Positions 1 to 64,000 of a stretch of DNA of 64,000 nucleotides are shown one piece after another. The DNA lies in NCBI RefSeq assembly GCF_036195045.1, contig NZ_CP108100.1, forward strand, positions 3,410,001 to 3,474,000, read 5' to 3'. Every line of letters starts with the position of its first letter. Positions within the stretch are counted from its first letter, which is position 1. The position numbers and the translations under genes are program-made. Source of the DNA: Streptomyces sp. NBC_00236. Lineage in GTDB: Bacteria > Actinomycetota > Actinomycetes > Streptomycetales > Streptomycetaceae. Below the pieces are notes generated by a model that was given only the letters and a program-made list of their open reading frames with translations, searched no databases and was not told the origin of the DNA.

Positions 1-1
1 C

Positions 2-721
2 CGCACCCTGGTGCACGAGCACCGGGTCGGATTCGTGCTGTGGTCCTGGCAGTTGGAGTACGTCCACCCGCTGCGGTTCCTCGACGCCGACGAGGCACGC
101 GTCGAGGTGACCGCGCGCGTCCGCGGCCCGCGCGCCTCGCAGCTGGAGGTGGAGATGACCCTCGAAGGCCCGGCCGGTGTCGCGGTGCGCACCCGGGCCG
201 CCTCCGTGCCGCTGCGGCTCAGCGGCGACGAGGCGCTCTCCGGCGCACCCGGGCCGCTGCCGGGCGCGCTCGCCGGTGCCTTCCACGAGGACGAGACCGA
301 GCTCACCCCGCACCGTTCGCGGATCCGCGCCATGCGCGCCGGGTTCGCCCGGGACGGCGAGCAGCTCGCCTCGGGAAGCGCGCGCTTCCGGGTGCACCGG
401 CACCACTGCGAAGTCGCCGACCAGTGGTACTGGGCCGAGACGCTCGGGTTCGCCGCCGGCGCCCGCGAGGAGCTCGTGATGCGGCACGGCAGGACGCTTC
501 CCGGGCTGCGCCGCGCACTGGCCGCGCCGCTCCGCCGGGTGGACGTGACCTGGCTGCGCGCCGGCCAGTTCCGGGATCTGTTCGAGGTCCGCACGAGCGC
601 CCATCAGGTCGGGGACGAGCTCGCGTTCGTCCATGAGCTGTGGCTCGCGGGGAACGAGGGCGAGGGCGGGCACGTGAACGAGGACGGCGGGCCGTACGCC
701 GTCGTGGTGGAGCGCATATGA
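2..721 (+). CDS. Double-hotdog thioesterase-like protein, 5' end outside window
   Basis: The reading frame is open from the first bases, so the gene starts before the window; 239 residues are visible. The sequence looks like two consecutive hotdog-type halves: one around visible residues 10-85 and a second around 135-225 with the pattern of acyl-thioester hydrolases. This would fit hydrolysis or transfer of an acyl-ACP or acyl-CoA intermediate. The stop overlaps the ATG of the next gene (ATGA), so the two are translationally coupled. The family call rests on overall pattern only; no catalytic residue was pinned down. It shows that the biosynthetic cluster continues to the left. Confidence 0.5.
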   Translation, partial: RTLVHEHRVGFVLWSWQLEYVHPLRFLDADEARVEVTARVRGPRASQLEVEMTLEGPAGVAVRTRAASVPLRLSGDEALSGAPGPLPGALAGAFHEDETELTPHRSRIRAMRAGFARDGEQLASGSARFRVHRHHCEVADQWYWAETLGFAAGAREELVMRHGRTLPGLRRALAAPLRRVDVTWLRAGQFRDLFEVRTSAHQVGDELAFVHELWLAGNEGEGGHVNEDGGPYAVVVERI

Positions 722-2445
722 CCTCCCCGGCCGGACCCACGGGCACACCGTCCACGTTCGACGCCGCGGCACGCCTGGAGCAGGCGCTCGGCTGCCCCTT
801 CGACCCGGACAGCGGTATATCGCTCGCCGGAGGTGTCCGGGCCGACGAGCTGGAGGCGGAGCCCACCGCCGCCTACGAGGCCGCCTGGTCGGCCGGCCTG
901 CACGAACATCTGGTCCCCGTGTCCGAGGGCGGCCGGCTCGGCTCGTTCGAGTCGCTGACGGGCGTGGTGCGCGCGACCTCGCGGCGCGACCTGGCGGTCT
1001 CCGTCGGTCTCGGGTCGACGCTCCTCGCCGCGACCCCGGTATGGGCCTGGGGCGACGACACCCAGCGGAGCAGGGTCGCCGAGCTCGTCCTCGGCCGTGC
1101 CTGGGGCACCGCCGGCATCAGCGAGGAGGCGGCGGGCAGCGACCTGCTCGCCACCGGCACCCGCGCCGTCCCGGCCCCCGGCGGGTATGTGCTCGACGGA
1201 GAGAAGTGGCTGGTCGGCAACGGCCGCCGCTCCTCGTTCGCCACCGTCCTCGCCGCATCCGATCCCTCGTACGGACTGTTCCTGCTCGACTTCGACGCCC
1301 TCGACGGCAGCACCGTGAAGCGGCTCGACAAGGTACGCACCCACGGGCTGCGCGGCCATGATCTCAGCGGCTTCGCCCTCAGCGGCTGCCCGGTCGGCGC
1401 CGAGGCCGTGCTCGGCCGGCCCGGCCGCGGCATCGAGATGGTCTCCGGCATGCTGCAGTTCACCCGGACCCTGGTCGGCGCGAGCAGCCTCGGCGCGGCC
1501 GACACCGCATTGCGGATCGCGCTGCGCCACGCCCGTGGGCGGATGCTCTACGGCCGGCCGGCCCTCGCCATGGCCCCGGTCCGCTCCCTGCTCGCCCGCG
1601 GCTTCGCCGATCTGCTGGTCGCGGAGTGCACCGAGCTGTCCGCCGCGCGCGGGCTCGACGTGGCGCGGCAGCGCATGGCGCTCTGGTCCGCGGTGGCCAA
1701 GTACGTGGTGCCGCAGCTGTCCGTGGACACCGTGACCGCCTGCGCGGAGGTGCTCAGCGCACGCGCCCACCTGCGCCGGGGAGTCGCGGACGGCGCGTTC
1801 CAGAAGCTGCTGCGCGATGTCGCGGTCACCCCGGTCTTCGAGGGCACCGAACTGGTCCAGCTGGACACGGTCCGGGCCCAGCTGAGCGGTGCGGCCCGAC
1901 GCCGCCGGGCGCCGGCGACGCTGCCGCTCCCGCTGCTCTTCGGGTTCGGCGAGCCGGTGGTGTCGCCCGCACCGCGGGACCTGCGCCCCTCGCTCACCTT
2001 CGGCGGCGCCGACGAGGTCGTCGACCTCCTGGACGACGCGGTCGAGGAACTGGCCGACGACCCCGGGTTCGCCGCCCTGGCCCGCACGCTCCTGCGGGTC
2101 CGGGACGAGACCCGGACGGCGTTCGCCGGTCTCGGCACCCTGCGGACGGCCGAGGCCTACGAGGCCGCCCGGCGGCACTGCCTGGTCCACGCGGCGGCCT
2201 GCTGCATCCACACCTGGCTCCAGCGCCGTGCCGCGCTCGGCGGCCTGGCCACCGAGCGGGCCTGGCTCTCGCTCGCGCTGCGCCGGGTCGTGGCACGGCT
2301 CGGCCTGCCCGTCCCGCCCGACCCGGAGGCCGAGGACCTGCTCGTGCGCCGGCTCGAAGAACTCGACGACACGGACCGGGCGTTCTCCCTCGTACCGATG
2401 CGGCTCGCACCGCAGCACCGTGATCCCTCGCCCGCACGAAGCTAA
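718..2445 (+). CDS. Acyl-CoA/acyl-ACP dehydrogenase-like flavoprotein
   Basis: 575 residues starting at the ATG that overlaps the upstream stop. The middle region has the acyl-CoA dehydrogenase beta-domain pattern (GISEEAAGSDLLATG, then an EKW motif). The C-terminal helical part ends in VFEGTELVQ, where the Glu sits at the position of the catalytic base of medium-chain type enzymes. About 150 extra residues follow, rich in helices and conserved-looking Arg/Leu. It probably desaturates an acyl chain or aminoacyl group on a carrier protein, because a free-standing ACP gene and a second dehydrogenase follow directly. A 160-bp gap holding a dispersed repeat separates it from the ACP gene. Confidence 0.8.
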   Translation: MTSPAGPTGTPSTFDAAARLEQALGCPFDPDSGISLAGGVRADELEAEPTAAYEAAWSAGLHEHLVPVSEGGRLGSFESLTGVVRATSRRDLAVSVGLGSTLLAATPVWAWGDDTQRSRVAELVLGRAWGTAGISEEAAGSDLLATGTRAVPAPGGYVLDGEKWLVGNGRRSSFATVLAASDPSYGLFLLDFDALDGSTVKRLDKVRTHGLRGHDLSGFALSGCPVGAEAVLGRPGRGIEMVSGMLQFTRTLVGASSLGAADTALRIALRHARGRMLYGRPALAMAPVRSLLARGFADLLVAECTELSAARGLDVARQRMALWSAVAKYVVPQLSVDTVTACAEVLSARAHLRRGVADGAFQKLLRDVAVTPVFEGTELVQLDTVRAQLSGAARRRRAPATLPLPLLFGFGEPVVSPAPRDLRPSLTFGGADEVVDLLDDAVEELADDPGFAALARTLLRVRDETRTAFAGLGTLRTAEAYEAARRHCLVHAAACCIHTWLQRRAALGGLATERAWLSLALRRVVARLGLPVPPDPEAEDLLVRRLEELDDTDRAFSLVPMRLAPQHRDPSPARS

Positions 2446-2487
2446 GGGCTTCGCTCGGCCCGGGAGGGACCCGGGAGGGGCCCCCTC

Positions 2488-2564
2488 CCGCGCTGTCGTC
2501 GGTCGCCGATGCTCCGCAGTGACTCCCCTCGCCTTGCAGCCGCACGCGCCCACCCCCGCTCCCT
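2488..2564 (-). repeat. Dispersed intergenic repeat, copy A
   Basis: Read on the minus strand this segment is nearly identical to 24080-24158 on the plus strand. The shared core includes GTGCGGCTGCAAGGCG, then TGCGGAGCAT, then GCGACCGACG. It lies in a gap between two same-strand cluster genes and is followed by a GC-rich inverted repeat. It is a non-coding repeat of unknown role. Confidence 0.75.
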
Positions 2565-2604
2565 GACCCGGCCCGACCCAGCCGAAAGACCCTAGGAGTA
2601 CGCC

Positions 2605-2886
2605 ATCACCACCGCGCGCACCAACCCCGCGGACCCCGCCACCGAGCCCCTCGGCACCTGGCTGTCGTCGCTGATCGCCGACCTGCTGGGCCTCGACGAA
2701 CCGTTCCCGGCGGGCATGCCGCTGGGCGAGCTGGGCATCGACTCCCTCACCGCGGCCCAGCTCTCCGTGGAGGCCGAGGAACGCACCGGTGTCCATGTGC
2801 CGCTGACCCGCTTCCTCGGCGACGAGACCCTCGACGACATCGTCCGGGCCATGGCGGACGCCCCGGCGGCCGGGGCGTCCGCGTGA
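2605..2886 (+). CDS. Free-standing acyl carrier protein with an apparent ATC start
   Basis: 93 residues. The phosphopantetheine motif GELGIDSLTAAQLS places the attachment serine near residue 47, with the usual helices before and after it. The frame opens only after a TAG at 2593, and no ATG, GTG or TTG precedes the first helix; the next ATG (2713) would delete helix 1. An AGGAG at 2594-2598 is spaced 6 nt from ATC at 2605, which I take as the start codon, or as a base error for ATG. The stop overlaps the GTG of the following dehydrogenase-methyltransferase fusion, so this ACP likely presents its substrate. Confidence 0.75.
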   Translation: MTTARTNPADPATEPLGTWLSSLIADLLGLDEPFPAGMPLGELGIDSLTAAQLSVEAEERTGVHVPLTRFLGDETLDDIVRAMADAPAAGASA

Positions 2887-5273
2887 CGGCCCGGGCCCGC
2901 GCCGCCGATGTCATGAACCGGGGCGGTGCGGACCGCCACGGGCCGCACCGCACGCTCGACGCGGAGGTGGAGGAGGTCCGGTCCGAGGCCCGGCGCCGGT
3001 TCGCCGGCTTCGTGTCGGACGTCGCCAACCCCGGCTCGCACTTCCGCAACCACGCCCGCCGGCCGCTCGACACCCGCGTGTTCGAGCAGGCGGGCGAGCT
3101 CGGTCTGATGCGGTTCTCCCTGCCGGCCGAGGCCGGGGGCGACGGGCGGGACAAGCTCGCCTGGGGTGTGGTGGTCGAGGAGATCGCCCGTCTCTCGCGC
3201 GATCCGGGATTCGCCGTGCTGCTCGACATCACCGTCGAGATCACCGAGCTGATCCTGTCCAGCGGAACGCCGGAACTGATCGAGCGCTACGTGCCCGACC
3301 TGGCGGCCGGCCGGCGCTTCGGCGTGCAGGGCGCCTACGAGAACCGGGACCCGTACGACTACACGTCCACGGCACGCCTCGAAGGTGGCACCTGGGTGCT
3401 CAACGGCGCCAAGCGGTTCCTCGCCGGGGCCGCGTTCGCCGACCTGTTCATCCTGTTCCTGCGCGACGAGGCGTCCAACGACATGCTCGCCTTCGTGGTC
3501 GAGAAGGACGATCCGGGTGTCACCCCGGTGCCGCTCGACACCATGGGCCTGCACACGATGGGCCTGGGCCAGGTGCTCCTGCACGACGTGCGTCTGCCGC
3601 CGTGGCGGCTCGTGTGGCGGGCCGACGCGCTCAGCGAACTCAACACGTACGCGCGCATCCGCCGCACGATGAGCGCGTGCGGGGTGCTCGGCGCCCTGGA
3701 CGCGGTGGTGGAGAACTGCGTGGAGTCACTGGCCGCGCGCAGACGCGGCGGGCGCCCGGTCCTCGACTACACCAATGTGGAGCGCTCGGTCGGCGAGATG
3801 CACGTGCTGCTGCAGAGCGCCCGGGCGAGCGTCTACCGGGCGCTCGACGGCACCCGTTCCGCCGACCGCGACCCGCACTTCGACGAACTCGCCACCGTCG
3901 CCAAGCACCGGACCGCCGAAAGCGCCCTGCGTGTGGGCCAGTTGGTGATGGGGCTACAGGGCGGCGAGGCGTACATGGCCACGTTCCCCTGGGAACGCTT
4001 CATGCGTGACGTCCTGGGTCTGGTCTCCGGTCAGGGCTCCCAGGAGACACTCCTCATCCAGCTGGGCCAGCGTTCGATCGTCGGCCTGGAGGGAAAGCGG
4101 GTGCGTCAGGAGGCCGCCGAGCGCGTCGTCGCCCGGCTGGCGGACTCCTGGTGGGCGCTGCACGCGGCGGTCGCGGACGAGCGTCCCGGCGAACCGGCGG
4201 GCCCCGTGCGCGAGGTGCTGTCGGCGGCCGGCCTCGCATCCATCGGTCCGGGTCCCCGTGCCGAGGCGGACGCGCTGCTCGGCCGCGCCCACACGTTGTG
4301 GGCCGCGGTGTGTTCCGGGGCGGCGCCCGACGCGTTGCCGAAGGGGCCGGCGGATCTCCTCGACGGGCCGCTCGCACCGGTGGCCGCGCAGGCATGGGCG
4401 CTGCTGGCGTGTGCCGTCGCGGAACGGACCGGGCTGCTGGCCCGGCTGCTGGGGCCGTGCACGGCGAAGGAGGCCGCCGGCACACTGCCCGTGGACCTTG
4501 CCGAGGGGCTGCTGAGGGTTCTCGCGGAGGCCGCACTGGTACGGCGGGACGGCGAGGGCCGCTACGTGGCCACCGAGGGCCTGGAACGCGTGCTCATCGG
4601 TGGCCCGCGTGCCTCCGCGTTCGCCGCACGGCTGCGGCGCGCGGTGACCGGGGGCGCCCGGCTGCGGTCCGGGGCCGCGGCAGCCCCGGAGGGCGAGCCT
4701 GCTCCCGGATGCGGCGGCGAGGCGCCGGCGCTCGCGGAGGCGCTGGTCGACTCCCTGCTGGGCCGGCTGGAAGGACTGCCCGCGATGCTGGATCTGCCCG
4801 GCGCGCGGGTCGGCTGTGCGGCCGGTGACGGAGGGCGGTCCGCGGTCGCGCTGTCGCGCCAGATGCCCGGACTGCCGGTACTCGCGCTGGAGCCCCGCCA
4901 GTTGCCCGTGCCCACGGCCGACGGGCCGGTACGGGTGCGGGTCGCTGATCCGGCCGGCTTCGAGGAGGACGACCGGCTCGCGCTCGTCTGGTTGCCCGTC
5001 GGCGCAGTGCCGGGCGACGGGCTGCGCCGGTCCGTTGCCGCCGGCGCCGCCGCGCTGATGCCCGGCGGGTGGATCGTCCTGCCGTGCCCGCTCCTCCCGA
5101 AGCGCGCGCTCGGGGTCGCGGCGGCACGCCTCTGCCTGGCCGTCACGGGCGGGACGGCACCCGCGGACGGTGAGGTCGAGGGCCTGCTCCGGGCCGCGGG
5201 CCTGGGCCATGTCCGCACGGCGTGGGAGGACCACTCCCTCGGCATCCGGCTGATCGCGGCCCGCCGCCCGTGA
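2883..5273 (+). CDS. Acyl-CoA dehydrogenase fused to a methyltransferase-like region
   Basis: 796 residues, GTG start overlapping the ACP stop. Residues about 20-420 follow the acyl-CoA dehydrogenase fold (helical N-terminus, FAD-binding middle with WVLNGAKRFLAG, helical C-terminus). The usual YEGT-type base motif is replaced by SGQGSQETLL, so the base position seems to be Gln. Residues about 540-590 look like the winged helix of small-molecule methyltransferases (LLRVLAEAALVRRDGEGRYV). Residues about 640-790 resemble a Rossmann methyltransferase domain with a weakened SAM loop (VGCAAGDGG). It may be a carrier-protein-dependent tailoring enzyme. The fusion is the unusual point; activity of either half is inferred. 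Confidence 0.65.
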   Translation: MTARARAADVMNRGGADRHGPHRTLDAEVEEVRSEARRRFAGFVSDVANPGSHFRNHARRPLDTRVFEQAGELGLMRFSLPAEAGGDGRDKLAWGVVVEEIARLSRDPGFAVLLDITVEITELILSSGTPELIERYVPDLAAGRRFGVQGAYENRDPYDYTSTARLEGGTWVLNGAKRFLAGAAFADLFILFLRDEASNDMLAFVVEKDDPGVTPVPLDTMGLHTMGLGQVLLHDVRLPPWRLVWRADALSELNTYARIRRTMSACGVLGALDAVVENCVESLAARRRGGRPVLDYTNVERSVGEMHVLLQSARASVYRALDGTRSADRDPHFDELATVAKHRTAESALRVGQLVMGLQGGEAYMATFPWERFMRDVLGLVSGQGSQETLLIQLGQRSIVGLEGKRVRQEAAERVVARLADSWWALHAAVADERPGEPAGPVREVLSAAGLASIGPGPRAEADALLGRAHTLWAAVCSGAAPDALPKGPADLLDGPLAPVAAQAWALLACAVAERTGLLARLLGPCTAKEAAGTLPVDLAEGLLRVLAEAALVRRDGEGRYVATEGLERVLIGGPRASAFAARLRRAVTGGARLRSGAAAAPEGEPAPGCGGEAPALAEALVDSLLGRLEGLPAMLDLPGARVGCAAGDGGRSAVALSRQMPGLPVLALEPRQLPVPTADGPVRVRVADPAGFEEDDRLALVWLPVGAVPGDGLRRSVAAGAAALMPGGWIVLPCPLLPKRALGVAAARLCLAVTGGTAPADGEVEGLLRAAGLGHVRTAWEDHSLGIRLIAARRP

Positions 5274-5290
5274 CGAGGCCGAGGCAGTCC

Positions 5291-5324
5291 GCTGCGGCCC
5301 GGACCGGGTGGTCCGGGCCGCAGC
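5291..5324. terminator. Bidirectional terminator hairpin
   Basis: A perfect 15-bp inverted repeat with a 4-nt loop (arms GCTGCGGCCCGGACC and its complement). It lies between convergent units: the dehydrogenase fusion on the left and the NRPS operon end on the right. There is no T-tract, as is common in high-GC actinobacteria. Confidence 0.8.
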
Positions 5325-5345
5325 GGGTGCTTCTCACGCCTGGGG

Positions 5346-5385
5346 CCTTCCGTTTGGATCAGGCCGGGCCTATCCAGACGGAAGG
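5346..5385. repeat. GGATCAGGCC hairpin element, copy 1
   Basis: An imperfect 19-20-bp inverted repeat containing CGTTTGGATCAGGCCGG. It directly follows the terminator hairpin and ends next to the stop of the SnoaL-like gene. The same 17-bp core recurs at 19941 and, inverted, at 24186, in each case in a gap between transcription units or genes of this cluster. It may act as a second terminator. Confidence 0.65.
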
Positions 5386-5387
5386 TC

Positions 5388-5816
5388 CTAGCCGAAGAGG
5401 GTCCGGCCGAAGTACTCGGTGTCGAAGTACTCCCGCATGCTCCGGATCTTTCCGTCCCGGACGGTGAACTGCGCACTGATGTCCAGGACGTACGGGGCAC
5501 CGTCGCGGGTCGTGGCCCGGGTGACGCACTCGACCGAGACCTCGTCGCCCTCCGCGATCACGTGGAGGATGTCGACCGCGTACTCGGCCGTCGGGTCGAA
5601 GCGCTCTCCCATGGGGATCAGGAACCTCTCGGCGATCTCGCCCAGCCCGGTCCAGGTCCCCGCCACCGGATGGCTGCCGGGTATGCGGTAGACGGCGTCG
5701 GCGGCGACGACGCCGGTGATCACCGCCGCGTCACGCTCGCGCAGGCCCTGGAGGTAGCGGTGCACCACGCTCTTGGCGTCGAGGTCTTCCTGGGTTCGTT
5801 CGGCGGCCTGGGTCAT
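5388..5816 (-). CDS. SnoaL-like (NTF2-fold) protein
   Basis: 142 residues from ATG 5816, preceded by GAGGAGA at good spacing. The pattern HRYLQGLRERDAAVITGVVA, then a central AEYAVDILHVIAEGDEVSVE and a C-terminal FTVRDGKIRSMREYFDTEYF is typical of the SnoaL/limonene-epoxide-hydrolase-like NTF2 superfamily. Members act as cyclases, isomerases or small hydroxylating partners in secondary metabolism. It is the last gene of the operon that starts with the exporter, right after a flavin monooxygenase, and it may work on that enzyme's product. The exact reaction cannot be read from the sequence. Confidence 0.8.
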   Translation of the reverse strand: MTQAAERTQEDLDAKSVVHRYLQGLRERDAAVITGVVAADAVYRIPGSHPVAGTWTGLGEIAERFLIPMGERFDPTAEYAVDILHVIAEGDEVSVECVTRATTRDGAPYVLDISAQFTVRDGKIRSMREYFDTEYFGRTLFG

Positions 5817-5868
5817 CGGTTCTCCTCGGGTTGTCGCTGATCTGTCGTACGGGGGGGCGGGAGCTTCG

Positions 5869-7053
5869 TCAGTTCGCCGGGGTGTCATCCAGCAACTGCG
5901 GCGTCAGGGCCCGCTGGAAGGGCTTGAACAGCACGGACTGGGGTGCGTGACGCAGGTACAGGTCGCGCACGACGCGCAGGGCGGGGTTCTCCAGCTGCTC
6001 GAAGCCGCCGAACTTGCGGGAGACCTCGACCATTTCCCGGGTGCGCTCGCGCCGCAGGTTCTCGTACCTGCGCAGCGAGGCGACGGTGTCCGTGCCCGCC
6101 GCCAGGCACTGGGCGAGCACCACGGCGTCCTCGATGGCCGTGCTGCCGCCCTGGCCCAGGCTGGGGAGCATCGGGTGCGCGGCATCGCCCAGGAGGGTCA
6201 CCGGGCCCTCGCCCCAGTTCTCGAGGAACGGGCGGTCCTGTGCCGGTACGGCGACGATGTCCTCGGCCGGGGTGGTCGAGATGGCCTCGCACACCTCGTC
6301 CGCCCATCCGGCGTAGGCGCGCACGATGGGGTCCTTGTCCCCGTCCCAGCGGCCGGCCGCCTCGGCCGACATGTTCAGGGTGCCCCACCAGTAGGCACGC
6401 CCCTGGCCCACGTCATGGATGCCGAAGCGCTTCCCGAGGCCCCAGTAGTGGGCGTTGAACCCCTTGGTGATCTTCGGGTGGGCGAAGGGGGTGACGGAGA
6501 GCCAGCAGAGGAATCCGCCGTACCGCGGGCCGCTGTCATCGCCCGTACGGCGGCGGCGGACCGCGGAGTTGATGCCGTCGGCGCCGATCAGGAGGTCGCC
6601 GGTGGCTTCCCTGCCGTCCTCGAAGCGGACCCGTACGCCGTCCCCGGTGATCTCGTACCCGGTGGCGGCCGCGCCCACCGAGACGGGCATCCCGCCGAGG
6701 GCGTCGAGCAGGGCGGCCTGCAGGTCGCCCCGGTACATCGCGACGCTGGGGGCACCGAGCCGGTCACCGGCGGTCTCGACCGGCAGGGACCGCAGGGTCC
6801 GGCCCTTGTCGGTCATGATCCCGGTGTGCAGGATCGTCTGTCCGCGCTTCTCCAGACCGAGGTCGATCCCGAGGGCGCGCAGGGCCGCCACGGCGTTGCT
6901 CATCACGGAGATGCCGAATCCCGCGGGCCGCAGATCGGGCGCGCGCTCGTACACCTCCACGTCGACGCCGACCCGGCGCAGGGCCACGGCGGTCGCGAGC
7001 CCTCCGATCCCGGCTCCGATCACGATGGCCCGGGGGCTGGTTCGCTGTGCCAC
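5869..7053 (-). CDS. FAD-dependent aromatic/alkene monooxygenase
   Basis: 394 residues with a GTG start one base after the NRPS stop (TGACGTG), preceded by GAAGGGA inside the NRPS end, so the two are coupled. Residues about 8-35 carry the FAD-binding GAGIGGLATAVALRRVG. A second flavin motif, GDAAHPMLPSLGQGGSTAIED, lies around residue 280. This is the single-component group A flavoprotein monooxygenase family (PHBH-like), which uses NAD(P)H and O2 to hydroxylate or epoxidise. Given its position it probably tailors the peptide or one of its aromatic building blocks. Confidence 0.9.
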   Translation of the reverse strand: MAQRTSPRAIVIGAGIGGLATAVALRRVGVDVEVYERAPDLRPAGFGISVMSNAVAALRALGIDLGLEKRGQTILHTGIMTDKGRTLRSLPVETAGDRLGAPSVAMYRGDLQAALLDALGGMPVSVGAAATGYEITGDGVRVRFEDGREATGDLLIGADGINSAVRRRRTGDDSGPRYGGFLCWLSVTPFAHPKITKGFNAHYWGLGKRFGIHDVGQGRAYWWGTLNMSAEAAGRWDGDKDPIVRAYAGWADEVCEAISTTPAEDIVAVPAQDRPFLENWGEGPVTLLGDAAHPMLPSLGQGGSTAIEDAVVLAQCLAAGTDTVASLRRYENLRRERTREMVEVSRKFGGFEQLENPALRVVRDLYLRHAPQSVLFKPFQRALTPQLLDDTPAN

Positions 7054-7054
7054 G

Positions 7055-10000
7055 TCAGTGTCCCTTCTCTGCGGTGCGGGGAGCGGGCGGGCCTGCGGGG
7101 TGCGGATCGCCGTCACCCTCGGTTCGCGCCAGCTCGCCGACTATGCGGGCGACTTCGGCCACGTACGGCTCCTCCATGAGGGAGAGGTGGTCGCCCGGCA
7201 CCTGAATGACCTCGACCCGGCCGGTGGTCATGGTGTGCCACCCGTTGGCAGGGTCCTTGTGCTGTGTGCTGCCCGCGCCGTGCATCGCGTGCAGGACCTG
7301 CGGCAGCGGCTCCACGGCCCGGATCAGGGTGACGTCGTCCGCCACCGGTCCGGGCCGGTAGTGCTGTGTCGCGCGCCAGTTGGCCTCGTACACCCCGAAG
7401 AGGCGCCCGACGAGCGAGCCCCCGCCGTCGGCGGGCAGGACGCCCTCGTCGGCGGCGACTTGGGCGATGAAGTCGAACTTCTCCTCAAGGGTGGTGAGTT
7501 CGGCGGGAATGGCCTCCAGGGGCGAGTCGCCGCCACGGCCCAGCAGTAGCAGTTCCCAGAAGAACCAGCCGAGCAGCGCCTCGTCGGTGAACGCCCTGTG
7601 CTGATCCGCCGGTCCGAGGGCAACCGTGTCCAGGAGGATCACCCGGCTGACCTCCTGTCCGGCGGCCCGCAGCTGTCGCGCCATCTCGAAGGCCACGAAG
7701 CCGCCGAAGGACCAGCCGCCGATGACGTAGGGGCCCTCGGGCCTGACCCGGCGCATGGCGGCGACATAGTGCGCGGCGATCGCCCGCATCGTGCGCAGGG
7801 GCTCGGTGCCCAGGTCGCCGCCGGACGCCTGGAAGGCGTACAGCGGCTGGTCGTCGGGAAGATGGCGGGCGAAGGGTACGTAGCAGAGCACGTTGCCGCC
7901 CATGGGGTGCACCAGGAAGACCGGCGGTCTGTTGCCGGCGCGGCGGATCGGCACCAGCGGGTCGAAAGCGAGCGTGGCTCCGCCCTTCCGCAGCAGCCCG
8001 GCCACGGCCGCCACCGTCGGTGCCGTGATGAAGGCGGATATCGGGATCGGGACCCCGTACCGCTGCTCGATCAGCACGACGAGCCGCATCGTGGTGAGGG
8101 AGGTGGCGCCCAGCGTGAAGATGTCGTCATGGATACCGATCCGTTCGAGGCCGAGGAGTTCACCGAGCATCTCCGCCAGGGTTCTTTCGTACGCGTCCCG
8201 GGGCTCGTCGCCGTCCCCGGTGGTCGCCCGGGTCAGTGGCCGGGCCCGCAGTGCCTTGTCGTCACGCTTGCCGCTCGGGGTCAGTGGCAGCGCGTCGAGC
8301 CACTCGAAGTGCTGCGGGACCATGAACTCGGGCAGAACCGCGCGCAGTTCGGTGCGCAGGACGTCCAGGTCGGTCCGCTCGGCGTCGCCGGAGAGGAAGG
8401 CCACCAGTGCGGTGCGCCCGTCCGTCCCGCTCCGGGCGACCACCGCGGCCTGCTGGACGTCGATGCCCGGATGGCGTGCCGCGAGGCCGATCAGAGCGAC
8501 CTCCGCCTCGGCGGGCTCGACCCGGTAGCCGCGGATCTTCACCTGGGTGTCGGCCCGGCCCGCGTAGGCGAGGACGCCGCCGGGCAGGACGCGGCCCAGG
8601 TCACCGGTCCGGTAGGCGGTGATCCCGCCGTCGGGACCGTCCAGGCGCACGAACCGTTCGGCGGTCTGTGCCGCGGCCCCGAGATAGCCGTCGGCGAGCG
8701 CCGGTCCGGACAGGTACAGCTCGCCCTTCACGCCCGTCGGGACGGGGCGGCCCAGCGGGTCGAGGACCCGGACCTCCGCGCCGGGGACGGGGGTGCCGAT
8801 CGGGACGATCGACGGGAAGCCGGCCGGGTCCCCGGTCATGGTGTGGCGGGTCACCACGTGCGACTCGGTGGGGCCGTACTGGTTCTCCAGGATCGCTCCC
8901 GGCAGCGCGGCCACGAGGGCCCGGATCTCGTCCGTGACCCTCAGCTGCTCGCCGGAGGAGACGATCACGCGCAGAGCTCGCGGGACGATGCCGAGGGCGC
9001 CGGACGCCTCGGCCAGCTGCTGCAGCGCCACGTACGGCAGGAAGATCCTTTCGACGCCGGCCTCGTCGAGCAGGCGCAGCAACGCCGGCATGTCGCGCCG
9101 TTCCTCCTCCGTGACCAGGCGCAGCGTGCCGCCCGCGCAGAGCGTGGAGTAGATCTCCTGGAAGGAGACGTCGAAGCTGAGCGGCGCGTACTGCACGGTG
9201 GTCCGGCCGGCGGACGCGCTCTCTGCCCGGATCTGCCAGCCGGTCAGGGCGGCCAGGGAGCGGTGGGGCATCACCACACCCTTGGGCCGGCCCGTGGAGC
9301 CCGAGGTGAACAGGATGTACGCGGTGCTGTCGGGGCCGATGGCGTCCGGCAGCGCGCTCGGCCGCCCGCCCGCCGCGGCTGCCGGCTCCGGGCCGAAGAG
9401 CGACTCCGCGGCCAGCAGCAGGTGCGGGTCCGGCAGGAGTGCGGCGTCCGCCGTGCGCGCGATGATCCGGAACGGCTCGGCCTGCTCCACCATCGCGGCG
9501 ATCCGCGCCTCGGGGTAGGCGGTGTCCAGCGGCACGCAGGCGGCGCCGGCCCTGGCGGTGCCGAGGATGGCGGCGACGGTCTCCGGTGAACGGTCCATCG
9601 CGATGCCGATCCGGGCGCCGGGGCGGGCGCCGAGAGCGGTCAGCCGGCGGGCCACCCGCTCGGTGGACGCCCGCAGTTCGCGGTAGGTCCAGGTGCGCTC
9701 GCCCGTGGTGACGGCGGGTGCGTCGGGGGTCAGGTCGGCCTGCTGGTCGAAGAGCCGTACGACGTCGTCGGTGAACGCGTCGGCGGTGGGGGTGGCGCTC
9801 TGCCGCGTGCCGGCGGGGAAGGCGGAGCCGGGCGGCTCCCCCGGTCCGGTGACGAGACGGCGCAGCACCTCGGTGTAGGTCTCCCCGAACAGTTCTGCCT
9901 GGGCCGGGGTGATGGTGCGGCCGTCACCGTCGATGCGCAGTCCGATCGTGCCGTCCTGCGGGTGCAGGAAGGCGTTGACCAGGAGCTGGAAGTCGGTCTC

Positions 10001-13000
10001 CTCCCAGGTCGTGAACTCCTCCAGGCGTACGTCGGGAAGACGCAGCACGTCGGAGAGCACATGGAAGTGCACGTAGTTGAACGCGGTGTGCAGGACCGGG
10101 CCGCCGTGGTCCGCCTGCATGGCGCTCAGCGGGTAGCGCTGATGGGCCCGGCCCTCGGTCTCCTGCCGGTGGAGCTCCCGGACGACATCGAGCAGGCTGC
10201 CCCCGGCGCCGTCGGCACCGAGGCGTACCGGGACGGTGTTGAGGAAGAGGCCCACCATGCGTTCGGCGTCGGCGTACTCCGGCCGTCCGTGCGTGATCAC
10301 GCCGGTGGTGAAGTCGTCGAGCCCGGAGTACAGCCGCAGCGTCAGGCAGTGCGCGGCCAGCAGCACGGACTTCAGCGGTAGCGCGTGTTCCCTGGCCAGG
10401 GAGCGGGCCTGCCGGGTCAGCCCGTCGGGCAGCACCAGCTGATGCACCACCTGTGCCTCGCCGCGCGGCGCTTCGGACGGTGCGAAGCCGTCGAGCCGGA
10501 GCACCTCCGCTCCCGCCAGGCGCTGCTGCCAGTACGCGCGGGCGGCGGGGTCCGCCTGCGCCTCGCGCTCACCCCGCACATGGTGGGCCGCGGTGGGCGG
10601 TACACCGTCCTGGACCGGGGCGATGTCCGCGCCGAGCGTGTGCAGATAGTCCTGGAGGAGCTCCCGCAGCAGGTTCGCGACGCTGCCTCCGTCGAGCAGC
10701 GCGTGGTGGAAGCTGAGGACCAGGTCGACGGCGTCGTCGCGCACATGGGCGCGGAAGAAGTAGAGCGGCGGCCGGCCGAACGCGTACGGGTGGAACCGCC
10801 GTTCCTCGATGTGCCGGCGGATCTCCGCCTCCGCGTCGGCGTCCCCGTGCCCCCGCAGGTCGGCGATCTCCAGGCCCCCCGGCGCGCTCGTGTGCACGAT
10901 CTGCAGCGGCTCGGTGAGCCCGCCGAGGTCGAACGAGGAACGCAGCGCGGGATGGCGGGCGACCAGACGCGCGAAGGCGTCCTGGAAGCGTGCCTCGTCC
11001 CACTGCATGGCCAGGCGGTACCGGAAGACGTCGTGGTAGACGGCGGAGCGCTCGTCCCGGCGGCTGTGGTAGACGAGCCCCAGTTGCAGCCGGGTCAGCG
11101 GCCAGGCGTCGGTCGCGTCCCCGAGGCGCGCCCGGTCCACGTGCGGGACGAGCGCGAAGGGGGCCAGGCCGTCCGCGGGCCGGGACTCCTCCGTGGTGTG
11201 CGCCGCGAGGGCGGCCACCGTCGGGTTGTGCACGAGGTCGCTCAGGGAGAAGTGGATGCCCTGCCGTTCGGCCAGCGCGCGGATGCGGAGCATCAGGAGG
11301 GAGTCGCCGCCGAGGGCGTAGTAGTCGTCGTGGATCCCGACCTGCCGCAGCCCGAGCACCTCGGCCCAGACGGCGGCGAGCACCGCCTCGGTGCCGTTGC
11401 GGGGTGCCGCGCCCGGCTCCCCGGCAGGCTCGGCGTCCGGGGCGGTGAGCCTGCTCCGGTCCAGCTTGCCGTTGGGCGTCAGAGGGAGCGCGTCGATCCG
11501 CCGGAACCGCCCCGGGATCATGACCTCGGGGAGTTCCTCGGCCAGCCGGCCGCGCAGGAACGCCGTCTCCAGTTCGCTCTCGGACACGTAGTGGCCGACC
11601 AGGAACGTGCCGCGCCCCGGCTCCGTGTGGTCCGTGACGGCGGCGTACCGCACGCCGGGAACGCGAGCCAGCGCGTCCTGGACCTCGCCCGGCTCGATGC
11701 GGTTGCCGCGTATCTTCACCTGCCCGTCGATGCGGCCGAGGTACTCCAGGGTGCCGTCGCCCAGCCAGCGGGCGAGGTCGCCGGTGCGGTACATCCGGCC
11801 GCCGTCGACGAACGGCGCGTCGACGAACTTCTCCCGGGTCAGCTCGGGCCGGCCGAGGTACCCGCGGGCCAGGCCGACACCGCCGATGCACAGCTCACCC
11901 GGCACGCCCACGGGCTGCGGCTCGCCGCCCCGGTCCAGGACGTGCAGCTCGATGTTGTCGATCGGCCGCCCGATGGGGACCCGCCCGGCGGCCTGCCCGT
12001 CCGGCGCGGGGCAGATCTGCGCGGAGACGTCGACGGTGGCTTCGGTGGGCCCGTACAGATTGACCAGGACGGGTGCGCCTGCGGCACCGAAGACCCGGTG
12101 GAACCGTTCCACGTGGCGGGGGGTCAGGGCCTCGCCGCTGCAGAAGACGTGGCGCAGCGAACCGGCCCGCGCGCGCAGCCGGTCCGACTCCTCGATCAGG
12201 TCGAGGAAGGGGCCCAGCATCGAGGGCACGAAGTGTGCGACGGTGACCTGTCGCTGTTCGATCGTGTGCAGGATCTGCCGCGGGTCCTTCTCGCCGTCCG
12301 GCGGCAGCAGCGCCACCGAGGCTCCTTCGACGGCCCACCAGAACAGCTCCCACACCGATACGTCGAACGAGACGGGCGTCTTCTGCAGCAGGACGTCGTC
12401 CGCGCCGAGCGGGAACGCCCGCTGCATCCACGCCAGGCGGTTCACCACCGACCGGTGCTCGACCATCACGCCCTTGGGCCGGCCCGTCGACCCCGAGGTG
12501 TAGATGACGTAGGCGAGGTCGCGGGCGCCTGCCCCGGCCCGCACCGCGTCCGCCGGGCCTTGCAGCAGTTCGCCGACCGGGCACACCTCGGTGCCCTCGG
12601 GCACCGGCACCCCGCTGTCCGCCGAGTCCGTCACGACGGCCCTGGCCGCGCTGTCCTCCAGGACGAAGGCGATACGCCGCGCGGGATGTCCCGGGTCCAC
12701 CGGAACGTATGCCGCACCCGACTTGAGGATGCCGAGGACGGCGGCGAGCATCCGGGGGCCGCGCTCCATCAGCACGGCGACCCGGTGGCCGACGCGTATC
12801 CCCCGCGCCCGCAGTGACCGCGCCACCTGGTTGGCCCGGGCGTCGAGCTCGGCGTAGCCGAGCACGTCCCGGCCCTCCGCTCCGTGCACGGCGGCCCTGC
12901 CGGGATACCGGGCGGCCTGCTCCTCGAACAGTGCGTGCAGGGTCGTGTCGTCGGCGAACGGGATGCGCGGGCCGCGGGTGAAGTCCTGGATCCGGTCCTG

Positions 13001-14362
13001 CTCGCGCTCGCTGAGCATCAGCAGTTCGCCGGCGGGCCGTTCGGGCTTGTCGAGCCCGTGGGCGATCAGCGAGGTGAGGTGCTCGACGAGGGACGAGACG
13101 GGCAGATCGGCGTCGAACACATCGGTGGCGTACCGCAGTTCGACCTGGAGCTCGGACCGGCCCCGGGTGCCCACGACGCTCACGACCAGCGCCTCGTCGT
13201 CGTGCGGAGGCGCGGTGAACGCCGCTCCCCCGCGTACCACGCCGTCCAGGTCCAGCGGCTTGCGCAGGGTCATGTAGGTCAGCGTGACGTCGAAGAGCCG
13301 GCGCTGCCGGGAGCCGTCGGCGGGCAGCTCACGCAGAACGTCCCCGATCGGCAGCCGCTGGTGCTGCTGCAGCAGGCCCACCGCCTCCTGGACGTCGGTG
13401 GCGATCCCGGCCAGGGACTTCCCGTCGGGGACCTCGATGCGCAGGGGCAGCGTGTTGGCGTACTGCGCGACCGCGGTCAGCTCCGTCCTGCTGCGCCGGT
13501 TGAGCAGCGGCACACCGATCACGGCCTGCTCGGTGCGGTGCACCCGGGCGAGCCAGGTGCCGAGCGCGGCGGCGAAGAAGGCGAAGGGGGTGCTGCCGCT
13601 CTCCTTGATGCGGTCGGCCACCGCTCCCGGCAGGGTGAACGTGTGGAGTCCGGTGGCGGGCACACCGTCCTGGGTGCGCCGGGCGAAGAATCGGGGTTCC
13701 GCAGCAGCGAGTTCGGCGCGGTGGAAGGCCCGGTCGTCCTCCTGCTCCGGGGAGCCGAAGTAGGCGTCCCGGCCGGTGACCGCGGTGAGCACCGACGGGG
13801 CGGCGCCCCGGTCGCGGGGTTCCTGGCCGCGGGAGCGGCGGGCGTAGTCCTCCATCACCTCGGTGTGCAGGATCTCCGCGCCCCGTCCGTCGACGAGCAG
13901 ATGGTGCCCCATCAGGAACAGCTGGAGCGCGTCCGCGCTCTCCCGCAGCAGGACCGCGCGGAAGAGCCTGCGGCGCCGCAGCTCGAACGGGGTGGCCATG
14001 GCCTGCTCGCGCCAGGCCCGGCACGCCGCGGCCGGGTCGGGTGCGGCGGAGAGGTCGACCAGGTCGACCGCGGGCGCGGCGTCGTCGGTCAGCGCCTCGG
14101 CCATCCACTGCCGTGGAACGCCGTCGAACTCGTCGAATCTGAGCCGGAAGGCGTCGTGCCGCTCCAGGGCCCGGGTGAAGCACGCCCTCAGCAGCTCGCC
14201 GTCGATGGCGCCCGTGAACCGTTCGAAGACGGCCCCGTTGAACTGCGGGGTGCCCGGCGTCCGGGACTCCGCGAGCCAGATGTCACGCTGATACGGCGAC
14301 AGCCGCACGTTCTCGGTACTGATGACTTCCCCCTGGTCTTGAGCGGGTGCCGCGCTGGGCAC
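7055..14362 (-). CDS. Two-module NRPS: C-A(Ser)-T-C-A(?)-T-TE
   Basis: 2435 residues from GTG 14362 (GGAAG upstream). Rough layout: C1 20-440 (GHHLLVDG near 152), A1 470-980, T1 near 1020 (GGDSLLML), C2 1085-1500 (SFHHALLDGG near 1217), A2 1530-2040, T2 near 2084 (LGATSLTTM), TE 2130-2410 (GGWSFGG serine, PGDHLSL histidine). The A1 specificity residues read D-V-W-H-F-S-L-V-D-K, the established serine code. A2 reads D-V-Q-F-V-S-Q-V-V-K; the DVQ start recalls proline-type domains, but I cannot assign it and it is not the usual Hpg code. No epimerase or methyltransferase domain is present. C1 implies an upstream acyl or aminoacyl donor in trans, and the TE releases the product. Confidence 0.93.
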   Translation of the reverse strand: MPSAAPAQDQGEVISTENVRLSPYQRDIWLAESRTPGTPQFNGAVFERFTGAIDGELLRACFTRALERHDAFRLRFDEFDGVPRQWMAEALTDDAAPAVDLVDLSAAPDPAAACRAWREQAMATPFELRRRRLFRAVLLRESADALQLFLMGHHLLVDGRGAEILHTEVMEDYARRSRGQEPRDRGAAPSVLTAVTGRDAYFGSPEQEDDRAFHRAELAAAEPRFFARRTQDGVPATGLHTFTLPGAVADRIKESGSTPFAFFAAALGTWLARVHRTEQAVIGVPLLNRRSRTELTAVAQYANTLPLRIEVPDGKSLAGIATDVQEAVGLLQQHQRLPIGDVLRELPADGSRQRRLFDVTLTYMTLRKPLDLDGVVRGGAAFTAPPHDDEALVVSVVGTRGRSELQVELRYATDVFDADLPVSSLVEHLTSLIAHGLDKPERPAGELLMLSEREQDRIQDFTRGPRIPFADDTTLHALFEEQAARYPGRAAVHGAEGRDVLGYAELDARANQVARSLRARGIRVGHRVAVLMERGPRMLAAVLGILKSGAAYVPVDPGHPARRIAFVLEDSAARAVVTDSADSGVPVPEGTEVCPVGELLQGPADAVRAGAGARDLAYVIYTSGSTGRPKGVMVEHRSVVNRLAWMQRAFPLGADDVLLQKTPVSFDVSVWELFWWAVEGASVALLPPDGEKDPRQILHTIEQRQVTVAHFVPSMLGPFLDLIEESDRLRARAGSLRHVFCSGEALTPRHVERFHRVFGAAGAPVLVNLYGPTEATVDVSAQICPAPDGQAAGRVPIGRPIDNIELHVLDRGGEPQPVGVPGELCIGGVGLARGYLGRPELTREKFVDAPFVDGGRMYRTGDLARWLGDGTLEYLGRIDGQVKIRGNRIEPGEVQDALARVPGVRYAAVTDHTEPGRGTFLVGHYVSESELETAFLRGRLAEELPEVMIPGRFRRIDALPLTPNGKLDRSRLTAPDAEPAGEPGAAPRNGTEAVLAAVWAEVLGLRQVGIHDDYYALGGDSLLMLRIRALAERQGIHFSLSDLVHNPTVAALAAHTTEESRPADGLAPFALVPHVDRARLGDATDAWPLTRLQLGLVYHSRRDERSAVYHDVFRYRLAMQWDEARFQDAFARLVARHPALRSSFDLGGLTEPLQIVHTSAPGGLEIADLRGHGDADAEAEIRRHIEERRFHPYAFGRPPLYFFRAHVRDDAVDLVLSFHHALLDGGSVANLLRELLQDYLHTLGADIAPVQDGVPPTAAHHVRGEREAQADPAARAYWQQRLAGAEVLRLDGFAPSEAPRGEAQVVHQLVLPDGLTRQARSLAREHALPLKSVLLAAHCLTLRLYSGLDDFTTGVITHGRPEYADAERMVGLFLNTVPVRLGADGAGGSLLDVVRELHRQETEGRAHQRYPLSAMQADHGGPVLHTAFNYVHFHVLSDVLRLPDVRLEEFTTWEETDFQLLVNAFLHPQDGTIGLRIDGDGRTITPAQAELFGETYTEVLRRLVTGPGEPPGSAFPAGTRQSATPTADAFTDDVVRLFDQQADLTPDAPAVTTGERTWTYRELRASTERVARRLTALGARPGARIGIAMDRSPETVAAILGTARAGAACVPLDTAYPEARIAAMVEQAEPFRIIARTADAALLPDPHLLLAAESLFGPEPAAAAGGRPSALPDAIGPDSTAYILFTSGSTGRPKGVVMPHRSLAALTGWQIRAESASAGRTTVQYAPLSFDVSFQEIYSTLCAGGTLRLVTEEERRDMPALLRLLDEAGVERIFLPYVALQQLAEASGALGIVPRALRVIVSSGEQLRVTDEIRALVAALPGAILENQYGPTESHVVTRHTMTGDPAGFPSIVPIGTPVPGAEVRVLDPLGRPVPTGVKGELYLSGPALADGYLGAAAQTAERFVRLDGPDGGITAYRTGDLGRVLPGGVLAYAGRADTQVKIRGYRVEPAEAEVALIGLAARHPGIDVQQAAVVARSGTDGRTALVAFLSGDAERTDLDVLRTELRAVLPEFMVPQHFEWLDALPLTPSGKRDDKALRARPLTRATTGDGDEPRDAYERTLAEMLGELLGLERIGIHDDIFTLGATSLTTMRLVVLIEQRYGVPIPISAFITAPTVAAVAGLLRKGGATLAFDPLVPIRRAGNRPPVFLVHPMGGNVLCYVPFARHLPDDQPLYAFQASGGDLGTEPLRTMRAIAAHYVAAMRRVRPEGPYVIGGWSFGGFVAFEMARQLRAAGQEVSRVILLDTVALGPADQHRAFTDEALLGWFFWELLLLGRGGDSPLEAIPAELTTLEEKFDFIAQVAADEGVLPADGGGSLVGRLFGVYEANWRATQHYRPGPVADDVTLIRAVEPLPQVLHAMHGAGSTQHKDPANGWHTMTTGRVEVIQVPGDHLSLMEEPYVAEVARIVGELARTEGDGDPHPAGPPAPRTAEKGH

Positions 14363-14403
14363 ACCGGCTTCTTCCGGGCGCGACCGGTCCCGGATCTTCT
14401 CCG

Positions 14404-15396
14404 TCAGGCAGCGACGGCCGCCGCTCGCTTGGCCCGTGCGGCCCGGATGCCTTCGCGCCGGTCCGTGAAGGACGTGGCCTGGCTGTCCAGCCGGGCCACG
14501 AACGCGGCGAGTTCCTCGCGTGCCGCGTCGCCGGCCGGGCCGAACCCGTCCCGCTCGAACACGCGCAGATTGCGCAGGATCGGCATCACCACGCTGTCGT
14601 GGTGCAGCCGCAGGTCGTAGATGCCCGCGATGGCGATCTCCGCGGACTTGCGCCCGAAGTCCCTGATCGTCGAGCCGGGCATCTCGAACCCGGTCACGAC
14701 ATCGCGTACGGCCTCCATCGCCCGGTCGGGAGCGAGCTCGAACGCGGCGTCGACCAGGTTCCGGTAGAAGACCATGTGCAGGTTCTCGTCCGCCGCGATC
14801 CGGGCGAGCAGTGCGTCGCAGACCGGATCGGCGCTCACATGGCCGGTGTTGCGGTGCGAGATCCGGGTGGCGAGCTCCTGGAAGGAGGCGTACGCGATCG
14901 CGTGCAGGGCGCTGAAGCCGTCGGGGCGGTCGTATCCCGCCGACATGTGTGCCATCCGGGCCCGCTCCAGGGCCCTGGGGTCGACGGCCCGGGTGGCGAG
15001 GAGGTAGTCGCGCAGGGCGATGCCGTGCCGGGCCTCTTCGGCCGTCCAGCGGTTGACCCAGTTGCCCCAGGCCCCGTCCCTGCCGAACTCGGCCACCGCG
15101 AAGTGGTAGCCCGGCAGGTTGTCCTCGGTCAGGAGGTTGACCACGAGCGAGGTACGGGCCACCTCCGGGAGCTTCGCCTCGTCCTGGGTCCATGCCTCAC
15201 CGCCGAGCGGGCCCTCGAAGTCCCGGCCTTGGCCCCACGGGATGTACTCGTGCGGGAACCACTCCTTGGCGACGTCGAGGTGGCGGTGGAGGTTGCTTTC
15301 CACCACGGGCTGGAGCTCGGCCAGCAGGGAGCTCTCGGCCCGTGCTGCGGAACGGTCCGAAGGGTCGGGACGGCCTGAAAGGTCGCTGGGTGGCAT
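14404..15396 (-). CDS. Acyl-ACP desaturase-type diiron enzyme (DesA-like)
   Basis: 330 residues from ATG 15396. The ferritin-like four-helix fold shows the diiron ligand pairs TAEEARHGIALRDYL (about residue 115) and ADENLHMVFYRNLV (about residue 205), and the family signature SFQELATRISHRNTG between them. Known relatives use Fe2/O2 to dehydrogenate acyl chains bound to ACP. It lies 41 bp upstream of the NRPS gene in the same operon, so it may desaturate or hydroxylate an ACP- or T-domain-bound substrate before condensation. The C-terminal tail is Ala/Arg rich. Confidence 0.88.
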   Translation of the reverse strand: MPPSDLSGRPDPSDRSAARAESSLLAELQPVVESNLHRHLDVAKEWFPHEYIPWGQGRDFEGPLGGEAWTQDEAKLPEVARTSLVVNLLTEDNLPGYHFAVAEFGRDGAWGNWVNRWTAEEARHGIALRDYLLATRAVDPRALERARMAHMSAGYDRPDGFSALHAIAYASFQELATRISHRNTGHVSADPVCDALLARIAADENLHMVFYRNLVDAAFELAPDRAMEAVRDVVTGFEMPGSTIRDFGRKSAEIAIAGIYDLRLHHDSVVMPILRNLRVFERDGFGPAGDAAREELAAFVARLDSQATSFTDRREGIRAARAKRAAAVAA

Positions 15397-15515
15397 TGCG
15401 CTCTCTGTTCGTCTCGTCAGGAAGGGAAGGAGGTCGGGCGGGCCCGGGGGGCAGACGGTGGGCCCGTGCGGGCCCACCGCTGCGGATCCCTGCCGGGGTT
15501 CCGTGGAGCTGTGCC

Positions 15516-16967
15516 CTACGAGGGCCGCTGGGACCTCGCCCGGATCACCGGCGCGACCACCGCGGCCGCGACGGACCCGATGGCGCACGCGAGGAACACC
15601 TGCAGATAGCCCTGGTCGTCCAGGACGTTGTGGCGTTCGAGGATGGCCGCGAGGGCGGCGATGCCGAGCGCACCGCCGATCTGGCGGGTCGTCATGAGGA
15701 GTCCGGTACCGGAGGCGAAGCGCTGCGGCTCCAGCGAGGCGGTGGCCGCGTTCGAGATGGCGGTCAGGGCCGCGCCGATGCCGACACCGGCCACGACTCC
15801 GATGGGCAGCCAGACCGCCGCGTACTGCCGCTCCGTGCCGAGCAGCAGGTACATCGCCGCGCACGAGACGCCGAAGAGCCCGGCGCCCACGGCCACCGCG
15901 GCCCACTGGGCCCGGGGTGCGACCCGGCGCCCCACCACCAGGGCGCCGACCGCGGCGCTGAAGGCCCCCGGCGTGACGGCCAGGCCGGCCTTCAACTCCG
16001 AGTACCCCCACACGGCGTTGAGGAAGAGCAGGGAGCCGAGGAGGTAGGAGTACATGGCCGCACCGAAGAGCAGTGAGGAGACGTTGGTGGCGGCGAAGGC
16101 ACGGTTGCGCCACAGGTCCCACTCGATGGCGGGCGCGGGGTGCCGGCGGGAGAGCAGCAGGGCCACCAGCACCAGTACGGCGCCGCCGCCCAGCAGGGCG
16201 AGGACCCGTCCGCTGCCCCAGCCCCAGTCCGTTCCCTGGGTCACACCGAAGACGACGCCGCCGATGCCCAGGGCGAGGGCGAGGGTGCCGACCGGGTCGG
16301 GCAGCCTGCGGCCGCTCGGCGCATCACCCGCGAGCCGCGCCGAGATCGCCACGATGGCCAGCCCGATCGGCAGGTTGATCAGGAAGACGCTGCGCCAGCC
16401 CCACACGTCCACCAGCAGACCGCCGAGGCTCGGCCCCACGGCCGCGGCCATGCTGCCGACCGCTCCCCAGACACCGACGGCGACCTGGCGGCGGGCCGCG
16501 GGGGTGTGCTGGAGCACCAGACCGAGCGCCGAGGGAATCATTCCGGCCGCCGCCACGCCCTGGAGCGCACGGGCGCCGACGAGCATCGGCACCCCGGTGG
16601 CGAACCCGCTCAGCACGGAGGCGAGGGTGAACAGGACCGTGGACCAGAGGAAGAGCCGCTTGCGTCCGATGACGTCGGCGACCCGGCCCGCGACGGCGAG
16701 GAGTGCCGCGAACACGACCGTGTACGACGTGACGACCCAGGTCAGCTGGGACAGCGAGGCGTCGGGGAAGTCGACGCGCAGGTCGGAGAACGCGATGTTC
16801 ACGACCGTGGTGTCGAGGACCGCGAGGAAGGTCGCCCCGGACGCGACGAACAGCGCCAGCTTCGAGGCGGCCGATGCCTCCGCTGAGCCCTGCGGCGCCT
16901 GTTCCCCGGCCGACGCCGCGACGTCAGCCCGGCCCGCCCCGGGTGACTGCGGTGAAGCGGTGGTCAT
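15516..16967 (-). CDS. MFS drug exporter, EmrB/QacA (DHA2) type
   Basis: 483 residues from ATG 16967 with GAAGGGA upstream. About 35 cytosolic residues are followed by roughly 14 hydrophobic segments. Recognisable marks are FLAVLDTTVVNIAFSDL in TM1, the loop motif GRVADVIGRKRLF and PSLGGLLVDVWGWRSVFLIN. Family members export small amphipathic drugs by proton antiport. It is the first gene of the exporter-desaturase-NRPS-FMO-SnoaL operon and most likely pumps out the product. A palindromic site shared with the tetR/hmo intergenic region lies about 50 bp upstream of its start. Confidence 0.92.
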   Translation of the reverse strand: MTTASPQSPGAGRADVAASAGEQAPQGSAEASAASKLALFVASGATFLAVLDTTVVNIAFSDLRVDFPDASLSQLTWVVTSYTVVFAALLAVAGRVADVIGRKRLFLWSTVLFTLASVLSGFATGVPMLVGARALQGVAAAGMIPSALGLVLQHTPAARRQVAVGVWGAVGSMAAAVGPSLGGLLVDVWGWRSVFLINLPIGLAIVAISARLAGDAPSGRRLPDPVGTLALALGIGGVVFGVTQGTDWGWGSGRVLALLGGGAVLVLVALLLSRRHPAPAIEWDLWRNRAFAATNVSSLLFGAAMYSYLLGSLLFLNAVWGYSELKAGLAVTPGAFSAAVGALVVGRRVAPRAQWAAVAVGAGLFGVSCAAMYLLLGTERQYAAVWLPIGVVAGVGIGAALTAISNAATASLEPQRFASGTGLLMTTRQIGGALGIAALAAILERHNVLDDQGYLQVFLACAIGSVAAAVVAPVIRARSQRPS

Positions 16968-17014
16968 GCGTGGTCCCTTCGTCAAGGGGTCCACGACGTT
17001 GGACCCAGGGATAA

Positions 17015-17040
17015 AACTAAACGACCGTGCGTGCATTTAA
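17015..17040. promoter_or_regulatory. Candidate TetR operator upstream of the exporter
   Basis: AACTAAACGACCGTGCGTGC followed by ATTTAA. It shares AACTAA and ACGACCGTGCG (ACGGTCGT on the other strand) with the sites at 28097, 28138 and 33102. The TAAA...TTTA flanks form a partial dyad. It sits in the only non-coding stretch upstream of the exporter operon. Confidence 0.55.
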
Positions 17041-17076
17041 AAGGCCGATACGACGGCGGGCGCGGGTCCGAAGCGG

Positions 17077-17937
17077 TCACTCCCCCGGCACCGGACGGGC
17101 GATGAAGTCCATCGCGGAGTCGATGACCGCCGCTTCACCGAGGACCTTGCGGTGCCCGAGCCCCGCGGTGATGACCAGCTCCGCCCGGTCCCCGTACGCC
17201 GCCTTGAGCGCGTACGCCTGCTCGACCGGGACCATCTCGTCGTCCTCGTCGTGGATGATCCGCATCGGCACCTTGATCTCGTCGGGCCTGCGGGTGGCGT
17301 CGAAGAACTCCCACGGACGGGGCACCTCCGCGAACAGCCGGTGCTCGATCCGGTCGCGCAGGTCCTGCCGCAGCCGGGGCCGGAGCCCCAGGATCTCCGC
17401 GAACTTGTCCGGGAAGTGGCCGAAGTCCTTCACCGCGGCGACCGTGACCAGCCGGCCCGCCTCGGTGCCGCCCCGCAGCGCGAGGAGCACGCTGGTGGCG
17501 CCGAGCGAATGGGCGATCACCGAGTGGAAGGCGCCGTACTCGTCCTGGAGCCGGCGGATGATCTCGCGGTACTCGAGGATCGTCGCACCCCGGCCCCCCG
17601 ACTCCCCGTGCCCCGGGGCGTCGAAGGAGACGGGCGTCAGGCCCAGTTCCCGCAGCCGCGGCACGAAGCCGGCGTACCGGGAGGCCCTCGACTGCCACCC
17701 GTGCAGCATCAGGACGGGGCGTTCGCCGTCGCCCCAGCGATAGACCCGCACCCGCTGCCCGCCGACGGTCAGTTCCTCGGTCCCCGCCCGCTCGTGAACG
17801 GCCTGCTCGCGGGGCAGCACCTTGCCGCGCCGGACCGGATGACAGAAGAGGGAGAAGACCGCACGGCCCGCCAGACCGGGAGCCGGCCCGGACAGGGCGT
17901 TCAGCACGGCACCCGCGGCCGGCGCCCCGCGGGTCAT
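17077..17937 (-). CDS. Alpha/beta-hydrolase
   Basis: 286 residues from ATG 17937, which overlaps the TGA of a possible 15-codon ORF. The fold marks are VLMLHGWQSRASRY (oxyanion loop), the nucleophile elbow AHSLGATS (about residue 145), acidic IIHDEDDEMVP (about 232) and histidine GLGHRKVL (about 262), so a full Ser-Asp-His triad is present. It could be a stand-alone thioesterase, esterase or peptidase. It is the last gene of the operon that runs from the ligase through ketosynthase, HmaS-like protein, PhyH and prephenate dehydrogenase. Confidence 0.85.
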   Translation of the reverse strand: MTRGAPAAGAVLNALSGPAPGLAGRAVFSLFCHPVRRGKVLPREQAVHERAGTEELTVGGQRVRVYRWGDGERPVLMLHGWQSRASRYAGFVPRLRELGLTPVSFDAPGHGESGGRGATILEYREIIRRLQDEYGAFHSVIAHSLGATSVLLALRGGTEAGRLVTVAAVKDFGHFPDKFAEILGLRPRLRQDLRDRIEHRLFAEVPRPWEFFDATRRPDEIKVPMRIIHDEDDEMVPVEQAYALKAAYGDRAELVITAGLGHRKVLGEAAVIDSAMDFIARPVPGE

Positions 17938-17981
17938 GCGCCGGCCCCGGCGAGGCGGACGTCGAACGGTCGGCAGGTCAT
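17934..17981 (-). CDS. Possible 15-codon ORF coupled to the hydrolase
   Basis: ATG 17981 is preceded by GGAGAG with 7-nt spacing and encodes MTCRPFDVRLAGAGA. Its TGA overlaps the hydrolase ATG (ATGA). The hydrolase start itself has only a weak ribosome site, so this mini-ORF may serve to deliver ribosomes to it. There is no homology to judge by; it may be an artefact of a misplaced hydrolase start. Confidence 0.3.
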   Translation of the reverse strand: MTCRPFDVRLAGAGA

Positions 17982-18048
17982 GGTCGGTCTCTCCACTGGA
18001 TCGGAAGTCGTTGCGGGCCCACCACCCGGCCCACGGGGTGACCGCGCC

Positions 18049-18945
18049 TCACTTGCCCGCGGCCGCACTGCTCAGTCGCATCCCGCCCGGCGTCCGCGCC
18101 GGGATCCGGCCATGGCCCTGCACGCCGCGGGCCAGGGCCGTGGTCAGGTGCGCCCTGCCGGTGAGGTGCCGCTCCGGAGCGGCCGCGCCCAGGTCGCGCA
18201 GGGCGTCCACGACCTCGCGGAGATCCAGGGCGAGCTCCGCGAGGACGTCGGCGACGGCCGTCGCGTTGGAGCCGAGGATGTCGGTCCACAGCTCGGCGTC
18301 CCCCGCGGCGATCCGGATCACGTCCCGCAACCCCTGCCCGGCGAGCTGGAGTTGGGACTCGTCCCCGTCAAGCAGACGGGCGGCCAGCAGACTCGCCACC
18401 ATGTGAGGGGTGTGCGAGATGAGAGCCACCGCCCGGTCGTGCTCAGCATGGCTCATCACCACCGGGCGGGCACCGCAGAGTTCGGCGAGTTCCGTCACCC
18501 GCTCGACCGCCTGCCGCCGGGCACCCGGGCCCGGCGTGACCACCCAGGGCTTGCCCTGGAAGAGGTCGGCCTGGGACGCGAGCGGACCCGACCGCTCGCG
18601 CCCGGCCATGGGATGCCCGCCCACATAGCGGCTCAGGTCGCAGCCCAGCTTCGCCGCCTCCTCCTGCGGCCCGGCCTTGACGCTCGCCACATCGGTGAAG
18701 TCATGCGCCAGGTCCCGCAGTTGGTGCTCACGCAGCGCCGAGGCCACGTGCTGCGGAGGAACCGCGAGGATCGCCAGGTCCACCGGCACCGGCGGAACGG
18801 CCACCAGGCCCGCGCCGAGACCGGCGGCGGTGCGGGCCGCCTCCGGGTCCTGGTCGATGAGGTAGGTGGCCACGCCCCGGCCCCGCAGGGCCAGGGCTAT
18901 CGACGTACCGATCAGGCCGGTTCCGACCACTGCGGCACTGCGCAT
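18049..18945 (-). CDS. Prephenate dehydrogenase
   Basis: 298 residues from ATG 18945, which overlaps the PhyH stop (ATGA). The N-terminal NAD(P) fold has VVGTGLIGTSIALALRGRG. The prephenate-dehydrogenase signatures DVASVKAGP and GGHPMAGRERSG follow, and the helical C-terminal dimerisation region comes after about residue 165. It converts prephenate to 4-hydroxyphenylpyruvate with loss of CO2. In Hpg-making glycopeptide and lipopeptide clusters a dedicated copy feeds 4-hydroxymandelate synthase; here the HmaS-like gene is two genes upstream in the same operon, which supports the same role. Confidence 0.93.
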   Translation of the reverse strand: MRSAAVVGTGLIGTSIALALRGRGVATYLIDQDPEAARTAAGLGAGLVAVPPVPVDLAILAVPPQHVASALREHQLRDLAHDFTDVASVKAGPQEEAAKLGCDLSRYVGGHPMAGRERSGPLASQADLFQGKPWVVTPGPGARRQAVERVTELAELCGARPVVMSHAEHDRAVALISHTPHMVASLLAARLLDGDESQLQLAGQGLRDVIRIAAGDAELWTDILGSNATAVADVLAELALDLREVVDALRDLGAAAPERHLTGRAHLTTALARGVQGHGRIPARTPGGMRLSSAAAGK

Positions 18946-19862
18946 CAGCGGCTGCTCCACAACACCGGCAGATACTCCGGGTCGCTGTAGTCGGGCGTGC
19001 CTTCCGCGGTCCTGCGCACCAGCTCGTCGTGGTTGTACGCGACCTGGGTGCCGTCCGAGCGGAGGAAACTGCGGTAGCGGTTCTCGCCGTCCTGCAGGTG
19101 GAACGAGATGGCGCGGCGCGGACGGTCGCTGACGTTCGGACCGCTGCCGTGGTAGGTCCGGCAGTGGTGGAAGTTCACGTGCCCCTTCGGGATGTGCACG
19201 GGGATCTTCTTCACCTCGACGCCGTTGTACTGGGCGTTCTCCTCCAGCATGAGGTCGAGCTCGCTGCGGTCGCGCTCGGCGAAGTGCAGCGACGTGGCAT
19301 CGTTGTCGGCTGTCTCCTTCCAGCGGTGACTGCCGTCCACCATCGTGATCGTGCCCATCTCCTCGCCGCAGTCGTGGAAGGGGATGAACGCGGTCAGCAT
19401 CCGCTCGGACGTCGACGTGGCCCAGTAGTGACGGTCGAAGTGCCAGGGCACGATGTTCGACTGCTCCTCCGCGACCGGCGGCTTGAAGATCAGGGTGGAC
19501 TGGAAGACCCGGATCTCCTCGGCCTCGGCGAGCCGCGCGGCCACGGCACCGAGCAGTGGCTTGCGCAGGATGCGGCCTATCGTGTCGTCCTCGTAGTGGA
19601 TGTAGTCGTTGTGCCGCTGCACATCGCCGTGCTCCGGCTCCCAGTACGCCAGCTTGGACGGGCGCACCGGCAGCGTGCGGTCGCGGTGGCCGGCGTAGAA
19701 GCGCTCACTGGCCGACTCGAGGAGATCCACTTCCTCGTCGGTGAAGAGCTTCTTCGAGAGGTACCAGCCGTGCTCGGCGTAGAAGGCGACGTCTTCGTCG
19801 GAGGGAAGGAGCTCCCGCTCCTCCTCGGTCAGGGTGAACAGAGAGGCGTCCTGAACAGTCAC
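18945..19862 (-). CDS. Phytanoyl-CoA dioxygenase family (PhyH) Fe/2-oxoglutarate oxygenase
   Basis: 305 residues, GTG start at 19862 with AAGGAAG upstream. The iron site is readable: PWHFDRHYW (HxD, about residue 147) and the distal CRTYHGSGPN histidine (about 243), followed by RPRRAISFHL supplying the 2-oxoglutarate-binding arginine. Family members hydroxylate amino acids, acyl-CoA or carrier-bound acyl groups. Lying between the HmaS-like and prephenate dehydrogenase genes, it may beta-hydroxylate a building block such as an amino acid or acyl chain. The substrate cannot be read from the sequence. Confidence 0.88.
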   Translation of the reverse strand: MTVQDASLFTLTEEERELLPSDEDVAFYAEHGWYLSKKLFTDEEVDLLESASERFYAGHRDRTLPVRPSKLAYWEPEHGDVQRHNDYIHYEDDTIGRILRKPLLGAVAARLAEAEEIRVFQSTLIFKPPVAEEQSNIVPWHFDRHYWATSTSERMLTAFIPFHDCGEEMGTITMVDGSHRWKETADNDATSLHFAERDRSELDLMLEENAQYNGVEVKKIPVHIPKGHVNFHHCRTYHGSGPNVSDRPRRAISFHLQDGENRYRSFLRSDGTQVAYNHDELVRRTAEGTPDYSDPEYLPVLWSSR

Positions 19863-19935
19863 GGTCTTCCTTCGGTACAAGTGAGACGAATTCGTTCGGG
19901 AGTGGCGGCTCTGCGCGCGGCAGACCACGCCTGGG

Positions 19936-19994
19936 TCTTCCGTTCGGATCAGGCCGGATCCCGCGAGCCCGGCATGATGCGGACGAGAGGCCCC
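19936..19994. repeat. GGATCAGGCC hairpin element, copy 2
   Basis: CGTTCGGATCAGGCCGG at 19941-19957, with an imperfect complementary arm AGCCCGGCATGATGCGGACG following. It fills the gap between the PhyH start and the HmaS-like stop. The core is identical to copies at 5351 (one mismatch) and 24186 (inverted). Confidence 0.65.
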
Positions 19995-19999
19995 GTAGG

Positions 20000-21064
20000 T
20001 CAGGCGGTCGCCTTCTCGCGGGCGACCGCTTCGTAGAGGGCCTTGATGTTGCCGCTGCCGAAGGTGCGGGCACCGTGCCGGTCGATGACCTCCCAGAAGA
20101 AGGTCTTCCGCACGTACACGGACTGCGTGAAGATCTGGAAGACCTGGCCCCAGTGGTCCTGGTCGACCAGGACGTTGGTGCGCCTGAGGTCCTCGATCCT
20201 CAGGTCCGGGCTGCCGAGGCGCTCCTCCAGCTCGCTGTAGTAGGCGTCGGGCGTCCCGAGGAACTTGACCCCGCGGTCCTCCAGCGCCGGCACGGTCGCC
20301 ACGATGTCGTCGGTGAGCAGGGCGAGGTGCTGCACACCGGCACCGTTGTGACGTTCCAGGAAACCGTCGATCTGGCCGGGCTTGCGGTCCGCCACCGGCT
20401 CGATGAGGGTGAAGGTGACCTTCCCCGAGGGGCTCTGCACCACCATGGAGTCCATGGCCTGCTCCCCGACCTCGATGAACTCCTCGAAGATCTGGCTGAA
20501 GCCGAAGACCTTCTCGTAGAAGGCGACCGTGGGACGCAGCTGGCCGACCGGCAGGCATATCGCCGCATGGTCCACCGTGCTCAGCAGGTGCGCGCCCTCG
20601 TCCGGGTCCTCGGCGATGATGTCCATCTCACCGGGCATGAACTGCTCCGGGTCCCCGGTGCGCTGCACGAACCGGTGGGCGACGTCGCCGAAGCCGAGCA
20701 CGGACGCGGTGACGACCTCGGCACCGTCCCTGCTGTGCGTCCTCGGCTCCTCGACCGCGACGGCGCCCCGCTCGACGGCGAGCGCGAACGCCTTGGCGGC
20801 ATCGGTCACCTCGAACGCGATGTTGGCCACGCCGTCACCGTGCTGCGCCACATAGGCCGCCGCCGGGTGCTCCGCGCTCAGCGCGGAGGTCAGCACGACC
20901 TTGATGCCTCCCTGCTTCAGCAGCAGGGAGCGCCGGCCGGCCTGCCCCGTCTCGGGACCGGCCTGGCCGCACACACGGAATCCGAACGCGGTGCAGAGGT
21001 AGAACGCCGACTGCTGGGCGTCCCCTACGTAGAACTCGATATGGTCCACGGCTCCGATGTTCAC
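20000..21064 (-). CDS. hmaS: 4-hydroxymandelate synthase (HPPD superfamily)
   Basis: 354 residues from ATG 21064. It has two vicinal-oxygen-chelate halves. The iron ligands appear as STVDHAAICL (His), GAGVQHLALL (His) and FFWEVIDRHG (Glu). The C-terminal helix reads GSGNIKALYEA; an Ile where ordinary 4-hydroxyphenylpyruvate dioxygenase has Phe (NFKALFE) is the residue known to steer the enzyme toward benzylic hydroxylation. Together with hmo, hpgT and prephenate dehydrogenase in the window, this indicates 4-hydroxyphenylpyruvate to 4-hydroxymandelate, the first committed Hpg step. An HPPD of tyrosine catabolism is the alternative. Confidence 0.9.
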   Translation of the reverse strand: MNIGAVDHIEFYVGDAQQSAFYLCTAFGFRVCGQAGPETGQAGRRSLLLKQGGIKVVLTSALSAEHPAAAYVAQHGDGVANIAFEVTDAAKAFALAVERGAVAVEEPRTHSRDGAEVVTASVLGFGDVAHRFVQRTGDPEQFMPGEMDIIAEDPDEGAHLLSTVDHAAICLPVGQLRPTVAFYEKVFGFSQIFEEFIEVGEQAMDSMVVQSPSGKVTFTLIEPVADRKPGQIDGFLERHNGAGVQHLALLTDDIVATVPALEDRGVKFLGTPDAYYSELEERLGSPDLRIEDLRRTNVLVDQDHWGQVFQIFTQSVYVRKTFFWEVIDRHGARTFGSGNIKALYEAVAREKATA

Positions 21065-21081
21065 GCGTTGTTCCCTTTCCT

Positions 21082-22347
21082 CTAGCGCTTCTTGGGGGTG
21101 CTCGCCGCACCGAGCAGGAGGCTGACGTTGTGGCCGCCGAAGGCGAACGAGTTCGAGATCGCGGCCTCGATCCGCTGCTGCCTGGCCTCGCCGCGCACAT
21201 GGTCCAGATCGCAGGCCGGGTCCACCTCGTCGAGGTTGTGCGTCGGCGGCATCCGGCCCTGCGAGATCGCCAGCGCGCAGACGGCCGCCTCCAGCGCGCC
21301 GGAACCGCCCAGCAGATGGCCCGTCATCGACTTCGTACTGCTGACGGCCGGGGAGCGGTCCCCGAAGACGGCGTGCACGGCCTTCGTCTCGGCGATGTCG
21401 CCCAGCTTGGTCGCCGTGCCGTGCGCGTTGATGTAGCCGATGTCCTGCGGGCCGAGCCCGGCCGTGGCGAGCGCGCCGCGCATGCTCATCGCGGCGCCCT
21501 CACCGTCGGGGCGCGGTGCCGTCGGCCGGTACGCGTCGGTGGTGGCGCCCCAGCCGAGGAGATCGGCATAGCCCGCCGCACCGCGTGCCTCCGCGTGCCC
21601 GGCACGCTCGACGACGAGCACGCCCGCGCCCTCGGCCAGCACGAACCCGTTGCGGCGCCGGTCGAAGGGGCGGCTGGCCGCCTCCGGGTCGTCCCAGTCG
21701 TGGGACAGCGCCCGGGCGTGCGCGAACGCCAGCGCGGAGGTGGGGTTGAGCGGGGCCTCGGAGCCGCCGCAGACCACCACGTCCGCCTCGCCGTACCGGA
21801 TCAGCCGCGCCGCCTCCGCCACCGCGTGGGCACCGGCGGCGCACGCCGTCGCGATGGCCGAACTCCAGCCACGTATCCCGTACTTGATGGCGATCCGGGC
21901 GGCCGCCATGTTCGGCAGCATGCCCGGGAGCAGATAGGGGCTGACCGCGGTCGGGCCGCGCTCCGCACGCGCCAGCGCCTGCGCCTCGTACGTGGTCAGA
22001 CCGCCCGCCCCGCTGGAGATGATCACCGCGACCCGGTGCGGGTCGGCATCGCGCCCGACGACCAGGCCCGCATCGGCCATCGCGTCGTCCGCCGCGGCCA
22101 GGGCCATCAGGGCGTAGCGGTCGACGAGCCGGCCCTCGCTCGGCGGCAGCACCTCACCGGCCGCGATGTCCGGCGCGATGCCGGCCACGTCAACGGTTCC
22201 GTCGAGGAGGTGCCCCGCCGGCGGCCTGACCAGGCCGGACTTGCCGTGGCACAGCGCGTCGAAGGTGTCCGCCGCGCCGCGGCCGAGCGAGCTGAAGGTG
22301 CCGATGCCCGTGATGACGGCGGCCGACTCCGTGGTGCGCCCGTTCAT
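21082..22347 (-). CDS. FabF-type beta-ketoacyl-ACP synthase
   Basis: 421 residues from ATG 22347, overlapping the ligase stop (ATGA). The thiolase fold carries the full triad: the nucleophile cysteine in ATACAAGAHA (residue 169), then histidines in NAHGTATKLGD and MTGHLLGGSG. The C-terminal SNSFAFGGHN is the KASII signature. It condenses malonyl-ACP with an acyl primer. It is coupled to an AMP-ligase and close to an ACP gene, which suggests a short chain extension of an activated acid within the cluster. A chain-length factor, ketoreductase and dehydratase are not seen in the window. Confidence 0.93.
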   Translation of the reverse strand: MNGRTTESAAVITGIGTFSSLGRGAADTFDALCHGKSGLVRPPAGHLLDGTVDVAGIAPDIAAGEVLPPSEGRLVDRYALMALAAADDAMADAGLVVGRDADPHRVAVIISSGAGGLTTYEAQALARAERGPTAVSPYLLPGMLPNMAAARIAIKYGIRGWSSAIATACAAGAHAVAEAARLIRYGEADVVVCGGSEAPLNPTSALAFAHARALSHDWDDPEAASRPFDRRRNGFVLAEGAGVLVVERAGHAEARGAAGYADLLGWGATTDAYRPTAPRPDGEGAAMSMRGALATAGLGPQDIGYINAHGTATKLGDIAETKAVHAVFGDRSPAVSSTKSMTGHLLGGSGALEAAVCALAISQGRMPPTHNLDEVDPACDLDHVRGEARQQRIEAAISNSFAFGGHNVSLLLGAASTPKKR

Positions 22348-23993
22348 ACGCCCACCTGCTCAGCGCTCTTCTCGGTACCGAGAAGCTCACCGTCGAGGAA
22401 GCGCTGGCGCAGCAGGATCTTGCGGACCTTCCCGGTGGTCCCGAGCGGAATGCTCTCCGGGCTGACGACCACCACACGTTCGACGGTGCGGCCGACATGG
22501 GGTTCGAGGGCGGCGAGCACCTCCTCGGTCCGGTCGGCCTCCTGGTCCGCCGCCGGGTCGAGGATCAGCAGGACGGAGGTGACGACCCGGCCCTCCGTCC
22601 GCAGGGCGACGACGGTGCACTCGCGCACGTCCTCGCACTGCGCGAGGACCTGCTCCTCGCAGAGCATCGTGAAGAGCTTCCTGCCCTCACCGAGGTCCAC
22701 GGCGTCCACCGCGCGGTCGACGTGGTAGTAGTACCCCTCCCCGTCCCGGAAGACGAGGTCGCCGGTCAGGAAGTAGCCGTCCCGGCGGGTGCGGTAGGTG
22801 GTCACGGAGTCGTTCCAGTAACCGGGCGACAGCGTGGGCGCGTTGATGACGAGCTGACCGACCTGTCCGGTGCCGAGCTTCTCGCCGTCGTCATCGATGA
22901 CCGCCACCTCGGAGAAGGCGTGCGGCTTGCCGATGCACCGTCCGTACCGGGCGGTGTCGGACGTGTGGGTGATGAAGAACTGGGAGTGCCCCATCTCCGA
23001 GGAGCCGAGACCGTCCACGAAGAACGAACCGGGGCGGCGGACGCGGCCCTGCGAGGTGACGGACTCCCGGCTGCCCACGGCGATGAGCTTGCGGATGTGC
23101 GCCTCGTGCGCGCAGTCACCGGTGTTCCACCAGGTGCTGACGGAGTCCAGCTTGCGCGCCGACAGGTCGATGCCGGCCAGTTCGGACCAGGTGGTGGCGA
23201 AGCCCAGCACGCTGTGCGGCTGCCAGGACTCGATGGCGTCGAGTACCGGACCCGCGGTCTGCTGCGACAGGACGGCCAGCTGGGCACGGTTGGTCAGCGC
23301 CAGGTTCACGGCGATGACCGTGGCCGCGTGTGCGGACGGGAGGACGCCCAGCATCCGGTCGACACCCTGGCCCTTGGGCAGCGTCAGACGGTGCCGGATG
23401 GCCGCGAAGAGGCTGTGGTGGGTGTGGGTCACCGCCTTGGGCAGGCCCGTGGTTCCGGAGGAGTGGGTGATGACGACGGGCTCGCTGCCGTGGTGCCGGT
23501 AGGGCTTCGGGGCCGCGCTCGGGTCGCCCTTGCCGAGGTCGGCCGGGTCCGCGAGCAGCGGGGTCGTGGACCCGGCCGACGACAGTGCGTCCCCGTGCGC
23601 GGTGTCGGCGATGACGCCGACCGCGCGCAGCCGCTTGATGTACTCGACGGCGAGCTCGGCGGGCACCCTGCCGTTGACGAGGGCGGGGATCGCGCCGAGG
23701 CGCGCCAGCGCCAGATAGCTGAGCACCTGGTCGGCGGCGGTCGTCACGAAGACCGCGACCGGGTCCCTGGGCTTGATGCCGAGTGCGTGCAGCGCGGCCG
23801 CCCGGGCCGCCACCCGGTCGCCCAGCTCGGCCAGCGACAGGGCCTGCCAGGCCGGGTGCCCGTCCACATCGGTGTCGAAGGTCAGGGTCGGCGCGTCGAG
23901 GCCGGTGCCCCGCTCAAGGAGTGTGGTCACGACGTTGCCGACGCCCAGCCTCTGATCGGCCGCGAATTCCACGCGCTCGTTCTTCGGATTCAT
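22344..23993 (-). CDS. AMP-forming acyl-CoA/acyl-ACP ligase
   Basis: 549 residues from ATG 23993. The P-loop THSSGTTGLPKAVTHTHHS lies around residue 184, the A5-type LGSSEMGHSQFF near 340, a GYFLTGD motif near 415 and the C-terminal lysine motif LGTTGKVRKILLRQ near 525. It activates a carboxylic acid as acyl-AMP and passes it to CoA or an ACP. Coupling to the FabF-like gene and the ACP gene one place upstream suggests it loads the primer. The acid may be an aromatic intermediate or a fatty acid; the sequence does not decide. Confidence 0.85.
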   Translation of the reverse strand: MNPKNERVEFAADQRLGVGNVVTTLLERGTGLDAPTLTFDTDVDGHPAWQALSLAELGDRVAARAAALHALGIKPRDPVAVFVTTAADQVLSYLALARLGAIPALVNGRVPAELAVEYIKRLRAVGVIADTAHGDALSSAGSTTPLLADPADLGKGDPSAAPKPYRHHGSEPVVITHSSGTTGLPKAVTHTHHSLFAAIRHRLTLPKGQGVDRMLGVLPSAHAATVIAVNLALTNRAQLAVLSQQTAGPVLDAIESWQPHSVLGFATTWSELAGIDLSARKLDSVSTWWNTGDCAHEAHIRKLIAVGSRESVTSQGRVRRPGSFFVDGLGSSEMGHSQFFITHTSDTARYGRCIGKPHAFSEVAVIDDDGEKLGTGQVGQLVINAPTLSPGYWNDSVTTYRTRRDGYFLTGDLVFRDGEGYYYHVDRAVDAVDLGEGRKLFTMLCEEQVLAQCEDVRECTVVALRTEGRVVTSVLLILDPAADQEADRTEEVLAALEPHVGRTVERVVVVSPESIPLGTTGKVRKILLRQRFLDGELLGTEKSAEQVGV

Positions 23994-24079
23994 TCCTCGG
24001 TGTCTCCACTTTCTGAATCGGACTCTTCGCGTACGACGCGCTGCGGGACGGGGACTTTCGTTCGGGTGTGGCCGGCTAC

Positions 24080-24158
24080 GGGAGCGGGTTCCGGTGCGTG
24101 CGGCTGCAAGGCGGAGGAGGGAGTCGCTGCGGAGCATGGGCGACCGACGGCAACGCGG
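24080..24158 (+). repeat. Dispersed intergenic repeat, copy B
   Basis: Nearly identical to the complement of 2488-2564: GTGCGTGCGGCTGCAAGGCG, TGCGGAGCATGGGCGACCGA and CAACGCGG are shared. It fills the ACP-ligase gap together with the hairpin element that follows. It is non-coding and of unknown function. Confidence 0.75.
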
Positions 24159-24170
24159 CAGATGCGCGTG

Positions 24171-24210
24171 CCGGGGCCCGGGAGCCCGGCCTGATCCGAA
24201 CGAGAGGCCC
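24171..24210. repeat. GGATCAGGCC hairpin element, copy 3 (inverted)
   Basis: CCGGCCTGATCCGAACG at 24186-24202 is the exact complement of the core at 19941. It follows CCGGGGCCCGGGAGCC. It lies downstream of the ACP gene (transcribed leftward) and upstream of the ligase gene. Confidence 0.6.
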
Positions 24211-24331
24211 TGGGTGGGCTAGCCCGCGCCCTGCTGCCGCGCCTGCCGATCCCGTGCCGCCCCCTCCCACCCGTGCCCGGAGGCGAGCGGGCAGGGAGGG
24301 ATCGGCTCCCGCGCCGGGACCGGCCGTGGAC

Positions 24332-24595
24332 TCACTTGGCCGCGGCGGCGGCGGACACCCGGTCGACGATCTCCTTGACCAGGCCGGCGACCGTCAGCAG
24401 CGCGACGGTCTCCATCTCGTCCTCTTCGAACTTCACGCCGTACGTGTCCTCGACCTGGATGGCGACCTCGGCGACGGAGAGCGACTCCAGGTCCAGCCCG
24501 GCCGGGCCCAGCGGGGTGTCGCCGGTGACATCCGAAACGTCGTAGTTCATGTTCGCCAGGGCCTCGATGATGAACTTCTCGACCTCAGTGGACAT
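24332..24595 (-). CDS. Free-standing acyl carrier protein
   Basis: 87 residues from ATG 24595 with GAGGAG at 7-nt spacing. The motif GLDLESLSVAEVA places the phosphopantetheine serine at residue 38; acidic helices flank it and an Ala-rich tail follows. It is a type II ACP. It heads the leftward operon of ligase, FabF, hmaS, PhyH, prephenate dehydrogenase and hydrolase, so it is the likely partner of the ligase and ketosynthase. It diverges from the Sfp-type transferase gene only 17 bp away. Confidence 0.92.
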   Translation of the reverse strand: MSTEVEKFIIEALANMNYDVSDVTGDTPLGPAGLDLESLSVAEVAIQVEDTYGVKFEEDEMETVALLTVAGLVKEIVDRVSAAAAAK

Positions 24596-24612
24596 TTGAT
24601 TGACTCCTCTTC

Positions 24613-25281
24613 ATGGACATGCACCCGGGACTGGCCCCGGACACGGTGACGGTGCTGTGGTGCACCACGGATGGGGACGAGCGTCGGAAGGCGCACACCT
24701 TGCTGGTGCGGACCGCAGCCGACATGCTCGATGTCCCGCTATCCGAGCTCTGGTTGACGCACAGGGAGGACGGCCGCCCGGTTCTCGGCGGCGCCGGCGG
24801 GGCGCTGCGGGTCAGCGTCACTCATGCGCGCGGGGCACTGGCCGTCGCACTGACCGGCGGGTCCCCTGTGGGTGTGGATGTGGAAGTCGTCCGCCGGCTA
24901 CGGGCCGAGGCGATGGCGCGGGCCTGGCTCGCCCCGGTCGAGGCGGCCTGGGTGGCGGGTCTGCCCGAGGAGGACCGGTCAGCCGCCTTCCTGTGGTTGT
25001 GGACGCAGAAGGAGTCGGTCGGCAAGGCGCTCGGCCGGGGGCTGCGCCGGGGAGGCATGAGCCGCCGGGTTCCGCTGCCGGAGCCCTGGCCTCCCGTCGC
25101 GGGTGGACCGCCGGTACTGCGGCCGCTGCCCGGCGATCCGGGGATCACGTCCGCGGCCGCCGTCGTCGGGGGCGGACGCCTTGTCATCGGTGTCGCCCGG
25201 CACGGTGGCACCGGGAGCGGGCCGCGCCCCGGTGCCGTACATCTCAGGGTTCATCAGGTCTCCCCCGTCGCGTACAGCTGA
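24613..25281 (+). CDS. Sfp-type 4'-phosphopantetheinyl transferase
   Basis: 222 residues as drawn from ATG 24613. Signatures are RVSVTHARG, PVGVDVEVVRR (Mg-binding Asp/Glu) and FLWLWTQKESVGKALG (WxxKES). It transfers phosphopantetheine from CoA to NRPS T domains and ACPs. The drawn start has no ribosome site of its own: the upstream 17 bp hold the ACP gene's ribosome site in reverse, so translation may be leaderless or begin at a later GTG. It is convergent with the next ligase, with 5 bp between stops. Confidence 0.9.
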   Translation: MDMHPGLAPDTVTVLWCTTDGDERRKAHTLLVRTAADMLDVPLSELWLTHREDGRPVLGGAGGALRVSVTHARGALAVALTGGSPVGVDVEVVRRLRAEAMARAWLAPVEAAWVAGLPEEDRSAAFLWLWTQKESVGKALGRGLRRGGMSRRVPLPEPWPPVAGGPPVLRPLPGDPGITSAAAVVGGGRLVIGVARHGGTGSGPRPGAVHLRVHQVSPVAYS

Positions 25282-25286
25282 CCTGG

Positions 25287-26711
25287 TCACACAGCGGCCG
25301 CCGACCGTACGGCGGCTCGGAGGATCTCGGTGTTCCGCACCGGCTTCCCCGTCGCGGTGCGCGGGAGTTCCGGCAGCAGGTTGAGCGAGCGCGGCCGCTT
25401 GTACGGCGCCAGGCGGGTCGCGAGACAGGCGGCGAGGCCGTCGAACGCGGCCTGCTCGGTGACCGTCACGAACGCCTCGATCCCGGTGCCGTGCACGACC
25501 ACGGCATCGGTGACGCCGGGCAGCGCGGAGATGGACGCCTCGATCTCGGAGAGGTCCACCTTGAGTCCGCCGATGGACACCTGGGAGTCGAGCCGGCCAT
25601 GGACCGTCAGCAGGCCCGTCGCCTCGTCGAAGCTCCCCGCGTCCTTGGTGCGCAGCCAGCCGTCCACGTACCGGCTCGGGTCGGTCAGTCCGACGTACGG
25701 TGTGGCCGGCAGGCCGAGCAGGATCTCGCCGTCCTCGACCCGTACCCGCACACCGGGCGCCGGAGTCAGCCCGGGACGGGTGGCCCCGGTGAGGTCCGTG
25801 GCGATGACGCCGACCTCGGTCATGCCGTACATGACGCCCAGTTCGGCGCCGTAGCCCTGGGTGAACCGGTCCCGGACAGCCGTCTTGACCAGCTCGCCTC
25901 CGGTGATCATGCGCCGCAGCTGGGGCAGTTGTGGCGGCGTCTGCGCCGCGGCGAGCACGGCCGCCTGGGACGGGACGCCGAGGACGGTCGTCGGCTCGCT
26001 GCCCGCCGCGACGGCCTTGAGGATGCCGTCGACGGTCTGCCGCCTGGGCAGCACGACCTGCGTTCCGCTGGCGAGTCCGTAGAGCAACCCGCCGACCAGG
26101 CCGAGCACATGGACGATCGAGGCCAGCACCACGGTGCGTTCGCCCCGGCGCGGGAATCCCTCCAGCCGTCCGTACCGGTCGATCTCCGCGAGGAGACTGC
26201 CGGCGGTTCGGCCGATGACCTTGGACGGTCCGGTGGAGCCCGAACTCAGCTGCAGCAGCACATGATCCGTGGCGGCCGGCCGGCCACCGCGCAGCGGGGT
26301 GACACGGGTGTCGACCTCGAAGAATCCGCGCAGTGTCCCGCTGACGTCGGTAACCGGCTCGACGACCAGCTGCGGCGCCAGACGGGCGACCGCCTTGCCG
26401 ACTTCATGCGTCGTCAACCGGTAGTCGAGCAGAACCACTTGGGCGCCGGCACGCCACCCGGAAAGCATCGCGACGATACAGCCGAGCGAGGGCGGCAGCC
26501 GTACGGCGACGGTGCCTCCGGCGACCAGGCCGGCCGCTTCGAGGCGCTGCTGCTGCTCCTCGACCAGCCGCCGAAGCTCCGCCCGGCTCACGGGTTCACC
26601 CAGATGGAGGGCGATATCCCGCCCATCCCCCTGAAGTAATATTTCATCGACCCAGGCGCCCTCGGCGCAAACGGGCCCGCTGGGCACCGTTCCCCCCACA
26701 GGAATCCCCAC
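25287..26711 (-). CDS. Stand-alone AMP-forming ligase/adenylation protein
   Basis: 474 residues as drawn from GTG 26711; a GTG at 26699 with a better GGTGGGGA site is an alternative. Core motifs are LLQLSSGSTGPSKVIGRT (about residue 160), VMYGMTEVGVIATD (about 290), GWLRTKDAG and the C-terminal RTATGKPVR lysine. It is shorter than most acyl-CoA ligases and could load an amino or aryl acid onto a carrier protein; Hpg is one candidate because the NRPS lacks an obvious Hpg domain. Codon 25 is TTA (26637-26639), a rare codon linked to bldA control. Confidence 0.82.
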   Translation of the reverse strand: MGIPVGGTVPSGPVCAEGAWVDEILLQGDGRDIALHLGEPVSRAELRRLVEEQQQRLEAAGLVAGGTVAVRLPPSLGCIVAMLSGWRAGAQVVLLDYRLTTHEVGKAVARLAPQLVVEPVTDVSGTLRGFFEVDTRVTPLRGGRPAATDHVLLQLSSGSTGPSKVIGRTAGSLLAEIDRYGRLEGFPRRGERTVVLASIVHVLGLVGGLLYGLASGTQVVLPRRQTVDGILKAVAAGSEPTTVLGVPSQAAVLAAAQTPPQLPQLRRMITGGELVKTAVRDRFTQGYGAELGVMYGMTEVGVIATDLTGATRPGLTPAPGVRVRVEDGEILLGLPATPYVGLTDPSRYVDGWLRTKDAGSFDEATGLLTVHGRLDSQVSIGGLKVDLSEIEASISALPGVTDAVVVHGTGIEAFVTVTEQAAFDGLAACLATRLAPYKRPRSLNLLPELPRTATGKPVRNTEILRAAVRSAAAV

Positions 26712-26885
26712 CTATCACAGATTGCGGAACGACCCGACTTGCGATCGGACGACTCTGTCCATCGGCATAGCGGACGTGCGGTGCCACCGCATTTCCTCGG
26801 CGACACATTCATGCTTGCGGATTACCAGTGAGTAATCAAGCAAAGCCTGATGTGAATTAATACTCATGGGTAGCCCGGTCACGGC

Positions 26886-26905
26886 CCCGGAAAGCCCTTT
26901 CCGGG
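26886..26905. terminator. Inverted repeat downstream of hmo
   Basis: A perfect 9-bp inverted repeat (CCCGGAAAG/CTTTCCGGG) with a 2-nt centre, about 95 bp past the hmo stop in its direction of transcription. It is a probable terminator element, paired with the next hairpin. Confidence 0.5.
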
Positions 26906-26917
26906 TACGCCGAAAGT

Positions 26918-26950
26918 CCCCATTCATTGATGAACAATAAATGAATGGGG
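26918..26950. terminator. AT-rich 11-bp hairpin between hmo and ligase
   Basis: Arms CCCCATTCATT and AATGAATGGGG are perfectly complementary, with an 11-nt loop. It is unusually AT-rich for this genome and lies 48 bp past the hmo stop. It could end the hmo transcript. The rest of the 287-bp gap up to the ligase start holds no gene I can support and probably carries the ligase promoter. Confidence 0.55.
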
Positions 26951-26998
26951 TTCGACGTGATCGCCATATGCGTGTGATTCGGACCGGCTCAAACCGGT

Positions 26999-28078
26999 TC
27001 AGTGACGAACAATTCCCGAACCCTGGAAATCGCCGACCCGGGGGGCGCCCATCAGCGCCATGACCTCGGAGAACTCGTCCATCAGAGTCCGGAGAACGGA
27101 CTCGACCCCGTCACTTCCGGAATGCGCAAGTCCCCAGATAGCCGGTCGCCCGACGAAGACGGCGTCCGCCCCCAGGCACAGACCCTTCGCGATATCGGCG
27201 CCATACCGAACCGCCCCGTCCAGGACGATCTGACAGCGCCCCCCGACGGCTTCGGCGATCTCCGGGAGGGCGTCGGCGGCAGGTTGCGCAAAGTCCAACT
27301 GCCGCCCACCGTGGTTCGAGACGACAATCCCGTCGATTCCACACTCGACGGCCCGGCCGGCGTCCTCGCCCGAGAGGACACCCTTCAATACCACGGGCAG
27401 CGAGGTGCGCTCACGGAGCCATTCAAGATCCGCCCAGGTAATAGAAGGATCAAATTGTTCCTTCGAATGCCGCGCGATAGCGGACTCCCCCGCCTCCGCC
27501 TCGTACGAGACGGACATCACGGAAGAGTCTACGTTCACCGCACGAATTCCCGCCGGAACGGCGAAACCGTTCCGCGCGTCCCTCGGGCGATGCGCCACCA
27601 GCGGAGCGTCGACCGTGAGCACCAGCGCCCGATAGCCCGCGTCCTCCGCGCGCCGGATCAGGTCGACCAGCAGCGCGCGCCGCTTCAGCCAGTAGAGCTG
27701 CAACCAGAGCGGGCCGGTCGCCGCCGCCGCGATGTCCTCGATGCTGCGGCTGGCGAACATGCTGACCGTGAAGAGCGCCCCCACGGCGCCGGCGGCACGT
27801 GCGGTCGCCACCTCGCCCTCGGGATGCGCGAGTTGATGGTAGGCCACGGGCGCGATGCCCAGCGGAGCCGCCAACCGCGCCCCGAGCAGCGTCGTTCCGG
27901 GCTCGCACGCCGAGACATCGACGAGGCACCGGGGGCGCAGCCGCAGCCGGTCGAGCGCGTCACGCCCCGCGGACAGCATCGACTCGGTGCCGCTGCCACC
28001 CTCCAGGAAGTCCCACACCGGGCCGGACAGTCGCTCCCTGGCCGAAGCCTCGTAGTCGCGTAACGCCAACGCCGCCAC
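26999..28078 (-). CDS. hmo: 4-hydroxymandelate oxidase (FMN alpha-hydroxyacid oxidase)
   Basis: 359 residues from GTG 28078, preceded by GGGGGA. It is a TIM-barrel FMN enzyme: APLGIAPVAYHQLAHPEGE near the N-terminus, WLQLYW, LTVDAPL, the FMN lysine VVLKGVLSGEDA, the catalytic SNHGGRQLD and the late phosphate loop GADAVFVGRPAIWG. It oxidises 4-hydroxymandelate to 4-hydroxybenzoylformate, the second Hpg step. Codon 6 is TTA (28061-28063), and the 3' half uses several AT-rich codons unlike its neighbours. It is transcribed away from the tetR gene through a region with two candidate operators. Confidence 0.92.
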   Translation of the reverse strand: MAALALRDYEASARERLSGPVWDFLEGGSGTESMLSAGRDALDRLRLRPRCLVDVSACEPGTTLLGARLAAPLGIAPVAYHQLAHPEGEVATARAAGAVGALFTVSMFASRSIEDIAAAATGPLWLQLYWLKRRALLVDLIRRAEDAGYRALVLTVDAPLVAHRPRDARNGFAVPAGIRAVNVDSSVMSVSYEAEAGESAIARHSKEQFDPSITWADLEWLRERTSLPVVLKGVLSGEDAGRAVECGIDGIVVSNHGGRQLDFAQPAADALPEIAEAVGGRCQIVLDGAVRYGADIAKGLCLGADAVFVGRPAIWGLAHSGSDGVESVLRTLMDEFSEVMALMGAPRVGDFQGSGIVRH

Positions 28079-28096
28079 TCTGCATCCCCCCGTTAC

Positions 28097-28123
28097 AACT
28101 AACCGCACGGCCGTACGGTAAAT
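28097..28123. promoter_or_regulatory. Candidate TetR operator 1 in the hmo-tetR gap
   Basis: ACCGCACGGCCGTACGGT at 28102-28119 is an 18-bp palindrome with one mismatched pair, flanked by AACTA and AAAT. It sits just upstream of hmo. It is the most symmetric member of the site family found at 17015, 28138 and 33102. Confidence 0.65.
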
Positions 28124-28137
28124 GTACTCTTGCACAA

Positions 28138-28155
28138 TGACCGCACGGTCGTCCA
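28138..28155. promoter_or_regulatory. Candidate TetR operator 2 in the hmo-tetR gap
   Basis: TGACCGCACGGTCGTCCA; GACCGCACGGTC is a palindrome except for the central pair. It lies about 70 bp upstream of the tetR start, suggesting autoregulation. Confidence 0.6.
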
Positions 28156-28222
28156 CTTAGTACAGTGGGCGGGCCCGCCGCACGGGGATGTGACCCCCGC
28201 AGGGGAGATGAGGAGGTGTCGC

Positions 28223-28867
28223 GTGACTCTGGCGCGCCCCGATGGACGGATCGAACGCGGCAACCAGACACGGCAGTTGATCCTGCAGCACGCCGTCGGC
28301 ATCGCATCGGTCGAAGGTCTCGAAGGGCTGTCCCTGGGACGACTGGCCAATGAACTGAAGCTGAGCAAGAGCGGGGTGTTCGCCCTGTTCGGCTCGAAGG
28401 AGGAGCTGCAGGTCGCCACCGTGCACGCCGCCATCAAGGTCCTCATCGAGCACGTGGTGCAGCCGACCCGCGAACTGCCCGCGGGTCTCGGCCGGCTCCT
28501 GCTGCTCTGCCGCAGGTGGCTCACCTACTCGGAGCAGCGCGTCTTTCCCGGAGGCTGCTTCTTCTACTCGGTCTCGGCCGAGTACGACGCCCGCGAGGGC
28601 AGGGTGCATGACACGGTCGCCGCAGCACACAGCAACTGGTTCTCCTTCGTCGAGCAGACGATCGACGACGCCCGGCAGGTGGGCGAGGTCCGGGACGACA
28701 CGGACATTCCCCAGCTCGCCTTCGAGCTCGTCGCGCTCCTGGAGATGGCCAACGCCGAATCCGTACTGCACAACAACTTCGCCTGTTACAGCAGGGCAGC
28801 CAACGGCATCCTGACCCGCCTGCACGGCGTGACGACGGACCCCTCGCTGCTGCCCGACAGACCCTGA
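28223..28867 (+). CDS. TetR-family transcriptional regulator
   Basis: 214 residues from GTG 28223, with AGGAGG at 6-nt spacing; an in-frame ATG at 28208 is less well placed. The N-terminal helix-turn-helix (RQLILQHAVGIASVEGLEGL through LSKSGVFALFGSKEELQ, residues about 15-60) is clear. The C-terminal ligand domain has FPGGCFFYSVSAEYDAREG and resembles the TetR_C type seen in effector-responsive repressors. It is divergent from hmo with candidate operators between them, so it probably represses the cluster until an intermediate or the product binds. Confidence 0.92.
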   Translation: MTLARPDGRIERGNQTRQLILQHAVGIASVEGLEGLSLGRLANELKLSKSGVFALFGSKEELQVATVHAAIKVLIEHVVQPTRELPAGLGRLLLLCRRWLTYSEQRVFPGGCFFYSVSAEYDAREGRVHDTVAAAHSNWFSFVEQTIDDARQVGEVRDDTDIPQLAFELVALLEMANAESVLHNNFACYSRAANGILTRLHGVTTDPSLLPDRP

Positions 28868-28913
28868 CACCGTCCGCGGTCCCGCGGACCGTGAACCATG
28901 TCCCGGAGGCACC

Positions 28914-29864
28914 ATGCCATTCGACCCACAGCTCCAGGCCCTGTACGACCAGCGCGCGGCGCAGGGCGTCCGGCCGCTCTACACGATGACGCTCGACGAG
29001 GCCCGGGCAGCCGACCTCGCCGCCATCCAGGCCGACGCGGGCACCCCCGAACCGGTGCGGGAGGTGATCGACGAGTCGATACCCGGTCCGGCCGGGCCGC
29101 TTCCCGTCCGGATCTACCGCCCCGCCGGCGAGGGCCCGTTGCCCATCCTCGTCTACTTCTTCGGCGGCGGCTGGACGCTGGGATCCATCGAGACCAGTGA
29201 CGCGATCTGCCGGAGCCTGGCCAACGCCGCCGGCTGCCTCACCATCGCGGTGGGCTACCGGCTCGCACCGGAGCACACCTTCCCCGCAGCCCCCGACGAC
29301 TGCTTCGCTGGGGTGCGCTGGGCCGTCGAGCACGGCGGCCGGTTCGGCGGCGACACCACCCGCGTGGCCGTCGGCGGCGACAGCGCGGGAGGCAACCTCG
29401 CCGCCGCGGTGACCCTGATGGCCAAGGACGCGCAGGGCCCGGACCTGCTGGCCCAGCTGCTCGTCTACCCCAACACGGACCACCTCGCGGACACCCTCTC
29501 GCGCCGGGAGAACACCGACCCGCTGCTCTTCAACGACAAGTCCGTGCAGTGGTACTGGGACAACTACCTCGCTTCCCCCGAGGACGGCGCCCACCCCCTC
29601 GTCTCACCGCTGCGGGCACCCGACCACTCGGGTCTGCCGCCCGCTCTGGTGATCACCGCCGAGTACGACCCGCTGCGCGACGAGGGCGAGCAGTACGCCG
29701 CGCGGCTGCGCGACTCCGGCGTCCTCGTCGAGTCGACCCGCTACCCGGGCATGGCCCACGGCTTCTTCGCCATGGCCGGCAGCCTGGACGCGGGACGCCG
29801 CGCCATCGGACAGGCCGCCGCCTACCTGCGCAGGGCCTTCGCCGACGCCCCGACGGGAGGCTGA
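28914..29864 (+). CDS. HSL-family alpha/beta-hydrolase (esterase)
   Basis: 316 residues, ATG 28914 with a GGAGG upstream. It follows hormone-sensitive-lipase marks: oxyanion loop VYFFGGGWTLG (Phe where HGGG is usual), nucleophile GGDSAGGNLAA (about residue 160), acidic ITAEYDPLRDEGE and histidine GMAHGFFAM. It hydrolyses short acyl esters or thioesters in known relatives. It follows tetR by 46 bp and precedes the aminotransferase by 3 bp, so it belongs to the same transcript. Its role in the pathway is not evident. Confidence 0.9.
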   Translation: MPFDPQLQALYDQRAAQGVRPLYTMTLDEARAADLAAIQADAGTPEPVREVIDESIPGPAGPLPVRIYRPAGEGPLPILVYFFGGGWTLGSIETSDAICRSLANAAGCLTIAVGYRLAPEHTFPAAPDDCFAGVRWAVEHGGRFGGDTTRVAVGGDSAGGNLAAAVTLMAKDAQGPDLLAQLLVYPNTDHLADTLSRRENTDPLLFNDKSVQWYWDNYLASPEDGAHPLVSPLRAPDHSGLPPALVITAEYDPLRDEGEQYAARLRDSGVLVESTRYPGMAHGFFAMAGSLDAGRRAIGQAAAYLRRAFADAPTGG

Positions 29865-29867
29865 CCC

Positions 29868-31202
29868 ATGGGCGACAGCACCGCCCCGGCCACCCGGACT
29901 GCCCGGGCCCTCGACCTCACCGAACTGCACGCGTCCCTCACCGACCCGGTGCTCGACGCGATGAACTTCCTGAACGAGGTCGTCTCCCGCTTCCCCGACG
30001 CCCTCTCCTTCGCCCCCGGCAGGCCGTCCGAGGGCACGTTCGCCACGGACGATCCGGCGCGCTACCTCCAGACCTACACCGACCATCTGAAGTACGGACT
30101 CGGCTGGTCCGACGACCGGGTGCGCACTCAGCTGTTCCAGTACGGCCGGACCAACGGCATCATCCACGACCTCATCGCCCGCACCCTGGCCAACGACGAG
30201 GGCATTCACGTCAGTCCGGAGTCGGTCGTCGTGACGACCGGCTGCCAGGAGGCGATGCTGCTCACCCTGCGCGCCCTGTTCGCCCGGCCCGAGGACACCC
30301 TGCTCGTCAGCTCTCCCTGCTACGTCGGGGTCACCGGTGCGGCCCGGCTGCTGGACATCGCGCTCTGCCCCGTCCAGGAAGGAGCCGCCGGACCGGACCC
30401 GCAGGCGATCCTGGCCGGCGTACGCCGGACACGGGCGGCAGGCGGGCGGCCCCGTGCCCTGTACGTGGTGCCGGACTTCGCCAACCCGTCGGGCGCGAGC
30501 ATGACCGTCGCCGCCCGCGAACAGCTCCTGGAGATCGCCGCACAGGAGGATCTGCTGATCCTGGAGGACGATCCCTACGGGTTCTTCGTACGCGAAGGGT
30601 CCTCGCGTCCCACGCTCAAGGCCCTGGATCGCGAGAGGCGGGTCCTGCACCTCGGATCGTTCGCGAAGACCGCGCTGCCCGGCGCACGTGTCGGCTATGT
30701 CGTCGCCGATCAGGAGGTCATCGGGCCGGCCGGCGAACGCACGTTACTGGCCGACCAGTTGTCCAAGATCAAGAGCATGACGACGGTCAACACCTCGGCC
30801 ATCAGCCAGGCCGTCATCGGCGGGCTGCTCATCGAGTCCGACTGCCGGCTCCGCGCGGCGAACGCCGATGCCATCGCCTTCTACCGCACCAATCTGGACA
30901 CCCTCCTGGACGAGCTGGAGCGGCACTTCCCGGCGGCGCGCCGGAGCGAGCTCGGTGTCAGCTGGAACCGGCCGGACGGCGGGTTCTTCCTCGTCGTCAC
31001 CGTCCCGTTCCTCGCCGACACCAAGGCACTCGAACACTCGGCACGGAACTTCGGGGTGCTCTGGACGCCGATGAGCGACTTCTACCTCGACGGCGGCGGG
31101 AGCACCCAGCTCCGGCTGTCATGCAGCGCTCTGACTCCGGATCAGATCTCGGAGGGCGTACGCAGGCTGGCCGCGTTCATCACCGGCCAGGCGGGCCGGT
31201 AG
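29868..31202 (+). CDS. hpgT: 4-hydroxyphenylglycine aminotransferase
   Basis: 444 residues from ATG 29868. It is a fold-type I PLP aminotransferase: TTGCQEAMLLTLRALF, YVVPDFANPSGASM, LEDDPYGFF, the PLP lysine in LGSFAKTALPGARVGY (about residue 268) and a late RLSCSAL arginine. The N-terminal LSFAPGRPSEGTF recalls HpgT proteins. It converts 4-hydroxybenzoylformate to Hpg, with tyrosine as usual amino donor, which also regenerates 4-hydroxyphenylpyruvate. A TTA codon at 30744-30746 points to bldA dependence. Together with hmaS and hmo it completes the Hpg route. Confidence 0.9.
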   Translation: MGDSTAPATRTARALDLTELHASLTDPVLDAMNFLNEVVSRFPDALSFAPGRPSEGTFATDDPARYLQTYTDHLKYGLGWSDDRVRTQLFQYGRTNGIIHDLIARTLANDEGIHVSPESVVVTTGCQEAMLLTLRALFARPEDTLLVSSPCYVGVTGAARLLDIALCPVQEGAAGPDPQAILAGVRRTRAAGGRPRALYVVPDFANPSGASMTVAAREQLLEIAAQEDLLILEDDPYGFFVREGSSRPTLKALDRERRVLHLGSFAKTALPGARVGYVVADQEVIGPAGERTLLADQLSKIKSMTTVNTSAISQAVIGGLLIESDCRLRAANADAIAFYRTNLDTLLDELERHFPAARRSELGVSWNRPDGGFFLVVTVPFLADTKALEHSARNFGVLWTPMSDFYLDGGGSTQLRLSCSALTPDQISEGVRRLAAFITGQAGR

Positions 31203-31426
31203 GGACCGGCGGACCCAGGCGGAGGAGGGGGCGGGACCGAGGCGGAGGGAGGGGGCGGTCCGCCATGCCCCACGAGCCGGCCCGGCCCCTCCCTCCGCCG
31301 CTCCGGCCCCCACATTCGCCTTCCCGCCCTCCCTGCGCCGGCCTGCCCCCCTCTCCCTTCACCGGCCCGACCACGACAGAGACAGCACCGACGACGGAAT
31401 CACCTGAGACAAGGAGCCGAATCGGT

Positions 31427-32893
31427 ATGAGACAACGACAGCACTCCGACGCGTCGGACGCCCGTCCCCGCCCGGAACCTCCCAGGACGCCGGAACCTCC
31501 CAGGACGCCGGAGCCGCCCACCGCCGCCGGTGCGAACCTCCCCGCGGGGATCCCCCAGCTCGCCGGGGTCCCGCTGCTCGGCTCGCTCTTCGACATGCGG
31601 TCGGACTCGCTCGGCACGTACGTACGCGCGATGCACGCGCACGGCGACGTCGTCCGGATCACCGCGGGCCCGCCCGGCCTCCGCGCCGAGATGACGAGCG
31701 TGTTCTCGGCGGAAGGCGTCCACCAGGTACTGGGGTCCGATGCGGCCAACTTCCGCAAGGACAACCACTTCTACCAGGAGATCAGGGACTCCTTCGGCAA
31801 TGGCCTGCTGACCAGCCAGGACGACGACTACCTGCGCCAACGGCGCCTGGTTCAACCACTGTTCACCAAGCGTCGGGTCGACGGGTACGCGGGCGCCGTC
31901 GTCACCGAGACCGAGGCGACCCTCGCCTCCTGGGAACAGGCGCCGGACGGCGTCGTCGAGCTCTCCCACGAGATGATGCGCCTCGCACTGCGTGCGGTGG
32001 CCCGGATCCTGTTCGGCACCGATGTCGAGGCCACCATCGACGTGGTGGACCGGTGCTTCCCGGTCATCACCGAATACACCATGCGCCGCGGCTACTCCCC
32101 CGCGAACCTCCCCCGCGAGTGGCCCACCCCGGGCAACCGGCGGGCCGCCGCCGCGGTGAACGAGCTGTACGGGGTGTGCGACCGGATCGTGGCCGAGCGG
32201 CGCAGCACCGCGGCCCCCCAGGGCGAGGATCTGCTGTCGCTGCTCGCCGCCGCCACGAACGAGGAGGACGGGGAGCTCGACGCCACCGAACTGCGCGACC
32301 AGATGCTGATCTTCCTGCTCGCCGGGCACGAGTCGACCGCCACCTCGATGGCCTTCACCCTGCATCTGCTGGCCACCCACCCCGAGATCCAGGCCCGGGC
32401 CCGCGACGAGATCGGCCGCGTCCTCGGCGACCGGACGCCCGACGCCGCCGACTTCGACCGCCTCCCGTACCTCATGCGCGTACTCAAGGAGGCGATGCGG
32501 CTCTACCCGGCGGCTCCCGTCACCGGCCGGCGCGCGGTCGCAGCGAGCGAGATCGACGGCCACACCGTCCCGGCGGGCGCCGACATCATGCTGGTCCCCT
32601 GGGCCACCCACCGCCACCCGCGGTACTGGCCGGACCCGGAGCGCTTCGACCCCGACCGGTTCACCCCGGAAGCGGAGGCGACCCGCCCGCGCTACGCCTA
32701 CTTCCCCTTCGGCGGGGGCCCGCGCGCCTGCATCGGACAGCACTTCTCGATGCTGGAGGCGGTCATCGCGCTGGCGATGGTCCTGCGGGCGTACGAGTTC
32801 GAGGCCGTGGACACCGATCTCGCGGTCGCCGCAGGGATCAGCCTCCGCGTCGACGGTACGGCGCGCTGCCGGATCCGCCCCGTGGCTTCCTGA
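31427..32893 (+). CDS. Cytochrome P450
   Basis: 488 residues from ATG 31427 (AAGGAG 10 nt upstream). A Pro-rich N-terminus carries a short tandem repeat (PRTPEPPRTPEPP). I-helix AGHESTATSMAF, ExxR in KEAMRLYPAAPVTGRRA and haem loop FGGGPRACIGQHFSMLEA are all intact. The long form and wording are closer to CYP102/CYP4-like fatty-acid-type P450s than to the short actinobacterial CYP105/107 class. It may hydroxylate the lipid part or an aromatic ring. A 224-bp purine-rich gap separates it from hpgT. Confidence 0.92.
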   Translation: MRQRQHSDASDARPRPEPPRTPEPPRTPEPPTAAGANLPAGIPQLAGVPLLGSLFDMRSDSLGTYVRAMHAHGDVVRITAGPPGLRAEMTSVFSAEGVHQVLGSDAANFRKDNHFYQEIRDSFGNGLLTSQDDDYLRQRRLVQPLFTKRRVDGYAGAVVTETEATLASWEQAPDGVVELSHEMMRLALRAVARILFGTDVEATIDVVDRCFPVITEYTMRRGYSPANLPREWPTPGNRRAAAAVNELYGVCDRIVAERRSTAAPQGEDLLSLLAAATNEEDGELDATELRDQMLIFLLAGHESTATSMAFTLHLLATHPEIQARARDEIGRVLGDRTPDAADFDRLPYLMRVLKEAMRLYPAAPVTGRRAVAASEIDGHTVPAGADIMLVPWATHRHPRYWPDPERFDPDRFTPEAEATRPRYAYFPFGGGPRACIGQHFSMLEAVIALAMVLRAYEFEAVDTDLAVAAGISLRVDGTARCRIRPVAS

Positions 32894-32930
32894 CCTCTTC
32901 CGACAGACCTCTCCCCGGCACCGCATCCGG

Positions 32931-32962
32931 GAGCGGCCGGGCACTCCCGGCACCGGCCGCTC
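32931..32962. terminator. Terminator hairpin after the P450
   Basis: Perfect 10-bp arms GAGCGGCCGG and CCGGCCGCTC around a 12-nt loop, 38 bp past the P450 stop. It separates the tetR-P450 transcript from the right-hand operon. The rest of the 300-bp gap holds the operator and promoter region of the next operon and no gene. Confidence 0.7.
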
Positions 32963-33101
32963 CTCTCCCCACCGGGCGGGAGCCCCTCCCCCTCGGCGCC
33001 GGCGGCACCCGCCCCCGGCCCGAAGCCCTCTCCCGGCAGGCGCTCCCCCTCGCCCCCGGCACCACGGCACACGCGCTTCCCTTCCCGTCCCCGAACACAC
33101 T

Positions 33102-33126
33102 AACTAAACGTACGGTCGTGCTATTG
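33102..33126. promoter_or_regulatory. Candidate TetR operator upstream of the right-hand operon
   Basis: AACTAAACGTACGGTCGTGC followed by TATTG. It shares AACTAAACG with the exporter site and ACGGTCGT with the tetR site. The AT-rich CTATTGTTTTT next to it is a plausible -10 region. It lies 70-90 bp upstream of the 33194 start. Confidence 0.55.
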
Positions 33127-33193
33127 TTTTTCTGCTCGCGCACTCCACCGGGGGAGGCGGCTGCGTGTGCCCACACTCGCCGAAAGGATCCGT

Positions 33194-33796
33194 ATGGACA
33201 TCCGGAAGCTGGACCGAGCGGCCGTGCTGGAGACCCTGCGCATCCTGGAGCAGGCAGAACCCGAGGACTGGGACCGCCCCACCCCGTGCGCCGGCTGGAC
33301 GCTGCATCAGCTGGTGGCCCACATGACGGCCCAGCACCATGGCTTCGCGGCCGCCGCCGCGGGAATCAGGACCCGCCTCGCCGCCTGGCACCCCGGCGAA
33401 CTCGGCGACGATCCGCTGAAGACCTACCGCACCGCGGCCGAGGCAGCTCTCGAAGCCTTCGCCGAACAGGCCGTACTCACCCGGGAGTTCAGCCTCCCCG
33501 AAATCAGCGAGACGCGGCGCTTCCCCGCCACGGTCGCCATCGGGTTCCACTTCCTCGACCACGTGGTCCACGGCTGGGACCTGGCCCGGACCCTCGGCGT
33601 GAGCCTCGACCTGGACGAGGGGACCACCGAGGCCGCGCTGGTGATCGCCCTGCGCGTGCCGGACGACGAACGACGGCTCGGCCCGGACGCACAGTTCCGC
33701 CCGGCCCTGCCCACCGCGCCCGGCGCGCACTCGCTCGACCTGGTCCTGACCACGCTCGGGCGCTCGCCCGACTGGTCCGCCCCGGCTCCCCGCTAG
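33194..33796 (+). CDS. Mycothiol-dependent isomerase-like (DinB/MDMPI) protein
   Basis: 200 residues from ATG 33194 with AAAGGA upstream. The N-terminal CAGWTLHQLVAHMTAQHHGF and FHFLDHVVHGWDLARTLG supply the histidines of the metal-binding DinB-like fold used by maleylpyruvate isomerases and related mycothiol transferases (TIGR03086-type). It may protect against or conjugate a reactive intermediate, or perform an isomerisation. It opens the operon of ACP, diiron enzyme, AcpS-like protein, thioesterase and ligase. Function within the pathway is inferred only from location. Confidence 0.85.
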   Translation: MDIRKLDRAAVLETLRILEQAEPEDWDRPTPCAGWTLHQLVAHMTAQHHGFAAAAAGIRTRLAAWHPGELGDDPLKTYRTAAEAALEAFAEQAVLTREFSLPEISETRRFPATVAIGFHFLDHVVHGWDLARTLGVSLDLDEGTTEAALVIALRVPDDERRLGPDAQFRPALPTAPGAHSLDLVLTTLGRSPDWSAPAPR

Positions 33797-33918
33797 GGCG
33801 TGTTCCGAAAGTCCCGCCTGCTCGGCGACGCCTGGCACGCACCCTTCAGCGGCACGGCGGACCGAACCCCGATCGAGCCCCGCCCCGCACCCGCCCCGAC
33901 ATCCACAGGGAGACACGC

Positions 33919-34179
33919 ATGCTCGCCGACCTCAGAACGCATGTCGCACGCCGGCTCGGCCTGACCGAGGAAGAGGTGTTCGCCGGTCAGCCGCTCTCCG
34001 CCGTCCTGGTCGCCTCGCCGAGTGCGATCAACTCCATCGACCTGCTGGACGCGTTCGCCGGAGCGCTCGCCGACGTCGGTGTCGACGACGACGTCGAACT
34101 GCCGACGATGACCCTCGATCACACCGCCGAGGAAGTCGTGTCGGCCCTCGGTAAGCAGCTCGCCACCACCTCCTCCTGA
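33919..34179 (+). CDS. Free-standing acyl carrier protein
   Basis: 86 residues from ATG 33919 with AGGGAGA upstream. Its phosphopantetheine site reads INSIDLLDAF, with Ser39 at the usual DSL position (Asn for Asp). The body is acidic with the normal ACP helix pattern (LGLTEEEVF, then DDVELPTMTL). It is followed 17 bp later by the desaturase-type diiron gene and is the probable carrier for the ligase at 35918. It is the third free-standing ACP in the cluster. Confidence 0.88.
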   Translation: MLADLRTHVARRLGLTEEEVFAGQPLSAVLVASPSAINSIDLLDAFAGALADVGVDDDVELPTMTLDHTAEEVVSALGKQLATTSS

Positions 34180-34196
34180 ACCGGAAGGCGCGAACC

Positions 34197-35171
34197 GTGC
34201 TGATCATGACCGACATAGTCAAGGAGCTCCGCGCCGGGGCCACCATCACCGATGTGCTGCGCGTGCAGCAGAGCTACCACGAGCAGCGCCGCTGGGGAAC
34301 GGACAGCCTCTTCGACGGCCGCCGCCTCGACCGGCCGCGCGCCGGCGACAAGGCCGCGCTGTGGCACGCCTCCCGCGCCGAACTGACCACCCAGCCGGCC
34401 GGCCTCCGGCTGGCCGTCGACGGCGTCAAACTGGCCAACGAGATCCGCGAGTCCAACCCGCTCGGCGCCGACGTCCTGCACATCGCCGCGGCCTGGTCGG
34501 CCCGCTACTGGCTGGAGGAGGAGGCTCACCACGAGATCGCCTTCGGCCGGCTCATGGAGATGGCGGGCATCGACCCCATCGACGAGGACGAAGTGATCGA
34601 GTGCCGGGGCGAGCTCCCGATGGACAACTACGTGCGCGTCTGCATGCTCCAGGCCTGCGTGGAGATCGAAGCCTGTGTGTCGTACGGCTGGCAGTCCCGC
34701 GCCACCGAGGACGCCCTGGTGCGCGACGTCTTCCACACGGTCATGAAGGACGAGGTGCAGCACCGGCAGTACTTCGCGTCCTTCGCCAAGGCCCTGGTGG
34801 ACACCGGCGTCTATCCCGTGAAGGACGTCCTGTCGATGGCGTACACCTGGGTCCGCCCCGACGGGGGCGAGACCTTCGGCGCGGCACGTGAGGCCCAGAC
34901 CGAGCGCCAGGGCCACGTCAACTGGTGGGAGCGGACCCGCTCCGGCGACGAGGAGTTCGCCCTCGCCGACGACGCGCTGCACGAGGGGTCGGTGCACGCG
35001 AAGAAGCTGACCAGCGTGTTCGCCCTGGTCCGCGAGGTGACCGGCATCCAGACCCAATCGTATGAGGACTTGAAGCGTGCCTACTTCGCCAGTCTCCGCA
35101 CGAACGATGTCGACCGGATTCGATCTGCAGTCCGTAACGGAGCTGCGCGCGAAGCGGCACTTGCTCAGTAG
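34197..35171 (+). CDS. Ferritin-fold diiron oxidase/desaturase-like protein
   Basis: 324 residues from GTG 34197 (GGAAGG upstream); ATG 34206 is possible. The diiron ligand pairs are WLEEEAHHEIAF (about residue 110) and MKDEVQHRQYFASF (about 185), with ACVEIEACVSYGW between them, matching the acyl-ACP desaturase/ferritin-like group. It is clearly different from the DesA-like gene at 14404. Next to an ACP and an acyl-ACP ligase it probably dehydrogenates, hydroxylates or cleaves an ACP-bound chain, as in ligase-desaturase-ACP cassettes known from alkyne and polyene lipid pathways. Its product is inferred. Confidence 0.75.
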   Translation: MLIMTDIVKELRAGATITDVLRVQQSYHEQRRWGTDSLFDGRRLDRPRAGDKAALWHASRAELTTQPAGLRLAVDGVKLANEIRESNPLGADVLHIAAAWSARYWLEEEAHHEIAFGRLMEMAGIDPIDEDEVIECRGELPMDNYVRVCMLQACVEIEACVSYGWQSRATEDALVRDVFHTVMKDEVQHRQYFASFAKALVDTGVYPVKDVLSMAYTWVRPDGGETFGAAREAQTERQGHVNWWERTRSGDEEFALADDALHEGSVHAKKLTSVFALVREVTGIQTQSYEDLKRAYFASLRTNDVDRIRSAVRNGAAREAALAQ

Positions 35172-35499
35172 CGGCGCGCTGTTCACGGCCGGCGAGCTGG
35201 CGCACTGCCACTCCCGGCCCGACCCGTACGCGTCCTTGGCCGGGCTGTTCTCGGCCAAGGAGGCGTTCATCAAGGCCGTCAGCTCCCTGGGCGGCGCACC
35301 GGCCCACACCTTTCCCGAGGTCGAGGTGGTACACGGCCCCTCCGGGCAGCCCCGGATCCAGCTGCACGGCCCGATCGCCCAGTGGCGCCTGCAGCATGAC
35401 CTCGCCGTGGAAGTGTCGATCAGCCACACCGGCGATCTCGCCGGTGCGGTGGTCGTCCTCCTGGCCGGACCGGCACGGAGTGGAGACCGGACCCCATGA
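35107..35499 (+). CDS. AcpS-type holo-ACP synthase
   Basis: 130 residues from ATG 35107, overlapping the diiron gene by 65 bp; a GTG at 35077 would lengthen it. TGFDLQSVTEL matches the N-terminal Mg-binding Asp region, and GLFSAKEAFIKAV matches the F-A-x-KEA-x-xKA signature. A late SISHTGDLAGAVVV fits the third motif. It would phosphopantetheinylate the neighbouring ACP. A second transferase of a different family (Sfp type) is encoded at 24613, an uncommon duplication in one cluster. Confidence 0.85.
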   Translation: MSTGFDLQSVTELRAKRHLLSSGALFTAGELAHCHSRPDPYASLAGLFSAKEAFIKAVSSLGGAPAHTFPEVEVVHGPSGQPRIQLHGPIAQWRLQHDLAVEVSISHTGDLAGAVVVLLAGPARSGDRTP

Positions 35500-35921
35500 A
35501 CGCCGTCACACCGCAGGAGTTCGAGCACACCTGCGAAGTCGCCCTGCGCCCCAACGACTTCGACTGGGCCGGGCACCTGAACAACAGCGTGCACGTCCAG
35601 CTCCTGGAGTCGGGCCGCTGGCAGTGGGGGCTCGCCCTGGGCGCCGACCTGCGGGACAGCTCCCTGGTGGCCGTCGTGCTCCAGCTCCAGCTGGACTACC
35701 TGAAGACGGTCGACTGGGACCCGGTGGGCCGCCTCGTCGTCCGTACGTCCCTGGCGGGCCAGTCCTCGTACAGCTTCACGCTGAGCCAGGACATCGAACG
35801 GACCGACGGCACGGTGGTCGCCCGGGGCCAGGTCCGGCTGGGGCTCGTCGACCGCGACACCAAGCAGATCCACCGGGCGGACCTCCAGGCACTGCTGAGA
35901 ACGCCCGGGAGGGTGGCATGA
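35496..35921 (+). CDS. Acyl-CoA/ACP thioesterase, 4HBT hotdog family
   Basis: 141 residues, ATG overlapping the AcpS stop (ATGA). NDFDWAGHLNNSVHVQLLESGR is the YbgC/4HBT signature, with the acidic and Asn residues of the active-site loop. QLQLDYLKTVDWD and a central strand set complete one hotdog domain. It would hydrolyse an acyl-thioester, either releasing the chain made in this sub-operon or proof-reading the ACP. Its stop overlaps the start of the acyl-AMP ligase. Confidence 0.87.
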   Translation: MNAVTPQEFEHTCEVALRPNDFDWAGHLNNSVHVQLLESGRWQWGLALGADLRDSSLVAVVLQLQLDYLKTVDWDPVGRLVVRTSLAGQSSYSFTLSQDIERTDGTVVARGQVRLGLVDRDTKQIHRADLQALLRTPGRVA

Positions 35922-37435
35922 CCACGAACACGCTGCAGGAAGCCGTCGCCGGACAGGCCCACCGGCACGACGCGACCGTCACCTTCGGCACCTCCGCCAA
36001 GCGGGAGCGCCTGACCTATCCCGCGTTCGCCGAACAGATCGCGGCCGCCGCCGGCGGCTTCGTCCAGCAGGGGGTACGCCCCGGGGACCGGGTGATGATC
36101 CGCATCGGCAGTTCCCGCGAGGGCGTACTCGCCCTCCTGGGCCTCATGCACATGGGCGCGATCCCCGTCTCCGTGAAGCCGCGCGTCCCGGGCGCGATCA
36201 CCGCCCAGTACTTCGCGCGGGTGACGCACCAGCAGCACGTGCGCCACGCCTTCCGCATCGCCGGACATGGCCTGAACGAGCTCCAGTTGGTCCTCCGCCC
36301 CGGCGCGACGCCCGAACCCGCCCCCGGGGACCGTGACGGCCTCGCGTTCATCCAGTACACCAGCGGCTCCACCGGAATGCCCCGCCCCATCCCGCTCAGC
36401 CACCGGGCCGTGCTCGGCAACATCCAGGCCATCCGCATCGTCGCGGGCATGAAGCCGGGCCACGCCGGCCTGATCGCCCTGCCGCTCCACCACGACATGG
36501 GCCTCATCGGCGTACTGACCTCCCTGGTCCAGGGCATCGACCTGGTGGTCGAGGACCCGGGCACCTTCCTGCGCAGACCCATGGCGGCTCTGCGGCTGAT
36601 GCGCGACGCGGAAAGCGTGCACAGCGCCCTGCCCGACTTCATGCTGCGCTACCTCGCGGCCAGGATCGACGAGGCGGCCGCGGCCCAGGAATCGGTCGAC
36701 CCGCAGCTGCTCGGCGTCTGGCGCACCGTGTTCTGCGGAGCCGAACCCATCCGCCAACAGTCCGTGCGCACCTTCCTGGACGCCGCGGGCCCCTGGGGAT
36801 TCGACTCCACGGCCCTGGTGTTCTGCTACGGACTCGCCGAGGCGGCCCTGATGGCCACCTCGCACCGCTACGTGGACGCCGCCACCAGCTTCCGGACGGA
36901 CGGCCCCACCACATCCGCCTGCCTCGGCCGCACCATGCCCGGCCTGGACCTGCGCATCGTGGACGAGTCGGGCCTCGACTGCGCGGAGGCGGAGGTCGGC
37001 GCGGTGCAACTGCGCGGCGCCACCCTGTTCGACGGCTACGACGGAACCACCGACCACCGCACCACCTGGTTCGACACGGGCGACCTGGGAGGCCTGCGCT
37101 CGGGCCGCCTCCACCTGAGCGGCCGCAGGGGCGACCGCATCTCCGTCAGCGGCGTGAACGTCTTCGCCACGGACATCGAACAGATCGCGGCAACGGTCCC
37201 CGGCGTCGCCGAGTGCGTGGTCCTGCCGTCCGCCGAATCCTTCGCCGTGGTCGTCGTACCGGAACGGTCCCGGCACATCGACACGGCCCAGGTAGCCACC
37301 CGCATCGCCGCCGACTTCGGCATGGCCCCGGACCGCGTACTGGAGGTGCCGCACAGCGCGGTCGCCCGAACGGCAAGCGGCAAGCCCGCCCGCACCCACA
37401 TGGCCGCGCAGCTGGCACAGGGCACGCTGGGATGA
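35918..37435 (+). CDS. Fatty acyl-AMP ligase-like enzyme
   Basis: 505 residues from ATG 35918, coupled to the thioesterase by ATGA. Motifs: P-loop IQYTSGSTGMPRPIPLSH (about residue 145), LPLHHDMGLIG and YGLAEAALMATSHRY (both typical of the FadD32/FAAL group), WFDTGDLGGL and the C-terminal RTASGKPARTHMAAQ lysine region. FAAL-type enzymes activate fatty acids as acyl-AMP and load ACPs. This is the last gene before the tRNA, and it supports a lipid starter or side chain built on the 33919 ACP. Confidence 0.9.
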   Translation: MTTNTLQEAVAGQAHRHDATVTFGTSAKRERLTYPAFAEQIAAAAGGFVQQGVRPGDRVMIRIGSSREGVLALLGLMHMGAIPVSVKPRVPGAITAQYFARVTHQQHVRHAFRIAGHGLNELQLVLRPGATPEPAPGDRDGLAFIQYTSGSTGMPRPIPLSHRAVLGNIQAIRIVAGMKPGHAGLIALPLHHDMGLIGVLTSLVQGIDLVVEDPGTFLRRPMAALRLMRDAESVHSALPDFMLRYLAARIDEAAAAQESVDPQLLGVWRTVFCGAEPIRQQSVRTFLDAAGPWGFDSTALVFCYGLAEAALMATSHRYVDAATSFRTDGPTTSACLGRTMPGLDLRIVDESGLDCAEAEVGAVQLRGATLFDGYDGTTDHRTTWFDTGDLGGLRSGRLHLSGRRGDRISVSGVNVFATDIEQIAATVPGVAECVVLPSAESFAVVVVPERSRHIDTAQVATRIAADFGMAPDRVLEVPHSAVARTASGKPARTHMAAQLAQGTLG

Positions 37436-37577
37436 CCGGCCCGAGGCCGGTCGGACCCATACATCCCAGGGGAAACGCCCCAGGTCAGACGGCCTGAGAC
37501 GAACCCCGCCGGCGCTCGACGCCAACGGGGGCGACCTCCGTAACCCCTATCCGCTAGGCTGTCAGCGGTTAAGCCCC

Positions 37578-37650
37578 GCCTTCGTAGCTCAGGGGATAGA
37601 GCACCGCTCTCCTAAAGCGGGTGTCGCAGGTTCGAATCCTGCCGGGGGCA
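37578..37650 (+). tRNA. tRNA-Arg (anticodon CCU)
   Basis: 73 nt fold into a full cloverleaf: acceptor GCCTTCG/CGGGGGC (two G-T pairs), D arm GCTC...GAGC, anticodon stem CCGCT/AGCGG with loop CTCCTAA, T arm GCAGG TTCGAAT CCTGC and discriminator A. CCA is not encoded. The anticodon lies at 37611-37613. The 3' part from 37612 is repeated at 43818, marking an integration site. Confidence 0.96.
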
Positions 37651-37652
37651 CA
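37612..37652 (+). repeat. Left direct repeat (att core) in tRNA-Arg
   Basis: 41 bp from the anticodon to 2 nt past the tRNA end, identical to 43818-43858. It starts CTAAAGCGGG and ends GGGGGCACA. This is the left boundary of the genomic island. Confidence 0.9.
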
Positions 37653-37666
37653 GAGAAGCAGCAGGT

Positions 37667-37704
37667 CAGAGGCCCTGTCGTCCTAATGGGCGGCAGGGCC
37701 TCTG
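37667..37704. terminator. Terminator hairpin downstream of tRNA-Arg
   Basis: Perfect 11-bp arms CAGAGGCCCTG and CAGGGCCTCTG, 17 bp past the tRNA. It lies inside the island, so it probably came with the inserted element and replaced the native terminator now at 43866. Confidence 0.7.
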
Positions 37705-37762
37705 GTCTCGCAGCACATATATGGCACACATGGCCCGCGCGGGCGTTGGGAAGCGGCAGTCG

Positions 37763-38095
37763 ATGCCCATAAAGGACGAACTGGCCCGGCGCCGGTACCA
37801 GAACATGGTCGACCGCCTGGAATCGTTGATGAAGGCCGGCCTCAAGCCCCAGTACAAGGGGTACTACGGGCAGCTCGTCCTGAGCAGCAGCGACCTCGAA
37901 GAGATGGGCGAGCTGAAGGACGTCCGGCGTGCTGCTCGCGAGGCGGGCCGCCGCCTCGGATGGAATCCGACCACCACGCTCGCGGGCGGCCGGCTCTTCG
38001 TCCTCGACGAGCGGGATGTGCCCTCGGAGATCGAGCAGCTTGCCGAGGACGCGACAGCCGAGGCCACGGAGCAAGCCTGGCGAGAGCACCAGTGA
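37763..38095 (+). CDS. Hypothetical island protein
   Basis: 110 residues from ATG 37763 (upstream in-frame starts exist at 37721 and 37730). It is a basic and Arg-rich N-terminal region (ELARRRYQNMVDRLESLMKA) followed by a mixed region with GGRLFVLDERDVPSEI and an acidic end. I recognise no domain. Its stop overlaps the start of the next, broken gene, so the two formed a unit. It may be an element maintenance protein. Confidence 0.55.
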   Translation: MPIKDELARRRYQNMVDRLESLMKAGLKPQYKGYYGQLVLSSSDLEEMGELKDVRRAAREAGRRLGWNPTTTLAGGRLFVLDERDVPSEIEQLAEDATAEATEQAWREHQ

Positions 38096-38637
38096 GCCTG
38101 ACTTCCCTCCCCGACCCCACCGTGGTGCTGGCCGCGACCGACTGGAGCGCCCTGGAGCATGCTTACGGGACGGCGGAGGACACGCCCGCCCAGCTCGTCG
38201 CACTGTTGGATCCCGACCAGGGCGTGCGATCAGGGGCTTTGGATCACCTCGACTACGCAGTCCTCCACCAGGGGCACCTGCCGCCCTCTACGTGGCCGGC
38301 ATCCTCGCCAACCTACGTACCGCTGTGCCCGTCGCTGCAACGCCCCGCACCTCTCCCAGGCCATTGCGCGCCGAACTGTTGAGCTGGCTGAACTCGGCCG
38401 CCAACGAGGTCACCGACGAAGCCGCAGCGATCAGCCGCCAGTACGGGTTCCCACCCGAGGACTATCCGCCGTTCGTCCAGACCCGCGAGATTCGCCCCCT
38501 GCTCTTCGCCGGGGTCTCCCGCTGCCTCAGCGACCCCGATCCGCACGCACGAGAAGCGGCCATAGCCGCTTGTATCCCGCTTCTCGACGACCCACACCTG
38601 TTCACTCATCGGGCGGATCTTGTCCAACTCTTGCGGG
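38092..38637 (+). pseudogene. HEAT-repeat-like gene, frameshifted and cut by an IS fragment
   Basis: GTG 38092 opens a frame with LVALLDPDQGVRSGALDHLDYAVLHQG, and the same kind of sequence continues in another frame from about 38265 (APAALYVAGILANLRT, then LSWLNSAANEV and CLSDPDPHAREAAIAACIPLL). This is the pattern of Streptomyces HEAT-repeat proteins. The coding sequence has lost bases near 38265, and its 3' end is replaced from about 38637 by a transposase fragment. Confidence 0.65.
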
Positions 38638-38985
38638 GAACTCTGCCCAATACGTGTCCATCCGCTACGGCAAGCGCCTGCTCGAGGCCGGCGCGACCGC
38701 GTCCGTCGGCTCCGTCGCCGACAGCTATGACAACGCGATGGCCGAGGCCCTCAACGGCTCCTTCAAAGCCGTACTGATCGAGCACCACGGCCCCTGGCCT
38801 GACGCTGACCAGGTCAAACGGGCAGTCGTCCAGTGGGTCGGCTGGTACAACACCGAACGCCTGCACTTCGCCCTCGACTACCTCCCACCCGAAGAACTCG
38901 AGGACCAGCACCACCGATCCCAGGCGACCACAAACACCGCCTGCAACCGCAGACCCGCCGCTAGGAAACTCAGGGCAGCTCATAG
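38637..38985 (+). mobile_element. IS3-family transposase fragment (OrfB C-terminus)
   Basis: QYVSIRYGKRLLEAGATAS, then SVADSYDNAMAEALNGSFKA and WYNTERLHFALDYLPPEEL are the C-terminal part of an IS3-type integrase catalytic domain, including the last acidic residue region. The N-terminal two thirds and both ends are missing, so it is a relic. It abuts the truncated HEAT-like gene. The tail past 38965 has no natural stop. The following 120 bp to 39108 hold nothing recognisable. Confidence 0.8.
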
Positions 38986-39108
38986 CCGATCAAGTGGAAA
39001 GATTCTTCGGCCTTGTCATGAGATCGAGCCTGCCGCGCCTCTTCAGACGTATACAGCCTCTGCCCTGGATCGCAGGGCGGAAGGCCGCCAACTATGGGGA
39101 GGTGCTCC

Positions 39109-39297
39109 GTGGAGATCGCGGGCGCATTGTTGTCCATCATCGTCGTCCTGGCTCCAAGTCTGAAAGGGTGGGTGGACAGCGTGTCCTACCGCAATCGGGC
39201 GCAGGCCAGAGCAGCCCTAATTCGGGCCCGGCGTGGCCAAGAGGATGGCGATGGAAGCACGCAGCACACCGGCATGAGGGGTCAGACTCGTGGCTGA
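39109..39297 (+). CDS. Small single-pass membrane protein
   Basis: 62 residues from GTG 39109, with GGGGAGG at 6-nt spacing. Residues 5-20 (GALLSIIVVLAPSLKGWV) form a membrane helix; the rest is a charged Arg/Gln-rich tail. The stop overlaps the start of the sigma-factor gene by 8 bp, so the two are translated together. It may regulate or anchor the sigma factor. No family recognised. Confidence 0.6.
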   Translation: MEIAGALLSIIVVLAPSLKGWVDSVSYRNRAQARAALIRARRGQEDGDGSTQHTGMRGQTRG

Positions 39298-40198
39298 GAC
39301 ATCCGACGCCTTGGCAACTGAGGCCCTGGGCGCGCTGTACAGGGATCATCATCGGGAAATGGAAGGGTTCGCGCGCCGACTGCTGGCCGACGAGCGGCTG
39401 CCAGAGTCCGCGCTATCCGCCGACGACGTGGTGCAAAGCGCCTTCGCCAAGGTTCTTCGCGCCCCTTCTCAGATTCGCGATCCCCGTGCCTATCTCTATG
39501 CCGTGATACGCAACGACGTACGAGCCGCAAGCCGACAAGACAGAAGGCGAGCGGTCTTGGCCTCGACGGCTGCTTGCCAGGCCCAGCCAGCAGATGGGCA
39601 CGTCGCGGACTTCAGCGACCTGATCGCCAATCGCCTGGCCGTGTACAAAGCCTTGCAAGACCTGCCGTCGCAGCAGCGGACGGCTGTGTGGGCAGCCAAA
39701 GCGTTGGAGTACACGCAAGCCGAGACAGCCGAGGTGATGAGGAAGAAGCCGGGGACGGTCGCTACTCATGTAGTGCGCGCGGTAGCGGCACTCCGGGTCC
39801 ATCTGGCTGCCTTGTTGGTAGTGGGCGTCACGGTCTTCTGCATGGCGGGAAGTCGCGCCCTCAGGAAGGTGCAGCTCCCAGCAGGCAGCCCACGAGGTCC
39901 CCTGCCACAGGCCCCATCAACCTCGACATTGATCTATCTGGCCGTGAGTTTTCTCCTCGTAGCCGGCTTGGCCCGTTGGGTGTCCAAGTGGTGGACACGC
40001 CGCCGCCAGGCCATCGAAGAAGGTGGGACGTTCGCACCTCGTCCCATCACCGACCAAATCCGAGAATCTTTCGGCGCATACCGTTTCAACCGTGCGGTCC
40101 GTCCCGGACCACCGCGCCGGAAATCGGTGCCAGAAGAGGAACTATCGGAGAGCGACTATGTATCCGGGTTTACGCGGACGCGCCTACCCGGCAGATAG
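39290..40198 (+). CDS. ECF-type sigma factor with C-terminal membrane segments
   Basis: 302 residues from GTG 39290. Region 2 is LYRDHHREMEGFARRLL to DDVVQSAFAKVL and DPRAYLYAVIRNDVRAASR; region 4 is LQDLPSQQRTAVWAAKALEY with QAETAEVMRKKPGTVATHV. After region 4 come two hydrophobic segments, about 173-192 (LAALLVVGVTVFCMAGS) and 213-232 (STLIYLAVSFLLVAGLARW), and a basic cytosolic tail. Sigma factors fused to membrane anchors are uncommon; tethering may replace a separate anti-sigma factor. It sits inside the island with a small membrane protein upstream. Confidence 0.75.
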   Translation: MAETSDALATEALGALYRDHHREMEGFARRLLADERLPESALSADDVVQSAFAKVLRAPSQIRDPRAYLYAVIRNDVRAASRQDRRRAVLASTAACQAQPADGHVADFSDLIANRLAVYKALQDLPSQQRTAVWAAKALEYTQAETAEVMRKKPGTVATHVVRAVAALRVHLAALLVVGVTVFCMAGSRALRKVQLPAGSPRGPLPQAPSTSTLIYLAVSFLLVAGLARWVSKWWTRRRQAIEEGGTFAPRPITDQIRESFGAYRFNRAVRPGPPRRKSVPEEELSESDYVSGFTRTRLPGR

Positions 40199-40396
40199 GT
40201 TCGACTACACGCTCGCGTCGAGCCGGAAATACTCTCGACCGTGCCGAGGCAGCAAGCCCCCACTCCTAAGAGCTCGTAACACGATCTTGGCTACACGTGT
40301 TGGTTGGCCGTGACCAGTGTGAGGATTGAGCCGTTTGTGACGGTGTGAGTACTCGGCCGTGGATCGTGGACGACGACTTTTGGGCATTGAGCTCTT

Positions 40397-41154
40397 TCAG
40401 CGTTGCCGCTCCAGGGTGAGGACGGCAGCGGCGATTGACGACATTCGATTCGGGCTGCAGCGTGCCTGGTGGAAGATCCGCCAGGACTTCAGGCGGGCCA
40501 CGCCCCGCTCGACCGGTGCCCGTGTTGCCGAGAGCGCGCGGTTGAGGGTGCGCTGGGTTGGTGACAGGTCGCGGCGGGGCGGGCGTCTGGCCGGGGTGGT
40601 GACCCAGGGGCCGGCGCCGGTTTAGGCGCGGTCGGCGAGGACCGGGACGCCCTGGCGTTCGCAGATGCGGATGATCCCGTGCGTGCGGGCCGCGGTCAGG
40701 TCATGGGTCCGGCCGGGTCTGTCACCACCTGGACGTTCACGCCGTGGCGGCGGTGCTTGGCGGAGTAGTCCGCCCGGCCGTCGCCAAGGTGGTCGCACGC
40801 GGCAAGCGTTCCGTCGAGCAGGACGAAGTCCGGGTCAGCTTCACGCAGGACTTTGAGCAGGCCCGGTGCTCTGGCTGCGAGCATGTCGACTACGGCGCGG
40901 GTGTAGGCGTGGGCGGTGCCCACCGAGATGCCGAAGCCGGCGGCGATCTGCGCGAGGGTGTCGTGTTTGCGCAGGTACACCAAGGCGACCAGCGCGCGCT
41001 GGTGCGGTGGGAGCTTGCAGCGGCGGTCACCCTCACGGGTGACGATGAGCATGGTGACCCACTCGACCAGCGCGTGCGGCAGGTCGAGTGCGGCAGGGTG
41101 GGGAACCAACAAGGCTCCTGCGCCGACGGGTTGGGACTTCGAACACCTCCCCAA
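40397..41154 (-). pseudogene. IS5-family transposase wreck
   Basis: The minus strand from 41154 encodes [38 protein letters not shown] and [20 protein letters not shown] (helix-turn-helix and first DDE segment). It then shifts frame and loses sequence ([20 protein letters not shown]), and ends with the typical IAAAVLTLERQR and a stop at 40397. At least two frameshifts or deletions are present, so it is inactive. The stretch 40199-40396 has no gene I can support. Confidence 0.8.
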
Positions 41155-41275
41155 CTACACAGGAGCTTTGTGCGTTGCGGGTCCCGTCGCCGTGGGGCAA
41201 ACGGCTTGTCACACACCCTGACGCGGCGGCACTTCTGCCAGCGACTGCGGGAGGGTGTGTGACAGGCCCGGCAGC

Positions 41276-42361
41276 TCATTGGATCAGGTCGGTGTGCGGA
41301 TGCTCGGGGGAGGCTGGGCAGATGTAGAGCTGCATGTTGTCGGTGCTGCCGACTTCGACCTTGGTCGGCTGCGAGGGGCCCTGGCCACAGCAGCTACCGA
41401 CGGTGTTGGCGGCGTAGGCGGCGGCCTGTTCTTCGCAAGGCGCCCAACTGTGTCCCTCACCACCGTCCCATTCGGATGAGGCGATGGTCAGCAGCGGGAC
41501 CATCCGCACATCACAGACAGTGCAGTATCGGGGGTTGGGGTCGGTGCGGCCCCACGGAGGCCAGCCGCCGACCTTCCATCCGGGCGCGCCTGCCAGATGG
41601 GGGTCATAGAAGTCGCGCGGATAGTCCGCGTAGGAGCTGTCCACGTCGGCGCCGGCTGCCTGCCATCTGCTCCAGTCCTCCACGATCAGCAGCATCTGCG
41701 GGCTCAGTTCGAGGCTGTTGGGGTATTCGGTGATCGCTTCCGGTGCCAGCACGCACGGCTCCGGCAGATAGCCGTCATCGTTCACCTCGTACGGTTCGGG
41801 CGGCGTGGCGAGGATGTCGACGACCTCGGCGGCGGACCGCCAGAACAGTGCGGTAGACGGTTTGTGATGCGGATCGTGGTCGTAGGGGCACCACAGAACC
41901 TGGAGCAGATCGGCCTGTCCGGGCGGCTGCAGCAGGGGTATGTCGCGCAGATACAGCTGGGCCACGGGCAGCATGGGGACCGGGCAGTCCGCGGGCGGCG
42001 GGCCAGCGGCGAATCGCTCCGCGAGCCTCGCGGCGTTCCGCTCCTTGATCGCCGCCTCCTCGGGCGTCATCCCGCCGTGGCCATTGTGATCGCGGTGCCG
42101 CCGGGCCTGCATGCGTCTCATGAGCCGCACGTCGGCTGGCGACTGGCGGAACCCGCTGTCCACGTGCAGGTGCGAGGCTTCGCAGTGTGGCCATGGCTCT
42201 TCCGCCGGCCACAGCAACGGCCCCCCGACCGAGCTCTCCCCGACCGAAGGCGACCCGGGACGCGGGTGCAGCCGAATCGCAGGACGTGCCAACGGCGCCA
42301 GCTCGGGAAAGACCGCGGTCACGTCCACGGGCCGCGGCGGAGTAGTACGTACGAAAACCAT
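41276..42361 (-). CDS. DUF1963-like protein
   Basis: 361 residues from ATG 42361 (AGGA upstream; a TTG at 42391 would add 10). The start VTAVFPELAPLARPAIRLHP, the motif SSVGGPLLWPAEEPWPHC, central LLQVLWCPYDHD and the Cys-containing RYCTVCDVRMVPLLTI with NMQLYICPASPEHPHTDLIQ are typical of large DUF1963 (YwqG-like) proteins of actinobacteria. Function is unknown. It is apparently intact and is cargo of the island, between two transposase wrecks. Confidence 0.7.
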   Translation of the reverse strand: MVFVRTTPPRPVDVTAVFPELAPLARPAIRLHPRPGSPSVGESSVGGPLLWPAEEPWPHCEASHLHVDSGFRQSPADVRLMRRMQARRHRDHNGHGGMTPEEAAIKERNAARLAERFAAGPPPADCPVPMLPVAQLYLRDIPLLQPPGQADLLQVLWCPYDHDPHHKPSTALFWRSAAEVVDILATPPEPYEVNDDGYLPEPCVLAPEAITEYPNSLELSPQMLLIVEDWSRWQAAGADVDSSYADYPRDFYDPHLAGAPGWKVGGWPPWGRTDPNPRYCTVCDVRMVPLLTIASSEWDGGEGHSWAPCEEQAAAYAANTVGSCCGQGPSQPTKVEVGSTDNMQLYICPASPEHPHTDLIQ

Positions 42362-42544
42362 GCCGGTGATCCTGTCACCAGCCACTGACAACCCCTGGCC
42401 GCCTCAGCTTCGGTGACAACGGTGTTCAACTGGTCAAGTTCCAACGCATGCAGCCCGGCCACAGCGACAGCAAGCCTGCCTATGTGACAACCAGCGTGCT
42501 TCGGCCAGCTATCACTCGATCAGTGGCCACTCTGAAAAAGCTCA

Positions 42545-43310
42545 TTGATTGAGCCACTCCTGCCGCCTTGGCCGGAGCGGTCGCCGGGGCCGAGACCGGT
42601 GCCGGACCGGCCCTGTCTCCAGGGCATCCTGTTCGTCCTCTACAACGACATAGCGTGGCAGCTCCTCCCACTGGAGCTGGGGTTCGGCTCGGGTCAGACG
42701 TGCTGGCGGCGTCTGGACCGGTGGCAGGAGGCGGGGGTCTTCGACCGTCTGCACCAGGTCCTGCTCGCAGAGCTGAACGCGGTCGGCGAGCTCGACTGGT
42801 CACGGGCCTGCATGGATGGTTCCCACATCCGCGCGAAAAAGGGGGCGCCGACACCGGTCCGTCGCCGGTCGACCGGCGGAAAACGGGCAGCAACCATCAC
42901 CTGATCTGCGACGGACGCGGCACCCCGCTCAAAGTCATCACCACCGCGGCGAACGTCAACGACATCACCCAGACCCTAAATTTGGTTGACGGCATCCCGC
43001 CCGTCGTCGGCCAGCCCGGCCGACCGCGACGGCGCCCCGAGTCCGTCCTGGGCGACAAGGCGTACGACTCGAAGGCCGTACGCCGGGAACTGCGGCGCGC
43101 AGGATCCTGCCGGTCATCTCGCGCAAGGGCGCCCCGAACATCAAGGGCCTGGGCAAGATCCGCTACGTCGTCGAGCAGGCCTTCGCCCTGCTCCACCAGT
43201 TCAAACGCCTCGCCGTGCGATGGGAACGACGCCTTGAACTCCACGACGCCTTGGTCTCATTGGGCTGCAGCCTCATTTACTGGAGACGCCTGAAGAAGGT
43301 TGGATCTTGA
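42545..43310 (+). pseudogene. IS5-family transposase, frameshifted
   Basis: OrfA (LIEPLLPPWP-type start, LYNDIAWQLLPLELGFGSGQ, DWSRACMDGSHIRAKKG) runs to 42904. A -1 shift at AAAGGGG (42838-42844) would join it to the continuing SPVDRRKTGSNHHLICDGRG frame, as in IS elements with programmed frameshifting. A second shift near 43100, apparently a base loss, then moves to VISRKGAPNIKGLGKIRYVV and LVSLGCSLIYWRRLKKVGS, so the element is dead. The 5' end looks truncated and no clear terminal repeats were found. Confidence 0.8.
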
Positions 43311-43325
43311 ACCTGCGCTGCAGTC

Positions 43326-43772
43326 CTAGGCGTTACGGCTCACGATCGAGTTGGCGTATGACGCGAGATCGTGGACCAAAACCTGCAGGCGCCGTCTCCT
43401 GAGCATGTTCAAGAGAGGGAGGGTGTGCCGATAGGTCGCTGACCAGGTGATGTCGGTGCCGCCATGGGGGGCTAGGGCCAGGTCCACAGACCCTCGATGA
43501 GATGTGAACAGCCCTGCGGCCTGTTCGTAGCTGAACCGCTGGTCGGGGACCATCTCGACGACGCGCTGGCGACAGCACACACGTCCAGCGCGGGAACGGA
43601 TGGTGCGCAGGTCATTCACGCGTGCCGGTCGGTCGATTCCCGCAGGCACATCCCACTCGACGTCGGTGTAGGCAGACCACAACGGCCAGGATTCTGCATC
43701 CAGGAGCGCCGCGTAGACGATGGCGGCAGACGCCGACGTGTGCGAAGAAGCAGTAACAGCGAGGGACGACAC
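43326..43772 (-). CDS. SRPBCC (polyketide cyclase-like) protein
   Basis: 148 residues from GTG 43772. HTSASAAIVYAALLDAESWP, SAYTDVEWDVPAG, FSYEQAAGLFTSHRGSVDLA and GGTDITWSATYRHTLP follow the START/SRPBCC lipid-binding fold. Such proteins bind hydrophobic ligands or act as cyclases, but many are uncharacterised. The gene lies 45 bp inside the right repeat of the island and close to an IS wreck, so it is probably cargo. A weak ribosome site leaves the start uncertain. Confidence 0.7.
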   Translation of the reverse strand: MSSLAVTASSHTSASAAIVYAALLDAESWPLWSAYTDVEWDVPAGIDRPARVNDLRTIRSRAGRVCCRQRVVEMVPDQRFSYEQAAGLFTSHRGSVDLALAPHGGTDITWSATYRHTLPLLNMLRRRRLQVLVHDLASYANSIVSRNA

Positions 43773-43817
43773 CCCAACAAGGGTAGACCGCGTCTCGCCA
43801 TGATCGTGTTATGAGCT

Positions 43818-43858
43818 CTAAAGCGGGTGTCGCAGGTTCGAATCCTGCCGGGGGCACA
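43818..43858 (+). repeat. Right direct repeat (att core)
   Basis: A 41-bp exact copy of the tRNA-Arg 3' part (37612-37652) without the 5' half. The pair bounds a 6.2-kb island. Native-looking tRNA terminator sequence follows it. Confidence 0.92.
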
Positions 43859-43865
43859 AGCGAAG

Positions 43866-43895
43866 AGGCCCCGGACCGATCATGGTCCGGGGCCT
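43866..43895 (+). terminator. Hairpin with T run after the right repeat
   Basis: Perfect 12-bp arms AGGCCCCGGACC and GGTCCGGGGCCT around GATCAT, ending in TTT. This is probably the original terminator of tRNA-Arg, displaced by the insertion. Confidence 0.75.
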
Positions 43896-44021
43896 TTGAC
43901 ATCCACGTCCGACATCAACGGCGGCGGTCACTGACGACCTAGGCATCCCCGCAAGAACCGTTCCACGTGGCTCATGGGCTCGCGCTGTGCACTAGAGGCC
44001 CCAGAACAGGGTCGAGCCGAG

Positions 44022-44744
44022 TCACCCATGACACTCACGGCAAGCATCAGTCGTCGTGTCGGCACACCAGCAAGTCTCACGATCAGCGACCGCCAGGGCG
44101 AACGGCACGTCGACGCCGTCACGCCACCCAAGCGCCACGAAGTGGTCTCGCAGGAAAGCGTCAGCTGCGGTCAGGGCCGCCCACGAACTGTCGTAGCTCT
44201 GAGCTGCCTGCTGATCGGTGCCATCGCAGCCATGCCCCGTCCACGTCCACGAAGATTGCCCTGGCACGCGGCTGACTTCCGCGCTTCCTCCATACCTCTC
44301 CACAGAGAACGTCCCCGACGAGGGATCACCGTTGTCACCCGCTTGGGGCCACTTCTTCCGAGCAGCCTGCCGTGAAATCCCCCAGGCCTCTCCAACTCGA
44401 CCGTAGCTAGCCCCCATTTCGCCAGCAGTCTGCACAGTGTCCGCTGCAAGCTCCTGAACGGTTTCTTGCATGTACCGCAGCACACGCAGTTGGGCAAGCT
44501 GCCAGTCAGCGTATTGAGTCACGGCGGCCGGAGCAGTGTGGCCGTTGTCCATACACTCTCGACTCCGCGCAGAGATACGCCGTGCCAGAGCATGGGCCAC
44601 GGAGCGCATCTGATCCCACAGCTCAGCGCTTTCACGATCGTCAAGTTCGCGCCATGCCGGGTCACGCAGCCTGTCGACGTCGCCTACCGGCGCATCGTCA
44701 CCAACGGGTTCCTGTCGCTCCACAGTGACAATCATAGTTGTCAC
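44022..44744 (-). CDS. Putative DNA-binding protein of integrated element
   Basis: 240 residues from GTG 44744 (ATG 44735 possible). The middle contains a helix-turn-helix-like stretch, ASYGRVGEAWGISRQAARKK, after a long helical region with RRISARSRECMDNGH. The C-terminus ends in CWCADTTTDACRECHG, a possible metal-binding cluster of cysteines. An inverted repeat overlaps the start codon, suggesting autoregulation. I do not recognise the family; similar context is common for regulators of integrated actinobacterial elements. Confidence 0.6.
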   Translation of the reverse strand: MTTMIVTVERQEPVGDDAPVGDVDRLRDPAWRELDDRESAELWDQMRSVAHALARRISARSRECMDNGHTAPAAVTQYADWQLAQLRVLRYMQETVQELAADTVQTAGEMGASYGRVGEAWGISRQAARKKWPQAGDNGDPSSGTFSVERYGGSAEVSRVPGQSSWTWTGHGCDGTDQQAAQSYDSSWAALTAADAFLRDHFVALGWRDGVDVPFALAVADRETCWCADTTTDACRECHG

Positions 44745-44745
44745 T
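44724..44745. promoter_or_regulatory. Inverted repeat over the start of the 44022 gene
   Basis: Perfect 8-bp arms AGTGACAA and TTGTCACT separated by 6 nt, covering the GTG start. A repressor bound here would block its own synthesis. The adjoining 286-bp gap to 45030 holds no gene I can support. Confidence 0.55.
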
Positions 44746-45030
44746 CGACGGAAACCAGGGTTGCCGGTTCGGAACTAGCGATCAAACGCCCGCGGCTGGA
44801 TGGCAGTCGGTTTCTCTCTTCCAACCCCGAGAAAGAGGAGCGTAGCCGCAGGTCAGTCAGGCATGACTCCACCGGTTGGCCCTGGTTCCCCTGTTGTAGC
44901 AAGTAGCGCTGACCCGCGAACCAACTTGCGTGGCTAAGTAGTTCCTCCCTCAAAGTCAGCACAACCAGAAGCGCACACCACCCCCATGGGTGCGGCGCTA
45001 CGTCATGCGTTTCGATGAAGAGGAGGTCTC

Positions 45031-45237
45031 GTGGCTAGCCACGTAGACGAACACCACATGACACCAGCTGGTGGTCAGCATCCGATCTCTGATGCGGCTG
45101 TCTCGACAAGGCCCATCTTCGATCTCCGCTGCGGTGGCGTCCGTGTGACTGTGGAGCGCATCCCGTACGGGCTGCTGGCGCTCGTCAGCACCGCATCGGC
45201 TTATGCACTGGGAGCGTGGAACTGGTTCGTTCGTTGA
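45031..45237 (+). CDS. Small membrane protein
   Basis: 68 residues from GTG 45031, with AGGAGG at 4-nt spacing, so translation is well supported. A soluble N-terminal part contains IFDLRCGGVRVTVERIPYG; residues about 46-67 (LLALVSTASAYALGAWNWFV) make one C-terminal membrane helix. Such short proteins are frequent in Streptomyces integrative plasmids. No function can be given. Confidence 0.65.
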   Translation: MASHVDEHHMTPAGGQHPISDAAVSTRPIFDLRCGGVRVTVERIPYGLLALVSTASAYALGAWNWFVR

Positions 45238-45300
45238 TCATCCGCCCACAGCTTTTGCGCTCTACGAGATCGTGCGTCTAAACCTCGACGGGCACAAGCG

Positions 45301-45332
45301 GAAGCCCCCAGCCTGAAAGGGCCGGGGGCTTC
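45301..45332. terminator. Terminator hairpin before the integrase remnant
   Basis: Arms GAAGCCCCC and GGGGGCTTC around an 18-nt GC-rich centre. It follows GGGCACAAGCG, which resembles the sequence after the right att repeat (GGGCACAAGCGAAG). It terminates converging transcripts. Confidence 0.6.
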
Positions 45333-45352
45333 ACAGCGGACATCTGAGGTGG

Positions 45353-45580
45353 CTACTGACGGCGGCGACTCCTCAACAGGCGGTCCCTGTGGCTCATGGC
45401 CTCCCGCTGCGTGTCCTGCACGACGTGCGTATAGACGTCCATGGTGATGCTGGTCTGGGAGTGCCCAAGGATCTCCATCACGACGCGAGGGGCGACCCCG
45501 GCTGCCGTGAAGAGGGTGGCCGGACCGTGCCGGGCGTCGTGAAGCCGGAAGTAGCGGCCTGGCCTCACTCGAGCCCTGCG
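45353..45580 (-). pseudogene. Tyrosine integrase, C-terminal remnant
   Basis: About 72 residues: FRLHDARHGPATLFTAAGV, VVMEILGHSQTSITMDVYTH and a Arg-rich tail. This includes the HxxR motif, the second His (LGHSQ) and the catalytic Tyr (VYTH) of phage-type integrases. All upstream domains are missing; the coding sequence ends abruptly at about 45580 next to the DUF6928-like gene. It is probably the remainder of the recombinase that moved this region. Confidence 0.85.
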
Positions 45581-45584
45581 GGAG

Positions 45585-46343
45585 CTAGAAGCCGCCCTGT
45601 TCGACCAACAAGCCGTCTGGGCCCATCGTGAAGAACCGGGGCGGCCCCATCGCCTCCATGGCCCTCCGCAGCTCCGCTTCCTTCTCGGCGAGATCAGAAC
45701 CGTTGGGGTCCCTCACGCGAAAGCCACGGAGTTCGATGTTCTCCGCATCGACGTCCCCTGGCTCCGGCATGCCCTCCTTGATGAAGCCGCAGAGTGCACG
45801 CAGTGCGTCTTCGCCGAGCTCAAGAGGATGAAAGGGCAGGGCGTACGGTTCCTCCTCTTCACCTGACCACGGAATGACGTCCGCCGGACGGCCCCCAGCC
45901 CAGTAGGGAAGTTCAAAGGCAAGCGGTTCCCCGATGTTCTCGATGATCCCGTGGTCCGGCGACAGGCTCAGAGACCGAATGAGACGTCCGTCCTCCCATA
46001 CAGCGAACGCCAACCAGTCGACCACGCTGTGCATGGCGTGCAGGACCAACCGTCGGCCGGCGCTCGCCGCGACGAGATGCCGGGGGAGCTGTGACGGGAA
46101 ATCGATCATCACGCGCTGATCACAGATGATCTCCACGCCGGGCCAGCTCCCGGCATAGGCTGTTCCATCCGGGGGATACACGCCCTCATACAGGTCGGAG
46201 CCATCCGTGTCCTCGATCTCGCAGCTCGGATAAAGCCGCCGCATCATGACGGACGTCTGCTCCAAGTCCGCCGCTCCCACTTGCTGCAGCAGGCCGGGCA
46301 CATCGTCGTCGGCGTACACGAGCAGACCGGTCTTGGCTCCCAA
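45585..46343 (-). CDS. DUF6928-like conserved protein
   Basis: 252 residues from ATG 46343. GAKTGLLVYADDDVPGLLQQ opens the protein; ICDQRVMIDFPSQLPRHLVA, VVDWLAFAVWEDGRLIRSLS and PYWAGGRPADVIPWSG follow. This arrangement is seen in conserved actinobacterial proteins of unknown function (DUF6928). A Glu-rich EEEEPYALPFHPLELGEDAL precedes the end. The 3' end abuts the integrase remnant, marking the right edge of the disturbed region. Confidence 0.7.
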   Translation of the reverse strand: MGAKTGLLVYADDDVPGLLQQVGAADLEQTSVMMRRLYPSCEIEDTDGSDLYEGVYPPDGTAYAGSWPGVEIICDQRVMIDFPSQLPRHLVAASAGRRLVLHAMHSVVDWLAFAVWEDGRLIRSLSLSPDHGIIENIGEPLAFELPYWAGGRPADVIPWSGEEEEPYALPFHPLELGEDALRALCGFIKEGMPEPGDVDAENIELRGFRVRDPNGSDLAEKEAELRRAMEAMGPPRFFTMGPDGLLVEQGGF

Positions 46344-46723
46344 GGCCCCTCCTCAAACGCAATGCTCAATTGGTCGCTGCACCGTATCCCCCCGCTCCGA
46401 CACAGGGGCGGCGTCGTCAGCGCCGCCGCTCTGGGCCGTCTCCGGGCCGTGCGCCGATCAGTGCCGCTGCCAACGTGATGGCGGTGCGTTTATGGATGCG
46501 CAAGGGAACAGACCTCCTCAATTCGGAAGGCCGCTCTCGATTTCCCGGTGGAAGAGCGCTGGGGGGGGGTGGTCATGTGTCACTGGGCAGCTCGCCGACT
46601 CCTCCACGCGTCGCGGGAGCGGGGGCGGCCAGCCTCGATGGTGAAGTGCGCTGCGCTTCCAACGCGCGACCGATTAGTCTCTGCTGGTCCGCCCGGCCTC
46701 GGGCGTTTCGGGAGAGGGTGTTC

Positions 46724-47389
46724 ATGAGGCAGCGGGGAGCGGGCAGCGGACTGAGGTTCGCGGGCTGGGTGCTGGTACCGCTCGGGCTGATCCTGGCGGT
46801 GGGCGGCATCGGGTACTTCTTCACGCATTACCAAGGGGTCACCGTCATGAGCGAGGCGATGGAGCCGACGTTCCGTCAGGGCCAGCGGCTGATCGTCGAG
46901 GACATCGACGCGGACGAGCTCCGCAGGGGTGATGTCGTACTCGTCGCGGTGCCCAGCCGCTACGAAGGCCGTCCGGTCCTGCAACGGGTCCTCGGGATGG
47001 GCGGCGATCACGTGGTCTGCGACGGGAATCGGATCACCGTGAACGGGAAGCCGGTCGACGAACCGTACGTGATGCGCGGCGAGGTGAACCCGGCGGCCGA
47101 ACCGTACGACGTGCGGGTGCCGGACGGGCGGTTGTTCCTCCTGGGCGATCACCGAGGGAACTCGAACGACTCGCGCTTCCACCTCGACGAGCAGTCGGGC
47201 AGCGTCGCGGTCTCCGGGGTGCGCGGGCGAGTGCAGGGGCTCGCCGTGCCGGCGGCGACGGGGGCGCTCGGAGCCCTGGGGATCCTGCTGACACTGATCG
47301 GGACCGGCTTGGGGATCGGGGGATACGTCGCCGGGCGGAGCTCCCGACGGCCGCTCGCGGCTGTGCCGCCGTGGCCCGCGGTCCAGTGA
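46724..47389 (+). CDS. S26 signal-peptidase-like protein lacking the Ser/Lys dyad
   Basis: 221 residues from ATG 46724 (GGAGAGG upstream). One N-terminal membrane helix (GWVLVPLGLILAVGGIGYFF) and a C-terminal one (LGALGILLTLIGTGLGIGGY) flank an S26-type domain. The box normally SMxPT reads EAMEPT (Ala for the nucleophile), and the box normally KRVIGxPGD reads QRVLGMGGD (Gln for the general base). GDHRGNSNDSR is preserved. It should therefore be inactive as a classical signal peptidase; it could bind substrates or use another residue. Confidence 0.85.
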   Translation: MRQRGAGSGLRFAGWVLVPLGLILAVGGIGYFFTHYQGVTVMSEAMEPTFRQGQRLIVEDIDADELRRGDVVLVAVPSRYEGRPVLQRVLGMGGDHVVCDGNRITVNGKPVDEPYVMRGEVNPAAEPYDVRVPDGRLFLLGDHRGNSNDSRFHLDEQSGSVAVSGVRGRVQGLAVPAATGALGALGILLTLIGTGLGIGGYVAGRSSRRPLAAVPPWPAVQ

Positions 47390-47522
47390 GGCACCAGCGA
47401 ATCCGGTATTGACGTGTCAGCGCCAACCGTGGCTTGATGAGCGGTACGCGGGCATGGGAGCGCTCCCACGTCCCACGCGTACCCGCACTTCAGCTTCCGC
47501 CCCACCTAGGGAAGGACACCCC

Positions 47523-48602
47523 GTGCGCAGCAGACACCGTCCCCGCCTCGCCGCTTTCCTGGCCGCCCTGTTCGTCCTCGTAGCCGGCTTGGGTCTCGCC
47601 GGCGCCCCGTCCGCCACCGCAGCCGCGACCACCGCTGCCGCCGCGGATCCGGTACGGATCATGCCGCTCGGCGACTCCATCACCGGCTCCCCGGGCTGCT
47701 GGCGTTCCCTCCTCTGGGACCAGCTGGAGAACGCCGGTTACACCGACATCGACTTCGTCGGCACCCTGAACGCCCAGAGCTGCGCCCTCACGCACGACGC
47801 CGACAACGAGGGCCACGGCGGCTTCCTGGCCACCACCACCGCCGACCAGAACCTGCTGCCCGGGTGGCTGGCGGCGACCGCGCCGGACATCGTGGTGATG
47901 CACTTCGGGACCAACGACGTCTGGAGCAGCATCGCGCCGGACACCGTTCTCGCCGCGTACACCAAGCTGGTCGGCCAGATGCGGGCCCACAACCCGGCGA
48001 TGAAGGTGCTGGTCGCCCAGATCATCCCGGTCAATCCGAGCAGTTGCGCCGAGTGCGCCGCCCGTACGGTCGCCTTCAACCAGCGCATCCCGGCCTGGGC
48101 CCAGGGCATCACCACCGCGCAGTCGCCGGTCACCGTCGTCGACCAGTGGACGGGCTTCGACACGGCCACCGACACCTACGACGGCGTCCACCCCAACGCC
48201 TCCGGGGACGCCAAGATGGCGGCCCGTTGGTATCCGGCCCTGTCGGCCCTGCTCACCCCGGGAGGCCCGGTGGATCCCGAGGAGCCCGGGGAGCCCGGGG
48301 ACCAGGGGTGTTCGGCGGTCCTCCGGACGGTGTCGGCGTGGCAGGGCGGGTACCAGGGTGAGGTGAAGGTCACCAACACCTCGGCCACGAAGGCGACTTC
48401 CGCCTGGACGGTGACCCTCGGGCTCCCGGCGGGCAGCCGGCTCACCCAGGTCTGGAACGGTGCGCTGACCGGGACGACGGTGCGCGACGCCGGGTGGAAC
48501 GGCACGCTGACGGCGGGGGCGAGCACCACGTTCGGCTTCCTCGCGAGCACGTCGGAGGCGGCGGGCACGCCTCCTCCGACGGCCTCGTGTGCGGCGTCCT
48601 GA
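47523..48602 (+). CDS. Secreted SGNH hydrolase with CBM2 domain
   Basis: 359 residues from GTG 47523 (GGAAGG upstream). A signal peptide (RLAAFLAALFVLVAGLGLAG, then ATAAA) is followed by an SGNH esterase domain: PLGDSITGS, HGGFLA, MHFGTNDVW and TYDGVHPNASG supply blocks I, II, III and V. A Pro/Glu/Gly linker leads to a C-terminal family 2 carbohydrate-binding module with paired Cys and aromatic positions (SAWQGGYQGEVKVTN, LTQVWNGALT). It likely deacetylates or de-esterifies plant polysaccharides outside the cell. Confidence 0.93.
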   Translation: MRSRHRPRLAAFLAALFVLVAGLGLAGAPSATAAATTAAAADPVRIMPLGDSITGSPGCWRSLLWDQLENAGYTDIDFVGTLNAQSCALTHDADNEGHGGFLATTTADQNLLPGWLAATAPDIVVMHFGTNDVWSSIAPDTVLAAYTKLVGQMRAHNPAMKVLVAQIIPVNPSSCAECAARTVAFNQRIPAWAQGITTAQSPVTVVDQWTGFDTATDTYDGVHPNASGDAKMAARWYPALSALLTPGGPVDPEEPGEPGDQGCSAVLRTVSAWQGGYQGEVKVTNTSATKATSAWTVTLGLPAGSRLTQVWNGALTGTTVRDAGWNGTLTAGASTTFGFLASTSEAAGTPPPTASCAAS

Positions 48603-48625
48603 TCCCCGGCCCCTGGTAGGGGTCG

Positions 48626-48661
48626 GATGCCCTGCCGTCGGAGAAGGCGGCAGGGCATCCT
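48626..48661. terminator. Bidirectional terminator
   Basis: Perfect 13-bp arms GGATGCCCTGCCG and CGGCAGGGCATCC with a 10-nt loop, between the convergent hydrolase and methyltransferase genes. Confidence 0.85.
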
Positions 48662-48703
48662 GCCGTGCCATGCCTGTGCGGCGCACAGACGGTGCGGCGG
48701 CGC

Positions 48704-49456
48704 CTACGGTTTGTGGGTCACCCAGAGCATTTCCGCCGGCCAGCGGTGTGCCCAGTCGGGCGGGTCGGTCCGGTTGTAGCCGTTGGCCGTTCCGGGGTCG
48801 GGCCGCGGCTCGATGAGGTCGTCGATCACGAGACCCGCGCCGCGCAGGACCCTGACCCAGTCGCCGTAGGTGAGCTGGTAGCTGACCGCGTCCTGACCCT
48901 CGGCGATGGCGTCCAGCCCGAAGTAGTCCTGCCGCATCGTCGTGGTTGCGTGGCCGGCGGCTTCGTCGTAGCAGGCTTCGAACCATGGGCTGGCGACGTT
49001 GAACACCAGACGCCCGCCGCGACGCAGGACGCGTGCGGCCTGTGGGACGGCCAGGCGCGGGGGCGCCCAGCTGAGTCCGCCGTAGTCGCAGAACACCACG
49101 TCGAAGCTGTCGTCGGCGAACGGGAGCTGTTCGGCGGCGCCTTGCACCAGCGGGTAGCGGGCCGCTCCCATCGCGCGAGCCGCCGCGGCGAGCTGGGCTT
49201 CGGACAGGTCGATCCCGACCGCGGTGGCGCCCTCAGCGGCGAGCGCCCTGGACCACTGGCCGGCGCCGCAGCCGAGTTCGAGGATGCGCTTGCCGGTGAC
49301 GTCACCCAGGGCGTTCAGGTGCGCGTCGGGGATGGCGTACGTCCCCCACAGCCGGGGCGTCGCGCCGATCTGCGGGTCGTGCTTCCGCTGGTAGTCGCCG
49401 CTGATCCGGTTCCAGAACCGCCGGTTGGCGGGAATGCTGTCCACACGCCGACTCAA
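48704..49456 (-). CDS. Class I SAM-dependent methyltransferase
   Basis: 250 residues from TTG 49456, or 246 from GTG 49444. Motif I is RILELGCGAGQWSRAL, then TAVGIDLSEAQL (motif II acidic), LPFADDSFDVVFCDYG (motif III/IV) and RVLRRGGRLVFNVASPW. This is the Methyltransf_11 type with a short substrate region. The C-terminal WAHRWPAEMLWVTHKP is typical of a conserved Streptomyces set. Substrate unknown; it stands alone, convergent with the SGNH hydrolase gene. Confidence 0.9.
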   Translation of the reverse strand: MSRRVDSIPANRRFWNRISGDYQRKHDPQIGATPRLWGTYAIPDAHLNALGDVTGKRILELGCGAGQWSRALAAEGATAVGIDLSEAQLAAAARAMGAARYPLVQGAAEQLPFADDSFDVVFCDYGGLSWAPPRLAVPQAARVLRRGGRLVFNVASPWFEACYDEAAGHATTTMRQDYFGLDAIAEGQDAVSYQLTYGDWVRVLRGAGLVIDDLIEPRPDPGTANGYNRTDPPDWAHRWPAEMLWVTHKP

Positions 49457-49505
49457 GCACCGCCCTCCGGGGCGGTCAACACGATTGTGCCGCGACCGGG
49501 AAGGC

Positions 49506-49745
49506 TCACCGGTTCCCGGGTGTCCCGCCCTTGTTCCGGGGGTGGTTGCGGGCCGTCCGCTCGTTGCCGAACTTGTACGCGCCCGTCCAGCGGGCCATCA
49601 CGGCCTGGGCATCGCCGGACTCCGCCTCGGCCAGGAACTTGGCCGCCCGGTCGCCGCGCAACGTGGTGGCCCTGCGGTCGCGGTGGGTGATGACAACGGT
49701 GCCGTCGGCCCGGACCGCGTAGCTGAAGCCGGAAGGTGCCGGCAT
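49506..49745 (-). CDS. Small conserved hypothetical protein
   Basis: 79 residues from ATG 49745. FSYAVRADGTVVITHRDRRA resembles a short beta-hairpin domain, followed by LRGDRAAKFLAEAESGDAQA and a Lys/Arg/Asn-rich tail. It has a sensible Streptomyces codon pattern and no overlap with a better frame. The function is unknown; it may bind nucleic acid through the basic tail. Confidence 0.6.
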   Translation of the reverse strand: MPAPSGFSYAVRADGTVVITHRDRRATTLRGDRAAKFLAEAESGDAQAVMARWTGAYKFGNERTARNHPRNKGGTPGNR

Positions 49746-49858
49746 GGGCGTATCTGCCTTCTGTCGTAGGTCGTAGCTCGTGGGTCGCAGCTCTTAGCTT
49801 CTAGCTCGTAGGTCGTGGCTGGAACGAGATGTGTCCGCTGTGCCCGGCCGCCGTCACC

Positions 49859-50749
49859 TCAGCGGCAGGAAGCCCTCAGCTGCGCCGCCGCATGATGCGC
49901 GCCGACCAACTGGGTGCTGCCCCAGTCCCGGCCCCGGTCGATCAGCTGGACCGCGAAGATGTCGCCCTTGACCGGGTAGCTGTGCACGTCGACCGCGCTG
50001 CCCCGGTGCACGGTCTGGCGTACGGCGAAGCCCGTGTACGCCGAGTCGGAGTCGAAGGGGTCGGAGAGCACCCGGTACACGGTGGGGTTTCCGGCGACGT
50101 CCCGGTCCCGGTCCGAGCGCGGGACGAAGACGGTCAGGGCGCACTCCCGGAACCCGGATCCCAGGTGCCAGGACCAGGTGGCGGTGGAGCCCCGGTCCTC
50201 GTCCGGGCTGCCGGACATCGGGACGGCGCTGAACCGGCCGTCGCACGAACTGCCCTGGAAGCCGCCCGAGTCGACCGTGTACCAGCCCGCGTCCCCGTTC
50301 TCGAAGCGCCCGTACTCGCGGTACTCCCCCGTCGAGCAGCCGGGGCCCGCCCACGCCGTGAAGCGGTAGCCGGGCCGGGCCGACGCGGTGGGAGGCGTGG
50401 TGGGGGAGGCCGCGGAGGAGGCGGGAGCCGAGGGGCTGATGCGGGTGGGGGCGCCGCCGGCCCGGTCGCCGGCGCCGGGGCCCGGGCGGCCGACCGCCCC
50501 GGTCCGGGTCTCACCGCCCGCCGAGGCGAGGAACGACACCGCCGTCACGAGCGCGCCCGTCAGTACCACCACCCCCGCCGCCAGCCAGGCCTTACGGCTC
50601 GCCGGCAGGGTCGACATCCGGCCCGCGAGCGTCTCCCGGGCGATCCACGCACCGTCACCGCCGCCCGCCCGCGTCACCGAGTCACAGTCGGGACAGCTCA
50701 TACCGGGCAGCGCACCACGTCGCTGACCGCCGCACTGTTGGCACCTCAT
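49859..50749 (-). CDS. Zinc-ribbon membrane protein with extracellular domain
   Basis: 296 residues from ATG 50749. It begins with MRCQQCGG and CPDCDS, a four-Cys zinc ribbon, then a membrane helix at about 53-75 (AWLAAGVVVLTGALVTAVSF). A Pro/Ser/Thr/Ala-rich linker follows. The outer C-terminal domain, with Cys pairs (GPGCSTGEYREYGRF, GSSCDGRFS, FRECALTVFVP), resembles adhesion or sensor ectodomains with disulfides. I know of no assigned role. It reads away from the neighbouring membrane protein. Confidence 0.7.
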   Translation of the reverse strand: MRCQQCGGQRRGALPGMSCPDCDSVTRAGGGDGAWIARETLAGRMSTLPASRKAWLAAGVVVLTGALVTAVSFLASAGGETRTGAVGRPGPGAGDRAGGAPTRISPSAPASSAASPTTPPTASARPGYRFTAWAGPGCSTGEYREYGRFENGDAGWYTVDSGGFQGSSCDGRFSAVPMSGSPDEDRGSTATWSWHLGSGFRECALTVFVPRSDRDRDVAGNPTVYRVLSDPFDSDSAYTGFAVRQTVHRGSAVDVHSYPVKGDIFAVQLIDRGRDWGSTQLVGAHHAAAQLRASCR

Positions 50750-50848
50750 GGCAGCACACCATGCCAGTGCCGCGTCCCCGCAGGGAGGGATCGTACGGAA
50801 TTGGCCCGCCGCCGGTCCCCCACCGCTGCGCGGGACCGGCGGCGGGCG

Positions 50849-52684
50849 TCAGCGCAGTTCGTCCGGGCACGGAGTCCCGGGCTGCAGTTGATACGGGGCG
50901 CCGAGCCGGTACACGCCGGGGCGCGGGGCGAGCAGTTCCGTCCACTCGTCGCCGTACTCGTCCTCGTCCATCTTGATCAGGCAGCCGTTCGTGTTGACGA
51001 AGGACTTCGGGGTGTCCTTGTCCGCACGCTCCTTGGACGCCTCGGTCTCCTGCGGCCGCTCCAGGCTCTTGCCCTTCTCGTCCACGACGGCGAGCCAGGG
51101 CGAGTACGGGATACGGATCAGCACCCGGCCCGCCTCCTTCACGTGGATGGTCAGCTCCCCGGCCTCGGCCTTGTCGACCGTCGCCGGCGGATCGGCCATC
51201 GGCACGGGGCCCTCGACCGCGAAGAGCCGCCAGTTCTCGTCGGACCAGATCGCCTTGAGGTACGGCAGCCCCTTGTCGACCAGCTCCGTCTCCTGGGCGG
51301 CGCCGCTGGAGTCCGGGTCGCCCTTCGGCAGCACCACGTAGTGGACGGCCCAGCGATCGAGCCACTGGCGGTAGTTGACGGGGTTCAGGGTGTCGTCGTA
51401 GAAGAGCGGGTTGCGCTCCATGTCGGCCTGCCGGTTCCAGCCGCGGGCCAGGTTGACGTGCTGCAGCATCGCGGCCGATTCCCGGTGGCTGCTCGGCGGG
51501 ACCACCTCGACCCTGCCCCGGTCGGCCCCGACCTGCTGGAGCTGATCGACCAGCGGCGCCAGCGCCCGCGTCCAGGACGCGGTGGGGGCGGTCCGGACGA
51601 TGTCGTCGACGCCCTTGAACCCGATCCAGAAGTTCAGTCCGACGAACGCGAGGACCAGTGCGTACCACTTACGGGAACGGGGCACGGTGTACGGCAGCGC
51701 GGCCAGCAGCACCACCCCGGCGAACAGCATCGCCATCCGCGAGACGTTCGAGCCGATCTGCGAGTCGATCACATACGTCAGCAGCGTCCCGGTCCCGTAC
51801 ACGGCGGCCGCGGTGCGCACCGTGCGCCAGTCGCGCGGCACCAGGAAGAAGACGAGCCAGGCGAAGACGAACGGCCCCGACAGCGTCGCGACCGACATCG
51901 GCTGCGTACCGGAGAACGGGAACAGCCACGCGGACAGCGCCACCACCACGACCGGCGCCAGCCCGAGGGCGTACGCACCGGGGCGCCGCTTGTTCAGGAA
52001 CAGCGCGGCCGCGATCACTCCGAGGAAGAGCCCGGCCACCGGACTGCTCGCCGTCGCGAGGGCGGCGAGCGGTGCGGCGACGGCCGCCTTCGCCCAGCGC
52101 TTGTACCGCCAGCGGTACGGCCAGCAGAACACCGCCGCCGTCGCGCCGATCGCGAACATCATGCCGAGCCCGAACGTCACCCGGCCCGACAGCGCGTTGC
52201 ACAGATACGCGAAGACACCCGCCATCGAGCAGGCCAGCGGATTGCGCACCGCCTTCACCCGGTAAAGGATCAGGGAGGTCAGGCCCGCCGAGACCGTTCC
52301 GGCGATCATCATCGTCGTGCGTACGCCGACCAGCGACATCAGATACGGCGAGACGACGCTGTACGAGACGGGGTGCATGCCCCCGTACCAGGCCAGGTTG
52401 TACGCCGTCCCGGGATGCCGGCCGACGAACTCGGCCCAGGCGTCCTGGGCCGCGATGTCACCGCCGCTGTTGGCGAAGAAGAGGAACCAGAGAATGTGGG
52501 CGACGGCCGCGACCGCGGTCGTCAGCAGGACCGGATGCCTCAGGCACCGCTCCTTGAGAGCGTCGAACCTCCCGGTGGGCCCTCCGGCGCCGTCCGGTCC
52601 ACCCGGCCCGTCCGCCCCGCCGGTGCTCCCCGCGGCGCTCGCGGAAGCCGTGCTGCTCGCCCGTGTCGGCTCGGCAGTGGTCAC
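50849..52684 (-). CDS. Polytopic membrane protein, possible GT-C glycosyltransferase
   Basis: 611 residues from GTG 52684 (GGGGAGAG upstream). An Ala/Gly/Pro-rich cytosolic start is followed by about 10-12 membrane segments from residue 55 to 375 and a soluble C-terminal domain of about 220 residues on the outer face. The first outer loop contains SGGDIAAQDAWAEFV, the acidic pair position of GT-C polyprenyl-phosphate sugar transferases, and WYGGMHPVSYSVVSPYL follows. It may glycosylate envelope polymers. The family assignment is tentative; it could be annotated as an MFS-like protein. Confidence 0.65.
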   Translation of the reverse strand: MTTAEPTRASSTASASAAGSTGGADGPGGPDGAGGPTGRFDALKERCLRHPVLLTTAVAAVAHILWFLFFANSGGDIAAQDAWAEFVGRHPGTAYNLAWYGGMHPVSYSVVSPYLMSLVGVRTTMMIAGTVSAGLTSLILYRVKAVRNPLACSMAGVFAYLCNALSGRVTFGLGMMFAIGATAAVFCWPYRWRYKRWAKAAVAAPLAALATASSPVAGLFLGVIAAALFLNKRRPGAYALGLAPVVVVALSAWLFPFSGTQPMSVATLSGPFVFAWLVFFLVPRDWRTVRTAAAVYGTGTLLTYVIDSQIGSNVSRMAMLFAGVVLLAALPYTVPRSRKWYALVLAFVGLNFWIGFKGVDDIVRTAPTASWTRALAPLVDQLQQVGADRGRVEVVPPSSHRESAAMLQHVNLARGWNRQADMERNPLFYDDTLNPVNYRQWLDRWAVHYVVLPKGDPDSSGAAQETELVDKGLPYLKAIWSDENWRLFAVEGPVPMADPPATVDKAEAGELTIHVKEAGRVLIRIPYSPWLAVVDEKGKSLERPQETEASKERADKDTPKSFVNTNGCLIKMDEDEYGDEWTELLAPRPGVYRLGAPYQLQPGTPCPDELR

Positions 52685-52946
52685 TGCGACTCTCCCCGTC
52701 CCTCCCCGGACGCGTTGGAACCGCCGGCTTGCCTGCTCGGGTCTCATGGGCGGGAAGACGCGTTCCAGGGTCCACGCGTTGCCCCCGGGACGCTAACACG
52801 CACCTTCTCGTCACCGCCCGGAAAGGGGCCGGGGAAGGTCCGGGAAGGCCCGTGAGATGCCTCGCACCCGGGCGTTCCCTGGCGCTTCCCCGGTCCTGGC
52901 TCTCCCCGCCGCCCCCGGCCCTCTCCGGGCCGGGGGCGGCGGAGCG

Positions 52947-55541
<2,595 letters not shown>

Positions 55542-55719
55542 GCGGCGCGGGACATCCCCGCGCTGTCCGAACCATCTACCAGTGTCCCGTGTGAACCCTC
55601 GGCCGGGCTGCTAGACGAGAACGACATACCTACTGGTTCCCGTATAAAGCACCCAGGCACCCTCGACAGACAGATGTGAGAGGGGTCACCCTGTCACTCA
55701 TCCACGCGGGGAGGCATGG

Positions 55720-56442
55720 ATGGGCAGGAGCCGCAGAACAATTCCGGAGGAGCTTCTGCTGCTCGCTCTGGACCCGACCACGGGTACCACAGCGCAGCCG
55801 CAGTCGCTCGACCTCGGCCTGGCCGGGGCACAGCTAGTAGAGCTGGCTCTGGCAGGACGGATAGCCCCTGATGGGGATCGTATCGCCGTGGTGATGCCAC
55901 GGCCGACAGGAGATCCGACCCTGGACTCCGCACTGGAACTGCTGCGCAGACGCGGCAGCCCGGTCCGGGCCGTCCACTGGATAGGCGGACCCCGGCTGGG
56001 GCTCCGCCAGATTTACCTCGCTCATCTGGAGCGGTGCGGCATGGTGCATGCCGTGGCGGGCCAGATGTGCGGAGTGCTGCCGACGACTCGCTACCAGGCG
56101 ACGGACACGGCAATCAGCCGGGACATCAGAGCCAGGCTGGACAGTGCGATCCGCACCGGCGTACCGCCGGACCCGCGGACCGCGGCGCTCGCCGCACTGG
56201 CCCACGCGGTCGGACTCGGCAAGCACCTGTACCCCGGGAACGAGGGGCGCTCGTCGCGCTCCCGGCTCCGGGACCTGATCAGACACGACCCCATGGGCGG
56301 TCTCGTGGCGCACGCCGTCATGGACGTCCAGAACGGGGCCGTCGCACAACCGCGCCGCAACCAGGCGGCCGGCGTTCCGTTGCAACAGCAAGTGCAGTCG
56401 CAGTCACGCCGCGACAGCATGGCGCACACCGTGGCTCATTAG
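55720..56442 (+). CDS. GPP34 family phosphoprotein
   Basis: 240 residues from ATG 55720. TIPEELLLLALDPTTGTTAQ and LDLGLAGAQLVELALAGRIA open a GPP34/GOLPH3-type helical domain, with later YQATDTAISRDIRARLDSAI and LAALAHAVGLGKHLYPG. The Golgi relatives bind phosphoinositides; actinobacterial copies are abundant and uncharacterised. The Gln-rich end (LQQQVQSQSRR) is likely disordered. The terminator at 56578 follows. Confidence 0.92.
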   Translation: MGRSRRTIPEELLLLALDPTTGTTAQPQSLDLGLAGAQLVELALAGRIAPDGDRIAVVMPRPTGDPTLDSALELLRRRGSPVRAVHWIGGPRLGLRQIYLAHLERCGMVHAVAGQMCGVLPTTRYQATDTAISRDIRARLDSAIRTGVPPDPRTAALAALAHAVGLGKHLYPGNEGRSSRSRLRDLIRHDPMGGLVAHAVMDVQNGAVAQPRRNQAAGVPLQQQVQSQSRRDSMAHTVAH

Positions 56443-56577
56443 GGCCGCACGGGCGTCGAGGCAGCACCCGCACCACCCGGCATCACGCGCACCACCGAGC
56501 ACCACAACGCACCACCGCAACAACCGAATACCGCCGCACCGTCGTCCCCAAAGACCCGGTTCGGGAGCCGCACCAAG

Positions 56578-56610
56578 CGCGGGGCAGCCGGTACCACCGG
56601 CTGCCCCGCG
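56578..56610. terminator. Terminator hairpin after the GPP34 gene
   Basis: Perfect 14-bp arms CGCGGGGCAGCCGG and CCGGCTGCCCCGCG with the loop TACCA, 135 bp past the stop. The remaining sequence up to 56708 is the XRE gene promoter region. Confidence 0.8.
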
Positions 56611-56708
56611 TTGCTGCGTGTGGCCGTTTCCCAGCGCGGCCGGGCCCACGGGTGGCAATCTGCTGAGCAGTAGATACGCACAGCTACATAGCCGGAGGTG
56701 CCGTTTCC

Positions 56709-57578
56709 GTGCCGTCCAACGTCAATCCCACCGTCAGGCGACGCCGGTTGGGTCAGGAATTGCGCCGACTGCGCGAGATCAAGGGCATGACGGCCGAGGA
56801 GGTGGCGGAGCGGCTGCTGGTCTCGCAGTCCAAGATCAGCCGCCTGGAGAACGGCCGCCGCTCGATCAGCCAGCGCGACGTACGCGACCTCTGCGGGGTG
56901 TACGAGGTCGAGGACGTCAGGATCGTCGACTCGCTCATGCAGATGGCCAAGGACTCCCGCCAGCAGGGCTGGTGGCACGCCTTCGGCGACATCCCGTACA
57001 GCGTCTACATCGGCCTGGAGACAGATGCCGAGTCGCTGCGGGTGTACGAACCCCAGGTGGTCCCCGGACTGCTGCAGACGCGGCAGTACGCCGAGGCGCT
57101 GATCAACGGCGCGTTGCCGGAGGCCCCGCCCTCGGACATCGACAAGCGCGTCAGCGTCCGTTCGCGCCGCCAGGACCGGATCACCGCCCCCGAGCACCCG
57201 CTGCGGCTGTGGGCGGTCATCGACGAGTCCGCGCTGCGCCGGCTGGTCGGCGGCAAGCAGGTGATGATCGAGCAGCTGGAGCGGCTGGTGGAGCTGTCGC
57301 ACCTGCCGCATGTGACCGTCCAGGTGCTGCCGTTCGACATGGGGGCGCACCCGGGCATCAACGGGCAGTACGCCATTCTGGAATTCCCGGACGCCGCGGA
57401 TTCCAGCGTCGTCTATATCGAGGGCGTCACCAGCGACCTCTATCTGGAGAAGGCGAATGACGTGCAGCGGTACAGCGTCATGTACGAGCACCTGAGGGCA
57501 CAGGCGCTGAATGTGGAGCAGACCCGGCATTTCATCGACGGGATCGCGAAGGAGTACACCCGCCTGAACACGGGGTGA
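56709..57578 (+). CDS. XRE-family regulator with DUF5753 domain
   Basis: 289 residues from GTG 56709. The N-terminal helix-turn-helix is GQELRRLREIKGMTAEEVAE with LLVSQSKISRLENGRR (residues 12-55). The rest is the DUF5753 domain with VPGLLQTRQYAEALI, LPHVTVQVLPFDMGAHPG, FPDAADSSVVYIEG and a C-terminal YSVMYEHLRAQALN. Streptomyces has many such proteins, each usually paired with a DUF397 gene like the one at 57822. They behave as a regulator and a small antagonist or partner linked to development and antibiotic production. Confidence 0.95.
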   Translation: MPSNVNPTVRRRRLGQELRRLREIKGMTAEEVAERLLVSQSKISRLENGRRSISQRDVRDLCGVYEVEDVRIVDSLMQMAKDSRQQGWWHAFGDIPYSVYIGLETDAESLRVYEPQVVPGLLQTRQYAEALINGALPEAPPSDIDKRVSVRSRRQDRITAPEHPLRLWAVIDESALRRLVGGKQVMIEQLERLVELSHLPHVTVQVLPFDMGAHPGINGQYAILEFPDAADSSVVYIEGVTSDLYLEKANDVQRYSVMYEHLRAQALNVEQTRHFIDGIAKEYTRLNTG

Positions 57579-57701
57579 ACTCCGGCTGGAGGGGCATGTA
57601 AACCAGCCAGAGCGCAAAGTCCGGTATGAGAGAAATGAAGTGATGTTACGAGTGAGGCGACGGCACGGTACACCGTCGCCACCTCGCAGCGGAAGACCTG
57701 C

Positions 57702-57715
57702 ATGGTATATACCAT
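57702..57715. promoter_or_regulatory. Perfect 14-bp palindrome upstream of the DUF397 gene
   Basis: ATGGTATATACCAT, strikingly AT-rich for this genome, 107 bp before the DUF397 start and 124 bp after the XRE stop. It is a likely operator, perhaps of the XRE protein itself or of a GntR-type regulator. Confidence 0.6.
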
Positions 57716-57821
57716 CCGGTCGAGTGAACGGCCCCTTCACTCGGGGAGCTTGGCGAGTAGCGTCGATCACGCCACCGGGTAATCCGCTGGCGCTCACACA
57801 ACTCTCTGAACCGGAGTGAAC

Positions 57822-58028
57822 ATGGCCATTCGTCAGGGTGCTACGGAAAACTGGACGAAGTCGTCGTATTCCGGGGGCAACGGCGCCTGCGTCGAAGTCA
57901 AGTCCCCTCTTGTGCAGGCGATTGCGGTGCGTGACTCGAAGGCCCCCGAAGGCCCTTCGCTCACCTTCGTCCCCGGCGCCTGGAACACGTTCGTGCGTGA
58001 TGTCGCCAAGGGCTCCATCACCGCCTGA
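57822..58028 (+). CDS. DUF397 protein (BldB-like partner family)
   Basis: 68 residues from ATG 57822 with GGAG upstream. NWTKSSYSGGNGACVEVKSP, VRDSKAPEGPSLTFVPGAWN and TFVRDVAKG are the DUF397 hallmark. Proteins of this family accompany XRE/DUF5753 regulators and modulate them. The 237-bp gap to the upstream XRE gene carries the palindrome at 57702. Confidence 0.95.
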   Translation: MAIRQGATENWTKSSYSGGNGACVEVKSPLVQAIAVRDSKAPEGPSLTFVPGAWNTFVRDVAKGSITA

Positions 58029-58079
58029 CCGTGTTTCCCTTGCGCGCCGTACCGCCGCACCGACGCAAGTGCAGCCGGT

Positions 58080-58118
58080 AGCCCTCTCGTCCGGTTCGCC
58101 GTCCTGGCCGAGAGGGCT
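58080..58118. terminator. Bidirectional terminator
   Basis: Perfect 10-bp arms AGCCCTCTCG and CGAGAGGGCT, 19-nt loop, between the convergent DUF397 gene and the 58173 gene. Confidence 0.75.
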
Positions 58119-58172
58119 CCTCGCACGAATGCGGGGAGCCCGGCCGCCGCACGGCACCACCCGCCGCCCGAT

Positions 58173-59042
58173 TCAGCGCAGCTGATCGACGTACCGGTCC
58201 GTGCCCGGCACGGTCGGGATGAACGGCGCCACCAGTTCCACCCGTCCCAGACCCGACTCCGCCACCGTCGCGTCGAGCCCGGCGAAGTGCTCCGCCCAGC
58301 ACGCTCGCGGATCCTCCTGGAGGAACCAGAGCAGGGTCAGCCGGGTGTCGACGCCCTCCACCTGCTTCACATAGGTCATCCGGTCGCCCGGCAACGGCGT
58401 GGGACGGAACACGGTCACCATCGCCGCGGGCGACCCGCTCAGCCGCTTCGGCAGATGCCGGGAGCGCAGCCACTCCAGCAACTCGGCCCGCTGTCCGGGC
58501 CCTTCGGCGTCGATCACCTCCAGCACCAGTCCGCGATAGGGATGATCGAGGGCGTGGAAGTCCCGGGGCCCCGCGGCCCCGTCCCGGTAGACCGTCGCCT
58601 CGTGGTCCTGGAACGCCGTGAAGACATGGGTGCGGTCCTGGTAGACCCGGCCGTCGCGGTTCAGCCGCTTGTTGATGCCGACGGTCCACTTCATGTGGTC
58701 GTCGTAGCGCCCGTCCGTCACCCAGTACGTGGACAGATAGCACCCGGCGCCGACCGGCTGTGCGATCGCGGACTTGTCCGGGTAGCGCAGCTCCTGAAGC
58801 TCCCGGGTGGCCACCCAGCGCCGGCCGGAGAACATCCAGGGCATCGCCATCGCGCCCGCATAGTAATGATCATCTTCGTACCATCGGTTGTACGCGAACT
58901 CATGACCCGGGTGCGGTTCCACCATGGTGATCAGCGCGTGCCCGGGATGGACTCCGTACGGCCCCAGCGCGGCCAGTTCGGCGTACGTGTCACTCCGCGT
59001 CCCGCCGCCCCGCTCCTGTCCGGGCCTCGTTCCCTCACCCAT
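58173..59042 (-). CDS. Dimeric alpha/beta-barrel (EthD-like) protein
   Basis: 289 residues from ATG 59042. GHALITMVEPHPGHEFAYNR, RWYEDDHYYAGAMAMPWMFS and a second half with RGLVLEVIDAEGP and MVTVFRPTPLPGD suggest two ferredoxin-like halves as in EthD/DABB proteins. Repeated His and Tyr could line a pocket. Its gene is divergent from an SDR gene 79 bp away, and such pairs occur in catabolic loci for aromatic, steroid or terpenoid compounds. Function is not established. Confidence 0.6.
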   Translation of the reverse strand: MGEGTRPGQERGGGTRSDTYAELAALGPYGVHPGHALITMVEPHPGHEFAYNRWYEDDHYYAGAMAMPWMFSGRRWVATRELQELRYPDKSAIAQPVGAGCYLSTYWVTDGRYDDHMKWTVGINKRLNRDGRVYQDRTHVFTAFQDHEATVYRDGAAGPRDFHALDHPYRGLVLEVIDAEGPGQRAELLEWLRSRHLPKRLSGSPAAMVTVFRPTPLPGDRMTYVKQVEGVDTRLTLLWFLQEDPRACWAEHFAGLDATVAESGLGRVELVAPFIPTVPGTDRYVDQLR

Positions 59043-59121
59043 GCCGTTCCCCTTCCGTACTCCGCCGGAGGGACCTACTCTGACGCCCCGTCAGAAGAAG
59101 TTCCAGAGCCGGGAGGCGTCG

Positions 59122-59904
59122 ATGTTGCTCGCGGGGAAGACCGTCATCGTGTCCGGGGTGGGCGCCGGGCTCGGGCATCAGATCGCGGCCACGGTCGTGC
59201 GCGACGGGGGCAACGCCGTCCTCGGGGCGCGGACCGCGGCCAATCTCGCCAAGTCGGCCGCGGAGATCGACCCGGCGGGGCTGCACACCGCACACCTGGC
59301 CACCGACATCACCGACGAGGCGCAGTGCGAGGCACTCGCGGCGCTGGCCGTCGAGCGGTTCGGACGGATCGACGCGGTGGTCCATGTCGCCGCCTGGGAC
59401 AGCTACTTCGGCGGGGTCGAGGACGCCGATCTGGACACCTGGAAGGCGGTCGTCGACGTCAATCTGCTCGGCACCCTGCGGATGACGCGCGCCTGCCTGC
59501 CCGCCCTCAAGGAGCGCGGCGGCTCGGTCGTCGTCATCGGCACGCAGTCCGCGGTGGCGGCACCGTCCCAGGTGCGGCAGGCGGCGTACGCGGCCTCCAA
59601 GGGTGCGCTCACCTCGGCGATGTACTCCATGGCCTGGGAGTTCGGACCGCACCGGATCCGGGTGAACACCGTGCTGCCGGGCTGGATGTGGGGACCGCCG
59701 GTGCAGGCCTACGTACAGTTCACCGCGCACACCGAGGCGGTGCCCGAGTCCGAGGTGCTGGGAAGGCTCTCGGATCGCATGGCGCTGCCCGAGCTGGCGA
59801 CGGACGGCGATGTGGCGGAGGCCGCGGTCTTCCTGGCCTCCGACCGGGCACGGGCGATCACCGGGCAGTCCCTGCTCGTCAACGCCGGCGAGCTGATGCG
59901 CTGA
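59122..59904 (+). CDS. Short-chain dehydrogenase/reductase
   Basis: 260 residues from ATG 59122, with GGGAGG upstream. VSGVGAGLGHQIAATVVRDG is a variant of the TGxxxGxG cofactor loop. HVAAWDSYFGG replaces NNAG, and the catalytic TQSAV (Ser) and QAAYAASKGAL (Tyr, Lys) follow, then RVNTVLPGWMWG. The acidic residue that prefers NAD is not evident; GARTAANL may favour NADP. Divergent from the EthD-like gene, so the two probably share a promoter region and pathway. Confidence 0.92.
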   Translation: MLLAGKTVIVSGVGAGLGHQIAATVVRDGGNAVLGARTAANLAKSAAEIDPAGLHTAHLATDITDEAQCEALAALAVERFGRIDAVVHVAAWDSYFGGVEDADLDTWKAVVDVNLLGTLRMTRACLPALKERGGSVVVIGTQSAVAAPSQVRQAAYAASKGALTSAMYSMAWEFGPHRIRVNTVLPGWMWGPPVQAYVQFTAHTEAVPESEVLGRLSDRMALPELATDGDVAEAAVFLASDRARAITGQSLLVNAGELMR

Positions 59905-59958
59905 CGCGCGGGCGCGCTCCGCAGGGAGTTCGGCAAGGTCAGTTCTCCTCCTTCTCGG

Positions 59959-59984
59959 CCGCACGGGACCCGCATCCCGTGCGG
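59959..59984 (+). terminator. Terminator after the SDR gene
   Basis: Perfect 10-bp arms CCGCACGGGA and TCCCGTGCGG, 6-nt loop, followed by TCTTGTCGTTGCTCTT. The remaining ~300 bp to 60285 contain no gene; this is the symporter's leader and promoter region, with the AT-rich AAGAACAAGTAAAATCG near 60100. Confidence 0.85.
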
Positions 59985-60285
59985 TCTTGTCGTTGCTCTT
60001 CGGCGCTCCTGGACGTTCCTTTGTTTCTCTGCACAGCCTGACGAAGTGCCCGCTCATCGTGTGGCCCCCGTCACGTGCACGACAACGCTTTCGTGGGTCA
60101 AGAACAAGTAAAATCGTTCGGCTTACTGATCCGCGTTCACATCCCTGACCGCTGAAGACCTTGACCGAGGTACCGAACAGGCGGTTCAATCCCCGAAGTC
60201 CCCGTTCCCGCACGGGGGCGCCGCTGAACGGCCGTACTGACGAAGTGCGTACCCCGTTCACAAGGCGGACCCCAGGAGGGGGCAC

Positions 60286-61857
60286 ATGAACAGTCTCGAC
60301 TGGGTCGTGCTCATCGGCTACTTCGGCGTGATGATCGCGATCGGACTCTGGTCCCACAAGCGTGTCGACAACGTCAGCGACTTCTTCACGGCCGGCGGCA
60401 AGATGCCGTGGTGGCTTTCCGGCATCTCGCACCACATGTCCGGCTACAGCGCCGTGATGTTCACCGGCTACGCCGGCATCGCGTACCAGTACGGCGTCAC
60501 GTCCTTCGTGACGTGGTCGCTCCCCATCGCCATCGGCATCGGGATCGGCGCCAAGCTCTTCGCCCCGCGGCTCAACCGGCTGCGCTCGCGACTGCACGTC
60601 GCCTCACCGCTCGAATACCTGAAGAACCGCTACAACGTCCCGACCCAGCAGGCGCTCGCCTGGTCCGGTCTGCTGCTGAAGATCGTGGACGTCGGCGCCA
60701 AGTGGGCGGCCATCGCCACCCTGCTCTCCGTCTTCACGGGCATCAGCCTGACCCAGGGCATCTTCATCACCGGCCTCATCACGGCCGTCTACTGCACGGT
60801 CGGCGGCCTGTGGGCCGACGCGCTGACCGAGCTGGGGCAGTTCATCATCCAGCTGTTCGCCGGCATCGCGATGCTCGTCACCGCGATGAGCAAGCTCGAC
60901 GGCTTCAGCACCCTGTGGACGGTCTGGGACAAGCTGCCCGAGGGCCACACGGAACCGACGGCCGGTCCGTACACCGTGACCTTCCTGCTGGCGTACCTGT
61001 TCATCAAGACCTTCGAGTACAACGGCGGCATGTGGAACCAGGCCCAGCGCTACATGGCCACGGACTCCCCCGCCTCCGCGACCCGCTCGGCGCGGCTCTC
61101 CGCCATCCTGTGGCTGGTCTGGCCGACGGTCCTGTTCTTCCCGATGTGGTGCGCGCCGCTGCTCGTCGACGCGCAGAAGCCGGACGCCTCGGACAGCTAC
61201 GCGCTGATGACCGAGCAGTTGCTGCCGCACGGTCTGCTGGGCCTGGTCGTCGTCGGCTTCTTCTCGCACACGATGGCGATGTGCTCCTCCGACGCCAACG
61301 CCATCGCTGCGGTCTTCACCCGCGACATCGCCCCGGTCCTCTCCAAGTCGGCCCGCAACTGGAACGCCCGGGCCGGCCTGCTGGCCGCGCGGCTCTCCAC
61401 GCTCGGCTTCCTCGGCCTGTCCATGGCGCTGGCGACCCAGATCAACTCGCCGACGTTCAAGGACATCATCTCGGTCGTCATCAAGTGGGTCGCCGGTCTG
61501 ATGGGTCCGATCGCGATCCCGTTCATGCTGGGTCTGCTGCGCAGGTTCCGTAAGTCGGGACCGACGGCGGCGCTCACCAGCTGGGCGGCGGGTCTGCTGG
61601 CGTTCTACTTCACCAACTACAACTTCGACGGTTCGGTGAAGACGGACGTCGCCCTGCAGTACCAGGTGGCGTTGCCGCTGGCGATCTCGCTGGTGCTCTA
61701 CGTCGTCATCGGCTTCATCAAGCCGGAGGACACCCCGGAGCGCGACGCGATCATCGAGCGGATCAACACGGACGGCGGGGACTCGGCGACCGGTGCGCCC
61801 CTGCCGCCCCAGCGTGGCCCCGAGGACGTGGCAGCCGTGGAGGGCGTGAAGGACTGA
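60286..61857 (+). CDS. Sodium:solute symporter (SSS family)
   Basis: 523 residues from ATG 60286 with AGGAGG upstream. About 13 membrane helices start at residue 5 (WVVLIGYFGVMIAIGLW). The family signatures FTAGGKMPWWLSGISHHMSG, YSAVMFTGYAGIAYQYGV and the Na-site stretch SSDANAIAAVFTRDI are clear. It imports a small solute with sodium; the subfamily (sugar, carboxylate, proline or other) is not decided here. The cytosolic tail is charged. It is monocistronic, ending at a strong terminator shared with the convergent gene. Confidence 0.92.
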   Translation: MNSLDWVVLIGYFGVMIAIGLWSHKRVDNVSDFFTAGGKMPWWLSGISHHMSGYSAVMFTGYAGIAYQYGVTSFVTWSLPIAIGIGIGAKLFAPRLNRLRSRLHVASPLEYLKNRYNVPTQQALAWSGLLLKIVDVGAKWAAIATLLSVFTGISLTQGIFITGLITAVYCTVGGLWADALTELGQFIIQLFAGIAMLVTAMSKLDGFSTLWTVWDKLPEGHTEPTAGPYTVTFLLAYLFIKTFEYNGGMWNQAQRYMATDSPASATRSARLSAILWLVWPTVLFFPMWCAPLLVDAQKPDASDSYALMTEQLLPHGLLGLVVVGFFSHTMAMCSSDANAIAAVFTRDIAPVLSKSARNWNARAGLLAARLSTLGFLGLSMALATQINSPTFKDIISVVIKWVAGLMGPIAIPFMLGLLRRFRKSGPTAALTSWAAGLLAFYFTNYNFDGSVKTDVALQYQVALPLAISLVLYVVIGFIKPEDTPERDAIIERINTDGGDSATGAPLPPQRGPEDVAAVEGVKD

Positions 61858-61878
61858 CGCCTGCGGCTGTACGCAGAC

Positions 61879-61924
61879 GCGGGGCGGGGTCACGGATGCG
61901 GCGGCTTCCGTGACCACGCCCCGC
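61879..61924. terminator. Bidirectional terminator
   Basis: Arms of about 18 bp (GCGGGGCG-GGGTCACGGA and its near complement) between the convergent symporter and ADP-ribosylglycohydrolase-like genes. Confidence 0.75.
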
Positions 61925-61938
61925 GTCCGTTCGCGGAC

Positions 61939-63054
61939 TCAGCCGCGCGGGTAGCGGGCCAGCCAGCCCGGCGCGGCGGCGGCGGGACTGTGCAGGGCGG
62001 GCCCCTGCGTCATCTCCATGGCGAAGTCGTCGGCGAGCTCCAGGAGGGTGGCGCGGCCCTCCAGCTCGGCCAGCCAGGCGGGCGGCAGCGCGGTCTCGCC
62101 GTGCAGCGCGCCGAGCAGCGCCCCGCACAGGGCCCCGGTGGCAGCGGACGGCCCGCCGTGGTTCACGGCCAGCCGCAAGCCGTGCCGGATGTCCTCGCCG
62201 ACCAGGGCGCAGTACACGGCCACCGCGAGGACCTCCTCGGCGGAGTCCGTGGCCCCCAGCGACTCGATCAGGGCGGGGCCCGGGATGCCCTGGCGCACGG
62301 TGCCGAGGGCCTGCTGGAGCGCCTCGGTGACGGGCTCGTGGCCCGGCCGCTCGGCGAGCAGGGCCAGCCCGTGCTGCACGGCCCCGTCCAGCGTCTCGCC
62401 GCGCGCCAGCCCGTGCACGATCACGGCGAGGGCGCCGGCGGAGAGCAGGGCGGTGGGGTGGCCGTGGGACTGGGCGGCGCACTCGACGGCCAGCTGGAAC
62501 ACGAGCTGCGGCTCCCAGCCGACGAGCAGCCCGAACGGGGCGGAGCGGGTGAGCGCGGCCGAGTCGTGCGCGGTGGGGTTCTTGGGCCGGTCGAGGGTCC
62601 CCATGACGGTGTCACCGAAGCCGCCGAGACACTCCCGGGTGGGGGCGCGGCGGCTGTAGAGCCACTCCTGCGCGGCGAGCCAGCCGTTGTCCTTGCGCCG
62701 CTCGTCGGGCCCCCAGTCGTGCTGGGTGGCGGCCCAGCGCAGGTGAGCCTGGTGCACATCGGTGGGCGGGTGCCAGGCGCCGGTGTCGCGGCGGACCTGG
62801 GCGCGGATCAGCCCGTCGACGGTGAACAGGGTGAGTTGGGTGACGGCGGTGACGCAGCCCCGCCCGCCGTGCGCGGGGACGAGGTCGGTGACGGCGTCGG
62901 CCCCGTGGGCCTCGCGGATCTCCTCCAGCGTGAGCCCGCTGACACCCGCGCCGAGCGCGTCACCGATGGCTCCGCCGAGCAGTGCTCCGCGTACCCGGCT
63001 GCGGAAGTCCTGCTGCTCGGCACGGCCCCAGACAGCTGTGGTCGCTGAGCTCAC
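61939..63054 (-). CDS. ADP-ribosylglycohydrolase-like protein without metal ligands
   Basis: 371 residues from GTG 63054 (GGGAAGGGG upstream). SRVRGALLGGAIGDALGAGV is the family start. The first metal motif, normally TDDT, reads VTAVTQLTLFT, and the late motif, normally GGDSDT, reads NHGGPSAATGALCGALLGAL, so the Asp residues that hold the two Mg ions are gone. The rest of the all-helical fold seems intact. It is likely a non-hydrolytic ADP-ribose binder or a repurposed enzyme. It is divergent from the XRE remnant/DUF397 pair. Confidence 0.85.
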   Translation of the reverse strand: MSSATTAVWGRAEQQDFRSRVRGALLGGAIGDALGAGVSGLTLEEIREAHGADAVTDLVPAHGGRGCVTAVTQLTLFTVDGLIRAQVRRDTGAWHPPTDVHQAHLRWAATQHDWGPDERRKDNGWLAAQEWLYSRRAPTRECLGGFGDTVMGTLDRPKNPTAHDSAALTRSAPFGLLVGWEPQLVFQLAVECAAQSHGHPTALLSAGALAVIVHGLARGETLDGAVQHGLALLAERPGHEPVTEALQQALGTVRQGIPGPALIESLGATDSAEEVLAVAVYCALVGEDIRHGLRLAVNHGGPSAATGALCGALLGALHGETALPPAWLAELEGRATLLELADDFAMEMTQGPALHSPAAAAPGWLARYPRG

Positions 63055-63273
63055 CGTGCCCCTTCCCGTCGGTCGTCCGGTCTGTTCCCGTGTGCGACTG
63101 CGCGGTAACTGCGCAGCACTGTAATCGAACGGAGCGGGCTGCCAACGGGGCAGAACGGTATGTACGAAGTAGCTGGTTCGGTTCAGTTTTGCGCGGCATT
63201 CTCCGGAGATTGCCGCTGCATCCGGTGCCCCCGGCCGTGCGCGATCCGCAGCAGATCGATCGAGGATCCGGCC

Positions 63274-63381
63274 GCTGTGACGCGTTATCGGCTGTCCTAC
63301 GATCGGCTCCGGGATCTGGCGCTGCCCCCGCCGGAGTCCACCGCGTTCATCAGGGGTGTCCTGGAGGAACACAGATCATGA
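63274..63381 (+). pseudogene. C-terminal remnant of an XRE/DUF5753 regulator
   Basis: In frame, VTRYRLSYDRLRDLALPPPE is followed by STAFIRGVLEEHRS and a stop that overlaps the DUF397 ATG (ATGA). This is the typical last 35 residues of a DUF5753 protein (compare YSVMYEHLRAQALNVEQ at 57478). No helix-turn-helix or domain body precedes it: the rest of the 323-bp gap back to 63054 holds only the promoter side of the glycohydrolase-like gene. The bulk was deleted. Confidence 0.65.
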
Positions 63382-63578
63382 GCCGAATCCCCGACCTCGC
63401 CACCGCGACCTGGCGCAAGTCCAGCTACAGCGACGGGGGCGACAACAACTGCGTCGAGGTCTCGGACACCTTCCCCATCCTCGTCCCCGTACGCGACAGC
63501 GAGGTCCCCACCGGGCCCGCGCTCGTCTTCGGGGCGGATTCCTGGTCCGCGTTCGTGGAGTACGCGGCCAGGCACTGA
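63378..63578 (+). CDS. DUF397 protein
   Basis: 66 residues from ATG 63378, GGAGG ten bases upstream. ATWRKSSYSDGGDNNCVEVS, VPVRDSEVPTGPALVFGADS and WSAFVEYAARH mark DUF397. Its usual XRE partner survives only as a short remnant immediately upstream, whose stop overlaps this start. It is about 5.5 kb from the intact XRE-DUF397 pair at 56709-58028, which could still serve as its partner. Confidence 0.93.
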   Translation: MSRIPDLATATWRKSSYSDGGDNNCVEVSDTFPILVPVRDSEVPTGPALVFGADSWSAFVEYAARH

Positions 63579-63823
63579 CACCGGCCGACGAGCGCTTCCG
63601 CCTTCTCACTGTTTCGTGGAAGTTGAGAGCGATGGGCGCGCTACGGGTACGGCTGAGGCGCATTCGGAGGCGTCGGCAAGCCACACATCACTCCCCACCT
63701 GGTGTCGGATGAGGAAACACGACACGAGGTGTCTGGATTCGCGTCGAGCATGGAGCCACCGGCCATCGCGATGCCATGCGGGGGCCGGGGGCCACGGAAC
63801 AGCCACGACTCTCAAGGGGACGC

Positions 63824-64000
63824 ATGCCCGACACATCGACACCCGCACCGGCACCGACACCGGCACCCGCACCGGCACTCCGCGGAAAGATCGCCCTGGT
63901 CGCGGGCGCCACCCGCGGCGCCGGGCGCGGCATCGCCGTCCAGCTCGGCGCGGCGGGTGCGACCGTCTACGTCACCGGCCGCACGACACGGGAGCGGCGC
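63824..64000 (+). CDS. Short-chain dehydrogenase, 3' end outside window
   Basis: 59 residues visible from ATG 63824 (AAGGGGA upstream). A Pro/Ala/Thr tail (TPAPAPTPAPAPA) precedes KIALVAGATRGAGRGIAVQL, the cofactor-binding TGxxxGxG element with Ala for Thr, then GATVYVTGRTTRE. An Arg-rich turn after the second strand suggests NADP. The 245-bp gap before it (63579-63823) holds no gene I can support. Confidence 0.85.
   Translation, partial: MPDTSTPAPAPTPAPAPALRGKIALVAGATRGAGRGIAVQLGAAGATVYVTGRTTRERR

Follow-up and report, generated by a model that had tools for sequence, protein, structure and literature searches.

Two apparently interleaved gene sets at one locus of Streptomyces sp. NBC_00236: an Hpg-type core without a peptide synthetase and a pyrrolizidine-like NRPS unit

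The locus described here lies in, and to the left of, a window of 64,000 nt (the whole stretch of DNA analyzed) from Streptomyces sp. NBC_00236 (GCF_036195045.1; NZ_CP108100.1, positions 3,410,001-3,474,000). Coordinates are window positions, negative values lying left of the window start, and the genes are listed in Table 1. An earlier, sequence-only reading of this DNA had reported hmaS, hmo, hpgT and prephenate dehydrogenase genes, three acyl carrier proteins (ACPs), a FabF-like enzyme, three AMP ligases (at 22344, 25287 and 35918), two diiron enzymes, two dehydrogenase-like flavoproteins, an MFS gene and a single C-A-T-C-A-T-TE NRPS. All of these genes are present, the diiron-type assignments being made by family (14404) or by structure model and ExxH motifs (34197). 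The HpgT role of the aminotransferase is only inferred, because in the PDB it matched different enzymes that share this fold. The cluster also continues to the left, as had been proposed, reaching about 20.5 kb beyond the window start. The earlier list did not include the AcpS gene, nor did it note that 22344 is related to diazotases or that the locus has a composite structure.

Table 1. Features of the locus, in window positions
Feature	Position	Strand	Gene set	Basis or remark
FAAL	-2191..-401		insert B	left of hotdog gene
ThiS-like protein	-404..-138		insert B	left of hotdog gene
Hotdog (YbgC/FadM-like) protein	1..721	+	insert B	begins 133 bp left of window
Acyl-CoA dehydrogenase-like flavoprotein (ACAD)	718..2445	+	insert B	Pfam
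Acyl carrier protein	2605..2886	+	insert B	start codon apparently non-canonical ATC
Acyl-CoA dehydrogenase-like flavoprotein	2883..5273	+	insert B	Pfam; extra C-terminal part
SnoaL-like protein	5388..5816	-	insert B	Pfam
FAD monooxygenase	5869..7023	-	insert B	Pfam FAD_binding_3; candidate Baeyer-Villiger enzyme of pyrrolizidine type
Bimodular NRPS, C-A(Ser)-T-C-A(Pro-like)-T-TE	7055..14362	-	insert B	Pfam, motifs
Soluble acyl-ACP desaturase (diiron-type)	14404..15306	-	core	Pfam FA_desaturase_2
MFS exporter, DHA2 family	15516..16967	-	core	Pfam; NCBIfam TIGR00711 above cutoff
Alpha/beta hydrolase	17077..17937	-	core, facultative	Pfam
Prephenate dehydrogenase (PDH)	18049..18945	-	core	Pfam
PhyH family Fe/2-oxoglutarate oxygenase	18945..19862	-	core and sub-core	Pfam
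4-Hydroxymandelate synthase HmaS	20000..21064	-	core
FabF-like ketosynthase (KS)	21082..22347	-	core	catalytic Cys and two His
ANL enzyme related to CreM/AvaA6/Tri17 diazotases	22344..23993	-	core
Acyl carrier protein	24332..24595	-	core	Pfam
Phosphopantetheinyl transferase	24613..25281	+	core	Pfam ACPS
Short AMP ligase	25287..26591	-	core	nearest solved relatives benzoate-CoA ligases
FMN-dependent 4-hydroxymandelate oxidase-like (Hmo-like) enzyme	26999..28018	-	core	Pfam FMN_dh
TetR regulator	28223..28867	+	core	Pfam
HSL-type esterase	28914..29864	+	core	Pfam Abhydrolase_3
Class I/II aminotransferase	29868..31202	+	core	HpgT role inferred
Cytochrome P450	31427..32893	+		Pfam
Mycothiol-transferase-like (MDMPI_N) protein	33194..33796	+	core	Pfam
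ACP of FAAL module	33919..34179	+	core	NSIDLL motif
Diiron-type protein	34197..35171	+	core	E62 / E109xxH112 / E156 / E186xxH189
AcpS-type phosphopantetheinyl transferase	35107..35499	+	core	TIGR00556 65.6 bits, cutoff 45.35
Hotdog thioesterase-like protein	35496..35921	+	core	NCBIfam below cutoff
Fatty acyl-AMP ligase-like enzyme (FAAL)	35918..37435	+	core

The core carries genes for the supply of Hpg, a rare tyrosine-derived amino acid. Its HmaS finds 2r5v, which we take to be the glycopeptide HmaS PCZA361.1, as best PDB match (332 bits, vs 253 bits for the HPPD 1t47). The KS has Cys-His-His motifs, and its closest counterpart elsewhere in the genome is 44% identical. The ACP at 33919 matched neither Pfam nor NCBIfam. 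The protein at 34197 belongs to no Pfam family and had no match at E 1 in a PDB sequence search; its structure model is R2/ferritin-like with two ExxH motifs, and it is a candidate member of the soluble acyl-ACP desaturase-like diiron proteins. The azoxy synthase VlmB appeared for 34197 as one of many near-tied rows in the VIA list, for which reason this match was not used as evidence of N-N chemistry. The core TetR regulator resembles a second one at -6129..-5488.

Insert A, situated left of the window, comprises a PKS and a thioester reductase. The length of the large gene at -17052..-8215 had suggested an NRPS, but its Pfam domains run ACP-KS-AT-DH-KR-ACP-C. A patatin-like protein at -3472 has a Pfam match below cutoff and no NCBIfam match, and its 57-residue neighbor has no Pfam match.

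Comparison was made with 391 other genomes of the genus. In five of these, the genes of the left flank and of the right half form one contiguous cluster with no called NRPS gene. Core genes are 50-93% identical in relatives, the lowest value belonging to the 57-residue protein; the desaturase (85-89%) and the ACP at 33919 (78-85%) have homologues in all five, while the desaturase found no match within the fetched stretch of genome G399. The insertion borders are visible at the locus, where insert B (the NRPS with its acyl cassette) sits between two core genes. WZ.A104 shows the same insertion: insert B and the start of insert A occupy the corresponding positions there, at 71-93% identity. It is thus quite probable that the interval is a composite of two interleaved gene sets and not one peptide pathway, and the full explanation, comprising the core, both inserts and the steps proposed below, is fairly likely. 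The core itself resembles a pathway for Hpg that needs no peptide synthetase, of which the papers searched gave no description, and its N-N step is probable but unproven.

The two A domains of the NRPS were read by hand, using the Stachelhaus positions and the codes for Ser, Pro and Hpg. The first, DVWHFSLVD, fits Ser; the second, DVQFVSQVV, starts with DVQ as proline codes do, with an unusual remainder. The Hpg code was seen in neither. NRPS homologues occur in G399 (78%) and in G392-G394 (54-55%), and the adjacent FAD monooxygenase is found in G392 and G394 (57%) and in G399 (93%); the pair of 54-55% NRPS and FAD monooxygenase thus recurs in further Streptomyces, where the stretches concerned lack the core. 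By architecture and the hand-read codes, the pair would fit the bacterial pyrrolizidine type. Clusters of the pyrrolizixenamide, brabantamide and bohemamine type have the same bimodular C-A-T-C-A-T-TE arrangement, with A domains for Ser and then Pro and an adjacent FAD monooxygenase (PMC11457151, PMC11177316, PMC7820566); PMC11457151 covers this class of pathway-specific Baeyer-Villiger enzymes. Unlike in those clusters, the NRPS of the window is embedded in another cluster and accompanied by a FAAL/ThiS/hotdog/ACAD/ACP/ACAD cassette. Homologues of the hotdog protein at 1 (68-73%) and the flavoprotein at 718 (77-80%) occur in four loci (L064, L065, L066 and L068). The P450 at 31427 has no match in the mapped core loci, and 55-56% identical homologues adjoin the cassette in L064-L066. 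In S. sparsogenes-like loci, the cassette has a 37-39% identical diiron protein, a hotdog protein and a FAAL-like enzyme alongside, with a P450 in three of four, so that cassette and acyl module co-occur elsewhere.

The sequence-only reading had assigned 22344 to acyl-ACP chemistry. Match scores instead place this enzyme closer to the CreM/AvaA6/Tri17 diazotases than to CoA ligases, its best PDB matches being 8ztz (382 bits), 9bq0/8tf7 (Tri17; 305 bits) and 9xb8 (262 bits), with ordinary ligases far below at 103 bits. A literature search found no paper for the PDB codes 8ZTZ, 9IJF or 9XB8. Against the AvaA6 equivalog NF058622 of NCBIfam, the enzyme scored 484.7 bits, below the curated cutoff of 975. 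Relatives at E 1e-120 or better were found in 33 of 121 sampled genomes of the family, a count that includes the window's own genome as well as G422 and G470, in which the ligase is only 45-46% identical. The neighborhood of this cluster family was seen in nine non-core loci. In all nine, fetched as distant loci, ligase relatives (56-65%) sit with PhyH (66-73%), HmaS and KS, and at least seven of nine sub-core genes lie beside the ligase relative in eight of them; L126 has six. L121 has a second KS-like gene; for L122 and L125, such a gene is indicated by the translated start alone. These results point to a cluster family, within the window's bacterial family, in which Hpg supply is combined with a diazotase relative and no NRPS takes part; no description of it was found.

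CreE and CreD are the nitrite-making pair of the ANS nitrite pathway. Both lie beside the core in seven of 11 core loci (G158, G200, G277, G399, G451, G398 and G400), occupying the MFS-PDH interval in the first five; the CreD match of G400 is truncated at a contig end. S. parvulus JCM 4068 and S. flavidovirens DSM 40150 are among the strains that combine the core with CreE/CreD. The CreD of G200 matched 5xny with 500 bits and the NCBIfam nitrosuccinate lyase family with 692 bits (cutoff 650), and the CreE-like protein matched PDB 8cp2 with 724 bits and no NCBIfam family. The pair is missing from the window's own locus, and the best CreE-like (39%) and CreD-like (53%) proteins of that genome are unlinked to it. 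G397 has only broken CreE pieces and no CreD near the core, and G195 has no CreE match. A CreE gene and a copy of the ligase are about 7-20 kb apart in G407, G452, G456 and G445. Within the family sample, CreE was present in 20 of 33 genomes with a ligase relative vs 41 of 88 without, which is not significant (Fisher p 0.22). In group g7 it was found in 11 of 12 ligase-bearing genomes, and also in at least eight genomes without the ligase.

Glycopeptide and CDA pathways, which are NRPS pathways using Hpg, combine HmaS, an Hmo-like enzyme, an aminotransferase and prephenate dehydrogenase with an Hpg A domain. The window shares the four enzymes; unlike in those pathways, no Hpg-type A domain was found in its NRPS, and the core of five relatives has no called NRPS. 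The avenalumic (ava) and p-coumaric acid (cma) clusters, with the ATP-dependent diazotases AvaA6 and CmaA6, share with the core an AMP ligase, an ACP, a ketosynthase and a diazotase relative, as well as CreE/CreD in most core loci (PMC10777205). Unlike ava and cma, the core would take its aromatic unit from HmaS and adds FAAL/diiron and Hpg genes, and no 3,4-AHBA synthase, chain length factor or AvaA7 was recognized in the window core; Pfam on the scanned core genes gave one KS and no chain length factor or AHBA gene. The triacsin and cremeomycin systems share a related ANL enzyme (Tri17, CreM) and, in most core loci, the ANS nitrite genes (PMC11705231); here, Hpg-type precursor genes replace hydrazine or aminobenzoate ones. 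The suggestion that the combination was undescribed stood in part: the whole gene combination was not found in the open-licence papers searched, but the NRPS unit is of a known kind.

We infer the reactions of the pathway as follows. In the core, PDH, HmaS, Hmo and the aminotransferase would convert prephenate via 4-hydroxyphenylpyruvate, 4-hydroxymandelate and 4-hydroxyphenylglyoxylate to Hpg. Hpg or its keto acid may be activated by ligase 25287 and loaded onto ACP 24332, and the carrier-bound unit would be lengthened by the FabF-like KS and then oxidized by PhyH. An Hpg-derived amine may be nitrosated or diazotized by the AvaA6-like ANL enzyme using nitrite, supplied by CreE/CreD in most core loci and presumably by another source in the window's genome. 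The FAAL-ACP-diiron-AcpS-hotdog module, the desaturase and a ferredoxin at -2525 could add or oxidize an acyl chain. In insert B, the acyl cassette may make an unsaturated starter for the Ser-Pro NRPS, whose indolizidine product the FAD monooxygenase would then remodel, in the manner of the bacterial pyrrolizidine alkaloid pathways.

The sequence-only reading had placed the NRPS and Hpg genes in one pathway, in which the NRPS would link Ser to Hpg in an acylated peptide. Hpg genes do neighbor a two-module NRPS whose first A domain reads as Ser; the hand-read, Pro-like second code, the NRPS-free core of the relatives and the pyrrolizidine-like features of the NRPS together make such a peptide highly improbable. 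This chimeric single-pathway reading is thereby corrected; left uncorrected, it would mislead structure prediction. A merged pathway could instead unite the core, the NRPS and PKS inserts and the P450 (absent from WZ.A104) in a single hybrid, such as a pyrrolizidine bearing an acyl chain made by the core. The retention of insert B in two species would be compatible with a single product of insert and core, and the co-occurrence in S. sparsogenes-like loci points the same way, but the core is complete without inserts in five relatives and the NRPS pair is found away from any core; we regard a merged product, and any joining of core and insert products, as unlikely.

Within the composite reading, 22344 may be an ordinary acyl- or aryl-adenylating ligase, with CreE/CreD serving another purpose. 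Ten of 13 ligase-bearing genomes of the Kitasatospora-like group g14 have no close CreE at E 1e-120 (three do), the 20 kb stretches fetched for nine distant loci gave no CreE/CreD match, and the AvaA6 equivalog cutoff was missed; the PDB scores and the adjacency of CreE/CreD to most core loci argue the other way, and we consider this reading possible but the less favored one. An N-N bond-forming step in the core is accordingly favored, if narrowly, over its absence. Were it real, enzyme and substrate would be directly assayable. A more specific proposal is doubtful: that the alpha-amine of carrier-bound, KS-extended Hpg is nitrosated to an N-N bonded product (of diazo ketone, hydroxypyrazole or pyridazine type) that inhibits FabI/InhA, with the core FabI as self-resistance target. 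In that case a diazotase relative would act on an amino-acid-derived amine, not on an aryl amine or hydrazone. The core FabI is 72% identical to the genome's other FabI copy and 84-93% conserved in seven relatives, and offers a target hypothesis.

Genes were called with a simple codon-usage method in the window and the 30 kb to its left and annotated by Pfam and NCBIfam scans, which bore out the gene list of the sequence-only reading; HmaS had 2r5v as its best match. That reading had assigned the genes to one pathway, with an acylated peptide of Ser and an Hpg-derived unit as its likely product. The likeliest reading of the locus is that two pathways lie together: a core around Hpg, whose chemistry probably includes an N-N step, and an NRPS insert of pyrrolizidine type. 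The analysis shows architecture and homology; the reactions and products of both pathways are inferred.

Features of the locus in window coordinates (negative values lie left of the window start; genes are given by their left coordinate)
Feature	Start	End
Left gene block	-20501	-6292
TetR	-6129	
FabI	-5424	
Left hydrolase	-4648	
57-residue protein		
Patatin-like protein	-3472	
Ferredoxin	-2525	
Right gene block	-2191	14362
Insert B ACP	2605	2886
Desaturase	14404	
Rfam ASdes match (+)	14969	15036
MFS	15516	
Right hydrolase	17077	
PDH	18049	
ANL ligase	22344	
P450	31427	
Diiron-type protein	34197	
FAAL (right)	35918	
tRNA-Arg(CCT)	37578	37651
Integrase-core gene	38159	39163

Relatives were sought with the diiron gene at the right end as query against 392 genomes of the genus. 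There were 15 matches, six at 82-100% (the window's own included), two at 39% and seven at 22-27% across part of the protein, and the neighborhoods of the five close relatives (G158, G023, G195, G200 and G277) were retrieved and mapped. In all five, the left core genes from TetR to ferredoxin are contiguous and the ferredoxin directly adjoins the desaturase, which is followed by the MFS gene and then by PDH through the right FAAL. The right hydrolase had no match in G200 and G277, and the second TetR was uncalled in G023. Neither close homologues of the two gene blocks nor a match to the P450 was found in any of the five; the locus therefore consists of the core and three additions, namely the PKS insert A on the left, insert B, which runs from FAAL to NRPS, and the P450. 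No gene called inside the relatives' cluster is longer than 817 codons, the size of a merged call in G195, and an NRPS is thus absent from the genes called there.

The insert B NRPS has the domain order C-A-T-C-A-T-TE, and its A-domain codes, read by hand, are Ser and Pro-like. As described in three sources, bacterial pyrrolizidine and lipocarbamate pathways mostly depend on a bimodular NRPS with its domains ordered in this way, together with an FAD monooxygenase (PMC11457151, PMC11177316, PMC7820566); in insert B, a candidate for such a monooxygenase lies next to the NRPS. In S. sparsogenes (G392) and Streptomyces sp. NBS 14/10 (G394), an NRPS of 53-54% identity stands next to an FAD monooxygenase of 57% identity. 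Apart from generic ligase matches and, at the edge of one stretch, a partial esterase match of 42%, the retrieved stretches held no further core or insert genes; the G392 contig ends nearby. Streptomyces sp. WZ.A104 (G399) carries, besides the nitrite-making pair CreE/CreD, the core and insert B arranged as at the window's locus, and thus insert B is more than a one-strain accident. The end of its retrieved stretch holds the FAAL and the start of the insert A PKS, likewise in the same arrangement; the desaturase and P450 were unmatched in that stretch.

S. sparsogenes, S. milbemycinicus, NBS 14/10 and Saccharothrix ST-888 share the FAAL/ThiS/hotdog/ACAD/ACP/ACAD cassette at 68-83% identity; this acyl cassette includes a ThiS-like sulfur carrier. 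At four loci (L064, L065, L066 and L068) its neighbors are an MFS gene and genes of diiron, hotdog and FAAL-like type, plus a P450 at three of them. A module of the ACP-diiron-AcpS-hotdog-FAAL type occurs in myxobacteria (L061, L070 and similar loci). The start of the insert B ACP was read as ATC because of an in-frame stop just upstream (TAG GAG TAC GCC ATC ACC ACC) and the lack of any ATG, GTG or TTG ahead of the conserved region in the window. The codon at this position is ATG in L065 and L066 and ATC in the window, WZ.A104, L064 and L068, with a GTG or ATG further upstream in frame in WZ.A104 and L064. Gene finders would overlook or truncate this gene.

The ANL ligase scored 484.7 bits against the model of the diazotase AvaA6 (cutoff 975), and the next model scored 148.6. 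Its best PDB relatives are 8ztz, 9xb8 and the diazotase Tri17 (9bq0 and 8tf7, so identified in PMC11705231) at 262-382 bits, followed by the next at 103 bits. CreE- and CreD-like genes both accompany the core in 7 of 11 core loci: inside it in G158, G200 (S. parvulus), G277, G399 and G451, and less than 9 kb from the ligase on the same contig in S. flavidovirens (G398) and SA15 (G400), the latter with a CreD truncated where the contig ends. In Streptacidiphilus 4-A2 (G397), broken CreE pieces lie ~5 kb away from the ligase, and CreD is missing there. The pair is missing at the core locus of the window genome, G023 and G195. Close homologues of both are present in G023, unlinked to the core; the best matches in the window genome are just 39% (CreE-like) and 53% (CreD-like), and G195 has a 56% CreD-like gene without a CreE counterpart. 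The G200 CreD is above the nitrosuccinate lyase NCBIfam cutoff. For the CreE of that genome, which none of the NCBIfam models matched, the placement comes from 8cp2, an aspartate N-hydroxylase.

Across the family, 33 of 121 genomes (own included) have a ligase relative at E 1e-120 or better. Nine loci with 56-65% relatives were retrieved as 20 kb stretches, and PhyH, HmaS and KS accompany the ligase in every one. The sub-core count covered nine genes: these four, the aminotransferase, Hmo, the esterase, the ACP and the second ligase. All nine are present in six loci, with eight in L127, seven in L124 and six in L126. CreE/CreD were unmatched within these nine stretches. At the genome level, CreE showed no association with the ligase relative (20/33 with vs 41/88 without; Fisher p 0.22); among ligase-bearing genomes it occurs in 3/13 of group g14, termed Kitasatospora-like since its 61-67% homologues, among the matches listed, largely carry that name, and in 11/12 of group g7. 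Given the gene content of the distant loci and the CreE counts, the ligase relative is part of an Hpg pathway, and the nitrite link is strong for the Streptomyces/Streptacidiphilus core only. HmaS has a second KS-like gene and an E1 alpha/beta TPP enzyme as neighbors in L121 and, by translated starts, in L122 and L125; in L121 there is in addition a DUF3050 protein.

The core FabI is above the NCBIfam FabI cutoff, with 84-93% identity in seven relatives; its counterpart at the broken locus of 4-A2 is 65% identical. The window genome has another FabI 72% identical to the core copy, and self-resistance is our guess at the role of the latter. Immediately right of the cluster end lies a tRNA-Arg(CCT), with an integrase-core gene beyond it, possibly an island edge. 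Antisense to the acyl-ACP desaturase gene is a match to Rfam ASdes (58.9 bits, threshold 40), an M. tuberculosis sRNA antisense to desA; the match may reflect merely the conserved coding sequence of the desaturase.
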